A DNA stretch of 50,461 nucleotides from Clostridia bacterium (GTDB taxonomy: Bacteria; Bacillota; Clostridia; Christensenellales; Aristaeellaceae). Numbering within the stretch: the first letter of the stretch is position 1; each line of letters starts with the position of its first letter. Positions 1 through 50,461 of this stretch are shown in pieces. The position numbers and the translations under genes were made by a program. The stretch is from assembly GCA_017463245.1 (NCBI GenBank), contig JAFTPN010000061.1:1-50461 (forward strand), written 5' to 3'. The notes under the pieces are model-generated. The model did not search any database. It worked only from the letters and a program-made list of their open reading frames with translations, and was not told the DNA's origin.

Positions 1-1113
1 CCCTGCTTCAACGAGGAGGAGTGGATCAGCCGCACCATCCTCAGCTGCATCGACCAGGACTATCCCCCGGAGAAGCTGGAGTTCGTCATCGTGGACGACG
101 GCTCCTCCGACCGCTCGGTGCAGGTGATCCAGCAGACGGTGAACGACCTGTGCCGCGAGGGCGCCCGCTTCGATCTGCAAAACCGCATCCGCTGCTTTTT
201 CCAGAAGGAGAACCAGGGCAAGCGCGAGGCCATGGGTCTGGGCATCCGCAATGCCCGCACCGAGCTCATCGCCTTTGTGGATTCCGACAGCTTTCTGGAG
301 CCGGACGCCATCCGCCAGCTGGTGCAGCCCCTGAAGGATCCCAAAATGGGCGGCGTGGCCGGCCGTACCGACGTGGCCAACACCTACACCAATAACCTCA
401 CCAAGCTGCAATCCGTGCGCTACTATGTATCCTTCCGCATCATGAAGGCCGCCGAGGCCTATTTCGACTCTGTGATGTGCCTCTCCGGTCCTCTTTCCTG
501 CTACCGGCTGGAATATGTGCGGGAGGTCTTTGACAAGTGGCTGAACCAGACCTTCATGGGGCAGAAGGCCACCTTCGGCGACGACCGCAGCCTGACCAAC
601 TACATCGTGGAGCATCACCGCACCTACTATCAGGACACCTCCATCTGCTCCACCATCGTGCCCAACAGGCACAAGGTGTTCCTCAAGCAGCAGATGCGCT
701 GGAAGCGCTCCTGGCTGCGCGAGAGCCTCAAGGCCGGGCGTTTCATGTGGAAGAAGGAACCGCTGATGTCCATCTTCTTCTACTTTGGCCTGCTCATCCC
801 GCTGATCGCCCCCTTCATCGTCATTTTCAACCTGGTCTACATCCCCATGACGCTGAAGGTCTTCCCCTCCACGTTCCTGCTGGGTCTTCTGATGATGGCG
901 CTGATGATGTCCTTCGCCCAGCTGATACTGAAAAAAAGCTCCCTGTGGGCGCACGGCCTGCTCTTCTGCATGTATTACGAGTTCGTGCTTCTGTGGCAGA
1001 TGCCCTGGGCATGGATCACCTTCTGGGTATCCGACTGGGGTACCCGAGGCAACAAGAAAAAGAAAGAAAAGAAAAAGAAGAACCAGCCGCAAAGCACCGC
1101 CGCATCCGGCTAA
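1..1113 (+). CDS. Processive family-2 glycosyltransferase (5' partial)
   Basis: The window opens inside this gene: the frame is open from base 1, so the N-terminus is missing. GT2 enzymes of this shape (NodC, hyaluronan, poly-GlcNAc and cellulose synthases) polymerise a nucleotide-sugar at the membrane and often export the chain. Visible in the 370-residue fragment are VDDGSSD (31-37), a second acidic motif VDSDS (about 93), GDDR (about 193, catalytic-base region) and QQMRW (230-234), matching the QxxRW motif of processive enzymes. Three to four hydrophobic segments follow, roughly 255-350, then a Lys-rich tail. The next gene starts 12 bases after the stop and encodes a deacetylase-like anchor protein, followed by a GH18-like enzyme and a deacetylase, so the product is probably an exported, modified polysaccharide. 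The sugar cannot be told from sequence. Family is confident; substrate is inference. Confidence 0.9.
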   Translation, partial: PCFNEEEWISRTILSCIDQDYPPEKLEFVIVDDGSSDRSVQVIQQTVNDLCREGARFDLQNRIRCFFQKENQGKREAMGLGIRNARTELIAFVDSDSFLEPDAIRQLVQPLKDPKMGGVAGRTDVANTYTNNLTKLQSVRYYVSFRIMKAAEAYFDSVMCLSGPLSCYRLEYVREVFDKWLNQTFMGQKATFGDDRSLTNYIVEHHRTYYQDTSICSTIVPNRHKVFLKQQMRWKRSWLRESLKAGRFMWKKEPLMSIFFYFGLLIPLIAPFIVIFNLVYIPMTLKVFPSTFLLGLLMMALMMSFAQLILKKSSLWAHGLLFCMYYEFVLLWQMPWAWITFWVSDWGTRGNKKKKEKKKKNQPQSTAASG

Positions 1114-1125
1114 GGAGGCTCAAGC

Positions 1126-3033
1126 ATGGCGCGAAAAAACGACGCCCATTTTCAAAAGCGAAAGAACATCTGGAAGATCATCCGCACCAGTGCACAGGTG
1201 ATCGTGATCCTCGCCATCCTTGTGTATGTGGCGAAGATCCTCTTCTTCAACCAGCGGTATGATCCCGTGGAAACCACGGCCTATTCCAGCTCCAGCAATT
1301 ACGGGCTGACCAATTCCAGCTACAGCCGCACCATGCCTGAGGACAGCGGTTTCATCTGCATTTCCTACAATGGCATCGTGGCGCCCGATGAGCTGGACAG
1401 CCGCGTTGTGTCCCAGCGCGCCTTTCAGGAGCAGATGGCCGCACTCCACGCCTCCGGCTATGTGACCATCACCCAGCAGGACGTGCTGGACTATTACCGC
1501 AATGGCAAGCAGCTGCCGGAAAAGGCCATGCTGCTGATCTTCGAGGACGGCATCTACAACACCACCGCCCTGGCGCAGCCTTCGCTGGAGAAGTACAACT
1601 ACAAGGCCACCGCCCTCACCTATGCGGAGGAGCTGGGCAACATCCACAGCCAGTACATCACCACCGCCAACATGAAGAGCCTGCTGGAAAACTCCTACTG
1701 GGAGCTGGGCTCCAACGGCTACCGGCTGGCCTATATCAACGTGTATGACCTGTACAACAACTATTACGGCCACCTGAACACCAACGAATATGTGAACATC
1801 TACCGCTACCTCAAGCGGGACTACAACCACTACCTGATGGACTTTCTGCGGGACGAAGACCGCCTGCGCGAGGAGTCCGAGGCCGCCATGCGGGAGCGCA
1901 TCGAGTGGGACTACCAGCAGATGCACGATATCTATTCCACCGAGCTGGGCTACGTCCCCTCCCTGTATGTGCTGATGCACGCCAACACCGGCGCCTTTGG
2001 CTATGATCCCCAGGTCTCTGCCATCAATCAGGAGATGATCACCCAGACCTTTGGCATGAACTTCAACCGCCAGGGCAGCTGCTACAACAACCTGGAGGCC
2101 TCCATTTACGACCTGACGCGCCTCCAGTCCCGCAACTACTTCTACACCAACCACCTGCTGATGCGCATCTGGGACGATACCGGGCATGACATGGCCTTCG
2201 TTGTGGGCGACGAGGAAGAAGCCGCCCGCTGGTATGTGGACGAGGGCGTGGCCGAGTGCAAGGGCAACAAGATCGTCCTGACCACCGAGCCCTATGCCAC
2301 CGGCACCATGACGCTGAAGGATGTGCTGCTCTCCGATGTGGACATGACCGTGACCCTCCAGGGCAACCCGGTGGGCGTGCAGAGCGTTCACCTGCGCACC
2401 GACCGCAAGCTGAAAACCGGCATCCGCATTGCCCTGGAAAACAATCAGCTGGTCATTTCCGAGGGCGAAAGTGAGCTGTTCCGCCTGGATCTGTACGTAT
2501 TCGACGGCGGCCCCTTCATGTCCGAAGAAGAGCATGAACTGGAAGGCCTCATTGCCCTGAACGAGGCCATTGTGGATTGGGACGAGGATCCCGAGCGGGT
2601 GGAGGAAGCCCGGCTGAAGCTGGCCGACCTCAAACGGCTCAAGGTTCCCACCATCGAGGAAGGCGGCACACCCTTCTATCCCCTGCTGGATCTTTCCGAC
2701 CGTGACGAGCGCACGCTGCGCATCCAGCTGATGGGCTCCCGCCTGAACCTGTGGCTGGACGGCCAGCAGGTCGTTTCCCGCCTGAAGGTGTCCTCCACAG
2801 GCCGCGGCAATGTGGCCTTCGGCGCCGAGGTGTGGAAGGAAGGCGAGCGCTTCAGCCAGACCAACCTCTACGACGATGTGTACGACGCCGTGTTCATCGA
2901 CCCGGTGATCACCGACCCTTACGACAGCAAGACCATCTATTATCAGTACCGCTACCTGGGCATGGAGGCCATCACCCATGCTCTGCGCAACATCATGGAG
3001 GATGCGGTGAACTTCTTCGCCACCCACTTCTGA
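1126..3033 (+). CDS. Membrane-anchored degenerate polysaccharide deacetylase-like protein with C-terminal beta-sandwich
   Basis: 635 residues. The ATG follows AAGGAGG by six bases. A cytoplasmic basic N-terminus, one membrane segment (about 20-41) and a long outside part are visible. Residues 134-166 carry the first strand and helix of a NodB/PgaB-type deacetylase (MLLIFEDG ... KYNYKATAL). The usual FDDG is FEDG here (139-142), so the catalytic-base Asp is replaced. The region where H[ST]xxH metal ligands are expected reads YWELGSNGYR (191-200) without histidines. I infer a non-catalytic, sugar-binding deacetylase fold. The C-terminal part (about 540-620) looks like a concanavalin/LamG-type beta sandwich, with SRLNLWLDGQQV and GNVAFGAEVW. 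It lies between the synthase and the GH18-like gene and may guide the polymer outside the cell. No exact family was recognised. Confidence 0.75.
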   Translation: MARKNDAHFQKRKNIWKIIRTSAQVIVILAILVYVAKILFFNQRYDPVETTAYSSSSNYGLTNSSYSRTMPEDSGFICISYNGIVAPDELDSRVVSQRAFQEQMAALHASGYVTITQQDVLDYYRNGKQLPEKAMLLIFEDGIYNTTALAQPSLEKYNYKATALTYAEELGNIHSQYITTANMKSLLENSYWELGSNGYRLAYINVYDLYNNYYGHLNTNEYVNIYRYLKRDYNHYLMDFLRDEDRLREESEAAMRERIEWDYQQMHDIYSTELGYVPSLYVLMHANTGAFGYDPQVSAINQEMITQTFGMNFNRQGSCYNNLEASIYDLTRLQSRNYFYTNHLLMRIWDDTGHDMAFVVGDEEEAARWYVDEGVAECKGNKIVLTTEPYATGTMTLKDVLLSDVDMTVTLQGNPVGVQSVHLRTDRKLKTGIRIALENNQLVISEGESELFRLDLYVFDGGPFMSEEEHELEGLIALNEAIVDWDEDPERVEEARLKLADLKRLKVPTIEEGGTPFYPLLDLSDRDERTLRIQLMGSRLNLWLDGQQVVSRLKVSSTGRGNVAFGAEVWKEGERFSQTNLYDDVYDAVFIDPVITDPYDSKTIYYQYRYLGMEAITHALRNIMEDAVNFFATHF

Positions 3034-3048
3034 TGCAGGAGGTGCCCC

Positions 3049-4014
3049 ATGAAACGCATCTTTTCCCTGCTGCTGGCGCTGCTGGTGCTGCCCGCCTGTG
3101 CCTGTGCAGACAGCCTGGGCGCGTGGCTGCCCTATTGGGATGCCTCCGCCGCCATCCAGGAGGGGCAAGCCCTCGACCTTGACCGCGCCATTGCCTTTGC
3201 CGCCACCTTTGACAAAGATGGCCGCCCCTTCCTCACCGAGGAGGCCGAAGACCTCCTGTGGGACATGCAGGTGGCCTTTGCAGGAACGGACACACAGGTG
3301 TATCTCTCCGTGGTGAACGACACCCCCAGCGAGGCCAAAAGCGCCGCCCTGCTCCGCCGCCTGCTGCATAGCGACAAGGCCATGGAGCAGCACATGGATG
3401 ATCTGATCATGCTGGTGGATGCCACCCGGATCGAGGCGCTGGAGATCGACTATGAAAACCTGGGGGATGACGCCGCCCTGTGGCAGCGCTTCACCCTGTT
3501 CATTGAGCGGCTCCATGCCCAGCTCACCCAGGACGGCATCAGCCTGCGGGTGGTGCTGCCCTGGGATGCGCCCCGCTATGCCACCCTGCCCCAGGGGCCT
3601 GAATACACCGTGATGTGCTACAACCTCTACGGCACCCACAGCGGCCCCGGCCCCAAGGCAGACATCGCCTTTCTGGATAAGATCGCCGCGCTGTATGCCG
3701 ATGCGCCCCGTCCCCTGCGCATGGCCTTTGCCACCGGCGGGTTCGACTGGTCGGCCAGCGGGGTGGAGAGCCTCACCCAGCAGGAGGCCGAGCGCCGCCT
3801 CGCCCTGCTGAGCGTGACCCCCACGCGGGATGCCGCCAGCGGCGCCCTTACCGCCAGCTATACCATGAACGGCGCCAGCCACACCCTCTGGTATGCCGAT
3901 GGCGAGACCCTGCGCCTCTGGCTGGAGCACACCCCCGGCTTCGACGGCGCCGACCTGTTCCGCCTGGGCGGCAACCGCACCACCACTACGACCCCTGAGG
4001 TGATTGCACCATGA
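3049..4014 (+). CDS. Secreted GH18-like glycoside hydrolase
   Basis: 321 residues with an export signal at 1-20. VLPAC could be a lipobox and ACA-D a signal peptidase I site. The mature protein begins SLGAWLPYWD, as in SpoIID/YaaH-type GH18 proteins. The active-site strand is ALEIDYENL (130-138), matching the DxxDxDxE signature, with Glu136 as the presumed acid; its first Asp is not conserved. YTVMCYNLYG further on matches the substrate-binding MxYD-type strand of the family. GH18 enzymes cleave beta-1,4-linked GlcNAc polymers; related domains act in spore cortex and exopolysaccharide processing. The stop overlaps the next start by four bases (ATGA), so it is translationally coupled to the triple deacetylase. 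It is a candidate trimming hydrolase for the polymer, analogous in role to the hydrolase half of PgaB (inference). Confidence 0.78.
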   Translation: MKRIFSLLLALLVLPACACADSLGAWLPYWDASAAIQEGQALDLDRAIAFAATFDKDGRPFLTEEAEDLLWDMQVAFAGTDTQVYLSVVNDTPSEAKSAALLRRLLHSDKAMEQHMDDLIMLVDATRIEALEIDYENLGDDAALWQRFTLFIERLHAQLTQDGISLRVVLPWDAPRYATLPQGPEYTVMCYNLYGTHSGPGPKADIAFLDKIAALYADAPRPLRMAFATGGFDWSASGVESLTQQEAERRLALLSVTPTRDAASGALTASYTMNGASHTLWYADGETLRLWLEHTPGFDGADLFRLGGNRTTTTTPEVIAP

Positions 4015-6287
4015 ACAAACTCGTCCTTCGCCAGCTGCGATCCACCGTGCTTTTGCTCATTGCGCTGGTGCTGATCCTGAGCCTGGCCATTTATCTGCAC
4101 TGGACAAACAGCTTCGTGGAGGAGATCCCCTCCACCAATGCCACCCACGAGGATATCTCCGAGGCGCTGATCCGCTACAAGAGCCTCCCCGAGGGCGAGA
4201 TGGCGCAGCTGCATACTGCCAGCGATTCCACCGATCAGCCCTTTGAACTGGTGTTCAGCGGCCTGCCCGGCACGGAGATCACCGCCAGGCTGGTGGGGAT
4301 CCTCGCCCAGCACCAGCTGCATCCCACCTTCTTCCTCACCCTTTCCGAGGCCGCCAATTTCGACGAGAGCATCGCCCTGCTGCTGGAAAATGAATGCTCC
4401 GTGGGCATCTGGGGCAATGGCTCCGGCAGCCTGCTGAACGATGCCGACCCCGAGGGGCTGGTGGAGCAGCTCTGCCGCACGGCGGTGATCCTCCGCGCCC
4501 GCCACGGCGTTGCCTGCGACACCCTGCTCACCACCGTGCAGCCCGGGAACGATTGCCTCCGCGCCGCTGCCGCCGTGGGTGTAAACACCGTGACCGTCAC
4601 CCCCTATCAGATCGACCTTGCCCAATGCCTCACCACGGCCGATGCCGCTGCCCTGCTGGAGGATATCCCCCTGGGTGCGGTAGTGCAGGTGCGCATCAAC
4701 CGCAAGGATACCGATCCTGCCGCTGGCCTGACCTGCCTGTTGGAGGCCATGACCGCTGCCGATCCCTACGCACCCTACCGTGCCATGCTGGCCAGCCTGG
4801 ACGAAACCCAGGCGCTGCCCACCCCCATGCAGCGCATCCACACCTCCGAAAAGGCGGTGTGCCTGACCTTCTCCGGCCTGGGCAACAGCAGCGAGCTTAC
4901 CAGCCTGCTGGAGGCTCTGGCTGCCCAGAACGCCAAGGCCACCTTCTTTGTGGATCATCAGGAGGCCAGCAGCTGCAAGCAGGACATCCGCCGCATTCTG
5001 GCTGCGGGGCACGAGCTGGGCATCAAGCCCGTGGACGACCTTTCTGACGACGAAACGCTGCTGCTCTATCAGCTCACCCTGGCAGAGCAGGCGCTCCGGG
5101 ATACCTTCCAATACGAGGGAGCGCTCCTTGCCCGCAGCGGCATTGGCCGCCCCTCCCAGGCAATGGTGCGTGCCGCTGCCGCCGGCGGCTACACGCTGGT
5201 GTCCAACATTCTGTCTCCCGTGCTGGCCGGTGACGAGCGTGTGGCCGATGCCGCCTCGGTGCTGGAGAAGATCCTTCCCGATGGCAAGCGTGTGCTGCAG
5301 CGCGGCGAGATCCTCCATTTCCGCATGAACTTCTATCGCTCCGGCGATACCATCCTCAGCGACCTGGTAACAGCCTTCCTCACCCAGCGCAGCATTTACC
5401 CGGCCAAAACGGTCTCCGCGGTGATGGGCAGCGAGCTGTGCTATACCTATCCCCTGCCTGAGGAAGCCATTCTGCCCCAGGTGAAGGATCGAATCCATCT
5501 CGGCCAGCTTTCCGGCGATGTGATGGATGTGTTCCCCCAGCATTATGTGGGTGCAAACAGAATCAACAGCCGTGCCACTTTTCCCGGCTTTACTGATGAA
5601 GAGATCGCCAAGCTGGACACCACCGGCATTATCCCCAATGATGATAGCCTGGTGTTTCTCACCTTTGACGATTGGGGCAGCGATGCCAACCTGACACGCA
5701 TCCTGGAGGTGCTGGGCAAACACAACGCCAAAGCCACCTTCTTCGTCTACACGGAGAACGTGGTCAACAACCCCAACCTGCTGCGCGCCATTGCCATGGA
5801 GGGTCATGCCATCGCCTCCCATACCCACCGGCACGTGCCCCTCTCCAACACCATGGAGAACACCTACGGCTACTACGCGCTGGATGCCCAGCAGGTGACC
5901 GACCTGCGCGCCGACCTGATCACCTCCTACCAGACCATGGAAGCGATCATCGGCGACATCAGCATCGACGGGGTTCCCGCCCTGACGCCCTACTTCCGCC
6001 CGCCCACCCTGGCGCTGAGCCGCGAGGGCGTGGAGGCCGTGTATGACACCGGATATACCTGGATCGTCTCCGGCTCCTGCTCCACGGACGACTACATCGC
6101 CACCGATGTGGACAGCCTGGTGGGCAACATGCTGGCGGGCACCCAGAGCGGCGCTGTGCTGGTGATGCACATGACGGATTCCAGCATCTACACCGCCGAC
6201 GCCCTGGATGCTTACCTCACCCAGCTGGAGGCTGGCGAGGTACCCTATCGCTTCGCCACGCTGACCGAAGCCCTGGGACTGGACTGA
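4011..6287 (+). CDS. Triple NodB-domain polysaccharide deacetylase, only the third domain with intact motifs
   Basis: 758 residues; membrane anchor at about 11-30, rest extracytoplasmic. The C-terminal domain (about 545-755) has all carbohydrate esterase 4 motifs: TFDDW (551-555), HTHRH (604-608, metal ligands), FRPP (662-665) and VLVMH (716-720). Two earlier segments repeat the same fold opening. Residues 78-110 read FELVFSGL ... HPTFFLT, and 281-315 read KAVCLTFSGL ... NAKATFFV. In both, FDD is replaced by FSG, and the HTxxH region becomes GIWGNGSG or HELGIKPVDD. The protein therefore looks like one active deacetylase behind two degenerate copies. CE4 enzymes remove N-acetyl (or O-acetyl) groups from GlcNAc-type polymers. 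It is the last gene of the operon and a terminator follows directly. The catalytic call is strong for domain 3; a binding role for domains 1 and 2 is inference. Confidence 0.88.
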   Translation: MNKLVLRQLRSTVLLLIALVLILSLAIYLHWTNSFVEEIPSTNATHEDISEALIRYKSLPEGEMAQLHTASDSTDQPFELVFSGLPGTEITARLVGILAQHQLHPTFFLTLSEAANFDESIALLLENECSVGIWGNGSGSLLNDADPEGLVEQLCRTAVILRARHGVACDTLLTTVQPGNDCLRAAAAVGVNTVTVTPYQIDLAQCLTTADAAALLEDIPLGAVVQVRINRKDTDPAAGLTCLLEAMTAADPYAPYRAMLASLDETQALPTPMQRIHTSEKAVCLTFSGLGNSSELTSLLEALAAQNAKATFFVDHQEASSCKQDIRRILAAGHELGIKPVDDLSDDETLLLYQLTLAEQALRDTFQYEGALLARSGIGRPSQAMVRAAAAGGYTLVSNILSPVLAGDERVADAASVLEKILPDGKRVLQRGEILHFRMNFYRSGDTILSDLVTAFLTQRSIYPAKTVSAVMGSELCYTYPLPEEAILPQVKDRIHLGQLSGDVMDVFPQHYVGANRINSRATFPGFTDEEIAKLDTTGIIPNDDSLVFLTFDDWGSDANLTRILEVLGKHNAKATFFVYTENVVNNPNLLRAIAMEGHAIASHTHRHVPLSNTMENTYGYYALDAQQVTDLRADLITSYQTMEAIIGDISIDGVPALTPYFRPPTLALSREGVEAVYDTGYTWIVSGSCSTDDYIATDVDSLVGNMLAGTQSGAVLVMHMTDSSIYTADALDAYLTQLEAGEVPYRFATLTEALGLD

Positions 6288-6295
6288 ACACAATG

Positions 6296-6322
6296 CACGC
6301 CGGAAAACCCGGCGTGTTTTCC
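6296..6322 (+). terminator. Rho-independent terminator of the polysaccharide operon
   Basis: Eight-base-pair stem CACGCCGG / CCGGCGTG (6296-6303 and 6309-6316) with loop AAAAC, followed by TTTTCC. It lies eight bases after the stop of the triple-NodB gene. Confidence 0.85.
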
Positions 6323-6358
6323 TTTGCCTGCAAACTTGTATCTTTCCCGGTGTTCCCC

Positions 6359-6388
6359 TTGACCAAATGTTCGCATAAAAGCTATAAT
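6359..6388 (+). promoter_or_regulatory. Housekeeping promoter of mrfA operon
   Basis: TTGACC (6359-6364), 18-base spacer, TATAAT (6383-6388). The start would fall near 6395, giving a very short leader before mrfA. Confidence 0.75.
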
Positions 6389-6417
6389 AGTACCCATACG
6401 GAAGGCAGGTGCGGAAG

Positions 6418-8688
6418 ATGAATGTAGATCAGCTGGCGGATCAGCTTCGGCGTGATCCCATGTTTATGGAAAACGTGGTGCGGTGGGAGGTCATTCCCGC
6501 CCGCCCGGCGCAGTACGCCCCTTACCCGCAAGGGCTGGACCAGCGTCTTTTGCCCGTGCTGCAAAAGCGGGGCATCCACCAGCTGTACAGCCATCAGGCA
6601 CACGCGGTGCAGGAGGTTCTCGCCGGTCGGGATGTGGTGGTGGTCACCCCCACCGCCTCCGGCAAAACCATGTGCTACAACCTGCCCGTTCTTTCCTCCA
6701 TTTTACAGAACGAGGACGCCCGGGCGCTGTACCTTTTCCCCACCAAGGCGCTTAGTGCCGACCAGGTCAGCGAGCTGTATGAGCTGATCGAGGAAATGGG
6801 CGTGGGCATCAAGACCTACACCTACGATGGCGACACCCCCGGCGCTGCCCGCAAGGCCGTGCGTCAGGCGGGGCATATCGTGGTGACCAACCCGGATATG
6901 CTCCACTCCGGTATTCTGCCCCACCACACCAAATGGGTGAAGCTGTTTGAAAACCTGAAATACATCGTCATTGACGAAATTCATACCTACCGCGGCGTGT
7001 TTGGCTCCAACCTGGCCAATGTGCTGCGCCGCCTTTTGCGCCTGTGCGATTTCTATGGCAGCAAGCCGCAGTTCATCCTCTGCTCCGCCACCATTGCCAA
7101 TCCCCAGGAGCTGGCGGAGCTGCTCACCGGTCGCAGCGTGACCATGATCGACGACAACGGCGCACCCATGGGTCAGCGCCACTTCGTGTTCTACAATCCG
7201 CCGGTGATCAACCGCCAGCTGGGCATCCGCAAGGGCGTGATCCCCGAGACCCGGGAGATCGCCGGGATGCTCCTCAAAAACGGCATCCAGACCATCACCT
7301 TCGCCCGTTCCCGCCTGGTGGTGGAGGTGATGACCAAGTATTTGAAGGACATCGTGCGCGACCCTTTGGGCAATGCAGGTCGTGTGCGGGGCTACCGCGG
7401 CGGTTATCTGCCCACCCAGCGCCGGGAGATCGAGCGTGGCCTCCGTGCGGGGCAGATCGATGCGGTGGTATCCACCAATGCGCTGGAATTGGGCATTGAC
7501 ATCGGTGCGCTGGACGCCTGCGTGCTGTGCGGCTATCCCGGCACCATCGCCAGCGCGTGGCAGCAGGCAGGCCGCGCAGGCCGCCGCAAGGGCACCAGCA
7601 TCGTGTTCTATGTGGCCAGCTCTGCGGCCATTGACCAGTACATCGTCAGCCACCCGGACTACTTCCTCCACCAGTCCCCGGAGAATGCTCTGCTGAACCC
7701 GGACAACCTGTACATTCTGCTGAGCCACTTCAAATGCGCCGCCTTTGAGCTGCCCTTTGAGGATGGCGACAGCTTCGGCAACGCTCCCGGCACGGAGGAG
7801 CTGCTGGACTACCTGGACGAAAGCCACATCCTGCGCCATGTGGACGGGCGCTACCATTGGAGCAGCGAGGACTTCCCAGCCAGCGAAATCTCCCTGCGCT
7901 CTGCCGCCAGCGAGAACTTTGTGATCATTGATATCACCGATCCTGCCCACCACCGGGTCATTGGCGAAATGGATCGCTACACCGTACCCATGCTGCTGCA
8001 TGAGAACGCCATCTATATGCACGAGGCCCAGCAGTATCAGGTGGAGAAGCTGGACTTCGATGCCTGCAAGGCCTTTATCCGCCAGGTGGACACCGGGTAT
8101 TACACCGATGCGAACCTGAATATCTCCCTGAGCCTGCTGGACATTGAAAAGCAGGATGAGGCGGAGAATGGCGTGGGTCGCGCCCTGGGCGAGGTGAAGG
8201 TGACCACCCTGGTGACCATGTTCAAGAAGATCCGCTTCGACACCCACGAAAACCTGGGCTTTGGCCATGTGCGGCTGCCGGAGATGGACATGCACACCAC
8301 CGCCATGTGGTGGACGCTGCCGGAGAGCATCTGCGCCCGGTATGAGAACGACGAATTGAAAAACGGTATGCTGGCTGTGGCGAACCTGTTGCGCATCGTG
8401 GCGCCGCTGTACCTGATGTGCGCACCCCAGGACGTGGCGGTGCAGTATCAGGTAAAGAGCCCCATGACCGACAAGCCCACCGTGATCCTCTACGACAACT
8501 GCCCCGGCGGCGTGGGTCTGGCGCACAAGGCCTATGGCATGCAGCAGATGCTGCTGGAAAAGGCGCTGCAGATCGCCCAGGACTGCACCTGCTCCCAGGG
8601 CTGCCCCAGCTGCGCAGGCCCCATTGGGGAGATCGGTGAAAACGGCAAAAAGACCGCCATGGCGCTCCTGAAGGAGCTGATCCGATGA
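6418..8688 (+). CDS. mrfA: MrfA (YprA)-type superfamily 2 DNA helicase with DUF1998 zinc domain
   Basis: DNA-repair helicase, 756 residues from ATG 6418. An in-frame GTG at 6409 is possible, but AGG at 6407-6409 is well spaced for the ATG. Motifs in order: TPTASGKT (Walker A, about 77-84), DEIH (185-188), CSATIANP (motif III), STNALELGIDIG (motif V) and QQAGRAGRR (motif VI, about 382). The C-terminal DUF1998/MZB region ends in a four-cysteine cluster, CTCSQGCPSC (723-732). B. subtilis MrfA is a 3'-5' helicase that works with the nuclease MrfB in mitomycin C repair. Here the mrfB homologue follows with a four-base ATGA overlap, which supports the same two-component role. A strong sigma-A-type promoter lies directly upstream, with no visible LexA box. 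Length is typical of the family. Confidence 0.93.
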   Translation: MNVDQLADQLRRDPMFMENVVRWEVIPARPAQYAPYPQGLDQRLLPVLQKRGIHQLYSHQAHAVQEVLAGRDVVVVTPTASGKTMCYNLPVLSSILQNEDARALYLFPTKALSADQVSELYELIEEMGVGIKTYTYDGDTPGAARKAVRQAGHIVVTNPDMLHSGILPHHTKWVKLFENLKYIVIDEIHTYRGVFGSNLANVLRRLLRLCDFYGSKPQFILCSATIANPQELAELLTGRSVTMIDDNGAPMGQRHFVFYNPPVINRQLGIRKGVIPETREIAGMLLKNGIQTITFARSRLVVEVMTKYLKDIVRDPLGNAGRVRGYRGGYLPTQRREIERGLRAGQIDAVVSTNALELGIDIGALDACVLCGYPGTIASAWQQAGRAGRRKGTSIVFYVASSAAIDQYIVSHPDYFLHQSPENALLNPDNLYILLSHFKCAAFELPFEDGDSFGNAPGTEELLDYLDESHILRHVDGRYHWSSEDFPASEISLRSAASENFVIIDITDPAHHRVIGEMDRYTVPMLLHENAIYMHEAQQYQVEKLDFDACKAFIRQVDTGYYTDANLNISLSLLDIEKQDEAENGVGRALGEVKVTTLVTMFKKIRFDTHENLGFGHVRLPEMDMHTTAMWWTLPESICARYENDELKNGMLAVANLLRIVAPLYLMCAPQDVAVQYQVKSPMTDKPTVILYDNCPGGVGLAHKAYGMQQMLLEKALQIAQDCTCSQGCPSCAGPIGEIGENGKKTAMALLKELIR

Positions 8689-9830
8689 ACCTGCGGGACA
8701 AGCTCAAGGCGGTGAGTGCCTCTGGCAAGCCCGCAGCGCCGCCGCCCAAGCAATTCACGGACTGCTGGCAGCGCACCGAGAAACGCGACGTGCAGGACTT
8801 TCCCCACGCCTTTGAGGTGCAGCGCAAAACTGTGATGCTCATGCAGGGCGAGGAAATGCCGGAGGATTTCGACATCCGCCGCGTTCTTTTCCTGGACACG
8901 GAGACCACGGGCTTCATGGGCGCGGGCACGGTGGCCTTCCTCATCGGCGTGGGCTGGCTGACGGACGAGGGCTTCACCGTTCGCCAATATTTGATGCGGG
9001 ATTACCCGGAAGAAAAGTATCAGCTGGAACGTTTAGTAGATGATCTGACCCGATTTGACGTGATCTGCACCTTCAACGGACGCAGCTTCGACGTGCCGCT
9101 TCTGAAGGATCGCTTCCTGATGAACAGGATGCGCACCACCTGCCTGGACAAACCCCACATCGACCTGTTGCACATTGCCCGGCGCGTGTGGAAGCTGCGG
9201 CTGAAAAAATGCAACCTGGGGCATCTGGAGGAAGCGGTGCTGGGCATCTGCCGCGTGGGGGACATCCCCGGCGCAGATGTGCCCCAGCGGTTCTTCTCCT
9301 ACCTGAAAACCGGGCAGTTCTGCCTGCTGAACGAAGTCATCGAGCACAACGCCCAGGACATAGCCAGCCTGTGCGTGCTGCTTGGGCATATGGCGCACAT
9401 GTACGAGCATCCCGAGGAAGCCCGGCATGGGGAGGATGTATTTTCGATGGGCGTGGCGCTGGAGCGCATGAAGCACCCGGAGGAAGCCCGGCGGTGCTAC
9501 CGCCTGGCCATGCACGGCAGCATGCGCACCCAGGGGCAATTGCGCCTGGCGGTGAGCTACCGCCGCGCCGGAGACAGGGCACAGGCCAAGGAGATCTGGC
9601 AGGCCATGGTGATCCGCCACGAGGGCGGCGTGACCCCCTACATCGAGCTGGCCAAGCACTATGAGCACATCGAAAAGGACATTCCCTCTGCCCTGGAAAT
9701 GACCCGCCGCGCCCTGATGCTTTTGGCAGAACCAACTTTGTTTGACGATGAAGCTGTACAAGAGACGCGAAATGCGGTACAATACCGTTATGACCGCCTG
9801 AAAAGCAGGCTGGCCAAGAAGGAGCAGTGA
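8685..9830 (+). CDS. mrfB: MrfB (YprB)-type DEDDh exonuclease with C-terminal TPR
   Basis: 381 residues, start overlapping the mrfA stop (ATGA). An RNase H-like DEDDh exonuclease core is visible: FLDTETTG (69-76, acidic pair D71/E73), CTFNGRSFDVPLL (D136) and HNAQDIASL (H221, D225). The C-terminal 120 residues are TPR-like helices, with paired motifs such as ALERMKHPEEARRCYRLAM. In B. subtilis, MrfB is the metal-dependent nuclease partner of the MrfA helicase in mitomycin C adduct repair. The neighbouring helicase and the translational coupling support that assignment. The fold and catalytic residues are seen directly. The repair role is carried over from the characterised pair. Confidence 0.93.
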   Translation: MNLRDKLKAVSASGKPAAPPPKQFTDCWQRTEKRDVQDFPHAFEVQRKTVMLMQGEEMPEDFDIRRVLFLDTETTGFMGAGTVAFLIGVGWLTDEGFTVRQYLMRDYPEEKYQLERLVDDLTRFDVICTFNGRSFDVPLLKDRFLMNRMRTTCLDKPHIDLLHIARRVWKLRLKKCNLGHLEEAVLGICRVGDIPGADVPQRFFSYLKTGQFCLLNEVIEHNAQDIASLCVLLGHMAHMYEHPEEARHGEDVFSMGVALERMKHPEEARRCYRLAMHGSMRTQGQLRLAVSYRRAGDRAQAKEIWQAMVIRHEGGVTPYIELAKHYEHIEKDIPSALEMTRRALMLLAEPTLFDDEAVQETRNAVQYRYDRLKSRLAKKEQ

Positions 9831-9835
9831 TCACA

Positions 9836-10618
9836 ATGGGTTTATTCGCAAATCTGAAGGCGCAGCAGGCCTATAAGCTGCATGGCAAGGGTCAGTGGCA
9901 GGAGGCGCGCCCCCTGTATGAGGAGGCCATCGCCAAGGGCATGGACAATCCCCGCTACCTGCTGTCCTACGCCATTTTGCTCATCCGTCTGGGCGAATAC
10001 CAGAAGGCCAAGGATCATCTGGTGAAATATCAGAAGCACCCAGGCCTGACCCCTGAGCAGAAGGTGCAGCTGTTTATGGACTATGCTGTGTGCTGCTACA
10101 AGCTGGGGGACATCGAGCGGGGCGTGCATCTGCTGGAAAGCCAGCACAAGCGCCAGGCCACCGGCATGGTTTACGAGACGCTGGGTTATCTTTATGTGGA
10201 AAAGTACCTGCCGGAACACAAGCCCGTGGCCTCTGCCGAGATGGAAGAGGATACCGAGGGCGCTGTGACCCAAGAGGTGCTGGACGCCCAATGGGAAGAA
10301 GGCAAGGCTGCCGCCCTGGCCTTCCTGCAGGAGTCCGTGGAATACGACGACGAGGACGCCATCTGCCTGGACAACATGGGTCAGTTCCTCTACCGCGTGC
10401 AGGGCGACAAGGCCGCCGCTAAGGAGTGGTTCGACAAGGCCATCGAAATCAAGGAAGGTCAGATCGACACCCTGTGGTTCCTCAGCCGCTATGACCTGGA
10501 CAACGGCGACACCGCCGCCGCCATTGAAAAGCTAGAAAAGGCGCTGGAGGGTCGCTTCTCTCCCCTGAACTACCACACCAAGGATGAGATCGAGGCAGAA
10601 ATTGCACGGCTGAAATAA
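9836..10618 (+). CDS. TPR repeat protein, third gene of the mrf operon
   Basis: 260 residues. ATG 9836 is chosen over in-frame GTG 9827 because AAGGAG (9819-9824) lies only two bases from the GTG. It starts five bases after the mrfB stop, without a terminator between. The protein is a chain of helical hairpins of TPR type: QQAYKLHGKGQWQEARPLYE, YAILLIRLGEYQKAKDHLV and YAVCCYKLGDIERGVHLLE. A second set near the C-terminus includes LYRVQGDKAAAKEWFDKAIE and GDTAAAIEKLEKAL. An acidic stretch (about 130-150) separates the two sets. There is no signal peptide or membrane segment, so it is cytoplasmic. TPR proteins serve as binding scaffolds; the partner is unknown. Co-transcription with mrfAB makes the MrfB TPR tail or the MrfAB complex a reasonable candidate (inference). 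Confidence 0.8.
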   Translation: MGLFANLKAQQAYKLHGKGQWQEARPLYEEAIAKGMDNPRYLLSYAILLIRLGEYQKAKDHLVKYQKHPGLTPEQKVQLFMDYAVCCYKLGDIERGVHLLESQHKRQATGMVYETLGYLYVEKYLPEHKPVASAEMEEDTEGAVTQEVLDAQWEEGKAAALAFLQESVEYDDEDAICLDNMGQFLYRVQGDKAAAKEWFDKAIEIKEGQIDTLWFLSRYDLDNGDTAAAIEKLEKALEGRFSPLNYHTKDEIEAEIARLK

Positions 10619-10660
10619 ACGTTTCGGCGACGCGCAACTGATTTGAACGGAGGCATGAAC

Positions 10661-11290
10661 ATGAGCGAGACAGAGACCATCAACCAGGTGGAGCAGGTGG
10701 AACAGGCGGAGCAGGAGCAGCCTGCCCAGGAAGCACCCAAGAAGAAGCGCTGGTTCGGCAAGAAGGAGAAGGTCAAAAAGACCCCCATGCAGGAGCTGCG
10801 GGAATGGGTCGTGACCCTGGCCGTGGCGCTGGTCATCGCCTTTGTGGTGCGCTCCTTCCTCTTCGAGCCCGTGCGGGTGGACGGTTCCTCCATGGCCACC
10901 ACCCTCACCGATGGCGAGGTCATGTTCGTGACCAAGCCGGAGTACCTCACGGGCGACCCGGAGCGCTTTGACGTGGTGATCTGCCACTATCCCGGCCGCG
11001 GCGACACCAATTTTGTGAAGCGCGTGGTGGGCTTGCCCGGCGACACGGTGGCCGTGCAGGATGGCTATCTGTACGTGAACGGCGAGAAGTACGAGGAGCC
11101 CTACATCACCCACCGGCCGGATTACATCCTGGCGCCCTACACCGTGCCGGAGGGCATGTACTTTGTGCTGGGCGACAACCGCTCCAACTCCAACGACAGC
11201 CATCTGGTGGGTCCCATTGAGCGGGAGATGATCGTGGGGCATGTGCGCAGCGTGCTGTGGCCGCTGGACAGCTGGCGCACGATCGAATAA
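10661..11290 (+). CDS. lepB: Type I signal peptidase
   Basis: 209 residues from ATG 10661, seven bases after GGAGG. Earlier in-frame TTG 10643 and ATG 10655 lack a spaced ribosome site. It cleaves signal peptides of exported proteins at the outer face of the membrane. The Ser/Lys dyad is clear: VDGSSMATTL (Ser77) and FVKRVVGLPGD (Lys120). The family box GDNRSNSNDSHLVG (171-184) is present. One membrane segment (about 49-68) precedes the active site, as in Gram-positive SipS-type enzymes. The N-terminal 45 residues are unusually charged: an acidic Glu/Gln-rich stretch, then a Lys-rich one. The gene is 42 bases after the TPR gene and may share its transcript. A terminator follows. Confidence 0.95.
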   Translation: MSETETINQVEQVEQAEQEQPAQEAPKKKRWFGKKEKVKKTPMQELREWVVTLAVALVIAFVVRSFLFEPVRVDGSSMATTLTDGEVMFVTKPEYLTGDPERFDVVICHYPGRGDTNFVKRVVGLPGDTVAVQDGYLYVNGEKYEEPYITHRPDYILAPYTVPEGMYFVLGDNRSNSNDSHLVGPIEREMIVGHVRSVLWPLDSWRTIE

Positions 11291-11305
11291 GACAAGGCAA
11301 ACAGC

Positions 11306-11339
11306 AATGCAGTCTGCATCGGCAGGCTGCATTTTCTTT
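11306..11339 (+). terminator. Rho-independent terminator after lepB
   Basis: Stem AATGCAG / CTGCATT (11306-11312 and 11327-11333) continues inward through a T/G pair and CTGC / GCAG, with loop ATCG. The tract TTTTCTTTG follows. Confidence 0.85.
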
Positions 11340-11369
11340 GTTTTGTTTCTACATACACCATATAAAATA

Positions 11370-11398
11370 TTGCACATTTCCCCATCTTTTGATATGGT
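11370..11398 (+). promoter_or_regulatory. Candidate promoter of the MBOAT gene
   Basis: TTGCAC (11370-11375), 17-base spacer, TATGGT (11393-11398), 40 bases before the MBOAT start, in an AT-rich gap after the lepB terminator. Confidence 0.55.
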
Positions 11399-11438
11399 AT
11401 TTTTGTATGCGAATATTGATCAGAAGGGAAATTTCCGT

Positions 11439-12869
11439 ATGCTGTTTACGAGTCTCGAATTTCTTTGCGCCTTCCTGCCGCTGGTGCTGCTGGTGAATTT
11501 CCTGCTGCCCAAGGTGCTGCGCAATTATTGGCTGCTGCTCGCCAGCCTTTTCTTCTATGCCTGGGGCGAGCCCTCCTTCGTCGTCTTCATGCTGATCTCC
11601 ATCATCTTCAACTATGCCATGGCGCTGGGCGTGGCGCATTGTCCCTGCGAGGGGAAGCGCATCGGCCGGAAATGCTTCATGGTGGTCACGGTGGCAGGCA
11701 ATCTGGGCCTGCTGTTCGTGTACAAATATCTGAACTTCTTCACCAGTATCGTTCGCAGCGCATTTCCCCAGCTGCAAAGCACCATTCCGCAAACGGAGTT
11801 CCTGCTGCCCATCGGCATTTCCTTCTTCACCTTCCAGGCCATGAGCTACGTTATTGACGTGTATCGCGGCACCCGGGTGCAAAAGAACCCCGCCAGCCTG
11901 GGCATGTATATCTCCTTCTTCCCCCAGCTTATCGCCGGCCCCATCGTGCGCTACACCACCGTGGAGGAGCAGATCCGCCACCGGGTGATCACGGTGGATT
12001 CCTTCTGCGAGGGTGTGCGCCGCTTCATCATCGGCTTCAACAAAAAGATGCTCCTGGCCAACGTCCTGGGCGAGGCGGCGGACGCCATCTTCGCCATGTC
12101 CGGCATGAGCACGCTGACGGCCTGGGTGGGCATCGCCTGCTACACCCTGCAAATCTTCTACGATTTCGCCGGATATTCCGACATGGCCATCGGCCTGGGC
12201 AAGATGTTCGGCTTCAACTTCCTGGAGAACTTCGATTATCCCTACTGCTCCGGCTCCATCACCGAGTTCTGGCGGCGGTGGCACATCTCCCTGGGCACCT
12301 GGTTCCGGGACTATGTTTACTTTCCCCTGGGCGGCTCCCGGGTGAAGAGCAAGCTGCGGCTGGTGTTCAACCTGGCCGTGGTGTGGCTGCTCACCGGCGT
12401 GTGGCACGGCGCCAACTGGACGTTCATCCTCTGGGGCGTGCTCTATGGCGTGCTGATCATTTTTGAAAAGCTGCTGGGCATCCCCGCCAAGGCCAAGGAA
12501 CACCGTGGCTTCGGCTTTCTGTGGCGCATGCTGACCATGCTGACCGTTATGCTGGGCTGGGTGCTCTTCCGGTCGGATGACCTGGGGCAGGCCGGGGAGT
12601 ACATTGCTTCCATGTTCATGGGCAATACCACCCTGCTCTGGGATGCCACGGGGCTGTATTACCTGCGCGAATACCTGGTGGTGCTGGTGGTGGGCATCCT
12701 CTGCGCCACGCCCCTCTTCCGCACCCTGCGGGAGAAGCTCATCCCCATGCCCAAGGCGGGCACCGCGCTGCTGCTGGCGGGGTATCTGGGGCAGATCCTG
12801 CTGTTCCTGTGCAGCATTGCCGCCCTGGTGATGAACGCCCACAACCCCTTCATCTACTTCAATTTCTAA
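11439..12869 (+). CDS. MBOAT-family membrane O-acyltransferase (AlgI/DltB/PatA-like)
   Basis: 476 residues from ATG 11439 with AGAAGGG upstream. The reading frame stays open further upstream, through the lepB terminator, so that extension is rejected. The protein has about ten hydrophobic segments. Family hallmarks are FYDFAGYSDMAIGLGKMFGF, WRRWHISLGTWFRDYVYFPLGG (His282) and GVWHGANWTFILWG (His323, the invariant catalytic His). MBOAT proteins pass acyl groups, usually acetyl, from the cytoplasm to extracellular polysaccharide or cell-wall glycan. They commonly pair with an SGNH/DHHW protein that completes the transfer, and that partner is the next gene, 15 bases downstream. The recipient polymer is unknown; the polysaccharide made by the operon at 1-6287 is one candidate (inference). 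Confidence 0.93.
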   Translation: MLFTSLEFLCAFLPLVLLVNFLLPKVLRNYWLLLASLFFYAWGEPSFVVFMLISIIFNYAMALGVAHCPCEGKRIGRKCFMVVTVAGNLGLLFVYKYLNFFTSIVRSAFPQLQSTIPQTEFLLPIGISFFTFQAMSYVIDVYRGTRVQKNPASLGMYISFFPQLIAGPIVRYTTVEEQIRHRVITVDSFCEGVRRFIIGFNKKMLLANVLGEAADAIFAMSGMSTLTAWVGIACYTLQIFYDFAGYSDMAIGLGKMFGFNFLENFDYPYCSGSITEFWRRWHISLGTWFRDYVYFPLGGSRVKSKLRLVFNLAVVWLLTGVWHGANWTFILWGVLYGVLIIFEKLLGIPAKAKEHRGFGFLWRMLTMLTVMLGWVLFRSDDLGQAGEYIASMFMGNTTLLWDATGLYYLREYLVVLVVGILCATPLFRTLREKLIPMPKAGTALLLAGYLGQILLFLCSIAALVMNAHNPFIYFNF

Positions 12870-12884
12870 AGGAGGCGAACCGAT

Positions 12885-15572
12885 TTGAAGCTTGCACAGC
12901 GCTATCTTGCTCTGGTTTTCCTCCTGATCATTCTGGCTCTGACCGTCGCCAACCTGCCCCTGACCATCGAGGCCGTTACCTCCGGCATCCAGGCGGGCAA
13001 CGGGCTCCACGGCCTGACGGAGAGGGTCAAATCCGCCTACCTGACGGACGATTTCTCCAAAAAGACCAGCTTTGTTAACCTGGCTGGCCTCCACGCCCGC
13101 CTCACCGGACGGCAGAAATTCAATGACGTCATCACCCTGAAAAACGGCATGCTGGGAGCCAGCGAGGGCAACCACCACAGCATGCTTCTCCACGCTTCGG
13201 GGATTACCCAATTTGCCCAGTGGCTGGAGGAGGTCGAAACGGACTTTGTGTTTGTGCAGATGCCCTACAAGCTGGACATGGATGGCAATATGCTTCCGCT
13301 TGGCCAATCGAACCACCTGCACGTCAACGCGACGGAACTGCTGGACCGGCTGGAAGAAAATGATGTAGCCACGCTCGACCTGCGCCTGGAGATCTGTTCA
13401 ACCGTGGAGCAGGTGAATGAATATTTCTACGCCACCGACCACCACTGGACGGCACGGGGCGCGATGAAGGGCTTCCAGCTCATGCTGGAATATCTGCAGG
13501 AACTGTATCCTGAAGAGAACATCCTCAACTGCGCCGAGGCGGATCTGAGCAACTGGAACGAGCACATCCGCAAGAACTACTTCCTCGGCAGCCAGGGCAA
13601 GCGCGTGGGTAAGCTGTACGCCGGCGTGGACGACCTGGTGTGGTACACACCCCAGTTCGATACGGACATGAGCATGTATGTCCAGAACCACCGCAGATTC
13701 ACCTCCGGCTCCTTCGAGGATGCCGTCATGCTGATGGAGTATGTCGAGGGAGAGCCGGATTACTTCAACCTGAGCCCCTATTTCGCGTATGTCGGCGGCA
13801 ACTATCCGCTGGTCGTACACCGCAACGGTCAGGCGCCTGTTGACCTGAAGGTACTCCTCATCAAGGACAGCTTCGCTCCACCTCTGGAAAGCTTTATGTC
13901 TACCGTGTTCACAGCGGTGGATGCGCTTGACCCCCGGTACTACACCGACAAGACCATTGCTGATTACATCCGCCAGAACGAGCCGGATGTGGTCATGCTG
14001 GCGGTGAATCCCAACGGTCTGGATCTGAAAGAATACTACACTTTTGAGACGCCTGACGCTCATGCGTATTACGAGCTGACGCCCGTATTCTCCGATGCGA
14101 TCAGCGTGTCTGCCAAATCCGACCCGTACAATTACGTCAGCATTCCTGCCGCGCTGGAGCCGAACACACTCTACCACGCCAGTCTGAACGGCCTGGAGGT
14201 CACCGAGGGCGAGACGGACGGCGTCAACCTGGTGCTGCTCAGCGAAGGCCAGCCCATCGACAGCTGGGTGATCGACCTGAATTACTATGCAAGAACGGGC
14301 GATGGAACCTGGTATTTCACCACGCCGGACGTGCCCGGCAGCGAGCTGCTTATTTACGCAGGCGTGCGCGGCGAAGCCGACGGTATCGGCATATCCTGCA
14401 GCAATGTCACGGTGTCCGCGGCGGAATCGGTTTTCCCTGACGGCTATGTGCCCCAGGAGGAGACTCTGCTCTTCCAGCAGGATGTGACCATTGATCCCAT
14501 TGACAACGAATACCAATCCTTCACCCTGCCTGCAGCCCTGGTTCCCGGCGCTGAATACCGCCTGAGCATGGACTCGATCTACATCGATGCCGGGGAAACC
14601 GACACCCTGACCGTCTCCCTCTACGACACGGCAACGAGAAAGCGCCTGAGCACCCACCATTTTGACCTGCAGGAAAGCGCCTCCCATGTATGGGATTTCG
14701 CCATTCCCGAAGATGCGGGCAATGATGTGCGTGTGCTGATCTACGCTGGCAAGCTTGGTGCTACCAACAACATCGGCGTGACCTGCACCAATGTGACACT
14801 GCAGCGCACCGACCTTCTGCCTGAAGAAGAGCGCCCCGCCCCGGCGGCACAGGTCTTCACCTCCATCGCAACGCGGGATGTGATCATCCAGCCCGTGGAG
14901 AACGCCTTCAACTACGGCGGCTTTAACCTGGCGCTGGAGCCCGGCGCTACCTACGCCCTCACCATGCAGGGCGTGACGCTGGATGCAGGCCAGGCCACGA
15001 CCATGGATGTCTCCCTGTTCCACCCCGATTCCAACGCCCACCTGCTGACCACCACCATCCCCGTGGCGCAGGGCGAGAGCGTGTGGCGCTTCCAGGCGCC
15101 CGCCGGGGCGGATGCCTGTCAGCTGCTGCTCTATGCCGGCAAGCGCGGCGAGACCGACGGCGTAGGCCTTACCCTTTCCGGCGTCACGCTGGTGAAGGAG
15201 CAGGACGCTCCCGTAGGCGTTGCGCTGGCTCAGGAGGACATCACCATCGAGCCCACCACGGACGATTACCACTACATCGGCATCAACGCGGCGCTGGAGC
15301 CCGACATGGTCTACCAGCTCACCGCCACGGGCGTGGAGGTCACCTCCGGCCAGGCCGAAAAACTCTCCTTCTCCCTCTACGATCCCGCCACCCGTGAGCA
15401 GCTTGCCCGTGGAAACGTCAGCCTGCTGCCCGGCGAGGAATGCACCTGGGAGTTCATCACCCCGCCGGAGGAAGACACCCTGTGGCAGATCCTCATCTAC
15501 GCTGGCGAGCGGGGCAGAACCGCCAATGTTGGCCTGACCATCGAAAGCCTGACCGTCACAGAATTGGATTGA
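12885..15572 (+). CDS. DHHW/SGNH-type acetyltransferase partner with four tandem C-terminal repeats
   Basis: 895 residues. TTG start, nine bases after AAAGGAGG that overlaps the MBOAT stop. A membrane anchor or signal (about 7-27) leads to an extracellular AlgJ/AlgX-like domain. Its motif YFYATDHHWTARGAM holds D185-H186-H187-W188, and KVLLIKDSFAPPL holds the presumed nucleophile Ser330. These residues match SGNH-type enzymes that finish O-acetylation of polymers delivered by MBOAT proteins. From about 401 to the end come four repeats of 110-120 residues (about 401-516, 528-642, 656-772, 781-895). Each runs from a short strand, through ALEPxxxYxLxxxGVEV, to L-L-I-Y-A-G-x-R-G and N-V-T-V-like strands. 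They look like carbohydrate-binding beta sandwiches. The first half fits family knowledge; the four-repeat tail is unusual, and its role is unknown. Confidence 0.85.
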   Translation: MKLAQRYLALVFLLIILALTVANLPLTIEAVTSGIQAGNGLHGLTERVKSAYLTDDFSKKTSFVNLAGLHARLTGRQKFNDVITLKNGMLGASEGNHHSMLLHASGITQFAQWLEEVETDFVFVQMPYKLDMDGNMLPLGQSNHLHVNATELLDRLEENDVATLDLRLEICSTVEQVNEYFYATDHHWTARGAMKGFQLMLEYLQELYPEENILNCAEADLSNWNEHIRKNYFLGSQGKRVGKLYAGVDDLVWYTPQFDTDMSMYVQNHRRFTSGSFEDAVMLMEYVEGEPDYFNLSPYFAYVGGNYPLVVHRNGQAPVDLKVLLIKDSFAPPLESFMSTVFTAVDALDPRYYTDKTIADYIRQNEPDVVMLAVNPNGLDLKEYYTFETPDAHAYYELTPVFSDAISVSAKSDPYNYVSIPAALEPNTLYHASLNGLEVTEGETDGVNLVLLSEGQPIDSWVIDLNYYARTGDGTWYFTTPDVPGSELLIYAGVRGEADGIGISCSNVTVSAAESVFPDGYVPQEETLLFQQDVTIDPIDNEYQSFTLPAALVPGAEYRLSMDSIYIDAGETDTLTVSLYDTATRKRLSTHHFDLQESASHVWDFAIPEDAGNDVRVLIYAGKLGATNNIGVTCTNVTLQRTDLLPEEERPAPAAQVFTSIATRDVIIQPVENAFNYGGFNLALEPGATYALTMQGVTLDAGQATTMDVSLFHPDSNAHLLTTTIPVAQGESVWRFQAPAGADACQLLLYAGKRGETDGVGLTLSGVTLVKEQDAPVGVALAQEDITIEPTTDDYHYIGINAALEPDMVYQLTATGVEVTSGQAEKLSFSLYDPATREQLARGNVSLLPGEECTWEFITPPEEDTLWQILIYAGERGRTANVGLTIESLTVTELD

Positions 15573-15578
15573 CCCATA

Positions 15579-15616
15579 GGAAAAGGGACTTGCTTATACA
15601 AGCAAGTCCCTTTTCC
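15579..15616. terminator. Bidirectional 17-bp hairpin terminator
   Basis: Perfect 17-bp stem (15579-15595 / 15600-15616) with loop ATAC; T-tracts on both strands. It follows the DHHW gene by six bases. A near-identical hairpin recurs at 15827-15858. Confidence 0.85.
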
Positions 15617-15619
15617 GTG

Positions 15620-15808
15620 TCAAAAAAGTGGCAGAGCCACTTTTTTGAGAATTTGCGCTCCGTCACTGTGTCCGGCGCAAGCGCCGTCCACGGCCGTTCC
15701 TCCGCGTAAGGAATGTTTTCGCCAAAGGCGAAAACGACCCGCCCCGTCGGCAAAGCCGCCGGATACGATTACAGTCAGAGGCGCTGCGGCGCCTCCGACA
15801 CCTCCTAT
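15620..15808 (+). repeat. Repeat family A, copy 1: five consecutive hairpins
   Basis: About 190 bases, a near copy of the reverse complement of 30941-31126. Hairpins in order: TCAAAAAAGTGGC / GCCACTTTTTTGA; CGGCGC / GCGCCG; GTTTTCGCC / GGCGAAAAC; CCGTCGGC / GCCGCCGG (one mismatch); GAGGCGC / GCGCCTC. Compared with copy 2 the stems change in pairs. It lies downstream of the DHHW gene, reading away from it. No coding potential is evident. Confidence 0.85.
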
Positions 15809-15826
15809 GAGTTTTTTGACAGTCTG

Positions 15827-15858
15827 AAGGGACTTGCTTATACAAGCAAGTCCCTTTT
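15827..15858. terminator. Second copy of the GGGACTTGCTT hairpin, end of the GH31 gene
   Basis: Stem AAGGGACTTGCTT / AAGCAAGTCCCTT (15827-15839 / 15844-15856), loop ATAC. Its core is identical to the hairpin at 15579-15616. It lies ten bases beyond the stop of the minus-strand GH31 gene. The T-run is better on the plus strand. Confidence 0.65.
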
Positions 15859-15867
15859 GTTGTTGAC

Positions 15868-18111
15868 TCAGTGCATAATTACGGTGAAGGGCTTGGTGCT
15901 GTCGGTTTCCACCACAGCCTCGCCATTCTTGATGGTCACGGTGAAGGTAGCCGCCACATTGCCCTTCAGGTCGGGGATGGTGACCACGCGGGTCTCGCCT
16001 TCCTCCAGCTGGTAGACATGCAGCTCCAGGCCGTCCAGGTAGTCGTAGTCGGGGCGGTTGTCGCAGGCGCCCAGGGGCAGCACGGTGCCGGGACGCACCA
16101 TCAGGGGCATGGACATGAAGTCGTGGATCTCGGTCTGCCAATGGCCGCCCTGCACCTTGTCGTCAGAGAGCAGGCAGGTCCAGGTGCCATCGGGCAGGTA
16201 ATACTGCACCTGGCCGTCCTTGCGGAAGATGGGCGCCACCAGGATGCTTTCGCCCATCATGTACTGGCGATCCAGATTCTCGCAGGCGGGATCATCGTAG
16301 AACTCCAGCATCATGGGACGCATCATGGGGGTACCATGCTCGTGAGCTTCCACCGCCGCGCCGTACAGGTAGGGCATCAGGCGGCACTTGAGCTTCACAA
16401 ATTTGCGCAGCACGTCGCTGCTCTCGTCGTCGAAGAGCCACGGCACGCGGTAGCTGGTGGAGCCGTGCAGACGGCTGTGGCTGGAGAACACGCCAAACTG
16501 GCACCAGCGCTTGTACACATCCGCAGGGGCAGTGGACTCGAAGCCGGAGATATCGTGGCTCCAGTAGCCGAAGCCGGAGTGGCTCATGCTCAGGCCTGCG
16601 CGCAGGGTCTCAGCCATGGAGACATAGGAGGCGCTGTTGTCGCCGCCCCAGTGCACAGGGAACTGCTGGCCGCCCACGGTGGCGCTGCGGGCAAACAGGA
16701 TGGCCTCGCCCTCGCCGCGGACTTCCTTGAGCAGGTCGAACACCATCTTGTTGTACAGGAAGGTGTAGTAGTTGTGCATGCGCAGGGGATCGGAGCCATC
16801 GGAGTAGGCGATGTCACGCACGGGGATGCGCTCGCCAAAGTCGGTCTTGAAGCAGTCGATGCCCATATCCAAGAGCTTGCGCAGATAGGAGCAATACCAG
16901 TCGCGGGCGGCGGGGTTGGTCACGTCCAGGATGGCCATGCCAGCCTGCCACATGTCGGTCTGCCACACATCGCCATTGGTCTTCTTCAGCAGGTAGCCAT
17001 GCTCCATGCCCTCGTCAAACAGGGGGCTGGCCTGGCCGATGTAGGGGTTGATCCAGCAGCACAGGCGCAGACCCTTGTCGTGGTAGCGCTTCAGCATACC
17101 CTCGGGATCCGGGAAGGTATCGGGATCCCACTCAAAGTCGCACCAGTTGAAGGCCTTCATCCAGTAGCAGTCGAAGTGGAACACGCTCAGGGGGATGTCG
17201 CGCTCCGCCATGCCGTTGATGAAGGAGGAGGTGGTCTCCTCGTCATAATTGGTGGTGAAGGAGGTAGACAGCCACAGGCCGAAGCTCCAGGCGGGCAGCA
17301 GGGCGGGACGGCCGGTCAGCGCGGTGTAGAGATCCAGGGTGCCCTTGGGGGTCTCGCCGTAGATGATGTCATAGGTCATGCTCTCGCCTTCGTGGGAGAA
17401 CTGCACCCGCTCCACCTTCTCGCTGGCCACCTCAAAGCTCACGTCGGAGGTGTCCTCCACCAGCACGCCGTAGCCACGGTTGGTCATGTAGAAGGGGATG
17501 TTCTTGTAGGCCAGCTCGGAGGCGGTGCCGCCGTCGGCGTTCCACATATCCACCGTCTGGCCGTTCTTCACATAGGCGCCAAAGCGCTCGCCCAGGCCGT
17601 ACACGGTCTCGCCCACGTCCAGCATCAGGGATTCCACCATGTAGCTCTTGCCGTGGGGCAGCAGGGAGGAGGGGGTGCCGTCCTTCTTCAGGGCGCGACC
17701 CATGGCGCGGAAGCCGGAGGAGGTGATCACCTTGTCGCCCACCATGTAGTCCACCTGCCATTGGCCATGAGCCTTCAGCACGCGGGCGGTCAGATCGCCG
17801 CTGGTGAAGGACACAAAGTCCTCACCCTCGTCGATCACGGGCTGCACTTCTTCTTCATAGGTCTCAAAGCGGGGCTCCTTGACCTTCGCACCGGCGAAGT
17901 GGGTCACCTTCACGCGGATCACGTTCTTGCGGGGCGCGGTGAAGGTCACGGTGAGGGTGCCGCCGTCCAGCACGTCACCGCGGTGGTTCACAGGGCGGCA
18001 GGCAGAGATCACCTGCAGCGCCTTGTCGGACTTGTTGGCACGCACGCACTGGGTGGCGTAGCTCATCACATAGTCCTGCTTGATCATCCAGTAACCATTG
18101 GAAAAGCGCAT
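15868..18111 (-). CDS. yicI: YicI-like alpha-xylosidase, glycoside hydrolase family 31
   Basis: 747 residues; ATG 18111 is preceded by AAAGGAG. GH31 retaining enzyme; this subfamily removes alpha-1,6-xylose from the non-reducing end of xyloglucan oligosaccharides such as isoprimeverose. Motifs: SVFHFDCYWMKAFNWCDFEW (substrate site), CFKTDFGERIP with nucleophile Asp424, and HWGGDNSASY with acid/base Asp491. Their spacing matches E. coli YicI (Asp416/Asp482). SGFGYWSHDISGFE follows, as in YicI. There is no signal peptide, so it acts on imported oligosaccharides in the cytoplasm. It is 18 bases downstream of the GH29 gene in the same operon, consistent with breakdown of fucosylated xyloglucan. 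No sugar transporter or regulator is adjacent. Family call is strong; natural substrate is inference. Confidence 0.92.
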   Translation of the reverse strand: MRFSNGYWMIKQDYVMSYATQCVRANKSDKALQVISACRPVNHRGDVLDGGTLTVTFTAPRKNVIRVKVTHFAGAKVKEPRFETYEEEVQPVIDEGEDFVSFTSGDLTARVLKAHGQWQVDYMVGDKVITSSGFRAMGRALKKDGTPSSLLPHGKSYMVESLMLDVGETVYGLGERFGAYVKNGQTVDMWNADGGTASELAYKNIPFYMTNRGYGVLVEDTSDVSFEVASEKVERVQFSHEGESMTYDIIYGETPKGTLDLYTALTGRPALLPAWSFGLWLSTSFTTNYDEETTSSFINGMAERDIPLSVFHFDCYWMKAFNWCDFEWDPDTFPDPEGMLKRYHDKGLRLCCWINPYIGQASPLFDEGMEHGYLLKKTNGDVWQTDMWQAGMAILDVTNPAARDWYCSYLRKLLDMGIDCFKTDFGERIPVRDIAYSDGSDPLRMHNYYTFLYNKMVFDLLKEVRGEGEAILFARSATVGGQQFPVHWGGDNSASYVSMAETLRAGLSMSHSGFGYWSHDISGFESTAPADVYKRWCQFGVFSSHSRLHGSTSYRVPWLFDDESSDVLRKFVKLKCRLMPYLYGAAVEAHEHGTPMMRPMMLEFYDDPACENLDRQYMMGESILVAPIFRKDGQVQYYLPDGTWTCLLSDDKVQGGHWQTEIHDFMSMPLMVRPGTVLPLGACDNRPDYDYLDGLELHVYQLEEGETRVVTIPDLKGNVAATFTVTIKNGEAVVETDSTKPFTVIMH

Positions 18112-18129
18112 AATCGATTCTCCTTTATC

Positions 18130-19596
18130 TTAATCTGTAATAACCTTAACGACCACGGGCATATCGCTGCGGAAATCCCCCAGCTCCACGGTGAGGGCTT
18201 CCTCGTCGCGGCTCCACCTGGCTTCACCCATGCCCAGCACCTCCACCTTGCGGATGATGCCGTGCCACAGGGGTTTGGCGTGGGCGTCGGCCTTCCGCAG
18301 GCTGCGGATCTTCAGCACGCCGTCCTCGGGGCAGCGCATGGCGGTGGCGTACACATTGCCGCCCTTGCAGGTAAAGCGGAAGTCCTGGCTGGTAAACTCG
18401 CGGCTCTTGCTGTCGGCAAACTGGCCTTCCTCCACGGCGGTGGGACCCTCGAAGGGGATGCGCCAGATGCCGGTGCCATGCACAGCCTCGTCGTTGACCT
18501 TCATCCACTCGGCCATGGCCTTGAGGATCTTCATGTCCCCCTCGGACAGGGAGCCATCCGGGCAGGGGCCGAAGTTCATCAGCAGGCGGCCATTTTTGCA
18601 CACCACGTCCATCAGATCCCAGATGATCTCAATGGGCTGCTTGTAGTCCGGATGCTTGGAGAAGCACCAGCTGTTGCGCATCACAGAGGTATCGCTCTGC
18701 CACAGGAAGGGCTTTACCTCGGCAAACTGGCCGCGCTCCACGTCCGGCACCGCCACGCCAAAGGGGAAGGCATCGTGCTTGTAGTTGATGATGCCGCCGC
18801 CCCATTCCTCGCTGCGGTTGTAGTAGTAGGCGGTGAACTTCTTCAGCCAGGGCTTCACGCTCTCGTGCTGGATCCACCAGTCGAAGTACACGATGCGGGG
18901 ATGGTAGCGATCCACGATCTCGCAGCAGCGCAGCAGCCAGTCGGTGAGGAATTCCTCGTCCGGTGCGCCCTCGGAATGGATGTCGTGCTGGTTCGCAGGT
19001 TCCGGGATGGCCGGCCAGTAGAGGCTGTCCCGCGGCACATCCTGGGGAATGTCGCTTTCGAACTCCTTGCCGTGGCCAAAGAACCAGCTGTGCTCCACGC
19101 GATGGGTGGAAGCGCCCACCGTCATCCCGGCGCGCTCGGCCTCGCGCAGCAGGTCGCCCATCACGTCACGGTGGGGACCCATTTCAGCGGCGTTCCAATG
19201 AGACAATTCGGACTTATACATCTGGAAGCCATCGTGATGCTCCGCCACGGGAACGATATAATCCGCGCCCGCATCGGTGAAGGCCTTGATCCACGCCTGG
19301 GGATCGAACTTCTCCATGGTCAGCATGGGGATGAAATCCTTGTAGCCAAAGTCCTTGTGAGCGCCCCAGTTTTTCAGGTGATGCTCATACTCCGGGGAAT
19401 CCTTGATGTACATGTTTCTGGCATACCAGTCGTGATACGCAGGCACAGAAAAAGGCCCCCAGTGCAGGAAAATGCCCAGGCGGGTCTCCCTGTACCAGGC
19501 AGGCGCCGGACGCTGAGCCAGCGAAGCCCAGTCGGCCTTGTAGCGCCCTTGCTCGATCACCCTGTCGATCTGCTGCAGATAAACCTGACGATCCAT
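18130..19596 (-). CDS. Alpha-L-fucosidase, glycoside hydrolase family 29
   Basis: 488 residues; ATG 19596 preceded by AAAGGAG. Retaining exo-fucosidase. Family landmarks: RLGIFLHWGPFSVPAYHDWY (His45), AEHHDGFQMYKSELSHWNA (His120/121) and RIVYFDWWI (238-241 region) with the predicted nucleophile Asp239. LMNFGPCPDGSLSEGDMKIL is the typical C-terminal catalytic-domain strand. A beta-sandwich tail follows. No signal peptide, hence cytoplasmic. It is first gene of a two-gene operon with the GH31 alpha-xylosidase, so the pair could strip fucose and xylose from plant xyloglucan oligosaccharides taken up from the gut (inference). Activity on mucin or milk fucosides cannot be excluded. The upstream gap is shared with the divergent murG promoter. 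Confidence 0.92.
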   Translation of the reverse strand: MDRQVYLQQIDRVIEQGRYKADWASLAQRPAPAWYRETRLGIFLHWGPFSVPAYHDWYARNMYIKDSPEYEHHLKNWGAHKDFGYKDFIPMLTMEKFDPQAWIKAFTDAGADYIVPVAEHHDGFQMYKSELSHWNAAEMGPHRDVMGDLLREAERAGMTVGASTHRVEHSWFFGHGKEFESDIPQDVPRDSLYWPAIPEPANQHDIHSEGAPDEEFLTDWLLRCCEIVDRYHPRIVYFDWWIQHESVKPWLKKFTAYYYNRSEEWGGGIINYKHDAFPFGVAVPDVERGQFAEVKPFLWQSDTSVMRNSWCFSKHPDYKQPIEIIWDLMDVVCKNGRLLMNFGPCPDGSLSEGDMKILKAMAEWMKVNDEAVHGTGIWRIPFEGPTAVEEGQFADSKSREFTSQDFRFTCKGGNVYATAMRCPEDGVLKIRSLRKADAHAKPLWHGIIRKVEVLGMGEARWSRDEEALTVELGDFRSDMPVVVKVITD

Positions 19597-19651
19597 GCGG
19601 ATGCTCCTTTCAGGAGATGCTCTGTTTGTTTTTGCGGCACATACCGCGCTG

Positions 19652-19657
19652 AGTATA
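19652..19657 (-). promoter_or_regulatory. Possible -10 element of the GH29-GH31 operon
   Basis: TATACT on the minus strand, 56 bases before the GH29 start. No good -35 hexamer at 16-18 bases (TTGGCA is 22 away), so the promoter may need an activator. Confidence 0.35.
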
Positions 19658-19705
19658 GTTTACTGGAAAAAGATCATTTTGCCAAGCCCAAAAGAGGAAT
19701 TTTCC

Positions 19706-19735
19706 TTTCAATAATCGAATGGATTGTGGTATACT
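19706..19735 (+). promoter_or_regulatory. Promoter of murG
   Basis: TTTCAA (19706-19711), 18-base spacer, TATACT (19730-19735) preceded by TGTGG. The transcript would begin near 19742. Confidence 0.6.
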
Positions 19736-19779
19736 GAAGCAGGAACCAATGATTATGAATTAAAGGGGAATCCTTTTTG

Positions 19780-20844
19780 ATGAAAAAGATCGTTCTGACC
19801 GGCGGCGGCACGCTGGGGCACGTCACGCCCCACCTGTCCCTCATCCCCCACCTGCAGAAGGCTGGCTACGAGATCCACTACATCGGCACCGAAAAGGGCA
19901 TGGAGGCCGAGAAGATCCAGTCCGTTCCCGGCGTGACCTACCACGCGGTGAAAAGCGGCAAGCTGCGCCGCTATTTCTCCTGGCAGAACTTCACCGACCC
20001 CTTCCGCGTCATTGCAGGCGTGTTCCAGTCCGCCGCGCTGATGGGGAAGATCAAGCCCGACGTGGTGTTCTCCAAGGGCGGCTTTGTGGCGGTGCCGGTG
20101 GTGTTCGGCGCGTGGATGAACCGCATCCCCGTGGTGTGCCACGAAAGCGACCTGACCCCCGGCCTGGCCAACAAGCTGTGCAAGCCCTTTGCGAAAAAGA
20201 TCGCCACCACCTTCCCCGAGTGTGCCGAAGCCCTGGGCGCCAAGGCCGAAATGACCGGCACGCCCCTGCGCCCGGAGCTGTTCCACGGCAGCCGTGCCAA
20301 GGGTCTGAGCCTTTTGCACTTCGACGGCAGCAAGCCCATTTTGCTGATGATGGGCGGCTCTTCCGGCGCGCAGGCGGTGAACAAAGCCCTGCGTGAAGCT
20401 CTGCCTGAGCTGACAAAGCAATTCGATGTGGCGCACCTGTGCGGCAAGGGCAACCTGGACGAAAGCCTGAACGGCACCCCCGGCTATACGCAGATCGAGC
20501 TGCTCAGCGCCGAGCTGCCCGACGCCCTGGCCTGCACCGACCTGGTGCTGTCCCGCGCCGGCAGCAACGCCCTGTGCGAGTTCCAGGCGCTGTGCAAGCC
20601 CATGCTGCTTGTCCCCTACCCCAAGGGCGCCAGCCGCGGCGACCAGATCCTCAACGCCCAGAGCCTGGAAAAGCGCGGCCTGTGCCGTGTGCTGCTCCAG
20701 GAGAACATGACCGCCGCCACCCTGGTGGCTGCCCTGCAATCCACCTGGAACGACCGTGAGACGCTCACCGCCGCCATGGAGGCCGCCCCGCCTGCCGATG
20801 GCACCCAGCGCGTGCTGGAACTGATCGAGGAAGTGCAGAAATAA
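19780..20844 (+). CDS. murG: MurG, UDP-GlcNAc:lipid I N-acetylglucosaminyltransferase
   Basis: 354 residues from ATG 19780. TTG at 19777 is an alternative; AAAGGGG lies 11 or 8 bases ahead. MurG adds GlcNAc to lipid I on the inner membrane face, making lipid II for peptidoglycan. GT28 motifs: VLTGGGTLGHVTPHLSL (UDP/lipid loop 1), FSKGGFVAVPVVFGA, CHESDLTPGLANKL, LLMMGGSSGAQAVN (glycine loop) and LSRAGSNALCEF (UDP-GlcNAc site). Length is normal for the family. It stands alone with its own promoter and a hairpin terminator, outside any dcw division cluster. The FtsW-type flippase/polymerase and PBP genes are 19 kb away. A second, dcw-linked murG may exist elsewhere in the genome; that cannot be judged here. 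Confidence 0.92.
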   Translation: MKKIVLTGGGTLGHVTPHLSLIPHLQKAGYEIHYIGTEKGMEAEKIQSVPGVTYHAVKSGKLRRYFSWQNFTDPFRVIAGVFQSAALMGKIKPDVVFSKGGFVAVPVVFGAWMNRIPVVCHESDLTPGLANKLCKPFAKKIATTFPECAEALGAKAEMTGTPLRPELFHGSRAKGLSLLHFDGSKPILLMMGGSSGAQAVNKALREALPELTKQFDVAHLCGKGNLDESLNGTPGYTQIELLSAELPDALACTDLVLSRAGSNALCEFQALCKPMLLVPYPKGASRGDQILNAQSLEKRGLCRVLLQENMTAATLVAALQSTWNDRETLTAAMEAAPPADGTQRVLELIEEVQK

Positions 20845-20849
20845 CGTGA

Positions 20850-20880
20850 CAAAGCCGCCGTGGATATTACGGCGGCTTTG
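20850..20880. terminator. Convergent hairpin between murG and the minus-strand operon
   Basis: Twelve-bp stem CAAAGCCGCCGT / ACGGCGGCTTTG (20850-20861 / 20869-20880). T-tracts are short on both strands. Confidence 0.65.
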
Positions 20881-21384
20881 CTATATGTCCACACGAAAGA
20901 AATAAAACAAACCTGTTTGCGCATCATAAAATGCTCTGGTGTAATTGAAGGGCTGATTATTTGGTCCTTGATCGTCCTCACGGTAGTACCAAGCATCAAA
21001 AACCACATCAGGCGCTGGAAAAACATCCGGATGGCATGAGCAGCGTGGAATCATTCCAGCATATGCCTGCTGATCAACAGGTTCCACCGACCAGCCCGAA
21101 AGCCCATGGTTAATCGCCTCCCAAAGAGCGCCGGGAGCCGTTTCAAAAACGGTGACCGTGCAGCCATCCCCATGGAACCCACCATGACTGTCAAAATGGA
21201 GAGACGCATCTGCCTGTGACAAAAAGGCAGATAAGCCTGTATCCGTTAACGCAGCTTGAGCGGCTTTTGTGTCCCGGTGGTCATAGTCAGGTGAAAAGAA
21301 AACCGATAGTTCCCATGCCGCAAGCAACACAAACGCCAGCAGCATTCCAACGATCACAAGGCCAAGGCGCTTTATCCACTTCAT
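20881..21384 (-). CDS. Small membrane-anchored extracytoplasmic protein of unknown function
   Basis: 167 residues from ATG 21384, which overlaps the stop of the upstream XRE gene by four bases (ATGA). One membrane segment (about 7-27) follows a basic N-terminus; the rest is predicted outside. The outside part has no domain I recognise. It contains HFDSHGGFHGDGCTVTVFE, two nearby cysteines (CSCH) and an aromatic C-terminal strand, FYDAQTGLFYFFRVDI. Base composition is lower in GC than the flanking genes, as is common in such accessory membrane genes. It is last in the DUF2975/XRE operon. Translational coupling to the regulator suggests it is made in similar amounts, but no function can be assigned. 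Confidence 0.75.
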   Translation of the reverse strand: MKWIKRLGLVIVGMLLAFVLLAAWELSVFFSPDYDHRDTKAAQAALTDTGLSAFLSQADASLHFDSHGGFHGDGCTVTVFETAPGALWEAINHGLSGWSVEPVDQQAYAGMIPRCSCHPDVFPAPDVVFDAWYYREDDQGPNNQPFNYTRAFYDAQTGLFYFFRVDI

Positions 21385-21590
21385 ACATCGTCGTCCTCGT
21401 AAATCAATATGTCCCCCGGCTGGCAATCCAGCGCGCGGCAGATGGCGTCCAGCGTGGCAAAGCGCACCGCCTTGGCCTTGCCGGTCTTCAGAATGGACAG
21501 GTTGGCCATGGTGATACCCACCTTCTGGCTCAGTTCCGTCAGGCTCATTTTGCGGCGAGCCAGCATCACATCAAGGTCGATCCGGATCAT
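21381..21590 (-). CDS. Small XRE/Cro-CI-type HTH regulator (YozG-like)
   Basis: 69 residues from ATG 21590, eight bases after GGGG; the in-frame GTG 21599 is less well placed. The whole protein is one helix-turn-helix: DVMLARRKMSLTELSQKVGI, then TMANLSILKTGKAKAVRF (recognition helix) and ATLDAICRALDCQPGDILIY. This is the compact XRE type regularly coupled to DUF2975 membrane proteins in Bacillota. A DUF2975 gene opens this operon. The usual inference is a DNA-binding output or autoregulator whose activity depends on the membrane partner. The stop overlaps the start of the following membrane gene. Confidence 0.9.
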   Translation of the reverse strand: MIRIDLDVMLARRKMSLTELSQKVGITMANLSILKTGKAKAVRFATLDAICRALDCQPGDILIYEDDDV

Positions 21591-21592
21591 TT

Positions 21593-21721
21593 TCAACACC
21601 CCATCATCACAAGTGGTAGCATCAGGGAATAGAACGCTGCTTGGAACAGCAGCTGCATCAGCAGGAGGATGCCTGCGAACACGGCGGCGAATCCTGCTGC
21701 AATGAGGAATCCTTGTCGCAT
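21593..21721 (-). CDS. Putative 42-residue hydrophobic membrane peptide
   Basis: Short frame beginning at ATG 21721 with a near-perfect ribosome site (AAAGGAGG, five bases ahead). It ends three bases before the XRE start. The product is almost wholly hydrophobic: MRQGFLIAAGFAAVFAGILL, then a second hydrophobic half with LLFQAAFYSLMLPLV, enough for one long or two short membrane helices. It overlaps the 3' end of the upstream membrane gene by 64 bases in another frame. Reasons to believe it: the strong ribosome site and tight spacing to the XRE gene. Reasons for doubt: short length and overlap. It could be a translated leader for the XRE gene or a membrane partner. Confidence 0.5.
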   Translation of the reverse strand: MRQGFLIAAGFAAVFAGILLLMQLLFQAAFYSLMLPLVMMGC

Positions 21722-22161
21722 GAGCGCCTCCTTTTCCAGCGGCGCAGGCAGCCGATCACAAAGAGGATGTGCTGCACATCCGCCATAACGCAGGCCGCCA
21801 CAAACCAATCGGTGTTCAGTATCTGCGTTGAGAGGAAGATGCACACCGTAGCCGCCACGGAGATCACCGTCATGATCACGATGGGCTTCTCCATTTTGCA
21901 GGGCGTACCGTCCATGCCATCCAGGCAGCCGGTTAAAATGTACATCAGCCCGCCAAAGCAGCAGATGCTGCACAGCGCCACGGTGGTCAGGCCGAATAGC
22001 GCCATGCCCACCAGGTTCCACATCATTTCGGCCAGGCCGCCGCAAAGGCCAATGCCGCCGATCACCGTCAGCGGGAAGGCCGCCAGCACGCCCATGGCCA
22101 TCAGCACAAAGCAGGCCGCGGCCACCAAGGCCAGCAGGAATGTCCGCAATCTCTTTTTCAT
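21658..22161 (-). CDS. Four-helix membrane protein of the DUF2975/XRE operon
   Basis: 167 residues; ATG 22161 overlaps the stop of the DUF2975 gene (ATGA). Four hydrophobic segments are visible, about 7-27, 34-55, 58-78 and 93-115, plus a weaker fifth near 120-138. The C-terminal tail is basic then polar (CLRRWKRRRSCDK ...) and probably cytoplasmic. Cysteines are frequent in the second to third helices (LCSICCF). No enzymatic motif is seen and I do not recognise the family. Its length and topology resemble DUF2975 proteins, so it may be a diverged paralogue of the preceding gene. The last 64 bases overlap the start of the small hydrophobic frame at 21593-21721. Confidence 0.75.
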   Translation of the reverse strand: MKKRLRTFLLALVAAACFVLMAMGVLAAFPLTVIGGIGLCGGLAEMMWNLVGMALFGLTTVALCSICCFGGLMYILTGCLDGMDGTPCKMEKPIVIMTVISVAATVCIFLSTQILNTDWFVAACVMADVQHILFVIGCLRRWKRRRSCDKDSSLQQDSPPCSQASSC

Positions 22162-22655
22162 ATGGTCAGATCATTCTCCTCCTGGATGGCGGTGGCGCGG
22201 CGCAGCAGCAGCTCCAGGGCATAGGCCACCAGGCCGACGCACAGATAGGCTACGGAGAGCAGGCACATCACTTCGACCAGCGCCAGGATGGAGCCCTGGT
22301 AGAACATGAACGCTACCATCATCACGCCCAGCACCAGGCCGCTGACGCCGCAGCCCAGGGCAATGCGGTGCATGGCCTTCTCGTTCATGGAGGTAAAGGC
22401 GGTGCCGTGCTTCAGGCGCTGGCACATGGTGAAGAACTGGTACAGCGCCACATAGGAGCCGCCCGCCACGGCCATCACCGTCATTAGCCCCAGCAGGGCA
22501 TAGGCAATATCCGCAGCGTTCTGCTTGCCAATGAAGATCGACAGCAGCGAGCCGCCGATGATGCCCAGCTCCACAGCCACCGCGGTGCCCAGGGCGGCGA
22601 TCACCACCGCAATGATCTGCAAAAGGGTCAGAATCATGTTCATCCGTTTGTTCAT
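22158..22655 (-). CDS. DUF2975 family membrane protein
   Basis: 165 residues from ATG 22655 (GAGGTGAT just upstream); upstream in-frame codons overlap the promoter. Four membrane segments: about 7-31, 46-67, 93-115 and 124-146. Between segments 2 and 3 lies the polar loop LYQFFTMCQRLKHGTAFTSM, followed by NEKAMHRIAL. This matches the DUF2975 pattern, in which a short helix with a conserved K/R-G-x-x-F motif follows the second segment. DUF2975 genes are typically coupled to a small XRE regulator, present three genes downstream. The molecular function of the family is not established. First gene of the operon, with a near-consensus promoter. Confidence 0.85.
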   Translation of the reverse strand: MNKRMNMILTLLQIIAVVIAALGTAVAVELGIIGGSLLSIFIGKQNAADIAYALLGLMTVMAVAGGSYVALYQFFTMCQRLKHGTAFTSMNEKAMHRIALGCGVSGLVLGVMMVAFMFYQGSILALVEVMCLLSVAYLCVGLVAYALELLLRRATAIQEENDLTI

Positions 22656-22673
22656 ATCAATCACCTCGGTCAT

Positions 22674-22703
22674 AATATACCACGTCCCGTTTCCGTTTGT
22701 CAA
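22674..22703 (-). promoter_or_regulatory. Promoter of the DUF2975/XRE operon
   Basis: On the minus strand: TTGACA (22698-22703), 18-base spacer, TATATT (22674-22679). The transcript would begin near 22667, leaving a leader of about 12 bases that holds the ribosome site. Confidence 0.75.
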
Positions 22704-22814
22704 CATATTTTTATTGATTTACGATAAATTTTCATCATAAGACAGAAAAGCAGGATTTTGCGCCCGCCGGAGAGAATCTTCAAGATAACAGAGTGTTATA
22801 AGGAGGTCATCCCC

Positions 22815-23546
22815 ATGTCCATCACGCCTCATGATATTGCCAAGATGCTCGACCACTCCACCCTCCAGCCCTACCTGACGGAGGAGGACATCCGCAAGGG
22901 CTGCGAGCTTGCCCTGCAATACGACTGCGCCAGCGTGTGCGCCCGCCCCTGCGATGTGCCGATCCTGGCCGAAATGCTGAAGGGCAGCAACGTGAAGGTC
23001 TGCACGGTGATCGGCTTCCCCCACGGCAGCCACGAGACCGCCATCAAGGTGGCTGAGGCCAAGCTGGCGCTGGAGGAAGGCTGCCAGGAGCTGGACATGG
23101 TGCTGAACATCGGCAAGATGATCCACGGCGACCACGACTATGTGAAAGCCGAGATCAAGCAGATTGCCGAACTGGCACACGCAAACGGCGCCATTGTGAA
23201 GGTCATTCTGGAAACCTGCTACCTCACCGACGAGCAGAAGAAGATCGCTTGCCGACTGAGCGAGGAAGCCGGCGCCGACTTTGTGAAGACCTCCACGGGC
23301 TACGGCAGCAAGGGCTGCACCATCGACGACCTGAAGCTGATGCGCGCCGCCGTTTCTGCCAATGTGCGGGTGAAGGGCTCCGGCGGCATCCGCGACCTGG
23401 ACACCGTGCTGTCTGCCCGTGCGGTGGGCGCCAGCCGCTGCGGCGTGAGCGCCACCGCCAAGATCATGGAGGAAGCCGAAGCCCGCTATGCCGAAGGCAA
23501 GCTGACCGAAGTGGAAGTCATCAAAGAAATGGAAGGCGGATACTAA
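22815..23546 (+). CDS. deoC: Deoxyribose-phosphate aldolase
   Basis: 243 residues from ATG 22815 with AGGAGG eight bases ahead; the frame is open further upstream without a ribosome site. It cleaves 2-deoxyribose 5-phosphate to acetaldehyde and glyceraldehyde 3-phosphate, feeding deoxynucleoside carbon into glycolysis. Class I aldolase landmarks: LDHSTLQPYLT, QELDMVLNIGKM (Asp94), VKVILETCYL, GADFVKTSTGYG with the Schiff-base Lys158, and RVKGSGGIRD (Lys187). Length is typical. It is a single-gene unit here, with no deoA, deoB, cdd or nucleoside transporter beside it. The upstream AT-rich gap is shared with the divergent DUF2975 operon. A strong 21-bp terminator follows. Confidence 0.96.
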   Translation: MSITPHDIAKMLDHSTLQPYLTEEDIRKGCELALQYDCASVCARPCDVPILAEMLKGSNVKVCTVIGFPHGSHETAIKVAEAKLALEEGCQELDMVLNIGKMIHGDHDYVKAEIKQIAELAHANGAIVKVILETCYLTDEQKKIACRLSEEAGADFVKTSTGYGSKGCTIDDLKLMRAAVSANVRVKGSGGIRDLDTVLSARAVGASRCGVSATAKIMEEAEARYAEGKLTEVEVIKEMEGGY

Positions 23547-23549
23547 GCG

Positions 23550-23593
23550 CCAAAGAAAAAGGGTTCTGCAAGTGCAGAACCCTTTTTCTTTGG
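23550..23593 (+). terminator. Strong terminator after deoC
   Basis: Perfect stem of 21 bp (23550-23570 / 23573-23593) with A-rich and T-rich outer arms, so it can work in both directions. Confidence 0.88.
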
Positions 23594-23859
23594 CTTGAAT
23601 TCGGAATGCGGAATTCGGAATGCGGAATTGAAAGTGTGGACGCAGGTATTGTGTTAATGCAGGCAGCGTCCAATCCCTCCGTCAGCCGCAAGCGGCTGCC
23701 ACCTCCCTTTACACAAGGGAGGCATTGTGCCTTTCCCCCAATTCGGCATTGTCGTTCAGCCAGCTGAAGCTGTCTGAACTCTGTGCCTCATTGGAACTCC
23801 AGGCTGCTGCTTCCGCCACTGGCGGCGCAGCCTTCCGTTCCGTCGCGACGCATCCGTTA
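23594..23859. other. Non-coding gap with short tandem repeat and family C repeat
   Basis: No credible gene. 23597-23630 holds three near copies of GAATTCGGAATGCG. A family C repeat lies at 23672-23723. 23724-23859 is unremarkable mixed sequence leading into the family B repeat. Confidence 0.7.
23672..23723 (-). repeat. Repeat family C, copy 1
   Basis: Two hairpins, GTCAGCCGC / GCGGCTG and CCTCCCTT / AAGGGAGG with spacer TACAC. Strand given as the direction read from the degV 3' end; also found at 32909-32959 and 48285-48332. Confidence 0.8.
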
Positions 23860-23987
23860 TGCGCCGTGACCCCTGCTCGGAGATCACCATGCATGGCATC
23901 CCCGAATGGGAGTCCAGAGGGCCGAACGGCCCTTTGGCGGGTTGTCAGGGCAGCGCCCTGACCGGAGTCCAGAGGCAGCGCCTCTGG
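23860..23987 (-). repeat. Repeat family B, copy 1, directly after the degV stop
   Basis: Read from degV: CCAGAGGC / GCCTCTGG, then GTCAGGGC / GCCCTGAC, then CCAAAGGGCC / GGCCCTCTGG (one mismatch), then a conserved region with CCCATTCGGGG and AGCAGGGGTCACGG. It starts at the base after the degV stop codon. The same block follows ftsK (33038-33178), and a shorter form follows the M16 gene. Confidence 0.85.
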
Positions 23988-24815
23988 TTACCCTTCGTAG
24001 CCGATGAGGATGCCGCCGTCTTCGGCGTAGAAGCTGACGAGGCCGCGAGCCTGGTAGGTTTGGATGTCGGTATCGGGGGCGACTTCGCGGATGAGGCCGG
24101 TCATGATCTCGGCCAGGGCGGGGTTGTTGTGGGCAATGCGCACCTTGCCGCCCTTGAAGCCCCGCTCCTTCATCACGTTGATCAGCCCCTGCTGGGTGCG
24201 CTTTTCGCCGCGGCACTTGCTCACGGGCTGCAGGGTGCCCACATCGCTGGCAATGCCCACGATGCGGATGTTCAGCAGGCCAGCCAGCGCCGCCACTGCA
24301 GGGCTGACGCGGCCGTTGTTCACCAGGCTGCGCAGGCTTTCCAGCGCAAAGGTCAGGTGGGTGGTCTGCCGGTAGTCCTCGATCTGCTTTTCGATGGCCT
24401 CAAAGGTGCAGCCAGCCAGGTGCCATTCCGCCACCTTTTCGATGAGCAGCACCATTTCCGGGCCGGTGGACAGGGAGTCCACCACCAGCACCTTGCGTTC
24501 CGGGTGCTGGCGCAGGTAGTCCTCGCGGGCGATGCGGGCAGCATTGCAGGCGCCGCTCAGGTTGCTGGTGATGGTGATGCACACCACCTCGTCCGCCTCG
24601 CCAAAGGCGGCGCGCCAGTCATCAGGATTGGGGCAGGCGGTGGTGCTGCGACCCTTGTAGGTGGCCAGGTAGTCCAGCATTTCCCGGGGATCCAGCCGGG
24701 CGTCGTCCACAAAGGTACGCTCCCCCGCCATGATGGTCAGCGGTACAGATGCAAAATCCACCGCAGCAAAGCTGGTGAGATCGCAGGAGGAATCCGCAAC
24801 AATTTTGAATGCCAT
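23988..24815 (-). CDS. DegV family (fatty-acid-binding, FakB-like) protein
   Basis: 275 residues from ATG 24815 (AGAAGG upstream). DegV/FakB proteins bind a fatty acid and present it to the kinase FakA for phosphorylation and entry into phospholipids. Family features: FKIVADSSCDL at the N-terminus, STTACPNPDDW (the TSQP-like loop), CITITSNLSGACNAAR (ligand-binding loop), VLVVDSLSTGPEMVLLI, and LRSLVNNGRVSPAVAALAGL, the characteristic xxGRI-type helix. Length is typical. No fakA neighbour is present, which is common. The gene has its own promoter and a leader carrying a 10-bp palindrome. A family B repeat begins right after its stop codon. Confidence 0.92.
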   Translation of the reverse strand: MAFKIVADSSCDLTSFAAVDFASVPLTIMAGERTFVDDARLDPREMLDYLATYKGRSTTACPNPDDWRAAFGEADEVVCITITSNLSGACNAARIAREDYLRQHPERKVLVVDSLSTGPEMVLLIEKVAEWHLAGCTFEAIEKQIEDYRQTTHLTFALESLRSLVNNGRVSPAVAALAGLLNIRIVGIASDVGTLQPVSKCRGEKRTQQGLINVMKERGFKGGKVRIAHNNPALAEIMTGLIREVAPDTDIQTYQARGLVSFYAEDGGILIGYEG

Positions 24816-24843
24816 GCAAAAACGCCTTCTTATGCAAAAATGG

Positions 24844-24866
24844 TATCGGTTTTCGAAAAACCGATA
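24844..24866. promoter_or_regulatory. Palindrome in the degV leader
   Basis: Ten-bp arms TATCGGTTTT / AAAACCGATA around CGA, just downstream of the predicted degV transcription start. It may be an operator or a 5' RNA hairpin. It is not the known FapR box. Confidence 0.5.
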
Positions 24867-24876
24867 AGCTGGTTTG

Positions 24877-24905
24877 ACTATACCAGCTTTTGCGAACCGT
24901 GTCAA
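24877..24905 (-). promoter_or_regulatory. Promoter of degV
   Basis: Minus strand: TTGACA (24900-24905), 17-base spacer, TATAGT (24877-24882). Start predicted near 24870. Confidence 0.82.
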
Positions 24906-24945
24906 GGGATAGTTGGAACTTGTCACACTATATTCACAAACCGGA

Positions 24946-24974
24946 TTGACGCTGGACGCATTCTGCTTTATAAT
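24946..24974 (+). promoter_or_regulatory. Promoter of the DUF1836 gene
   Basis: TTGACG (24946-24951), 17-base spacer, TATAAT (24969-24974), 28 bases before the start codon. Back-to-back with the degV promoter. Confidence 0.85.
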
Positions 24975-25001
24975 AGTAAAGTAAAGAAGGAGGCGCGCGC
25001 C

Positions 25002-25520
25002 ATGGCTATCCGCATCGAGGACTTCCGGATGCCCCGCTACCGGGAGATCCCAAACATGGGCTTGTATCTGGATCAGACGATCAAGTACATCAACCAATAT
25101 CTCGAACCCCTGGGCTGCATGGAGATCACCTCCTCCATGGTGAGCAACTATGTGAAAAAAGGCTACATCAAAAGCCCGGTGCGCAAGCAGTACGACGCTG
25201 AGCAGATCGCCTATCTGTTCTTTATCGCCGTGGCGAAGAATGTACTGTCCATGGAGAGCATCGCCAAAATGTTTGGCCTGATGCACGGCACTTATGCCGA
25301 AGAGGTGGCCTACGACTATTTCTGCTCTGAATTGGAAAACGTGCTGAACTACATCTTCGGCGTACAGGACGACATCAGCTACCTTGGCACCACCAACTCC
25401 GAAGAGAAGGATATGCTGCGCAGCGTGATCGTGGCGGTGGCCAATGTGATTTATGTGAATGACAAGCTGAAGGCCAGAACCTCAACAGCAAAGCCCTGTG
25501 ATGAGCAAACAGAAGAATAA
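25002..25520 (+). CDS. DUF1836 protein, MerR-like DNA-binding fold
   Basis: 172 residues from ATG 25002, preceded by AAGGAGG. The frame is open far upstream but only this start has a ribosome site and promoter. DUF1836 proteins are predicted regulators with a winged helix related to MerR. The first half carries the family pattern: FRMPRYREIPNMGLYLDQTI, then MEITSSMVSNYVKKGYI and KQYDAEQIAYLFFIAVAKNV. The C-terminal half is helical and acidic near its end. No ligand-binding domain is visible. It is transcribed divergently from degV, so control of degV is possible (inference). A good terminator follows. Confidence 0.9.
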   Translation: MAIRIEDFRMPRYREIPNMGLYLDQTIKYINQYLEPLGCMEITSSMVSNYVKKGYIKSPVRKQYDAEQIAYLFFIAVAKNVLSMESIAKMFGLMHGTYAEEVAYDYFCSELENVLNYIFGVQDDISYLGTTNSEEKDMLRSVIVAVANVIYVNDKLKARTSTAKPCDEQTEE

Positions 25521-25526
25521 ACATTG

Positions 25527-25556
25527 TTCGCTGGTACAACACCAGCGAATTTTTTT
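25527..25556 (+). terminator. Terminator after the DUF1836 gene
   Basis: Stem TTCGCTGG / CCAGCGAA with a seven-base loop, followed by seven T residues. Confidence 0.9.
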
Positions 25557-25564
25557 GTGCTGCG

Positions 25565-25597
25565 TGTTAATTTTTCCCACCCTGTTTCGTCTGTATA
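25565..25597 (+). promoter_or_regulatory. Possible ECF-type promoter of the sigma factor gene
   Basis: TGTTAA (25565-25570), 17 bases, CGTCTGTATA (25588-25597). This resembles ECF promoters with TGwAAC and CGTC elements and would fit autoregulation. No sigma-A hexamers are seen. Confidence 0.4.
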
Positions 25598-25618
25598 GGT
25601 GAAGGAGGTGGAACGCAG

Positions 25619-26134
25619 ATGGAAGTTGTCATGGGCCCTGACAGCATCCGGGAGGCGAGGCTGACTCAGCTGATGCAGCAGCACGAAAAAGAGTTGCTGA
25701 AGCTGTGCTGCATCTATCTGCGGGATGTGAACATGGCAGAGGATGCCGTGCAGGAGACCTTTATCAAAGCATACAGGGCAATGGATGCGTTCCGCGGCGA
25801 ATGCAGCGAGCGCACCTGGCTGGCACGCATCGCCGTGAATACTTGCAAGGATATGCGCCGCAGCGCCTGGTATCGCTTTGTGGATCGACGCGTTACGCTG
25901 GATAACCTGCCTGAACCCATCGCGCCCGCCTCCGGCGAATCCATCCGCCTGACGGAGACAATTATGCGTATGCCCCGCAAGGACATGGAGGTTCTGCTCC
26001 TGTACTACTATCAGGGCATGACCATGGAGGAAGTCGGGCAAGCGCTGCATATTTCAGCAGCAGGTGTAGCGGGCAGACTCAAGCGCGCCCGCATACGACT
26101 CAAGGACATGATGAAGGGGGAGGGTGAGCCATGA
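25619..26134 (+). CDS. ECF-subfamily RNA polymerase sigma factor
   Basis: 171 residues from ATG 25619, ten bases after AAGGAGG. Region 2 spans about 15-80: LLKLCCIYLRDVNMAEDAVQ, then ETFIKAYRAMDAFRGECS and ERTWLARIAVNTCKDMRRS. Region 4 spans about 115-165: MPRKDMEVLLLYYYQGMTME, then EVGQALHISAAGVAGRLKRA. There is no region 1 or 3, as expected of extracytoplasmic-function sigmas. It directs RNA polymerase to stress or envelope genes when released from its anti-sigma partner. That partner is almost certainly the next gene, whose start overlaps this stop (ATGA) and which has one membrane segment and a large outside domain. The signal sensed is unknown. Confidence 0.95.
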   Translation: MEVVMGPDSIREARLTQLMQQHEKELLKLCCIYLRDVNMAEDAVQETFIKAYRAMDAFRGECSERTWLARIAVNTCKDMRRSAWYRFVDRRVTLDNLPEPIAPASGESIRLTETIMRMPRKDMEVLLLYYYQGMTMEEVGQALHISAAGVAGRLKRARIRLKDMMKGEGEP

Positions 26135-27792
26135 GGCGAAGCGTTGGCCACGAGGGACACATCCGTGTCGCCATCGATGAAGCACTTTCCGGCCTGGATG
26201 CCCGCCCGACCCTGCAATACCGCATAATGCAGGAAATCAGAGGTGAAAAGAAAGTGAAAAAGAAGTTATCCTTTGGCCTGGTGCTGGCACTGATCCTCAC
26301 CATGCTCACCGTAGCCGCTGTGGCTGCTGCGGCACTGAGCAGCTATTTTACCGGCTTTGCTCAGCTGGAACAGAAATATGGCGACTATGATACCTGGCCG
26401 GAAACAGCCAAGGTGGAGCTGGTCAACCTGATGGCACAGAGCGAACTGGACATCGACAATGCTCAGGTGGCACAAATGAACCAGCTCTCCGGCCAGGAGC
26501 AACTGCAATTGGCCGAAAGCATCATCAAGGACTATTACGGCAGCACCTACATGAGTACCACCCTCATCATGGAGCATGAGCTGGGTCAAAGTATGTACTG
26601 GAGCTATGAAATGAAAGCCCTGCACGACACACTGCTGAAGGAGTATGGCTACTTCAAGTATGGCGACTGGGATGAGTGCGTGCTGCCGGAGGAAGGCGAC
26701 ATTCCCCTGGACAAGGCGCTGGAGATTGCCCTGCAGGTGATGCAGGAGAAATTCGGCCTCTCGAAGGAATACTTTGCCCAGCGCCAGCTGGATGCCAGCT
26801 TTGTGAAGACCACAGAACACCCGGAACCCCATTGGCGGCTGGACTGGTGGGAAGGCGGCTATTGCGGCGTGGAAATCAGCCGCACCGGCGAACCCATGAG
26901 CTGGACAGCGCCTTCCTCCGGGATCACCTACACCGCTGAAACCGACCTGATGGCAGGCGCACGCCCCGCCACGCCGCTGCCAACCGATATGCAGGAGGAC
27001 GAAGCCATCCGCACCTCCCGCGCCGGGTTGACGGAAATCGGCTTTTATGACGAAGATGGTAATGTGGTCAGTCTGGAAGAGGAGCAGGTGGCAAGCTATA
27101 CCGCCAAAGCACAGTTTTTCTTCCATGATGATATCAACAACGGCGGCGCACCGGTGTGGATGGTCACCTTCTACGATGGCGACCAGATCGTCGCCCGGGT
27201 ACTGCACACCTACGATGGCCGCTACATGGACACCGCCTTCGGTCAGCAGGAATTTGCCCGCACCAGCATGAGAGACACCAGTTTCTATGATACCTATGAT
27301 ATTGCCGGGAAGTTCCCGGAAATGAGCAACGGCTTCTACTTCCTGTCCGCAGAGGAAAGGGGACGCCTGGCCGCTGCCATTGCCCCCTGGGCAGAGGAGT
27401 ACGCTGCCAGTCATCCCTATTGGGAAACCAGCCGGGAAGAATTCTACTACATCACCCAGAAATATCACTACGGCATCCCTGCCGAGGATGCCCTGCCCCA
27501 AAACACGGCACTTGAGCTTGCCCGGCAGGAGGCCATCCGCCTGGGCGCTATGCCGGAAACCATCAACGCCCGCACCGCCGAATTCTCCTATGAGATCAGC
27601 GATCCCAACAGACCCCTGTGGCGCATTCTGTTAGGCCGCGTAGACCGCCAGGATGCGGGGATCACCCTGGACGAGTGGAGCGAAAACAACAACTGCGAAC
27701 CCTTTGTGGTGCATCTGGACGCCTACACCGGCCAGGTGGTGAAGTCCTTCATGGTCACCGACGACGTTGAACACTGGGAATGGCGCTACTAA
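26131..27792 (+). CDS. Transmembrane anti-sigma factor with large extracytoplasmic domain
   Basis: 553 residues. A short cytoplasmic segment (1-45, including HIRVAIDEALSGLDARPTLQ) is followed by one membrane helix (about 47-70) and 480 outside residues. The coupling to the ECF gene (ATGA) and this topology define it as the anti-sigma factor; there is no zinc-binding HxxxCxxC motif. The outside part contains PepSY-like segments, for example DKALEIALQVMQEKFGLSKE, and HWRLDWWEGGYCGVEISRTG. Similar features return near 440-545 (LELARQEAIRLGAMPETI, PLWRILLGRVD). PepSY domains often inhibit or bind peptidases, so the outside part may sense envelope or protease activity (inference). It is far larger than usual anti-sigma proteins. 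A terminator follows. Confidence 0.82.
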   Translation: MRRSVGHEGHIRVAIDEALSGLDARPTLQYRIMQEIRGEKKVKKKLSFGLVLALILTMLTVAAVAAAALSSYFTGFAQLEQKYGDYDTWPETAKVELVNLMAQSELDIDNAQVAQMNQLSGQEQLQLAESIIKDYYGSTYMSTTLIMEHELGQSMYWSYEMKALHDTLLKEYGYFKYGDWDECVLPEEGDIPLDKALEIALQVMQEKFGLSKEYFAQRQLDASFVKTTEHPEPHWRLDWWEGGYCGVEISRTGEPMSWTAPSSGITYTAETDLMAGARPATPLPTDMQEDEAIRTSRAGLTEIGFYDEDGNVVSLEEEQVASYTAKAQFFFHDDINNGGAPVWMVTFYDGDQIVARVLHTYDGRYMDTAFGQQEFARTSMRDTSFYDTYDIAGKFPEMSNGFYFLSAEERGRLAAAIAPWAEEYAASHPYWETSREEFYYITQKYHYGIPAEDALPQNTALELARQEAIRLGAMPETINARTAEFSYEISDPNRPLWRILLGRVDRQDAGITLDEWSENNNCEPFVVHLDAYTGQVVKSFMVTDDVEHWEWRY

Positions 27793-27799
27793 ACAGCCG

Positions 27800-27826
27800 C
27801 CCGGCCTCCTGCGAGGCCGGGTTTTT
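27800..27826 (+). terminator. Terminator of the sigma/anti-sigma operon
   Basis: Stem CCCGGCCTC / GAGGCCGGG, loop CTGC, then TTTTT. Almost the same hairpin recurs at 29083-29108. Confidence 0.9.
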
Positions 27827-27862
27827 CAACCGCTGATTGATTTTCCAACAACGGATTGAGGA

Positions 27863-27890
27863 TTGCTTCTTCTCCATTCTGTGCTACCAT
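27863..27890 (+). promoter_or_regulatory. Candidate promoter of the XRE-TPR gene
   Basis: TTGCTT (27863-27868), 16-base spacer, TACCAT (27885-27890). Weak match but well placed. Confidence 0.4.
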
Positions 27891-27929
27891 AAAGCTACAC
27901 CGGTGATACCCACTTCAGGAGGAATGACC

Positions 27930-29078
27930 ATGCAACTCGATTTAGGAACCCGGATCCGTCACCTTCGCCGCCGGGACAGCCGCACCCAGGAGGCGCTGGC
28001 CACGGCGCTGGGCGTAACGGCGCAGGCGGTTTCCCGCTGGGAAGCCAACGGCAGCTATCCCGACATGAACCTGCTCCCTGCCATCGCCAATTACTTCAAC
28101 GTGACCATCGACGAGCTTTTCGGCTACACCGACAGCCGTGAAAAACGGCTGGATGCCCTCATCGCACGCATCCAGGCAGAGTGCCGTGCAGAAACCATGG
28201 ATGCGTGCCTCGCCCTCGCCCGTGAGGCCATGGTGGAGTTCCCCGGCAATGCGCGCATGATGCTCTGCCTGGCCTCGGTGCTGTATCAGGCCGGATATGC
28301 GCGCCACGGCGAGCATCATCTGATGGACACCGACGGCTACACCGTGTATGACACCCAGCGCCACAGCACCTATGCGGAGTGGCGCGAGGCCATTGTGCTT
28401 TACGAAAAGGCCTTGCCCCAGGCGGAGGATATCCCCCTGCGCCGTCAGGCCACACGGGAGCTATCCCAGCTGTATGTGAACATCGGCGCCTATGAAAAGG
28501 CGCTTGCCCTGGCCGATGCCGCGCCGGACATCTGGGGCTGCCGGGAGGTTTTGCGCATCAATGCCTGCGATGGCCGCCGCCAAGCCCGTGCCTGCGGCGA
28601 AGCGCTGCTGGCAACCGTCCGCGCCTGTGCGGAGCTGATGGTGCAATCGGTGCTGATCAACCAGCAGCTGCTGACGCCAGAAGAAAAGGTGCAGGCCTTG
28701 CAGAGCGCCCTGGGGCTTTTCCGCTGCATGTGCCCTGATGGAAACTATGGCGAGCATCACGCCTTCATCGGCAAGGTGCATATGCTGCTCTCGGCTTACC
28801 TCTGGTTATCGGGCAAAAAGGAGGAAGCCTTTGCCGCCTTGGGCGAGGTTTCGCGCCACTTCAAAGCCTATGAAGCCCTCAGCCGCAAGGGAGGGTGCAC
28901 CTACACCGCCGCCCTGGTGCGCCTGGTGAAAGCCAACGTGCCGCCCATGCAGCCTTCCGCCCTTGCCGCCCTTCCGGAGGACTGGCCCTGGTGGAGCATC
29001 CCGGAGGCCGCGACCATCAAAGCAGAAATGCGTGCCGACCCCCGCTGGGATGCGTGGGTCGCCCAGCTACAGGCATAA
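27930..29078 (+). CDS. XRE-family regulator with helical-repeat C-terminal domain
   Basis: 382 residues from ATG 27930, seven bases after AGGAGG; ATG 27924 is too close to it. The N-terminal 65 residues are an XRE helix-turn-helix: TRIRHLRRRDSRTQEALATA, then LGVTAQAVSRWEANGSYPDM and NLLPAIANYFNVTIDELFGY. The remaining 315 residues are helix-rich, with TPR-like pairs such as YEKALPQAEDIPLRRQATRE and YVNIGAYEKALALADAAPD. This two-part build is common in Clostridia regulators; the ligand or partner of the helical part is generally unknown. It is a single-gene unit between two matching terminator hairpins. No target genes can be assigned. Confidence 0.88.
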   Translation: MQLDLGTRIRHLRRRDSRTQEALATALGVTAQAVSRWEANGSYPDMNLLPAIANYFNVTIDELFGYTDSREKRLDALIARIQAECRAETMDACLALAREAMVEFPGNARMMLCLASVLYQAGYARHGEHHLMDTDGYTVYDTQRHSTYAEWREAIVLYEKALPQAEDIPLRRQATRELSQLYVNIGAYEKALALADAAPDIWGCREVLRINACDGRRQARACGEALLATVRACAELMVQSVLINQQLLTPEEKVQALQSALGLFRCMCPDGNYGEHHAFIGKVHMLLSAYLWLSGKKEEAFAALGEVSRHFKAYEALSRKGGCTYTAALVRLVKANVPPMQPSALAALPEDWPWWSIPEAATIKAEMRADPRWDAWVAQLQA

Positions 29079-29082
29079 GCAA

Positions 29083-29108
29083 CGCCCGGCCTCCTGCGAG
29101 GTCGGGCG
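29083..29108. terminator. Terminator between the XRE-TPR and methylase genes
   Basis: Stem CGCCCGGCCTC / GAGGTCGGGCG (one G-T pair), loop CTGC. It lies between convergent genes. Confidence 0.75.
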
Positions 29109-29114
29109 CTTTGT

Positions 29115-30335
29115 TTACTTCCAGGCAAACACACTCTTTCTCCCTGCGGCGTCCACCGTTTGCACCGCCAGGTTGGGCAGGTTTTCCGGCAGGACGCACA
29201 TCAGGGGCAGGTCGGGGTGCTTGGGGCTGCGGTGAAAATGCTGCAAGGTTTTGAGCTGCCCATCCTCCACATACCCCGCCGACCAGCATTCCAGCCGGTC
29301 GAAGGCGCGCTCCGTTTTAGGGAAGGAGGGATGCTCCGTGCGGAAGTCCGTCAGCAGCAGCACGCCATCCTCCGGGGTGTAGCTGGCCTCCAGCCGGGCG
29401 GTGGCGGAGCAGGGCGCTTCAATGCCCATGTCCCGCAGGCTCAGGCGGCTGCGGGCGATCAGCACCGCCTCGGGGCTCATGTCCATGCCCATCACCCGGC
29501 AGCCCAGCGCCTGGGCGGCCACCAGCGCCGTGCCGCTGCCGCAGCACAGGTCGCACACCATGTCCCCCGGCTGCACCACCGGGCGCAGCAAGCGATCCAG
29601 AAGCTTCAGGGGTTTTTGCGTGGCATAGCCGCTGCGCTCCGGGTCGCGCTGCTGCAAGTGGCTGATGTCCGTCCACACGTCGCCGGGGTAGACGGGGGTA
29701 TCGTCATAATAGCGGTATTCCTTGCCGCCGGAGCGGATGCTGCGGTAGGCGCGGCCAGTTTCGTCCACCTGACGGCGCATATGGTTGCGGCGCACAGCGC
29801 TGCGCGCCAGCGGCACCTTTGTCAGGTCGAAGCGGTACTTGCGGGACTTGACGTAGAGCAGGATCACATCATGCTTGCGGCTGAAGTGCCGCCGGGCACG
29901 GCCGCCGCTCTCGTAAGCCCAGATGACCTCGTTCAGGAAGCGATCCTCGCCGAAGATCTCGTCGCACAGGATGCGGGCATATGCGGAGGCACGCCAGTCC
30001 AGGTGCAGGCACAGTACGCCCGTGGGGCTGAGCAGCCGGTGGGCGTTGGTCAGCAGGCCGCGGAGGAAGGCCATGTAGTCCTCCCGGCTGGCAAAGCGGT
30101 CGTCATAGGCGGGGTATTCCGGCGCAGGCGAGCCGGTACGCCAGCCTTTTTGCCCAAAGCGGCGGCGGCGGGTGAAGGTGCCCCCGGTCATGAAAGGCGG
30201 ATCGACGTACACGCATTGCACCTTGCCCTCGTGGGCGGCGATCTCCGCAGGCAGCTCCCCTGCCCCGTTGCCGCAAAGCAGCAGGCTGGTGCCATCGCCA
30301 ATGATCTCCCGGGCAATGCTGATGGGCTCAAACAT
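29115..30335 (-). CDS. Beta-class site-specific DNA methyltransferase (orphan)
   Basis: 406 residues from ATG 30335, eight bases after GGAGG; in-frame GTG 30344 overlaps the upstream gene and has no spaced site. The order of motifs defines the beta class. Catalytic motif IV DPPF (45-48) comes first and the AdoMet-binding motif I CDLCCGSGTALVAA (261-274) near the C-terminus, preceded by GYATQKPLKLLDRLL. DPPY/F is typical of N6-adenine methylases, though N4-cytosine enzymes in this class cannot be excluded. The variable region between (about 140-235) is the likely target-recognition part. No restriction endonuclease lies nearby, so it looks solitary. It is co-transcribed with the Cys-cluster gene upstream. 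Confidence 0.9.
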   Translation of the reverse strand: MFEPISIAREIIGDGTSLLLCGNGAGELPAEIAAHEGKVQCVYVDPPFMTGGTFTRRRRFGQKGWRTGSPAPEYPAYDDRFASREDYMAFLRGLLTNAHRLLSPTGVLCLHLDWRASAYARILCDEIFGEDRFLNEVIWAYESGGRARRHFSRKHDVILLYVKSRKYRFDLTKVPLARSAVRRNHMRRQVDETGRAYRSIRSGGKEYRYYDDTPVYPGDVWTDISHLQQRDPERSGYATQKPLKLLDRLLRPVVQPGDMVCDLCCGSGTALVAAQALGCRVMGMDMSPEAVLIARSRLSLRDMGIEAPCSATARLEASYTPEDGVLLLTDFRTEHPSFPKTERAFDRLECWSAGYVEDGQLKTLQHFHRSPKHPDLPLMCVLPENLPNLAVQTVDAAGRKSVFAWK

Positions 30336-30336
30336 G

Positions 30337-30843
30337 TCATTCACCTCCGAACTGGTGGCGCAGGGCGCGAAGGTCGTCCTGCTGGGCGGTAAGCTTTGTC
30401 AGAAAGCGGCGCTGCTCCTCATCCTCTGCCAGCAGCTGGCCGCAGGTGCGCACCGCCGCCACGAATTCCTGCTGCAAGGCGCTCTTGCCCTGCCTGGCCA
30501 GCGGACATACCGGCTTTGCCCGCAGATCGGTAGTCACCTTCACGCCATCAGGCCGCAGCACGGGTATAAGCGGAAACAGGCGGCAGCTCAGGGGGCGATC
30601 CTCCCGGTGGCAGCTGCCGGAGCAGGTCAGCAGCTGGCCTGCAGGGGTGGACTTCACCGTGTAGCCGGGCAGGTTCTCGTAATACGCCGCCTCGCCGGGG
30701 AAGAGCAGCATCCCGGTGTTTTCACCCTCCATGGGCTGGCAGCAGCGTCCGGCGCAGAGCCGTCCGCAGTCGGTGTGCAGGGGCGTCAGGTCGTCAAACA
30801 GGGCGCGGGCAGTATGCAAAAGGACAGGCAGGTCGTTTTTCAT
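30337..30843 (-). CDS. YkgJ-family cysteine-cluster protein
   Basis: 168 residues from ATG 30843 (GAGGTG upstream). Two cysteine clusters fit the YkgJ/FliB-like zinc- or iron-binding family: CGRLCAGRCCQP (27-38) and CSGSCHREDRPLSCRLFPLI. Another Cys follows in KPVCPLAR. The RPxxCRxFP signature is clear. Members are suggested to chelate metal or an Fe-S cluster, and some act as flagellin lysine methylases, but no flagellar genes are here. The C-terminal 50 residues are helical and polar. Its stop is one base before the methylase ATG, so the two are likely one transcript. A functional link between them is unproven. Confidence 0.82.
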   Translation of the reverse strand: MKNDLPVLLHTARALFDDLTPLHTDCGRLCAGRCCQPMEGENTGMLLFPGEAAYYENLPGYTVKSTPAGQLLTCSGSCHREDRPLSCRLFPLIPVLRPDGVKVTTDLRAKPVCPLARQGKSALQQEFVAAVRTCGQLLAEDEEQRRFLTKLTAQQDDLRALRHQFGGE

Positions 30844-30885
30844 GGCGATGCACCTCGCGTTTTCTCTACCACCATCTTACAACAA

Positions 30886-30925
30886 AAAGCGCCATTCGCA
30901 AAGAACTTTTTGCAAATGGCGCTTC
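30886..30925 (-). terminator. Terminator downstream of the UPF0340 operon
   Basis: Stem AAGCGCCATT / AATGGCGCTT with an inner GCAAA / TTTGC helix; on the minus strand it ends in TTTTTG. It lies beyond the family A repeat. Confidence 0.78.
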
Positions 30926-30940
30926 ATTCTGAAAAAACCC

Positions 30941-31126
30941 AGGAGGTGTCGGAGGCGCCGCAGCGCCTCTGACTGTAATCGTATCCGCCGGGTTTCCCGG
31001 CGGGGCGGGTCGTTTTCCGCTCTGAGGAAAACATTCCTTACGCGGAGGAACGGCCGTGGACGGCGCTTACGCCGGACACAGTGACGGAGCGCAATCCTCA
31101 CCAAAGTGGCTCTGCCACTTTGGTGA
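30941..31126 (-). repeat. Repeat family A, copy 2, directly after the UPF0340 stop
   Basis: Read on the minus strand it begins at the base after the stop codon. Hairpins: TCACCAAAGTGGC / GCCACTTTGGTGA; CGGCG / CGCCG; GTTTTCC / GGAAAAC; CCGCCGGG / CCCGGCGG; GAGGCGC / GCGCCTC. Loops and linkers match copy 1 (15620-15808) while several stem pairs differ in a compensated way. Confidence 0.85.
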
Positions 31127-31684
31127 TCACTCTTCGTATACTGCCCGGCTGCCGCCGATGAAGGGCAGGCGGCTGTAGGCCATGACCAGATTGGCGTGAC
31201 CGATCTTGTCTACATCAATGCGCAGGGGCACGGCCACGGGGCGGATGTGCATGCCCACCAGGGTGTCGCCAATGTCGATGGCGGCGTCGGCCTGCACGTT
31301 CACGGCCAGGGCAGGCTGCTCCAGCAGCTTCCAGGCAGCGGAGGGCACGCTGCCGCCCGCCTTGGGCTGGGGGATCGCCCGCACCTGGGTGAGGCGGTTC
31401 TCCTTCAGCACCCGCTGCTCCATCACAATGCCGCGGTTCAGGTGTTCGCAGCATTGGAAGGCCGCATCCAGCTGATGCTTGCGGCAGGCCGCCAGCATGG
31501 CCTGGGCAATGACCCCGCCCAGCTCCGGCACGCTGCCCTTGCCAATGCGGGCGCCCGCCACCTCGCTGGTGGAGCAGCCCAGCACGATGAGCCCACCGGG
31601 GGCGATCTGTCCGGCCTCCACCAGGGCATCCACGGCTTTTTCCAGCACGGAGGTGATCTCCTGCTGCAACGCTTCTTCAATCAT
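31127..31684 (-). CDS. UPF0340 / TIGR01440 family protein (YwlG-like)
   Basis: 185 residues from ATG 31684. Matches the YwlG family by GGLIVLGCSTSEVAGARIGK, GSVPELGGVIAQAMLAAC, CCEHLNRGIVMEQRVL, and PLRIDVDKIGHANLVMAYSR with IGGSRAVYEE. The family is widespread in Bacillota and highly conserved, but its biochemical role is not established; in Bacillus ywlG lies near glyA and upp. No membrane segment. It is 12 bases downstream of the DUF2974 gene, in the same transcript. Its stop codon abuts the first hairpin of a family A repeat. Confidence 0.93.
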   Translation of the reverse strand: MIEEALQQEITSVLEKAVDALVEAGQIAPGGLIVLGCSTSEVAGARIGKGSVPELGGVIAQAMLAACRKHQLDAAFQCCEHLNRGIVMEQRVLKENRLTQVRAIPQPKAGGSVPSAAWKLLEQPALAVNVQADAAIDIGDTLVGMHIRPVAVPLRIDVDKIGHANLVMAYSRLPFIGGSRAVYEE

Positions 31685-31696
31685 GGTCGTTCCTCC

Positions 31697-32818
31697 TCAT
31701 TCGTCTGTCGCATCGGCACGGTTCAATAGCGCCAGGGGGCGCTGGAGCAGCCGCTCCCACAGGTTGGTGGTGCCGATGCGTATAAACTGCGCCACAAGGC
31801 GTATCAGCATCTTTTTGGTTTCCCCGTCCAGGGTCAGGCCTGCAATGACCATGGCCGCCGCCGAGCGGAACTTTTCGTCCATGATCTGCTGCAGGGTGGT
31901 GGCTCCAGTGGCCTCCAAAATGGAGAACACCGCATCCACAAAGGCCTCGCGCTGCTGGGGTGTGCAGCTTTCCAGCCATTCGTGCAGAGTCTCGTCCATG
32001 AGCTGGCTGGAGGCATCCACCTGCTGCACTTCTTCAAAGCGGGGGCCTTCCAGCTGCCAGGTGAAGGGATCGTGCTGCAAAAGGCTGATGGCCTTGGCGC
32101 GCACCACGGTGTATTCCGGGTGATAGCCCAGCAGCAGCCCCACCACCGAGGACTGGGGGATGTAGGAGCGGATCAGCGGGTGAATGCGCTCATAGCCGGG
32201 CGTGGACAGGATTTCCTTGCTCAGGCCGGGGCCATCAAAGGAGTACACACCCTGCAAAAGCTGCTGAGCCTCAGCTGAGGCATGGGCAGCGGCGAACACC
32301 GCCAGGTTCCCGCCCTTGCTGTGGCCGCCCAGATAAATGCCCTTAGGGCGGCGCAGGGCAATGCGTTCCAGGTAGGTCAGCGCCTCCTGCTGGGCAGGCA
32401 CGGCGCTGTCGTAAGCCATGGCGAAGTCCTCCCGCCAGCCCACCAGGGTGCTGTCCGTGCCGCGGTAGGCAATAAAGCAGGTACCATCAGGCAGGTCAAG
32501 GGTCATGGCGGCAAACTGCATCTCCCGCGCAGGATCCCACACCTCCACGGCATCGTGCACCAGCAAACCGCCGAAGCGCAGCGTCTGCGCCAGTTCGCCT
32601 TCCAAATCACGGCAGCGGCTGAAGAACTGGAAGTCCTTCACATCCTCCCGCATCCGGGCAGAAAGCGAGCGCAGCGCCACACCCTCCGCGCCTGCGGCCG
32701 TTTCGCCAAAGGAACAGTAGGCCAGCGCAGCCATGAGCAGGCTGTCCACCTCGTTCCAGGGGACGCAGGCCAGGGGCAGATCGCCCCGCCAGGTGAGGTA
32801 GTCAAGCATATTGGGCAT
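31697..32818 (-). CDS. DUF2974 (Mbeg1-like) alpha/beta hydrolase
   Basis: 373 residues from ATG 32818, chosen because GGAGGTG lies five bases ahead; an upstream in-frame start would bury that site. Starts MPNMLDYLTWRGDLPLACVP, the typical opening of this family. A lipase-like core is visible: FIAYRGTDSTLVGWRED, the nucleophile elbow GGHSKGG with Ser167, and a following helix NLAVFAAAHA. A later VYSFDGPGL strand probably carries the acid. Mbeg1/DUF2974 proteins are thought to be esterases or lipases; the substrate is unknown. No signal peptide. First gene of a pair with UPF0340. The upstream gap carries repeats rather than an obvious promoter. Confidence 0.88.
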   Translation of the reverse strand: MPNMLDYLTWRGDLPLACVPWNEVDSLLMAALAYCSFGETAAGAEGVALRSLSARMREDVKDFQFFSRCRDLEGELAQTLRFGGLLVHDAVEVWDPAREMQFAAMTLDLPDGTCFIAYRGTDSTLVGWREDFAMAYDSAVPAQQEALTYLERIALRRPKGIYLGGHSKGGNLAVFAAAHASAEAQQLLQGVYSFDGPGLSKEILSTPGYERIHPLIRSYIPQSSVVGLLLGYHPEYTVVRAKAISLLQHDPFTWQLEGPRFEEVQQVDASSQLMDETLHEWLESCTPQQREAFVDAVFSILEATGATTLQQIMDEKFRSAAAMVIAGLTLDGETKKMLIRLVAQFIRIGTTNLWERLLQRPLALLNRADATDE

Positions 32819-33037
32819 GGAAACACCTCCATACGGCACAGTATGCGGGAAGGGAATTAGAACTTAGAAATTAGAAATTAGAAATTATTAATTGAGAGTG
32901 TGGCTCCCAATCCCTCCGTCAGCCCAAAGGGCTGACACCTCCCTTTACACAAGGGAGGCTCAACCCCTCAGTCCCTTCGGGACAGCTCCCCTACAAAGGG
33001 GAGCCTTAGTTACTTCCCCTGCGTCGCGGCGCAACCG
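32819..33037. other. Non-coding gap with AT-rich tandem repeat and two family C-type repeats
   Basis: No credible gene. 32860-32885 holds three to four near copies of TTAGAAA. A family C repeat lies at 32909-32959, and a diverged form at 32961-33006 (GTCCC / GGGAC, then GCTCCCCT / AGGGGAGC). The family B repeat begins at about 33038. Confidence 0.7.
32909..32959 (-). repeat. Repeat family C, copy 2
   Basis: GTCAGCCC / GGGCTGAC with loop AAA, then CCTCCCTT / AAGGGAGG with spacer TACAC. Same order and orientation relative to family B as the copy near degV. Confidence 0.8.
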
Positions 33038-33178
33038 TATTTGCGCCGTGACCCCTGCTCGGAGACCACCCAGCACCGCCCTCCCCGAATGGGAGTCCAG
33101 AGGGCCGAACGGCCCTTTGGCGGGTTGTCAGGGCAGCGCCCTGACCGGGAGTGCAGAGGGCAGAGCCCTCTGCCCCCG
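33038..33178 (-). repeat. Repeat family B, copy 2, directly after the ftsK stop
   Basis: Read from ftsK: GCAGAGGGC / GCCCTCTGC, then GTCAGGGC / GCCCTGAC, then CCAAAGGGCC / GGCCCTCTGG (one mismatch), then the conserved CCCATTCGGGG region. Starts at the base after the ftsK stop codon. Confidence 0.85.
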
Positions 33179-36061
33179 TCACTCATCAAGCTCGTTGTTT
33201 TCCTTCATGCGCTCGAATTCTTCGCGGGTGATGAGGCAGATGCGGGGCTTGGCGCCGTCTTTGGCGGAGACGATGCCGCGCTTTTCCATTTCGTCAACCA
33301 GGCGGCCTGCGCGGGCGTAGCCGACCTTCAGGCGGCGCTGGAGGAGGGAGGTGGAGACCTGTCCGTCCTGGACGGCCATTTCGATGCACTGCGCCAGGAG
33401 CGAGGAATCGCTGTTGGGATCGTCGGCAGATTCCGTGCTGTCCACCATGGGGAAGCCGCCGTTCTCGTGCTCCAGCTGATCCAGCTGCTCGATGATGTTG
33501 GGATCGTATTCCGCTTCGCAGTTCTCGCGAATGAAATCGGTGACGCGGTTGACCTCGTTATCCGACATGAAGCAGCCCTGCACACGCACGGGAGTGAAGG
33601 CGCCGGTGGGCAGGTAGAGCATATCGCCCCAGCCCAGCAGCTGCTCGGCACCCACGCGGTCGAGGATGGTGCGGCTGTCGATAAAGCTGGACACCTTGAA
33701 GGCGATGCGGCTGGGAATGTTGGCCTTGATGAGGCCGGTGATCACGTCCACCGAGGGACGCTGGGTGGCCACCACCAGGTGGATGCCCGCAGCACGCGCC
33801 AGCTGCGCCAGGCGGCAGATGTGATCTTCCACGTCGCGCTTGCAGGTCATCATCAGATCAGCCAGCTCGTCGATGATGATCACGATGCGGGGCATGAACT
33901 CCTCGCCGTCCTCCAGCTTGGCGTTGTAGCCGTCAATGGCGCGCACGCCCTTCACCTGGAACTTCTTGTAGCGATCCATCATCTCCGCCACCGCCCAGGC
34001 CAGCGCGCCGGAGGCCTTGTGGGGATCGGACACCACGGGGATCAGCAGGTGGGGAATGCCGTTGTAGCATTGCAGCTCCACCACCTTGGGATCCACCAGG
34101 ATCATGCGCACCTCACGGGGCGAGCAGCGGTAGAGCAGGGAGTTGATCATGGTGTTGATGCACACCGACTTACCGGAACCCGTGGCGCCGGCAATGAGCA
34201 GGTGGGGCATACGCGCCAGGTCGCACACGATGGGCGTGCCGGCGATGTCCTTGCCCAGCGCCACCACCAGGGGCGACTTGGCCTCCTGCATGGGCTGGCT
34301 TTCCAGCACCTCGCGGAGGGTCACGGTGGAGACCTTGTTGTTGGGCACTTCCACGCCGATGAGGGAGGTGCCGGGGATGGGCGCCTCGATACGCACGGAC
34401 TTCACCGCCATGTCCATGGCGATGTTCTTGCCCAGGTCGGTGACCTTGGTGACCTTGATGCCCGCCGCCAGCTCCAATTCGAACCGGGAAATAGCGGGGC
34501 CGTGGGTCACGTGGCGCACCTTGGCAGGCACCTTGAAGGACTGCAGGGTCTCTTCCAGGCGCTGGGAGCGGATGCTGTCTTCCTCCGGGCTGACGCCAGC
34601 CATGGGTTCGGCGGGCTTGAGCAGATTCATGCCGGGGAACACATAGGGCGGGGGCAGCTCCATTTCCACCTGCTCGCCCTGGGGAGCATTCTTGCGGGGC
34701 GGGAGCTTCAGCTCAGGCTGCCAGGCATCCTTGGGCGGCTCCTGCTGCAGCTTGGGCGCGACCACCGCTGCGGCATTGTCCACGGGGGCATCCTCCCAGG
34801 GCGGGGTCTCCGACCAGGAGGGCTTGGGCTGCTGCTTTTTCTTCACGGGACGGGCAGGCTGGTAGTCCTCCACCGGCTCCTCGCTGCGCCAGGAGGCGGT
34901 GCGCTGGGGCTGGGTGTTCTCCCGCCAGGTCTGGCCGGTACTCCGGGCAGGCTTGACCACAGGTTCCTCGTAGAATTCCTCCACGGGTTCCTCCGCCACA
35001 GGCTCTGCAACCTGCGCCTTGCGCCCGCCAAAGATGCCGGTGCGCTTGGGTTCCTCCGGCGCATAGGCGGGCTCCTCCGCCTGCTTTTTGCGGCCGAAGA
35101 TCTTCGACTTGCGCTCGGCTTCCTCCGGCTTGACCTGATAGGCAGGCTGCTCGTAGGCGGCGTATTCTTCCTCGGTGGGCTGGAAACCGACCTGCACCGG
35201 GGCTTTCTTCACTTGCTGGCGGGGCGGCTGCTGCACACTCTGGCGCATCTGCCGCTGCTGCTGGATGGGCATCTGCTGCACGGGCTGCTGGTAGGCCCCC
35301 TGGGGGACGTAGGCATCCCAGCCGTCGCCCTGCTGCACCGGGGGCAAGGCACGCTGCGCCGCTATTTCCTGCTGGCGCTGCTGCCACATCATCTCCTGCT
35401 GGCGCTGGTGCTGATCCTCCTGCGCCTGGTATGCCCTGCGCTGCTCCTGCTTTTCCTTCACCTGGCCGAAGATCTTCCTGAAGTCCAGCCGGATCATGAA
35501 CAGGAAGGCCACCACCGCCAGCAGCACCCCGATGATGCCGCCGCCAATGGCGCCCAGCACCTTCCACAGCGGCCAGGCCAGCAGCATGCCGAACAGGCCG
35601 CCGCTCAAGCCCTTGGAGGCGCCCAGCTCGTAGGCACGGGCAAGGTAGAGATCATAAGCGCCGGGGGTGGAAGACCGGGACTGGTTGCTGGTGTACAGGT
35701 AGTCCATCAGGGAGCCCGTGCTGGTGCGGGTGAACAGGGTGATGGTGGCCAGCAAAAGGAAATACACCACGGCAAAGAGCGCATAGGCACGGATGGGTGC
35801 CTTGCGCTGGGTGGACATGATCACCAGAATGCCGCCCCAGATAGGCAGCACCGGCAGCACAATGGCCAGGCCGCCCGCCAGACCATGGCACACCTGACGC
35901 ATCCCGGCAAACACATCGCCGGAAAGGTTCACCGCCACGGCCAGGAAGATCATCACGCCCAGCGCAATCAGCACCAGGCCACCCACCAGATGCAGCGCCA
36001 TGCTGTCTGCCGAGTAGGCCGGTGCCTTGCGGGGTTTGTTGTTTTTGCTTTTCTGCGCCAT
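33179..36061 (-). CDS. ftsK: FtsK/SpoIIIE-family DNA translocase
   Basis: 960 residues from ATG 36061 (GGAGG seven bases ahead). Membrane-anchored ATPase that pumps DNA through the septum in division or sporulation. Four N-terminal membrane segments (about 20-190) are followed by a Gln/Pro/Glu-rich linker (about 205-470) and the motor. Walker A is GATGSGKS (Lys631) and Walker B IVIIIDELADLMM (Asp731/Glu732). The C-terminal gamma winged helix, which reads KOPS/SRS-type sequences, is clear: VSTSLLQRRLKVGYARAGRL and VDEMEKRGIVS. The linker is unusually rich in Gln and in GRKKQ/GRKAQ-like pieces. FtsK and SpoIIIE cannot be separated from sequence alone. It follows a secreted-protein gene by 23 bases, and a family B repeat begins at its stop. 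Confidence 0.95.
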   Translation of the reverse strand: MAQKSKNNKPRKAPAYSADSMALHLVGGLVLIALGVMIFLAVAVNLSGDVFAGMRQVCHGLAGGLAIVLPVLPIWGGILVIMSTQRKAPIRAYALFAVVYFLLLATITLFTRTSTGSLMDYLYTSNQSRSSTPGAYDLYLARAYELGASKGLSGGLFGMLLAWPLWKVLGAIGGGIIGVLLAVVAFLFMIRLDFRKIFGQVKEKQEQRRAYQAQEDQHQRQQEMMWQQRQQEIAAQRALPPVQQGDGWDAYVPQGAYQQPVQQMPIQQQRQMRQSVQQPPRQQVKKAPVQVGFQPTEEEYAAYEQPAYQVKPEEAERKSKIFGRKKQAEEPAYAPEEPKRTGIFGGRKAQVAEPVAEEPVEEFYEEPVVKPARSTGQTWRENTQPQRTASWRSEEPVEDYQPARPVKKKQQPKPSWSETPPWEDAPVDNAAAVVAPKLQQEPPKDAWQPELKLPPRKNAPQGEQVEMELPPPYVFPGMNLLKPAEPMAGVSPEEDSIRSQRLEETLQSFKVPAKVRHVTHGPAISRFELELAAGIKVTKVTDLGKNIAMDMAVKSVRIEAPIPGTSLIGVEVPNNKVSTVTLREVLESQPMQEAKSPLVVALGKDIAGTPIVCDLARMPHLLIAGATGSGKSVCINTMINSLLYRCSPREVRMILVDPKVVELQCYNGIPHLLIPVVSDPHKASGALAWAVAEMMDRYKKFQVKGVRAIDGYNAKLEDGEEFMPRIVIIIDELADLMMTCKRDVEDHICRLAQLARAAGIHLVVATQRPSVDVITGLIKANIPSRIAFKVSSFIDSRTILDRVGAEQLLGWGDMLYLPTGAFTPVRVQGCFMSDNEVNRVTDFIRENCEAEYDPNIIEQLDQLEHENGGFPMVDSTESADDPNSDSSLLAQCIEMAVQDGQVSTSLLQRRLKVGYARAGRLVDEMEKRGIVSAKDGAKPRICLITREEFERMKENNELDE

Positions 36062-36084
36062 GATGATCCTCCATACATTTCAAG

Positions 36085-37230
36085 TTAACGGATGCTGATA
36101 AACAGGCTTACCAGATCCCCATCATCGTTGGCATGGAGCCGCAGCTGCACGCCGTCGTAATTGTAATAATCGCTGTAGCCGGGCAGGATGCGGTTGCTTT
36201 CCGCCTTCACATCGTCCACCTCCACGGTGGCGTCCGGCTCGCCCAGTACGCTGCGCCATTCGGCCTGGGTGGTCACATCGGTCATCAGGCCATACAGGTT
36301 CACCTGATCCACGCGGATGCCCTGGATCACGCTCTGCTCCCAGCTGTCCGTCAGGCTGTCGGTGAGCAGATACACGCCGCGGAAGGCACCGTCCTCCAGC
36401 TGCATCATGCGGCCATTCTCATACAGATCCGGATCCATCAGCAGGCGATAGGCATCCACCGCCTCCTGCACCGACCCGCCCAGCTTCACCGGGATGCCCG
36501 GCAGCTGGCCGCTTTCCACCGCTGTGCGGATGGCCTCGGCGCTGGATTCATCCAGGGTGACCATCCTCTCCGCGCCAATGCGGTGCAGGATCGTCCCCTC
36601 GCCCAGCTTCAGGTATTCCAGCATTTCAGCCCAGCGGAAGCTTACCGTGCCTGCCCTGTCGCTGAGGGTGGAGAGCTGCTCCATGGGGTAATACAGCGTC
36701 AGCCCCATCTCGCTGATCCCGAAGGTCTCCGGCAGGGGCGTCAATTGACTGTTGCGCAAATGGGCGCTGAGCAGCGGCGCAATGCCCCACTCCAACTGCT
36801 CCTCCAGCGCCAGGCGAGCAGCCTCAGCATCCACAAAGATATCCTCAAAGGTAATGGCTTCCCCGGTGGTCAGGTCAATGTTGGCGGTATACCACACCTG
36901 GGTCGCCCGATCGTTTTCCACAGGGCCGGTGGCCAGGACGGTCACGCTGAGTACATCGCCCATCAGCTGATGGGTGAAATCCACCTGCAGGGGCGCAGCG
37001 CTTTGCATGGTCAGCGCCAGGCGGGTCAGCAGCGTTTCCGCGCCGGTGGACGTGCGCAGGGCGGCGTTCACCTTCTCCTGCACGGTCGCGTCCTCCATAC
37101 CCTCCACCTGGGGATAATACACATACCCCTCGCCCAGCATCAGACCCTGACGGGTCACGGTGGTCTCGGCGCAAGCGGAGGTCAGCGCCAGCATACACAC
37201 CAGGAAGCACACAAAAAATCTCTTCATCAT
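36085..37230 (-). CDS. Secreted protein, possible DUF3298/RsiV-like domain
   Basis: 381 residues from ATG 37230 (GGAGG six bases ahead; ATG 37227 also possible). An export signal at 1-22 ends ACA-ET, a good signal peptidase I site. The N-terminal half resembles the deacetylase-associated DUF4163/DUF3298 pair seen in RsiV-type proteins. It reads YVYYPQVEGMEDATVQEKVN, then DFTHQLMGDVLSVTVLATGP and WYTANIDLTTGEAITFEDIF. The C-terminal part (about 250-380) looks like a separate beta domain with a Gly-rich NYDGVQLRLHANDDG end. The function is unknown; DUF3298 proteins may bind glycan or lysozyme-like ligands. It is first gene of a transcript that continues into ftsK. Confident as a secreted protein, tentative on domain. 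Confidence 0.72.
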   Translation of the reverse strand: MMKRFFVCFLVCMLALTSACAETTVTRQGLMLGEGYVYYPQVEGMEDATVQEKVNAALRTSTGAETLLTRLALTMQSAAPLQVDFTHQLMGDVLSVTVLATGPVENDRATQVWYTANIDLTTGEAITFEDIFVDAEAARLALEEQLEWGIAPLLSAHLRNSQLTPLPETFGISEMGLTLYYPMEQLSTLSDRAGTVSFRWAEMLEYLKLGEGTILHRIGAERMVTLDESSAEAIRTAVESGQLPGIPVKLGGSVQEAVDAYRLLMDPDLYENGRMMQLEDGAFRGVYLLTDSLTDSWEQSVIQGIRVDQVNLYGLMTDVTTQAEWRSVLGEPDATVEVDDVKAESNRILPGYSDYYNYDGVQLRLHANDDGDLVSLFISIR

Positions 37231-37250
37231 AGTCGTCCTCCGGAAAGATT

Positions 37251-37279
37251 ATTGTACAACAAATAACGAATCTTCGCAA
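37251..37279 (-). promoter_or_regulatory. Promoter of the secreted protein-ftsK operon
   Basis: Minus strand: TTGCGA (37274-37279), 17-base spacer, TACAAT (37251-37256), about 20 bases before the start codon. Confidence 0.65.
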
Positions 37280-37317
37280 GTTTTCCTTCCCCAAAGCGGC
37301 TTTACCAGCTGGATTCC

Positions 37318-37346
37318 TTGCAATCCTTCGTGTTTTCTATTATAAT
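37318..37346 (+). promoter_or_regulatory. Promoter of the M16 peptidase gene
   Basis: TTGCAA (37318-37323), 17-base spacer, TATAAT (37341-37346), 34 bases before the start codon. Confidence 0.78.
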
Positions 37347-37380
37347 GAATAAAACCGTTACAACCGAGGAGGCTACCCCT

Positions 37381-38667
37381 ATGTCCGCCATGCAAGAATA
37401 TCATCTGCCCAACGGTATGACCCTGCTGTGCAGCCGCCAGCCCCACCTCCATGCCATGGAGTTCGGCCTGTATTTCAAGGGCGGCACCCTGTATGAAAAC
37501 AAGCAGAATCAGGGCATTTGCCACCTGCTGGAGCATTTGTGCTTCCGCAGCCTTGGCGGCTTGGAGGCCGAGGGCATCAACCGCCTCATGGCGCGCTTTG
37601 GCGCGGAGCTGGATGGCGCCACCTATCCCGAGGGCGTGGTGTTCCGCCTCAAGACCCATCCCCGCTTCTTCGACGAGGTACTCGACCTTTACCTGCGCTT
37701 CTTTGCCGATGTGGCCTGGACGCAGCAGCAGATCGACGCCGAAAAGCAGGTGGTGCTCCGCCAGCTGGAGCAGGAGGACTGCGACTTTGACGAGGAGGTC
37801 AGCCGCCGCTACCGCAAGACGGCCGCCGGTGCCTTTTCCCTGATGGGCACGGTGCAGTCCATCCAGGACATGAGCGCCGCCACCATCCGCCGCTGGCAGC
37901 GCCTGCTGTTCCAGCCGCAAAACGCCTGCCTGTGCCTCACCGGCAATTTCTCCGAGGGCATGGAGCGCGCCCTGGTGGAAGCCTTCTCCGAACTGAAAAA
38001 CAATTTTGACGAGCCGCCCTTTGCCCAGACCGTCCCCCTGGGCTTCTGCATGCGGGATAGCCGCAGCGACTTCATCATGGACGAGGAAGGCGGCCAGGCC
38101 AAGGTGCATCTGGCCTTCGACCTGGACGAGGATCGGGTCTTCCCCCTCACGGGCGAGGTGCTGAACGCCTTCACCGCCGGCAACAGCGATTCCCTGCTCT
38201 TCCAGAAGCTCCGCGAGGAAATGGCGCTGGTGGCGGAGATCGACTCCACCATGGAGGAAATGGGCATGTTCCGCCGCCTGGTGATCCGCTATGACGTGCG
38301 CCAGGAATGCCTCGTCGCCAGCCTGCGCAAGGTGTTTGAGCTGCTGCACCGCCTGCAGATGTATGTGCGCCCCATCCGCCTCACCCAGACCCGCATGCAG
38401 TTCACCGACAACCTGGTTTTCTACCAGGACGACGTGTCCGGCATGAACGACCTGCTGGGCTGGGCATGGATGGCCGACGACCTCTCCCGCGCCGACCTGG
38501 ACGCCCAGGCACAGATGTACGACGACCTGACCTGCGAGGATCTGCTGGACGCCGCCCAGTCCGTTTTCCGACCGGAAAACCTGACCATCTCCATCCAGCG
38601 CGACCCCGCCCAGACCCCCAAAAACCTGAAACCCCTGCTGATGGACCTGCGTAACACGCTGGCTTAA
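37381..38667 (+). CDS. M16-family (insulinase/processing-protease type) zinc metallopeptidase
   Basis: 428 residues from ATG 37381, eight bases after GAGGAGG. The inverted zinc motif HLLEH (48-52) is intact, with Glu51 as the catalytic base. The likely third ligand is Glu130 in EKQVVLRQLEQE, about the usual distance away. YHLPNGMTLLCSRQPHLHAM is the standard N-terminal strand. The length fits one complete M16A/M16C half-enzyme (two lobes), which would act as a dimer or with a non-catalytic partner. No second M16 gene is adjacent, although paired genes are usual. No signal peptide, so cytoplasmic, like YmfH/YmxG-type proteins. A family B repeat begins at the stop codon. Confidence 0.93.
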   Translation: MSAMQEYHLPNGMTLLCSRQPHLHAMEFGLYFKGGTLYENKQNQGICHLLEHLCFRSLGGLEAEGINRLMARFGAELDGATYPEGVVFRLKTHPRFFDEVLDLYLRFFADVAWTQQQIDAEKQVVLRQLEQEDCDFDEEVSRRYRKTAAGAFSLMGTVQSIQDMSAATIRRWQRLLFQPQNACLCLTGNFSEGMERALVEAFSELKNNFDEPPFAQTVPLGFCMRDSRSDFIMDEEGGQAKVHLAFDLDEDRVFPLTGEVLNAFTAGNSDSLLFQKLREEMALVAEIDSTMEEMGMFRRLVIRYDVRQECLVASLRKVFELLHRLQMYVRPIRLTQTRMQFTDNLVFYQDDVSGMNDLLGWAWMADDLSRADLDAQAQMYDDLTCEDLLDAAQSVFRPENLTISIQRDPAQTPKNLKPLLMDLRNTLA

Positions 38668-38772
38668 GGGCGCTGCCCTTAGGGATCCCGGTCAGGGCGC
38701 TGCCCTGACAACCCGCCAGAGGGCGCTGCCCTCTGGACTCCCGCGAAGGGCCCTTCGGCCCTTTCGAAACCC
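38665..38772 (+). repeat. Repeat family B, copy 3, incorporating the M16 stop codon
   Basis: The first hairpin TAAGGGC / GCCCTTA (loop GCT) includes the TAA stop itself. It is followed by GTCAGGGC / GCCCTGAC, CCAGAGGGC / GCCCTCTGG, and GAAGGGCC / GGCCCTTTC around CTTC. Same order and orientation relative to the upstream gene as the degV and ftsK copies. Confidence 0.85.
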
Positions 38773-38796
38773 GTTTTTTTGGCCGAAAGGTGTTAT

Positions 38797-39564
38797 ATGC
38801 CCGAGAATGTTTATGAGATTGTTTCGCTGGGAATGCGGTACTGGTTCGCGTTTCTGGGCTTGCTGATCGTGTGGCGCGCCTTCAGCTGGCTGCGGAAGGA
38901 TCGCCGTGCCAAGCACCGCCGCCTCAAGCACCTGCCCGATGCAGGCATGATCGGCGAAATGGTGGTGCTGCAAGGCTCCGACGAGCTGCCCGAGGGCACG
39001 GTGATCCCCGTTCCCCGCGCCGGGGTGCTGGGCTTTGTGCGCACCTGCGATGTGGTGGTGCCGGTGGATGGCGTGGCTGCCCGCCATGTGGACTTTGTGT
39101 TCCAGGATGGCAAGGGGCTGCTGCTCTTTCCCTTGCACAAGCAGCGCTGCATTGTGGATGATACCGAATTGACCCATCGCAGCAAAACCAAAAAGTTCCC
39201 CATGTGCCACGGCTCCCGGCTGCAGGTCGGCGATGCCGTGCTTCGCTTGCGCCTCTTTGCCGGACTGGACACGGAGTACCGCCCCACCTATGCCCCCTAT
39301 CAGCCCGAACAGTCCTGGTGGCCGGAGCAGTACCCGGAGGAAAACCAGCCTGCCCCCTGGCAGAATAGCCCCTATGTGTATCAGCAGCCCGCCAACCCCT
39401 GGCAGCAGGAGGAGCAGCCCTTTTACGAGGAGCAGCCCCAGGAGGAATCCTGGCTGAACCCGCCCGTCTATCAGCCCTGGCAGCCCCCGCAGCAGCAGGA
39501 TGTGTTCCCGCCTGCCCAGCCCCGCCAGCAGACCCGCAGAAGGAGGCGCTACCATGAGGAATGA
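38797..39564 (+). CDS. Membrane-anchored FHA-like domain protein with Gln/Pro-rich tail
   Basis: 255 residues from ATG 38797 (AAAGG upstream). One membrane segment (about 9-25), a basic stretch, then a forkhead-associated fold at about 65-165. It reads VPRAGVLGFVRTCDVVVPVD, GVAARHVDFVFQDGKGLLLF, and KFPMCHGSRLQVGDAVLRLR. The pattern of G-x-x-R and A-A-R-H corresponds to the phosphothreonine-binding GR...SRxH of FHA domains, but the Arg/Ser pair is altered, so binding may be weakened. The C-terminal 85 residues are Pro/Gln/Trp-rich and disordered. It overlaps the FtsW/RodA gene by 11 bases and is followed by a PBP, the FHA-RodA-PBP order known from actinobacteria and Clostridia. It probably links kinase signalling to wall synthesis (inference). 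Confidence 0.8.
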   Translation: MPENVYEIVSLGMRYWFAFLGLLIVWRAFSWLRKDRRAKHRRLKHLPDAGMIGEMVVLQGSDELPEGTVIPVPRAGVLGFVRTCDVVVPVDGVAARHVDFVFQDGKGLLLFPLHKQRCIVDDTELTHRSKTKKFPMCHGSRLQVGDAVLRLRLFAGLDTEYRPTYAPYQPEQSWWPEQYPEENQPAPWQNSPYVYQQPANPWQQEEQPFYEEQPQEESWLNPPVYQPWQPPQQQDVFPPAQPRQQTRRRRRYHEE

Positions 39565-40816
39565 CCAACAGGAGCGCACCTTCCGCCGGGATCCCGGCAA
39601 GCTCCTTTCCAGCGCGGTGATGCTGTTCTATTTCAGCGCCTTTCTGCTCCTGTGGCTGAAGGATTTCGCCTGGCAGGCCGCCGCCCTGGCCGTAGCCGTG
39701 CCGGCCATGATCTGGCTGGGGGTCAATTTCCTGCCCCACCTTTTCCCCGCCGACAAGCTGCTGCTGAGCCTCACCAACTTCCTGTGCGCCCTGGGCGTGT
39801 TGGTACTGTATGCCACCAACCCGGCCTATGCCTATCAGCAGGCGGTGTACTATGGCGTGGGGCTGGTGGCCATGGTGGTGTGCATCTATCTGGTGCGCAT
39901 CATCAGGCATTGGCGCATCCCGGTATACCTGCTCATGCCCGTTTCCCTGGCGCTGCTGGCACTGCCCCTGATCATCGGCCGGGAAACCAACGGCGCGAAG
40001 AACTGGTTCTATGTGGGCAGCCTGTCCGTGCAGCCCAGCGAGATCGTGAAGCTGAGCCTTTTGCTCATCATCAGCCATTTCATGAGCCGCCGCAAGTTCC
40101 TCCCCTGGCTGATCTTCGCCGTGGGCTGCCTGGGTCTGCTGATGCTGCAAAAGGATCTGGGCACCGCCCTGATGTACTACGGCGTGACCCTCATGCTCTA
40201 CTACGCTTCCTCCAGCAATCTGCTGCTCACGGGCATCGGCCTGGCTGGCGGCGCTGGCGCGGCGGTACTGGGCTACAAGATGTTCGCCCATGTGAAGCGG
40301 CGTGTCGCCATCTGGCAAAACCCATGGAGCGACTATGACAACGCAGGCTACCAGCTGGTGCAAGGCCTGATGGCCATTGCCAGCGGCGGCCTCTTTGGCG
40401 TTGGCCTTGGGCTGGGCTCCCCCCGCACCATCCCCGTTTACCACACGGATTTCATTTTCGCCGTGATCTGCGAGCAGTTCGGCGTGATCTTCGGCCTGTG
40501 CGTGCTATTGATGTACGTGGCCATCATCTGGCGCGGCGCCACCACGGCCATGGCTGCCCGCACCAGCTTCCACGGCCTCCTGGCCATGGGCGCCACGCTG
40601 ATGATCGGCCTGCAGACCTTCGTGATCATCGGCGGCGTCATCAAGCTGATCCCCCTCACCGGCGTCACCATGCCCTTTGTGAGCTATGGCGGCACCTCGC
40701 TGGTCAGCAGCATGTGCCTCATTGGCCTGTTGCAGGGCGTGGCCAGCCTGAATGAGGACGACCTGAACGAGGACACCCGCCTGGCCATGCTGGGCAGCGA
40801 GGAGGGAATGCGATGA
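39554..40816 (+). CDS. SEDS-family peptidoglycan polymerase (FtsW/RodA/SpoVE)
   Basis: 420 residues from ATG 39554, seven bases after AGGAGG and inside the end of the FHA gene. About ten membrane segments. SEDS glycosyltransferases polymerise lipid II with a cognate class B PBP. Landmarks: ETNGAKNWFYVGSLSVQPSE (the GAxxW...QPSE loop), QKDLGTALMYYGV (conserved Asp), LGLGSPRTIPVYHTDFIFAV, and VTMPFVSYGGTSLVSSM. The next gene, overlapping by four bases, is a class B PBP, which forms the expected pair. FtsW (division) and RodA (elongation) cannot be separated by motif alone; the FHA neighbour resembles RodA clusters. Twelve to thirteen residues of the N-terminus are charged and cytoplasmic. Confidence 0.93.
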   Translation: MRNDQQERTFRRDPGKLLSSAVMLFYFSAFLLLWLKDFAWQAAALAVAVPAMIWLGVNFLPHLFPADKLLLSLTNFLCALGVLVLYATNPAYAYQQAVYYGVGLVAMVVCIYLVRIIRHWRIPVYLLMPVSLALLALPLIIGRETNGAKNWFYVGSLSVQPSEIVKLSLLLIISHFMSRRKFLPWLIFAVGCLGLLMLQKDLGTALMYYGVTLMLYYASSSNLLLTGIGLAGGAGAAVLGYKMFAHVKRRVAIWQNPWSDYDNAGYQLVQGLMAIASGGLFGVGLGLGSPRTIPVYHTDFIFAVICEQFGVIFGLCVLLMYVAIIWRGATTAMAARTSFHGLLAMGATLMIGLQTFVIIGGVIKLIPLTGVTMPFVSYGGTSLVSSMCLIGLLQGVASLNEDDLNEDTRLAMLGSEEGMR

Positions 40817-42234
40817 AGCAGCAGCGGTATCTATTCAAGGTGCTGGCGCTGATCATGTTCGGCCTGTTCCTGCTCCTGGCGGTCTACGGTGGCTACAGCA
40901 TCTTCACCTACGGCAACCGCTGGTTTTCCTACAGCCGCAATCCCCGCGTCCGCGCCCAAAAGGAGAACGTCATTGCCGGAGACATCCTCGACCGCAATGG
41001 CATCGTCCTTGCCACCACGGTGGACGGCAAGCGCACCTACCAGGCCGACGAGGCCGCCCGCCGCGCCGTGGTGCATCTCCTGGGCGACAGCCAGGGGCAG
41101 GTGTCCAACGGCGTAGAGGCCTTCCAGACCCGCTACCTCTACGGCTTTGAGGCCTCCCTGTCCGAGCGCTTCAACGCCCTGCTTTCCGGCCAACCCCAGC
41201 GCGGCGACAACGTGACCCTGACCATCGACAGCCAGCTCTGCACGCTGATCGCCCGCTCCTTTGCCCAGCACAACCCCGGCAAAAACGGCGCCGCCGTGGT
41301 GATGAACTACAAAACCGGCGAGCTGATGGGCTCCATCAGCCTACCCAATTTCGACCCGCAGAACATCACCGCTGCTACCCTGGCCGATGCCGGGCAGCCC
41401 TTCTGGAACCGCGCCACCCAGTCGGTCTATCCCCCCGGCAGCTCCTTCAAGATCATCACCACCGCCTCCGCCCTGCAAAACATCCCGGACATCACCACCA
41501 TGGACATCCTCTGCACCGGTGGACTTTCGGTGATGAACCAGGCCATCCGCGACTATGGCAACGCTGTTCACGAGAAGCTCACCCTCCGCGAGGCCTTCAA
41601 AAAGAGCTGCAACAATGTGTACGCCCTCACCGCCATCACCCTGGGCGACGACGCCCTGCGCAAAACTGCCGAGGATTTTGGCTTCAACGATAATTTCCTT
41701 TTCCGGGATCTTGTGGTGGAAAACAGCACCTACCCCACCGAGAACCGCAACCAGTTTGAGCTGGCCACCACCGGCATCGGCCAGAGCGCCCTGGCCGCCA
41801 CGCCCATGCATATGTGCATGGTGGCCGCCGCCATTGCCAACGATGGCGTGATGATGGAACCCCGCCTGCTGATGAACGTCCAGAGCGCCTCCGGCAGCAC
41901 CCGCACCACCTACCAGTCCAAGGTCTACCGCACCGCCCTCCCCGCCGCCGACGCCGCCACCCTGCAATCCTATATGCGGGAGGTGGTCAAGTCCGGCACC
42001 GGCACCCGCGCCGCCGTGCCCGGCCTCACCATCTGCGGCAAAACTGGCTCTGCCGAAAGCTCCCTCGCCGGCAGCGATGTCACCTACGGCTGGTTCGTGG
42101 GCTACATCGAAAACCCCGACCTCCCCTACGCCGTCAGCATCCTGGTCGAATCCATTGAAGACGGCGAAGGCGGCGGCAGCACCGCCGCGCCCGTGGCCGC
42201 CGACGTGTTTGAGTACCTTAGGGCTCTTCCCTGA
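40813..42234 (+). CDS. Class B penicillin-binding protein (PbpA/PBP2-like transpeptidase)
   Basis: 473 residues; ATG overlaps the SEDS stop (ATGA). Membrane anchor at about 9-29. Transpeptidase motifs are complete: SSFK (Ser210, Lys213), SCN (265-267) and KTGS (410-413). The N-terminal pedestal has RNGIVLATT (61-69). It cross-links glycan strands made by its SEDS partner and is the target of beta-lactams. Length is short for a class B enzyme, comparable to actinobacterial PbpA. Its last codons (ending EYLRALP) and stop lie in sequence matching a family B repeat, so the C-terminus seems to have been set by a repeat. A hairpin terminator follows about 85 bases later. Confidence 0.94.
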   Translation: MKQQRYLFKVLALIMFGLFLLLAVYGGYSIFTYGNRWFSYSRNPRVRAQKENVIAGDILDRNGIVLATTVDGKRTYQADEAARRAVVHLLGDSQGQVSNGVEAFQTRYLYGFEASLSERFNALLSGQPQRGDNVTLTIDSQLCTLIARSFAQHNPGKNGAAVVMNYKTGELMGSISLPNFDPQNITAATLADAGQPFWNRATQSVYPPGSSFKIITTASALQNIPDITTMDILCTGGLSVMNQAIRDYGNAVHEKLTLREAFKKSCNNVYALTAITLGDDALRKTAEDFGFNDNFLFRDLVVENSTYPTENRNQFELATTGIGQSALAATPMHMCMVAAAIANDGVMMEPRLLMNVQSASGSTRTTYQSKVYRTALPAADAATLQSYMREVVKSGTGTRAAVPGLTICGKTGSAESSLAGSDVTYGWFVGYIENPDLPYAVSILVESIEDGEGGGSTAAPVAADVFEYLRALP

Positions 42235-42262
42235 CAACCCGCGAAGGGACTTCCACCCGGAA
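42212..42262 (+). repeat. Eroded family B repeat overlapping the PBP stop codon
   Basis: CTTAGGGCTCTTCCCTGACAA and CCCGCGAAGGGACTTCC-like pieces match parts of the 38665-38772 copy (CCTTAGGG, CCCTGACAACCCGC, GCGAAGGG). The PBP stop TGA lies within CCCTGACAACCCGC. Confidence 0.6.
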
Positions 42263-42318
42263 AATGCCCATAAAACAGGTTAAGCAAGCAAAACCGGCAT
42301 CTGCCAAACAGAATCGCA

Positions 42319-42354
42319 AACGCCACACGACACAAATGTCGTGTGGCGTTTTAC
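42319..42354. terminator. Convergent terminator between PBP and PadR-linked operon
   Basis: Fourteen-bp stem AACGCCACACGACA / TGTCGTGTGGCGTT with loop CAAA, then TTTTAC on the plus strand; next to the stop of the minus-strand gene. Confidence 0.85.
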
Positions 42355-42860
42355 TTGGCCGGCTCAAGGCTGGCGCCACCATACAGGATAGAATTATACC
42401 AGGGTATCTTTCCTTCATTGATCGGCTGTGGCGGTGCGCCGGTGCTGACAAACACATCGGCAGATTGTTCGCTCTGTTCGCTGTTTTCCTGCGCGTACAC
42501 GATCGAGGCGATCACCTGACTCTCGCTGGAAGGCAGAGGGGCAACTGGTTTTGGATTGGTCATAAGCCCCATAGCACCCAGAACCAGAAGCACCATACTG
42601 ACTGTAACGATCAACACCTTACTTCTTTTTCGATAGCTTATCGCTATTGTTTCCGGATTTGTTTCGGCAAGAAATTCCTTGGCAACAGTCTTTGGCGAGC
42701 CGAAGCATTCAGCAAGCATATTCGCGTCTGCTTCTGGATTTCTACAGCAGAAATGCTCCAACTCATCTTGCAACTGCTTCAGGAATGGTTCGCGGACAGC
42801 ACGGGGGCAAGGCAGCTGCTTTTCCAGCTGGTGCAAATAATCATGGATAATGTCCTTCAT
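42351..42860 (-). CDS. PadR-linked membrane protein with HAAS-like N-terminal domain (paralogue 1)
   Basis: 169 residues from ATG 42860 (AGGGGG upstream). The cytoplasmic N-terminal domain (1-75) reads YLHQLEKQLPCPRAVREPFL, KQLQDELEHFCCRN, and then MLAECFGSPKTVAKEFLAET. This is the helical DUF1700/HAAS-like pattern common in proteins coupled to PadR regulators. One membrane helix (about 82-99) follows, then a short Ser/Gln-rich outside tail. It shares the N-terminal pattern with the next gene upstream (LxxCPRxMxxPFLxxxxDEL; FGSPxxxAxEFL), so the two are paralogues. The presumed role is a membrane sensor or sigma/regulator-associated signalling protein, but no biochemical function is known. 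It is last in the padR operon. Confidence 0.75.
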   Translation of the reverse strand: MKDIIHDYLHQLEKQLPCPRAVREPFLKQLQDELEHFCCRNPEADANMLAECFGSPKTVAKEFLAETNPETIAISYRKRSKVLIVTVSMVLLVLGAMGLMTNPKPVAPLPSSESQVIASIVYAQENSEQSEQSADVFVSTGAPPQPINEGKIPWYNSILYGGASLEPAK

Positions 42861-42881
42861 CCTGCAGCCCCCTTTCAGCTA

Positions 42882-43484
42882 TTATGAATCATCGTCACGA
42901 ACCTTGACCCAGAATCGGTGTAAATCATTGAATTTCCAATGGGATACGCCATCTTCACCATGAATGTACAATTCTTTGGCATATGGCTCGGTGCCGTCCG
43001 CAGAGTCGGGTGGGCTGATCAGTATCATTTGTTCCATGCAGGAATGGTATTCCCAATAGATATCCTGCCCTCTGAAATTGGTCTTCACCCAAAACATTTC
43101 ACACTCGTTGCCGTTATTATGCAGGATAGGCTGCGTGTAGCGGATCTCTGCGGCAGCCTTGGGTACCAACGCATGATAGACGCCTGTTCCTCCAACGATG
43201 ACCACCGCAGCAACCAAAACAGCAAGCACGGCATATGACCTTTTCAGCCGGGTGTAGGCATAACGGTTGATCTCCCAAGCGTCCTGCTGGGAAAGAAACT
43301 CTGTGGCTGCATCCTGCGGAGAGCCAAACTCCTCGACCAGCTGCGCATGATCCTGACAGTCATGCTCTTCGCACCAGTCCGTTAGCTCATCCTTGAACCG
43401 GCGCAGGAATGGCTTCGCCATGGAGCGCGGACAGCAAAGATGCTTTTTCATTTGCCGAAGATACTTCCGCACAGCGCTGTTCAT
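42882..43484 (-). CDS. PadR-linked membrane protein with HAAS-like N-terminal domain (paralogue 2)
   Basis: 200 residues from ATG 43484 with GGAGG six bases ahead; the longer frame lacks a site. Same layout as the downstream paralogue: helical domain (RKYLRQMKKHLCCPRSMAKP, then RRFKDELTDWCEEHDCQDHA and EEFGSPQDAATEFLSQ) and one membrane helix (about 88-108). It has a larger outside domain with two cysteines (NECEMFWVKT and YHSCMEQM) that may form a disulphide. The start lies 98 bases inside the end of the PadR frame. No enzyme motif. Likely output or partner of the PadR switch (inference). Confidence 0.78.
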   Translation of the reverse strand: MNSAVRKYLRQMKKHLCCPRSMAKPFLRRFKDELTDWCEEHDCQDHAQLVEEFGSPQDAATEFLSQQDAWEINRYAYTRLKRSYAVLAVLVAAVVIVGGTGVYHALVPKAAAEIRYTQPILHNNGNECEMFWVKTNFRGQDIYWEYHSCMEQMILISPPDSADGTEPYAKELYIHGEDGVSHWKFNDLHRFWVKVRDDDS

Positions 43485-43851
43485 TGCATGCCTCCGCTCC
43501 GTACCCCACGGGTACGGTTTTCTCAAATACGCTTTGAATACCCGCCTGCACCTGATCGAACTCTGCCTTTAGCTCGATCAGCCGCGTTCTGCCGGCGGGT
43601 TCCAGGTGATACAGTACCCGATTGCGTTTACGCCCGTGCTGGGTTTCCACGGTAATATCCCGACAGGAAACAAATCCGCTTTCCACCATGCGGTACAGCA
43701 GCGGATACAGCGAGCCTTCCTGCACGGTCAGCTTGCCGCCGCTGCGCTCCTCCAGCTGCTGGATGAGCTGATAGCCGTAAATGTCCCTTTCCTGCAGCAT
43801 CAGCAGGGTCAGCATTTCGATGGACCCTTTTTTGAATATCCCTGTCGCCAT
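43387..43851 (-). CDS. PadR-family transcriptional regulator with extended C-terminus
   Basis: 154 residues from ATG 43851. The PadR winged helix fills the first 105: KKGSIEMLTLLMLQERDIYG, YQLIQQLEERSGGKLTVQEG, then SLYPLLYRMVESGFVSCRDI and GRKRNRVLYHLEPAGRTRLI. PadR proteins repress their own operon and are relieved by ligands or by linked membrane proteins. Typical small PadR proteins stop near residue 108-112. This frame runs about 45 residues further and overlaps the following gene by 98 bases, with tail sequence (SSANEKASLLSALHG) that looks non-conserved. A lost stop or frameshift after IQSVFEK is likely. It is first in the operon with two HAAS-like membrane proteins. Confidence 0.9.
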   Translation of the reverse strand: MATGIFKKGSIEMLTLLMLQERDIYGYQLIQQLEERSGGKLTVQEGSLYPLLYRMVESGFVSCRDITVETQHGRKRNRVLYHLEPAGRTRLIELKAEFDQVQAGIQSVFEKTVPVGYGAEACNEQRCAEVSSANEKASLLSALHGEAIPAPVQG

Positions 43852-43873
43852 TGTTCATCTCTCCTTTGCATAT

Positions 43874-43906
43874 AGTATAGCAAAACACAAACGGATAGTA
43901 AATACT
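43874..43906 (-). promoter_or_regulatory. padR promoter with possible operator
   Basis: Minus strand: TTTACT (43897-43902), 17-base spacer, TATACT (43874-43879). The dyad AGTA-AA-TACT (43897-43906) overlaps the -35 and could bind PadR. Divergent from the promoter at 43926. Confidence 0.5.
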
Positions 43907-43925
43907 TAGTTATCATAAATAAATA

Positions 43926-43954
43926 TTGACAATCAGCATTTAGGGTGCTATGCT
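43926..43954 (+). promoter_or_regulatory. Promoter of the ABC importer operon
   Basis: TTGACA (43926-43931), 17-base spacer, TATGCT (43949-43954), 39 bases before the lipoprotein start. Confidence 0.78.
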
Positions 43955-43992
43955 TTTGCCAAGCCTTATACCAAAGGATGGAGGCGCGGAAG

Positions 43993-45612
43993 ATGCGCGA
44001 AAAAGCAAAGAGAACCATCTGGTCAGTTCTGGTGTGGCTGATGCTGTGTTTGCTGATGCTGGGTGGTTGTACCAGCAAGGTAACCGAGCAACCGACTGGG
44101 AAGACTCTATGGGTGGTTACCGAAGCCACGGTTTCCGACAGCATGAATTATCAGGCACAGCAGGCGGTTGCCACCTTTGAGCAGGAGCATCCCGGCGTGA
44201 CCGTGCAGCTGGACATATTGCCCATGGAGGCGGATGAGCGGGAGATTCGTCTCAAGCAGCTGCGGGCGCAAATCATGGCTGGCAAGGGGCCGGATGTGTT
44301 TCTGCTGCCCACCAGCACCACGATCACCACAGATATTCCCTACCATTCGACTAGTTGGAAGCTGATCTATACAGAGGTTGAGCCGCTTTTCAACGATGTT
44401 GCCCAGCCAATGCACAGCGGGATATTTGCAGATGTCAGCAGTTATTATGATGCGGATATTGCCTTGAACACCGCTGATCTTCACCCCGATGTGATGGATG
44501 CAGGCGTGGTAGGCAATGCCCGCTATGTGCTGCCCCTGCGCTACACGATGCCCGTTCTTCTGACGACCCCGGAGAAAAACGCTGAGGCAGGCATTGATCA
44601 GCAGATGATCAACAGCGGCATCGGAGCGCTGGTACAGCATTCGTTGGATACCGGGAATGCAATGATGGGTGCGGGGCTGCGATTGGCAAACGATCTCACG
44701 ATGCTTCCGCAGGCATTTGATTATGAAAAAGGTGAAATGCTTATCTCTCAGCAGGAAATTGCACAGTTCATGCGGCTGTATCAGCAATGGCGTGCTACCG
44801 GAGGCGCAGCAGGCGACGAGTTTCTTGCTGCAAAAACGATCGAGGTGCGCAGCAGGCTTGATGAAGCCTGGCCAGACCATCCGGATGACATATTCGTTTT
44901 TCTGAACATTACCTTTGGTTGGCGCGACTTTAACTCCTATATCGCAAACGGACGATATTTCTACCATTGGAGCTTGGAACCGCTGACTGTTTTCACGCAT
45001 GACTTGCCTGGCGTGTTGGAACAAGCTGCCATTGCGCGGGTGATAAAAGCCGACCTGGAAGCCCATGCCCTGCGCAACATGAACGGCCAAAGCGTGGCCG
45101 AGGTGGTATATTGGGGTGCTGTGGGTTCTTCCTGCAGCGATGTAGGCCTGGCCTGGGACTATCTGCGGCTGTTCCTTACGGAGGAGTATCAGCACGAGGG
45201 CATGCGGCCGCGAACAGATCGATCCAAGGACGATATGTGGAACACTTCGCGGGAGAGGCAGATCAACGGCATGATCGAAAACAGCTGGCCGGTGCGAGTG
45301 AAAGGGTCGGCAACGCCCCTCTGGGAAACATTTCAGTATCAGATTCACCAGGAGGACAGCGGCATCAGGGGAGCAAGGCAGCAAATGCGCAAGTACAACA
45401 ACCGGGAACTCGTCATCACCGATGAGGAAATGCCCATCCTCTTTGAGCCGCTGGATGTGGTGCAGTTCCCCATCCATCAGCCGGAGGAGGAGTCCCTGGC
45501 CTATGCGCTCAGCCAGCTGAACCATGAAGACGGCACGCCCACCGATGTGGATATCGATGCCCTGGCAGAAAAGGTGTATCAATACCTGTGGTGGCATTTG
45601 GCAGAGGGGTGA
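43993..45612 (+). CDS. Extracellular solute-binding lipoprotein of an ABC importer (family 1-like)
   Basis: 539 residues from ATG 43993, eight bases after GGAGG. The signal peptide ends in the lipobox LGGC (MLCLLMLGGCTSK), so the mature protein is lipid-anchored outside. The mature start is typical of cluster-D sugar-binding proteins: LWVVTEATVSDSMNYQAQQA, VATFEQEHPGVTVQLDILP, and LKQLRAQIMAGKGPDVFLLP. The two permeases that follow belong to the carbohydrate (MalFG-like) group. It is longer than most such proteins (about 420-450), with extra sequence in the C-terminal half. The ligand is unknown. Base composition is slightly less GC-rich than the neighbouring PBP gene. First gene of a four-gene operon. 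Confidence 0.88.
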   Translation: MREKAKRTIWSVLVWLMLCLLMLGGCTSKVTEQPTGKTLWVVTEATVSDSMNYQAQQAVATFEQEHPGVTVQLDILPMEADEREIRLKQLRAQIMAGKGPDVFLLPTSTTITTDIPYHSTSWKLIYTEVEPLFNDVAQPMHSGIFADVSSYYDADIALNTADLHPDVMDAGVVGNARYVLPLRYTMPVLLTTPEKNAEAGIDQQMINSGIGALVQHSLDTGNAMMGAGLRLANDLTMLPQAFDYEKGEMLISQQEIAQFMRLYQQWRATGGAAGDEFLAAKTIEVRSRLDEAWPDHPDDIFVFLNITFGWRDFNSYIANGRYFYHWSLEPLTVFTHDLPGVLEQAAIARVIKADLEAHALRNMNGQSVAEVVYWGAVGSSCSDVGLAWDYLRLFLTEEYQHEGMRPRTDRSKDDMWNTSRERQINGMIENSWPVRVKGSATPLWETFQYQIHQEDSGIRGARQQMRKYNNRELVITDEEMPILFEPLDVVQFPIHQPEEESLAYALSQLNHEDGTPTDVDIDALAEKVYQYLWWHLAEG

Positions 45613-45619
45613 TGGAATC

Positions 45620-46492
45620 ATGAAGGCAACACGAGCTTTCCGCAGCGCAAGAGACGGTTATCTGCTCACCTTGCCGCTGCTTGCAGGCTGTTTGATGTTC
45701 TACGCTATTCCTTTTGTGATGGTAGTACGCAACTCGCTTTATCAGGGCACAGGCTATTTTCAGCGCTTTGCCGGGCTGGAGAACTATCGCTCCATGCTGC
45801 AAAACGGCGTATTCCGCCTGGCCTTTGGCAACACGATGCTTTTTCTGGCCGTTGCGCTGCCGCTGATGCTTATCCTGGCCTTTGCCATTGCGCTGATGCT
45901 CAAGGCGCACGCCCAGCAGCACCAGGTACTCAAGTCCGTGCTGCTCCTGCCCTACATCATGCCGGTGGTGGGCTCTGTGATTCTGGTTGAACTTCTTTTC
46001 TCCGGCAGCGGAGTAATCAATAAAGTGCTGTCTGCTATGGGAATACCATCCATCGACTGGCTGCACACCGGTGCAGCTTTCCCAGTGGTGCTGCTCCTTT
46101 ACCTGTGGAAAAACATGGGCTATGCGGTGATCCTGCTGCTGTCCGGCCTCATCACCATCTCGGAAGAGATGTACGAAGCTGCCCAGCTGGATGGCGCCAG
46201 CCGCTGGCAGCAGCTCCGCTTCGTGACCCTGCCGCAGATGTGGTACAGCATCTTTTTCGCCACGGTGTTTTCACTCATCAACGCCTTCAAGAGCTTCCGC
46301 GAGATCTTCCTCATCGGCGGTACCCACCCGCACACCAGCATCTATATGCTCCAGCATTTCATCAACAATGCCTTTGAAAAGCTGAATTACCCCAAGCTGG
46401 CGGTGGCCTCTGTGCTGATGCTGGTGGTGGTCACAACGCTGTTCGCCACGTTCTACCAATTTGTCATGCGGAAGGAGGCCTACAAGGAATGA
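45620..46492 (+). CDS. ABC importer permease, MalF/UgpA-like
   Basis: 290 residues from ATG 45620 with GGGGTGAT upstream, seven bases after the lipoprotein stop. Six membrane segments. The cytoplasmic coupling loop carries the EAA motif EAAQLDGASRWQQLRFVTLP (about 192-211), which docks onto the ATPase. LFYAIPFVMVVRNSLY-type opening and LLLPYIMPVVGSVI are usual for sugar permease 1. It pairs with the next gene, overlapping by four bases, to form the channel for the substrate delivered by the lipoprotein. No ATPase is encoded in the cluster, so a shared MsmK/UgpC-type ATPase elsewhere is expected (known for such importers; inference here). Confidence 0.92.
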   Translation: MKATRAFRSARDGYLLTLPLLAGCLMFYAIPFVMVVRNSLYQGTGYFQRFAGLENYRSMLQNGVFRLAFGNTMLFLAVALPLMLILAFAIALMLKAHAQQHQVLKSVLLLPYIMPVVGSVILVELLFSGSGVINKVLSAMGIPSIDWLHTGAAFPVVLLLYLWKNMGYAVILLLSGLITISEEMYEAAQLDGASRWQQLRFVTLPQMWYSIFFATVFSLINAFKSFREIFLIGGTHPHTSIYMLQHFINNAFEKLNYPKLAVASVLMLVVVTTLFATFYQFVMRKEAYKE

Positions 46493-47256
46493 AAAAAAGA
46501 AAGGCTTCCTTCCTGATCTCTGCGCTGCTGATAACGCTGTGCGTTGCACCCTTTCTGTATATCTTCGTCCACACTTTCTTCGACCAAGGCCATTTCACCC
46601 TGCATGGCTACTATCAGGTGTTTCTTGCGCAGACCCAGTACCTTGCCCGTTTCTGGCGCAGCCTCGGACTGTGCCTGATCATTGCCTTGGGGCAGCTGCT
46701 GGTATCGCTGCTGGCAGGCTATGGCTTTGCCAAATGCACCTTCCCAGGGAAGAACACTATCTTCTTTCTGCTGATGCTCCTGATGGTCATGCCCTTGCAG
46801 GTCACGCTGGTGCCAAACTACCTCATGCTGGACGAGCTGCGCCTCATTGGCACCGATCATGCCTTGATCTGGCCTATGGTGTTTGTTCCCCTGGGGACCT
46901 TCATCATGACCCAGGCCTATCGCTCCGTTTCCAACAGCATTGTGGAAGCTGCCCTGCTGGATGGCTGCGGCACCCTGGGGGTGATCCTGCGCATCGCTGC
47001 GCCTATGAACAAAAGCGGCTTGGTCTGCACGGCGCTGCTTTCCTTCCTGGATGGGTGGAATATGGTGGAGCAGCCCATCATTTTCCTGAAGGATTTCGAC
47101 CAATACCCCCTGTCCGTTGGGCTGGCTTCTACACCGCCAGGGGAACCCATCCTCCAGCTGGTCTGCTTTGTGCTGGTGGTGCTGCCGCCGGTGTTCCTCT
47201 TCTCTTACTTCAAAACCGAGCTGGTGGAAGGCATTGCGATGGGAGGCGAAAAATAA
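46489..47256 (+). CDS. ABC importer permease, MalG/UgpE-like
   Basis: 255 residues; ATG overlaps the stop of the first permease (ATGA). Six membrane segments. EAA loop: EAALLDGCGTLGVILRIAAP (about 151-170). The family strand LLMLLMVMPLQVTLVPNYLM and the C-terminal LPPVFLFSYFKTELVEGIAM are typical of sugar permease 2. The protein is somewhat shorter than the usual 275-290 residues, with a compact N-terminus. It forms a heterodimer with the preceding permease. The stop TAA is immediately followed by the ATG of the next gene. Confidence 0.92.
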   Translation: MKKRKASFLISALLITLCVAPFLYIFVHTFFDQGHFTLHGYYQVFLAQTQYLARFWRSLGLCLIIALGQLLVSLLAGYGFAKCTFPGKNTIFFLLMLLMVMPLQVTLVPNYLMLDELRLIGTDHALIWPMVFVPLGTFIMTQAYRSVSNSIVEAALLDGCGTLGVILRIAAPMNKSGLVCTALLSFLDGWNMVEQPIIFLKDFDQYPLSVGLASTPPGEPILQLVCFVLVVLPPVFLFSYFKTELVEGIAMGGEK

Positions 47257-48234
47257 ATGAAACGGTCTGTGCTTTGCATTTTCTCCCTGGTGCTTTACCT
47301 GCTGCTGGCCTGCACCATGCTCTCTGCCAAGATCGAGGAAGAAATGATGCCTCAGGTGGAAGCGAAAACGCTGAAGTATAAAGGAACCACCCTCAGCTTC
47401 AGCCCTGATGTGCTTTTCCACGACGAACAGGGCGACCATTTCTACCACGCAGCCAACGGCTCTGGCTGGGAAAGCGGTTTGCGCATCCGGGAATTCATGC
47501 CCGCCCAATATTACTATGATATTTTCGAACAGATCGCTTTCACCGGTACGCCGCAGACCTACCACTTCATCATGTCTGCGTCACGGCAGCCGGTGGAGGG
47601 AGAAAAAGTGCATATCGTGGAGGAGTTTGAGGCGGTGGAGGATGTACACTTGTACTGCTATTCCGGCGCCCTGCCCGAAGACCTGTGGATGCCGCAGCAC
47701 ACCAGCATCATCGGTCAGAGCAGCCATGCGCTGCTGGTTCGCAACACAAGGGCGCAGCTGCCGTTCTTTCAGCACACAGCAAAAACGCTGTCCATCGCCG
47801 CTTCGCAGGCAGATCATGCCTACAGTCTCACCGAGATCAGCAGCTTCATCCAGTCGCTGCCGCCTGTTACGCTCATATGGATCTGCCTGCTGGCTGGGTT
47901 TCTGCTGCTGCTCCTGTTCTGGACACACCGCAGCGCATCCCCGGGCAAACTAACTTATATTATTGCAGCAGCATTCTTTTTGATCAGCGCCGCCATTCTC
48001 TTATCGAGGATCGATCTGCCCGCATCGCTTCTGCCCACAGAGAATATCTTTGACCTGGCGCACTACATCAGCACCTTTGGTCTGATCCTCCACGCATTGG
48101 AGCAATGCGGCGAGAACTTCGCTGCGCTTGCATTGCAGCACAGCATCCATCAATGCCTGCTTGTGGGCGTTGGCGGACTGTTGTTGGGCGTGACCTTCAT
48201 CATGCTGACTCGGCGTTTTTTGTGCAGAAGATAA
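47257..48234 (+). CDS. Membrane protein of unknown function, last gene of the ABC importer operon
   Basis: 325 residues; ATG directly follows the permease stop, with GGAGG about 12 bases ahead. An N-terminal hydrophobic segment (about 5-22) and a predicted outside domain of roughly 180 residues lead to four hydrophobic segments: about 205-225, 233-250, 266-285 and 300-318. The outside domain includes GTTLSFSPDVLFHDEQGDHF and NGSGWESGLRIREF. This segment faintly recalls the membrane-proximal barrel of HlyD/RND-type adaptors, but the match is weak. Four membrane helices with an N-terminal anchored ectodomain are not part of a standard ABC sugar importer. It could be a sensor, assembly factor or modifier of the transporter. 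No family recognised. Confidence 0.72.
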   Translation: MKRSVLCIFSLVLYLLLACTMLSAKIEEEMMPQVEAKTLKYKGTTLSFSPDVLFHDEQGDHFYHAANGSGWESGLRIREFMPAQYYYDIFEQIAFTGTPQTYHFIMSASRQPVEGEKVHIVEEFEAVEDVHLYCYSGALPEDLWMPQHTSIIGQSSHALLVRNTRAQLPFFQHTAKTLSIAASQADHAYSLTEISSFIQSLPPVTLIWICLLAGFLLLLLFWTHRSASPGKLTYIIAAAFFLISAAILLSRIDLPASLLPTENIFDLAHYISTFGLILHALEQCGENFAALALQHSIHQCLLVGVGGLLLGVTFIMLTRRFLCRR

Positions 48235-48265
48235 TGTGTCCCAACTTGGGACACATTCTTTTTTA
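48233..48265 (+). terminator. Terminator of the ABC importer operon
   Basis: Near-perfect palindrome AATGTGTCCCAA / TTGGGACACATT around C, then CTTTTTTAT. It overlaps the end of the last stop codon. Confidence 0.88.
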
Positions 48266-48284
48266 TATTACGCACCCGCCAAAA

Positions 48285-48332
48285 GCCTCCCTTGAGTAAA
48301 GGGAGGTGTCAGCCCAACGGACTGACGGAGGG
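48285..48332 (+). repeat. Repeat family C, copy 3
   Basis: CCTCCCTT / AAGGGAGG, then GTCAGCCC / GGACTGAC. Reads away from the importer operon, the same relative orientation as copies near degV and ftsK. Confidence 0.78.
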
Positions 48333-48335
48333 CTT

Positions 48336-48413
48336 GTTGCCGCTTGCCCCAACGCCTTACTCTCCTTCGCACCTGCAGGGGCAACCTGCGATCGCCCGCC
48401 CGTCCACGCATCA
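48336..48413 (+). repeat. Repeat family D, copy 1
   Basis: Shares GCCGCTTGCxCCAACGCCTTAC, a GCAC..GTAGGGGC-like segment and CTGCGATCGCCCGC with the reverse complement of 50383-50461. No coding potential. Confidence 0.75.
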
Positions 48414-48420
48414 CACCAAA

Positions 48421-48458
48421 GCAAAAGGACTGCGCACTTTCCCGCACAGCCCTTTTGC
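48421..48458 (-). terminator. Terminator of the GNAT gene
   Basis: Imperfect stem GCAAAAGGaCTGcGC / GCaCAGcCCTTTTGC directly after the stop codon on the minus strand. Confidence 0.7.
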
Positions 48459-48947
48459 TCAAATATTCTTTTCAAAATAGTACACCGTTTCGCCGTCCTC
48501 CACTTCAGTCAGCACCAGGCGTTGATACCCCCAATGCTGGTAGATCGCCTGGTTTCGCTTTTCCTTCGCCTCCACGCCAATGGTCAGCCGCGTAAACCCG
48601 CGCCGGGCTGCCTCCGTCTCCATCAGCCGCACCATGGCGGAGATATGCCCCTGCCCTTCATGCGTCTTTTCGATGCGCAAAGCGTTGACGTTGGCCGCCG
48701 TGGCGCCGTCCGCCAGCACGGTGCGCCCGGCAATGGCGCTGCACTCCGGCGCGAAGAGCAGCGTACCCTCGCCCACGGGTTCACCGTCGCACACCACCAC
48801 ATAGGTCAAGGCCTGGCCGGTGCGGTTATAGCCGATGTACTCGTCCCGCCAACGCACCCAGCGGGCATCCTCCAGATTCTGGCGGATGTTCTTTTCCCAG
48901 ATGCGTTCCAGGTCGTCCATGGTGGCCGGGCGGTATTCGTACTTCAT
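48459..48947 (-). CDS. GNAT-family N-acetyltransferase
   Basis: 162 residues from ATG 48947, seven bases after AGGAGG; the frame continues upstream through tRNA genes and is not coding there. The GNAT fold is clear: YEYRPATMDDLERIWEKNIR at the N-terminus, AYVVVCDGEPVGEGTLLF-type strands 2-4, and ALRIEKTHEGQGHISAMVRL with the acetyl-CoA loop R/Q-x-x-G-x-G/A partly altered (EGQGHI). FTRLTIGVEAKEKRNQAIYQ then HWGYQRLVL complete motif B. The substrate is unknown; protein N-termini, antibiotics and small amines are all possible. It stands immediately after the terminator of the tRNA operon. Confidence 0.9.
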   Translation of the reverse strand: MKYEYRPATMDDLERIWEKNIRQNLEDARWVRWRDEYIGYNRTGQALTYVVVCDGEPVGEGTLLFAPECSAIAGRTVLADGATAANVNALRIEKTHEGQGHISAMVRLMETEAARRGFTRLTIGVEAKEKRNQAIYQHWGYQRLVLTEVEDGETVYYFEKNI

Positions 48948-48967
48948 TTTACTTCCTCCTTGATATA

Positions 48968-49001
48968 CAAAAAGAGCCATCCTCTCGGATGACTCTTTTT
49001 G
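48968..49001 (-). terminator. Terminator of the tRNA operon
   Basis: Minus strand: CAAAAAGAG-CATC / GATG-CTCTTTTTG with a short loop and T-run. It ends about 20 bases before the GNAT start codon, right before its ribosome site. Confidence 0.85.
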
Positions 49002-49022
49002 TTGGCACTTGGCCTTGTCAGC

Positions 49023-49096
49023 TGGAGCGGGTGATGGGAATCGAACCCACGTGGCCAGCTTGGAAGGCTGGAGCTCTGCCATTGAGCTACACCCGC
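49023..49096 (-). tRNA. tRNA-Gly (anticodon TCC)
   Basis: Acceptor GCGGGTG / CACCCGC, anticodon loop CTTCCAA, T-loop GGTTCGATTCC, CCA encoded. 74 bases. Last of seven tRNA genes on one transcript. Confidence 0.95.
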
Positions 49097-49099
49097 ATG

Positions 49100-49174
49100 T
49101 GGAGCGGTAGACGGGATTCGGACCCGCGACATCCACCTTGGCAAGGTGGCACTCTACCACTGAGCTACTACCGC
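49100..49174 (-). tRNA. tRNA-Gly (anticodon GCC)
   Basis: Acceptor GCGGTAG / CTACCGC, anticodon loop TTGCCAA, T-arm GCGGGTCCGAATCCCGT, CCA encoded. Three bases from the tRNA-Gly(TCC). Confidence 0.95.
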
Positions 49175-49202
49175 ATATCCACGCATTTGCGTCGGGTGAT
49201 TT

Positions 49203-49286
49203 TGGTGCGGACGAAGAGACTCGAACTCTTACGCCATAAGACACCAGATCCTAAGTCTGGCGCGTCTGCCATTCCGCCACGCCCGC
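49203..49286 (-). tRNA. tRNA-Leu (anticodon TAG)
   Basis: 84 bases with a long variable arm, acceptor GCGGGCG / CGTCCGC (one G-T pair), anticodon loop CTTAGGA, CCA encoded. Confidence 0.94.
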
Positions 49287-49310
49287 ATGTCTCTTTAGCA
49301 GAATGGGATG

Positions 49311-49383
49311 TGACCCATTGGAGATTCGAACTCCAGACACCTTGATTAAAAGTCAAGTGCTCTGCCGACTGAGCTAATGGGTC
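49311..49383 (-). tRNA. tRNA-Lys (anticodon TTT)
   Basis: Acceptor GACCCAT / ATGGGTC, anticodon loop CTTTTAA, discriminator A. The CCA end is not encoded (CAT follows). Confidence 0.95.
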
Positions 49384-49390
49384 ATACAAG

Positions 49391-49462
49391 CTGGGGTGGC
49401 AGGGCTCGAACCTGCGAATGCGGGAGTCAAAGTCCCGTGCCTTACCACTTGGCTACACCCCA
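49391..49462 (-). tRNA. tRNA-Gln (anticodon TTG)
   Basis: Acceptor TGGGGTG / CACCCCA, anticodon loop CTTTGAC, discriminator G, CCA not encoded. 72 bases. Confidence 0.95.
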
Positions 49463-49511
49463 ACGCAGGCTGTCTCCACCGCAGATCGCAGCAGACCGAA
49501 GAAAGAAAAAA

Positions 49512-49587
49512 TGGGGTGACTAGTGGGGTTCGAACCCACGACATCCAGAGCCACAATCTGGCGCTCTACCACTGAACTATAGCCACC
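49512..49587 (-). tRNA. tRNA-His (anticodon GTG)
   Basis: Extra 5' G (G-1) opposite C73, acceptor GTGGCTA / TAGTCAC, anticodon loop TTGTGGC, CCA encoded. Confidence 0.95.
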
Positions 49588-49591
49588 ATGA

Positions 49592-49668
<77 letters not shown>

Positions 49669-49744
49669 ATGCCGCAAATCAGGGACCTCCAAGGGCATCG
49701 GCGTCGGCAGTTTTGACCTTTCGGCATTCCGCTGACAATTAGGA

Positions 49745-49773
49745 ATTATAGCACAACGCCGCGCGCCTGTCAA
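49745..49773 (-). promoter_or_regulatory. Consensus promoter of the tRNA operon
   Basis: Minus strand: TTGACA (49768-49773), 17-base spacer, TATAAT (49745-49750). Both hexamers are perfect consensus. The gap 49669-49744 is untranslated tRNA leader. Confidence 0.92.
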
Positions 49774-49803
49774 TCACTTTTTCATGAATTTAGCAATATT
49801 TTT

Positions 49804-50319
49804 TCAAATCACGTCCCAGCTGGGCGCCTGCCACAGCACCACTTCGCCCGCCGCCAGGCTCTTTTGCACGTCGATCAGCCGCTGGTTCCGGCTGCCGCAG
49901 AACTTGAGCTCCAGCGAGCGCTGCGCCAGAATGAAGGGGCCATCCACCACCACGTCGATGGCCTGCAAAAGCGCCATGCGGGCGGGGTCGTTCTCCTTCA
50001 GCAGGGCTTCCCAGGTGTAGCCGGTGTACGCCCACACGGTCAGGCGGCTCTCGCGAGCAGCCTGCGCCAGCACCAGGCATTCCTCCGGCTGGCAGAAGGG
50101 GTCGCCGCCGGAGAGGGTGATACCATCCAGCAGCGGGTTCTCGCGGAACTGGTCGATGATGGTCTGGGTGTCCACGGTTTTGCCGCCGTCGAAGGGGTGG
50201 GTTTCCGGGTTGTGGCAGCCGGGGCAATGGTGGGGGCAGCCCTGGGTGAAGATGGTGTAGCGGTAGCCGGGGCCGTCCACGATGGAGTCATTGACGGTGC
50301 CTGCGATGCGGATTTCCAT
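49804..50319 (-). CDS. nrdG: Anaerobic ribonucleotide reductase-activating protein
   Basis: 171 residues from ATG 50319 (GGGAGG upstream). Radical-SAM enzyme that installs the glycyl radical on the class III reductase NrdD under anaerobic conditions. The Fe-S/SAM motif is CPHHCPGC (Cys28, Cys32, Cys35), preceded by YTIFTQG. GITLSGGDPFCQPEECLVLA is the SAM-binding GGE-like region, and VVVDGPFILAQRSLELKFCG with SRNQRLIDVQKSL is the NrdG C-terminal signature. Length is typical. nrdD normally lies just upstream and is presumably beyond the right edge of the window; a hairpin at 50341-50364 would separate the two. It points to an anaerobic lifestyle. Confidence 0.95.
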   Translation of the reverse strand: MEIRIAGTVNDSIVDGPGYRYTIFTQGCPHHCPGCHNPETHPFDGGKTVDTQTIIDQFRENPLLDGITLSGGDPFCQPEECLVLAQAARESRLTVWAYTGYTWEALLKENDPARMALLQAIDVVVDGPFILAQRSLELKFCGSRNQRLIDVQKSLAAGEVVLWQAPSWDVI

Positions 50320-50335
50320 AAGAAACCTCCCGGAA

Positions 50336-50364
50336 AGGAAAAGGCCACAGCACCGTGTGGCCTT
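50336..50364 (-). terminator. Hairpin upstream of nrdG
   Basis: Stem AAGGCCACA / TGTGGCCTT (50341-50349 / 50356-50364). On the minus strand TTTCC-rich sequence follows. It probably ends the gene beyond the window edge or attenuates into nrdG, whose start is 22 bases away. Confidence 0.65.
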
Positions 50365-50382
50365 GAAATGATTTGCAGCTGG

Positions 50383-50461
50383 GCGTTTGTGCGGCGAGCG
50401 GGCGATCGCAGATCGCCCCTACGGGTGCGGAAATATGTAAGGCGTTGGTGCAAGCGGCACC
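50383..50461 (-). repeat. Repeat family D, copy 2 (cut by the window end)
   Basis: On the minus strand it reads GGTGCCGCTTGCACCAACGC ..., matching 48336-48413. It contains the self-complementary GCGATC..GATCGC segment. Confidence 0.75.

What the first reader, a model, noticed from the sequence alone, without database searches (positions are those of the whole stretch)
23860..38772. Family B: hairpin trains that begin at the stop codon of degV, ftsK and the M16 gene
Three copies start at the base after the stop (degV, ftsK) or include the stop in the first stem (TAAGGGC / GCCCTTA for the M16 gene). The order is constant: a variable first hairpin, the invariant GTCAGGGC-GCT-GCCCTGAC, then a third GGGC-rich hairpin. 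The first stem differs completely between copies (GCAGAGGGC, CCAGAGGC, TAAGGGC), yet each is perfectly paired. Orientation relative to the gene is identical in all three. This is too regular for chance and is not an ordinary terminator, as no T-tract follows the individual hairpins.
Basis: seen in the sequence. Interest (0 to 1): 0.78.

Follow-up and report, generated by a model that had tools for sequence, protein, structure and literature searches.

The report
Triplex-like hairpin trains at stop codons
A group of gut bacteria carries dozens of short repeats that mostly sit right behind the stop codons of unrelated genes; each unit is a hairpin followed by a spacer that tends to match the hairpin's own arm in the same direction, the layout expected of a three-stranded nucleic acid fold, but no function has been tested.

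Summary
The genome has 30 copies of the core hairpin. 26 of 30 lie behind a same-strand gene, the first hairpin -18 to +9 nt from the stop; of 27 copies with both neighbours known, 23 do so against 0.7 expected at random. Three details fail: the ftsK hairpin starts 5 nt after the stop; the GTCAGGGC hairpin is one interchangeable module, not a fixed middle; RAYT does not track the repeat.

New finding: each unit is hairpin plus linker, and the linker is the parallel complement of its own 5' arm (AGAGGG->ACTCCC, AGGGAC->ACCCTG, AGAGGAGG->ACTCCACC): mutual information 15 sd above permutation in that register, 2.5 sd in two others. That is intrastrand-triplex geometry. On the template strand 28 of 105 units pass a published class I triplex rule, against 5.5 with permuted linkers.

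Best reading: a REP-like mosaic of triplex-capable hairpins anchored at stop codons, forming a 3'-UTR hairpin train. Closest known: PIT/TM intrastrand triplex repeats. Triplex folding, termination and mobility are untested; the tight stop anchoring is not seen in Methylobacterium.

The parts
23988..24815 (-). degV (DegV family, PF02645); stop TAA at 23990-23988. Start is my caller's; the listed open frame runs to 25286
23969..23987 (-). train 1, hairpin 1 CCAGAGGC-GCT-GCCTCTGG, directly behind the stop
23963..23968 (-). train 1, linker ACTCCG, parallel complement of AGAGGC (first A kept)
23944..23962 (-). train 1, core module GTCAGGGC-GCT-GCCCTGAC
23938..23943 (-). train 1, linker AACCCG
23914..23937 (-). 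train 1, hairpin 3 CCAAAGGGCC-GTTC-GGCCCTCTGG (one mismatch)
33179..36061 (-). ftsK (FtsK_SpoIIIE, alpha and gamma domains); stop TGA 33181-33179
33153..33173 (-). train 2, hairpin 1 GCAGAGGGC-TCT-GCCCTCTGC, 5 nt behind the stop
33146..33152 (-). train 2, linker ACTCCCG, parallel complement of AGAGGGC (first A kept); class I triplex hit at 33146-33173 on the + (template) strand
33127..33145 (-). train 2, core module
33097..33120 (-). train 2, hairpin 3 CCAAAGGGCC-GTTC-GGCCCTCTGG (one mismatch)
37345..38667 (+). M16 peptidase-family gene (PF00675/PF05193); stop TAA 38665-38667 lies inside hairpin 1
38665..38681 (+). train 3, hairpin 1 TAAGGGC-GCT-GCCCTTA; the stop codon is the start of the 5' arm
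38684..38690 (+). train 3, linker GATCCCG
38691..38709 (+). train 3, core module
38716..38736 (+). train 3, hairpin 3 CCAGAGGGC-GCT-GCCCTCTGG; with linker 38737-38743 a class I triplex hit on the - (template) strand at 38716-38743
38745..38765 (+). train 3, end hairpin GAAGGGCC-CTTC-GGCCCTTTC (one bulge)
38774..38780 (+). T7 tract behind the end module of train 3, 16 nt before the next start codon (38797)

Best explanation
A REP-like mosaic repeat family built of interchangeable modules. Each module is a hairpin with a purine-rich 5' arm followed by a 5-9 nt linker that tends to be the parallel complement of that arm. In this genus usually 3-5 hairpins in one orientation form a train set directly behind, or overlapping, a stop codon. 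Shown: modularity, stop-codon anchoring in two genomes, orientation, arm-arm and arm-linker matching, filled and empty sites between species. Inferred: (i) on the template strand modules can fold into a purine-motif intrastrand triplex (linker complement = third strand), and keeping that fold is why linkers track arms; (ii) on the mRNA the train is a stack of stable hairpins at the 3' end that helps end transcription and shields the message from 3' decay; the first hairpin, so close to the stop that a terminating ribosome should cover it, may couple this to translation; (iii) modules spread by copying of hairpin-plus-linker units. The copying machinery is unknown and is probably not RAYT.
For: Stop anchoring: 26 of 30 own copies and 20 of 26 in G012 within 9 nt of a same-strand stop; with both neighbours known 23 of 27 (random mean 0.74, maximum 5 in 20,000 draws) and 20 of 26 (random mean 0.87, maximum 6). 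Stops inside modules: three own genes end ...VRALP* in the core (L018, L037, L044), and the RidA-type gene ends the same way in G012. Core-free trains: 6 of 9 within 9 nt of a stop. Linker rule: MI 0.420 against 0.084 (sd 0.022, 0 of 1000 permutations) over 63 distinct arms in the parallel register, z 2.5 in two other registers. On 72 of 85 arms, 346 of 420 purines meet G->C or A->A/T, against 0.619 by permutation. At linker position 2, arm A (41 arms) gives A 32, T 5, G 4, never C; arm G (26 arms) gives C 22, T 1, G 3. Class I triplex rule with hairpins kept and only linkers permuted: 28 of 105 units against 5.5 (maximum 12 of 200 permutations) in the own genome, 17 of 93 against 3.3 (maximum 8) in G012; on distinct hairpins 12 of 31 against 2.5 and 9 of 36 against 1.9. 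Hairpins away from the core show almost no linker effect on the 3' side. Turnover: empty and filled sites behind the same stops; single hairpin+linker modules inserted or swapped between orthologous trains. Behind degV, both arms and the linker differ together between G000 and G008.
Against: No triplex, RNA-end or decay data exist here. Most units do not reach the class I rule (28 of 105 own, 17 of 93 in G012 do), and 9 of 30 own trains have no hit, among them L018; in the window the degV train has none. The distinct arms share ancestry, so permutation z overstates independence. The purine code (A->A or T) and the pyrimidine code (A->T) both exceed permutation (z 10.7 and 10.2), so the strand that would fold is not settled. 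A free-register test did not separate parallel from antiparallel matching (z 5.7 and 5.6). For ordinary hairpins the mirrored 5' flank gave MI z 19.4 and triad z 2.8, so MI can respond to composition; the register contrast and the control carry the claim. In one orthologous pair (L037/L264) arm and linker changed at non-matching positions. In E. coli the comparable TM motif showed no stable triplex in vivo, and PMC4666352 cites no promoter or terminator activity for it. 4 of 30 own copies do not follow a same-strand gene. Tight stop anchoring is not general: in the Methylobacterium group 1 of 25 copies lies within 9 nt of a same-strand stop. The M16 train sits inside a likely operon, which argues against full termination there.
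Confidence: 0.5

Rival explanations
1. Plain hairpin-cluster terminator or mRNA 3'-end stabiliser acting only as RNA; the linker match has some other cause, such as descent of a few module types.
For: Trains sit where 3'-UTR hairpins act; clusters of hairpins without U-tracts have been proposed as terminators (PMC8355165, abstract and passages). T>=4 occurs within 60 nt behind 15 of 30 and 15 of 26 trains. Stable RNA folds, z -3.0 to -4.2. Only a minority of units meets the class I rule.
Against: Does not predict parallel-register matching of linker to own arm or the excess over permuted linkers, nor its near absence in other hairpins of the same loci.
Confidence: 0.25
2. REP/BIME repeats mobilised by a RAYT (Y1 transposase).
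For: Palindromic, intergenic, multi-copy, clustered; the genome has one RAYT-like Y1 protein. REPs are known to provide stop codons to neighbouring ORFs (PMC3733652, passage).
Against: RAYT-like protein in 4 of 18 genus genomes, which hold 30, 0, 2 and 0 core copies; absent from six genomes with 10-26 copies. Pfam Y1_Tnp absent from G003, G013, G015 and G004, which hold 10-16 copies, though that search also missed the RAYT-like protein of G006, and these genomes are 77-88% complete. GTAG/CGTC tags at hairpin feet are rare: 0 GTAG and 5 CGTC hits in 106 own hairpins. Modules do not alternate in orientation in this genus.
Confidence: 0.08
3. Single-strand transposition substrate of another enzyme, in which the linker is a cleavage site read by the hairpin arm, as in guide/cleavage-site pairing of IS200/IS605 (recalled, not checked).
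For: Modules behave as hairpin+linker units; the linker lies 3' of the hairpin.
Against: The match lies inside the paired stem and runs 5-9 nt rather than about 4 (recalled); no shared Y1 transposase was found; other enzymes were not searched.
Confidence: 0.08
4. Neutral palindromes kept perfect by template switching (quasi-palindrome correction; recalled), placed behind stops only because insertions elsewhere are lost.
For: Explains nearly perfect arms in most copies without selection.
Against: Ordinary template switching cannot make a parallel (mirror) match in the linker; placement within 9 nt is far tighter than the space available (median intergenic 410 nt).
Confidence: 0.09

Closest known systems
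Potential intrastrand triplex (PIT) elements of E. coli / TM_ECO (Holder et al. 2015, PMC4666352; earlier Hoyne and Maher work known to me through that paper)
   Same: Short G/C-rich hairpin plus a third strand in mirror register on one strand; multi-copy, intergenic, patchy between relatives; part of the units meets the published stem and loop limits.
   Different: TM_ECO is class II (third strand 3' of the hairpin), one consensus, either strand, no trend to a specific distance from ORFs. Here class I on the template strand, usually 3-5 hairpins in a train, many stem types each with its own matching linker, mostly within 9 nt of stop codons.
REP/BIME/REPIN elements with RAYT
   Same: Palindromic, extragenic, modular, 3' of genes, can supply stop codons (PMC3733652, passage); E. 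coli REPs within 15 nt of a stop are reported to affect translation (as cited in PMC12306157, passages).
   Different: No GTAG/CGTC tag rule, no RAYT correlation, no alternation of orientation, extra linker rule.
Clusters of hairpins as intrinsic terminators (PMC8355165, abstract and passages)
   Same: Several hairpins less than 15 nt apart near the stop codon without U-tracts between them.
   Different: That class is defined by structure alone; here it is a repeated sequence family with matching linkers, and no termination data.
Modular repeats such as BOX elements of Streptococcus (recalled; only a search listing seen, PMC3049150)
   Same: Mosaic of modules in intergenic DNA.
   Different: Module sequences and the linker rule; no homology tested.

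Membership tests
Intrastrand triplex repeats (PIT / ITxF class I) | Three stems on one strand in the order third-purine-pyrimidine, stems of 6 or more with at most one mismatch from 7, loops 1-6 | tested here: met
   Met by part of the units: 29 hits on the template strand of 30 trains, all with one mismatch, 0.0 in 20 shuffles; 21 of 30 own and 15 of 26 G012 trains have at least one hit; 28 of 105 and 17 of 93 units against 5.5 and 3.3 with permuted linkers. My re-implementation of the rule read in PMC4666352, with the hairpin loop restricted to 3-6.
Intrastrand triplex repeats (PIT / ITxF class I) | Folds as a triplex in vitro | not testable with these tools
   Needs CD/NMR or footprinting.
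TM_ECO | Class II pattern CCCTCNCCC-N3-6-GGGNGAGGG-N3-GGGNGAGGG | tested here: not met
   Class II hits in the 30 trains: sense 0, antisense 0; the exact consensus was not searched.
REP (GTAG/CGTC superfamilies) | GTAG or CGTC at one end of the palindrome | tested here: not met
   0 GTAG and 5 CGTC hits at the feet (both strands) of 106 own-genome hairpins; 1 and 5 in 93 hairpins of G012.
REP/RAYT | RAYT gene co-occurs with repeat | tested here: not met
   genomes are incomplete (68-96%).
BIME | REPs in alternating orientation (PMC2817692, start of abstract in a listing) | tested here: not met
   By reading the list, 104 of 106 (own) and 91 of 93 (G012) hairpins carry the G-run in the 5' arm. 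In Methylobacterium some trains do hold modules in both orientations.
Intrinsic (Rho-independent) terminator | T-tract right behind the hairpin | tested here: not met
   Inner hairpins 1 of 143; but T>=4 occurs within 60 nt behind the last hairpin in 15 of 30 and 15 of 26 trains.
Rfam families | Covariance-model match above gathering score | tested here: not met
   16 matches at E<=5 in window 23000-39000, none over its gathering score and none overlapping the three trains.

The most novel reading that the evidence does not exclude
Linker-arm matching is an evolutionary trace of selection for intrastrand triplexes (none such found in my paper searches): a stop-codon-anchored class of template-strand triplex trains that acts as a roadblock or insulator at gene ends in a Clostridia genus, with relatives built of the same modules, less tightly placed, in Methylobacterium and Magnetococcales.
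Probability: 0.25. Interest if true: 0.85.

Novelty: new variant of a known kind. Interest (0 to 1): 0.62.

Why it matters
Whether natural intrastrand triplex motifs form and matter in bacteria has stayed open: the motif studied in PMC4666352 folds in vitro but shows no stable fold in vivo. A family with many stem types, each tending to carry its own matching third strand, offers what a single consensus lacks: compensatory variants made by evolution. Changing arm, linker, or both gives a direct test. It is also an unusual case of repeats that take over the 3' ends, and sometimes the stop codons, of unrelated genes.

Tried and rejected
RAYT/Y1 as the driver: rejected on distribution. A first permutation test with free register could not tell parallel from antiparallel matching (z 5.7 and 5.6); fixed-register tests and a linker-permutation control that keeps the hairpins were used instead. 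The shuffle control destroys hairpins and so says nothing about linkers alone. Mutual information on generic hairpins showed that composition can inflate MI on the 5' side. My first gene caller chose mirror-strand ORFs and was discarded. The retrained one gave L277 a gap of -164; one search shows that gene ending VRALP* in the core, i.e. -18. The one search counts were left as computed, and L277 is among the 20 of 26 either way. G-quadruplex: equal G-run lengths within a unit would fit, but A/T positions that track the arm (AGGAG->ACCTC, AGAGAC->ACTCTG or ATTCTG) are not needed for a quadruplex. Rfam: nothing over threshold. Viral contigs: 0 exact matches to core+AACCC. Plasmids: no match for train 3 at E<=0.01. 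In 199 genomes drawn from the phylum, the CAGAGG..ACTCC module was found in the own genome and one other. Rows dropped: 5 genomes whose best degV match was paralog-like, G008 for ftsK (no match), and the weak second matches. Literature absence rests only.
Full report
WHAT IS THERE. The window is contig C35 of a 2.70 Mb, 92-contig genome. Most records with the same 26-base pattern are titled Clostridia from animal guts, one Christensenellaceae. The core hairpin GTCAGGGC-NNN-GCCCTGAC occurs 3 times in the window (shuffles 0.08) and 30 times in the genome, against 0 for the reversed pattern. A shorter unit, GGGCAGMGCCC, occurs 71 times on one strand and 61 on the other, again 0 for the reversed pattern. 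Of 17 same-genus relatives 8 have the core (G012 26, G008 21, G003 16, G013 14, G015 12, G004 10, G006 2, G014 1); of 42 genomes outside the genus, 0.

POSITION. With a codon-usage gene caller retrained on the three known genes, 26 of 30 own copies follow a same-strand gene. The gap from stop to first hairpin is -18 (3 copies), -5 (2), 0 (11), or 2 to 9 (10); 4 copies are exceptions (L020, L030, L033, L041) on the start side of an opposite-strand gene. In G012, 22 of 26 follow a same-strand gene and 20 of 26 are at or within 9 nt. These 20 include L277, computed at -164 by a gene-caller error and really -18; the other two are at 31 and 53 nt. One search shows that the 31-nt case has an imperfect hairpin starting at the stop. 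Random placement in the same intergenic spaces with random orientation gives a mean of 0.74 against 23 of 27 (own), and 0.87 against 20 of 26 (G012). In the window degV is at 0 nt, ftsK at 5 nt, and M16 has its stop inside the first stem. Where the own-genome gap is -18, the core itself is read as V-R-A-L-P-stop, ending a nitroreductase-family, an ABC-transporter-family and an L-PSP/RidA-family protein. REPs that supply stop codons are already described (PMC3733652, passage), so this detail is not new as such.

GRAMMAR. A train has 3, 4 or 5 hairpins in 15, 14 and 1 of 30 own copies, and 2, 3, 4 or 5 in 1, 10, 14 and 1 of 26 in G012. They are separated by linkers such as ACTCCG, ACTCCCG, AATCCCG, GATCCCG, AACCCG and AAACCC. 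The core is one of the modules: its place in the train varies. Another module, CAGAGG..ACTCC, has 33 places in the genome; of the 19 for which loci were held, 9 have no exact core nearby, and 6 of these 9 lie within 9 nt of a stop. By reading the list, 104 of 106 own hairpins carry the G-run in the 5' arm.

LINKER RULE. The linker tends to be the parallel complement of the hairpin's own 5' arm, starting two bases into the stem: AGAGG->ACTCC, AGAGGG->ACTCCC, AGAGGAGG->ACTCCACC, AGGAG->ACCTC, AGGGAC->ACCCTG, AGAGAC->ACTCTG or ATTCTG, AAAGGG->AAACCC. G-runs of 2, 3, 4 and 5 are usually answered by C-runs of the same length (in the own genome 10, 47, 3 and 1 matching cases, against 9 others). Over 63 distinct arms (core excluded), mutual information in this register is 0.420 against 0.084 (sd 0.022) when linkers are permuted; two other registers give z 2.5. 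With more loci, and after dropping 13 of 85 arms (bulged GAAGGG end modules and arms with fewer than four purines), 346 of 420 arm purines meet the code G->C, A->A/T (permuted 0.619, z 10.7); before dropping, 350 of 447 (z 10.3). The stricter code A->T gives 261 of 420 (permuted 0.466, z 10.2). At linker position 2 an arm A is never answered by C (0 of 41), while an arm G is answered by C in 22 of 26. Hairpins away from the core in the same loci show almost none of this on the 3' side (124 arms, triad-score z 1.4, MI z 2.1); their mirrored 5' side gave z 2.8 and MI z 19.4, which I read as composition. In other lineages the 3' side gives triad z 3.7 and MI z 8.2, the 5' side 0.4 and 6.2 (42 arms). 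A first, free-register test had not separated parallel from antiparallel matching. Arms share ancestry, so these z values are descriptive.

TRIPLEX READING. A 3' arm followed by its mirror image is the layout of a hairpin whose neighbouring strand can lie in the major groove. On the template strand a module reads third strand, purine arm, pyrimidine arm, i.e. class I of Holder et al. 2015 (PMC4666352; abstract and sections 10, 14-18 and part 1 of 20 read). My version of their rule finds 29 class I hits on the template strand of the 30 trains, all with one mismatch, 2 on the sense strand, none in shuffles, and no class II hits. In the whole 50-kb window there are 3 class I hits, two of them in trains (ftsK and M16; none in the degV train), and 1 class II hit. 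Shuffling breaks hairpins, so one search kept them and permuted linkers only: 28 of 105 own units pass with their own linker against 5.5 on average (maximum 12 of 200), 17 of 93 against 3.3 (maximum 8) in G012; 21 of 30 and 15 of 26 trains have at least one hit. So the rule is clearly non-random, but most units fall short of the published cut-off. The paper reports that TM_ECO folds very stably in vitro, shows no stable triplex in vivo, no trend in distance to ORFs and no strand bias. It says that the pyrimidine fold of the other strand is more stable in acid; I therefore favour the template-strand DNA, but both codes exceed permutation and the strand is not settled.

EVOLUTION. Read by eye, a train starts at or just behind the stop in 3 of 13 degV, 4 of 17 ftsK and 4 of 18 M16 loci of the genus, with a degraded one at M16 of G013. 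Several other species have ordinary T-tract terminators there or, at M16 of G004, only a short spacer. The filled sites hold different modules: M16 has TAAGGGC/GCCCTTA in G000, TAAGGGGAC/GTCCCCTTA in G008 and another variant in G015, all around the stop; at ftsK, G004 and G015 hold trains of other modules. Behind degV, G000 has CCAGAGGC..ACTCCG and G008 CCAGAGGGGAC..ACTCCCCTG: both arms and linker differ together, by change or by module swap. Only 9 of 30 own copies have an ortholog of their upstream gene behind a core-bearing train in G012, although the nine pairs are 94-100% identical in protein; some of the rest may be missed by the exact pattern or by assembly gaps. Among the nine, single hairpin-plus-linker modules are inserted or swapped (L018/L260, L044/L277, L017/L258); in L037/L264 arm and linker changed at non-matching positions.

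WHO MOVES IT. The own genome has one RAYT-like Y1 protein. It is in 4 of 18 genus genomes, holding 30, 0, 2 and 0 core copies, and in none of six genomes with 10-26 copies. Pfam Y1_Tnp is in 6 of 18 and missing from four repeat-rich ones, but it also missed the RAYT-like protein of G006. No mobiliser is known; other transposases were not searched.

OTHER LINEAGES. Exact core+AACCC counts in nine such genomes are 9, 5, 2, 1 (Methylobacterium group), 1, 3 (Magnetococcales), 3 (Anaerotruncus), 4 (Lapin) and 1 (HAN034). Methylobacterium copies mostly use the same pair GTCAGGGC..AACCC(G/A)-CCAAAGGGC..AAACCC. Of 25 distinct copies 17 follow a same-strand gene, 16 at 5-111 nt and one at 555 nt; 1 of 25 is within 9 nt, and 11 of 25 lie between convergent genes. 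Shared modules are thus found without the tight stop anchoring. Shared descent, transfer or convergence under the same rule cannot be told apart here.

FUNCTION. RNA folds are stable. T>=4 occurs within 60 nt behind 15 of 30 and 15 of 26 trains, and AACCC..GGGTTT in 11 and 9. Clusters of hairpins near stops have been proposed as terminators (PMC8355165, abstract and passages), and E. coli REPs within 15 nt of a stop are reported to affect translation (as cited in PMC12306157, passages). I therefore commit to a 3'-end element acting on transcription ending and message stability, with triplex capacity as the reason for the linker rule; the first part is likely, the second plausible, and neither is shown.

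Noticed in passing
L011 (from 939), L202 (from 2521), L270 (from 1547): A repeat of about 105 nt (starting AACCTCAATCGTCGCA) lies between the two arms of a train hairpin in all 3 distinct occurrences among my loci: a nested insertion at a hairpin apex.
   Followed up: partly
window about 23840-23885 and 33020-33070; other own-genome trains: 22 of 30 own trains are followed within about 240 nt by GGGGTCACG or GGGGTCGCG, the start of another palindromic repeat.
   Followed up: partly
window 32960-33010: A second repeat type, CCCCTCAGTCCCTTCGGGACAGCTCCCCTACAAAGGGGAGCC; a similar sequence lies behind the M16 stop in G016 and G017.
   Followed up: no
L016 1453-1950 (-): A RAYT-like Y1 protein of 165 aa lies between two ORFs that look like uracil-DNA glycosylases (by eye, not searched); no GGGCAGMGCCC hairpin is listed near it.
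   Followed up: partly
L313 (G134, another genome of the phylum, 7.3 Mb): A single exact copy of the module CAGAGGGCTCTGCCCTCTGGACTCC outside the genus, beside another hairpin.
   Followed up: no
L178 (G011), behind the degV ortholog: A short hairpin GGGCCGCTGGCCC starts at the base after the stop TGA; not counted as a train.
   Followed up: no
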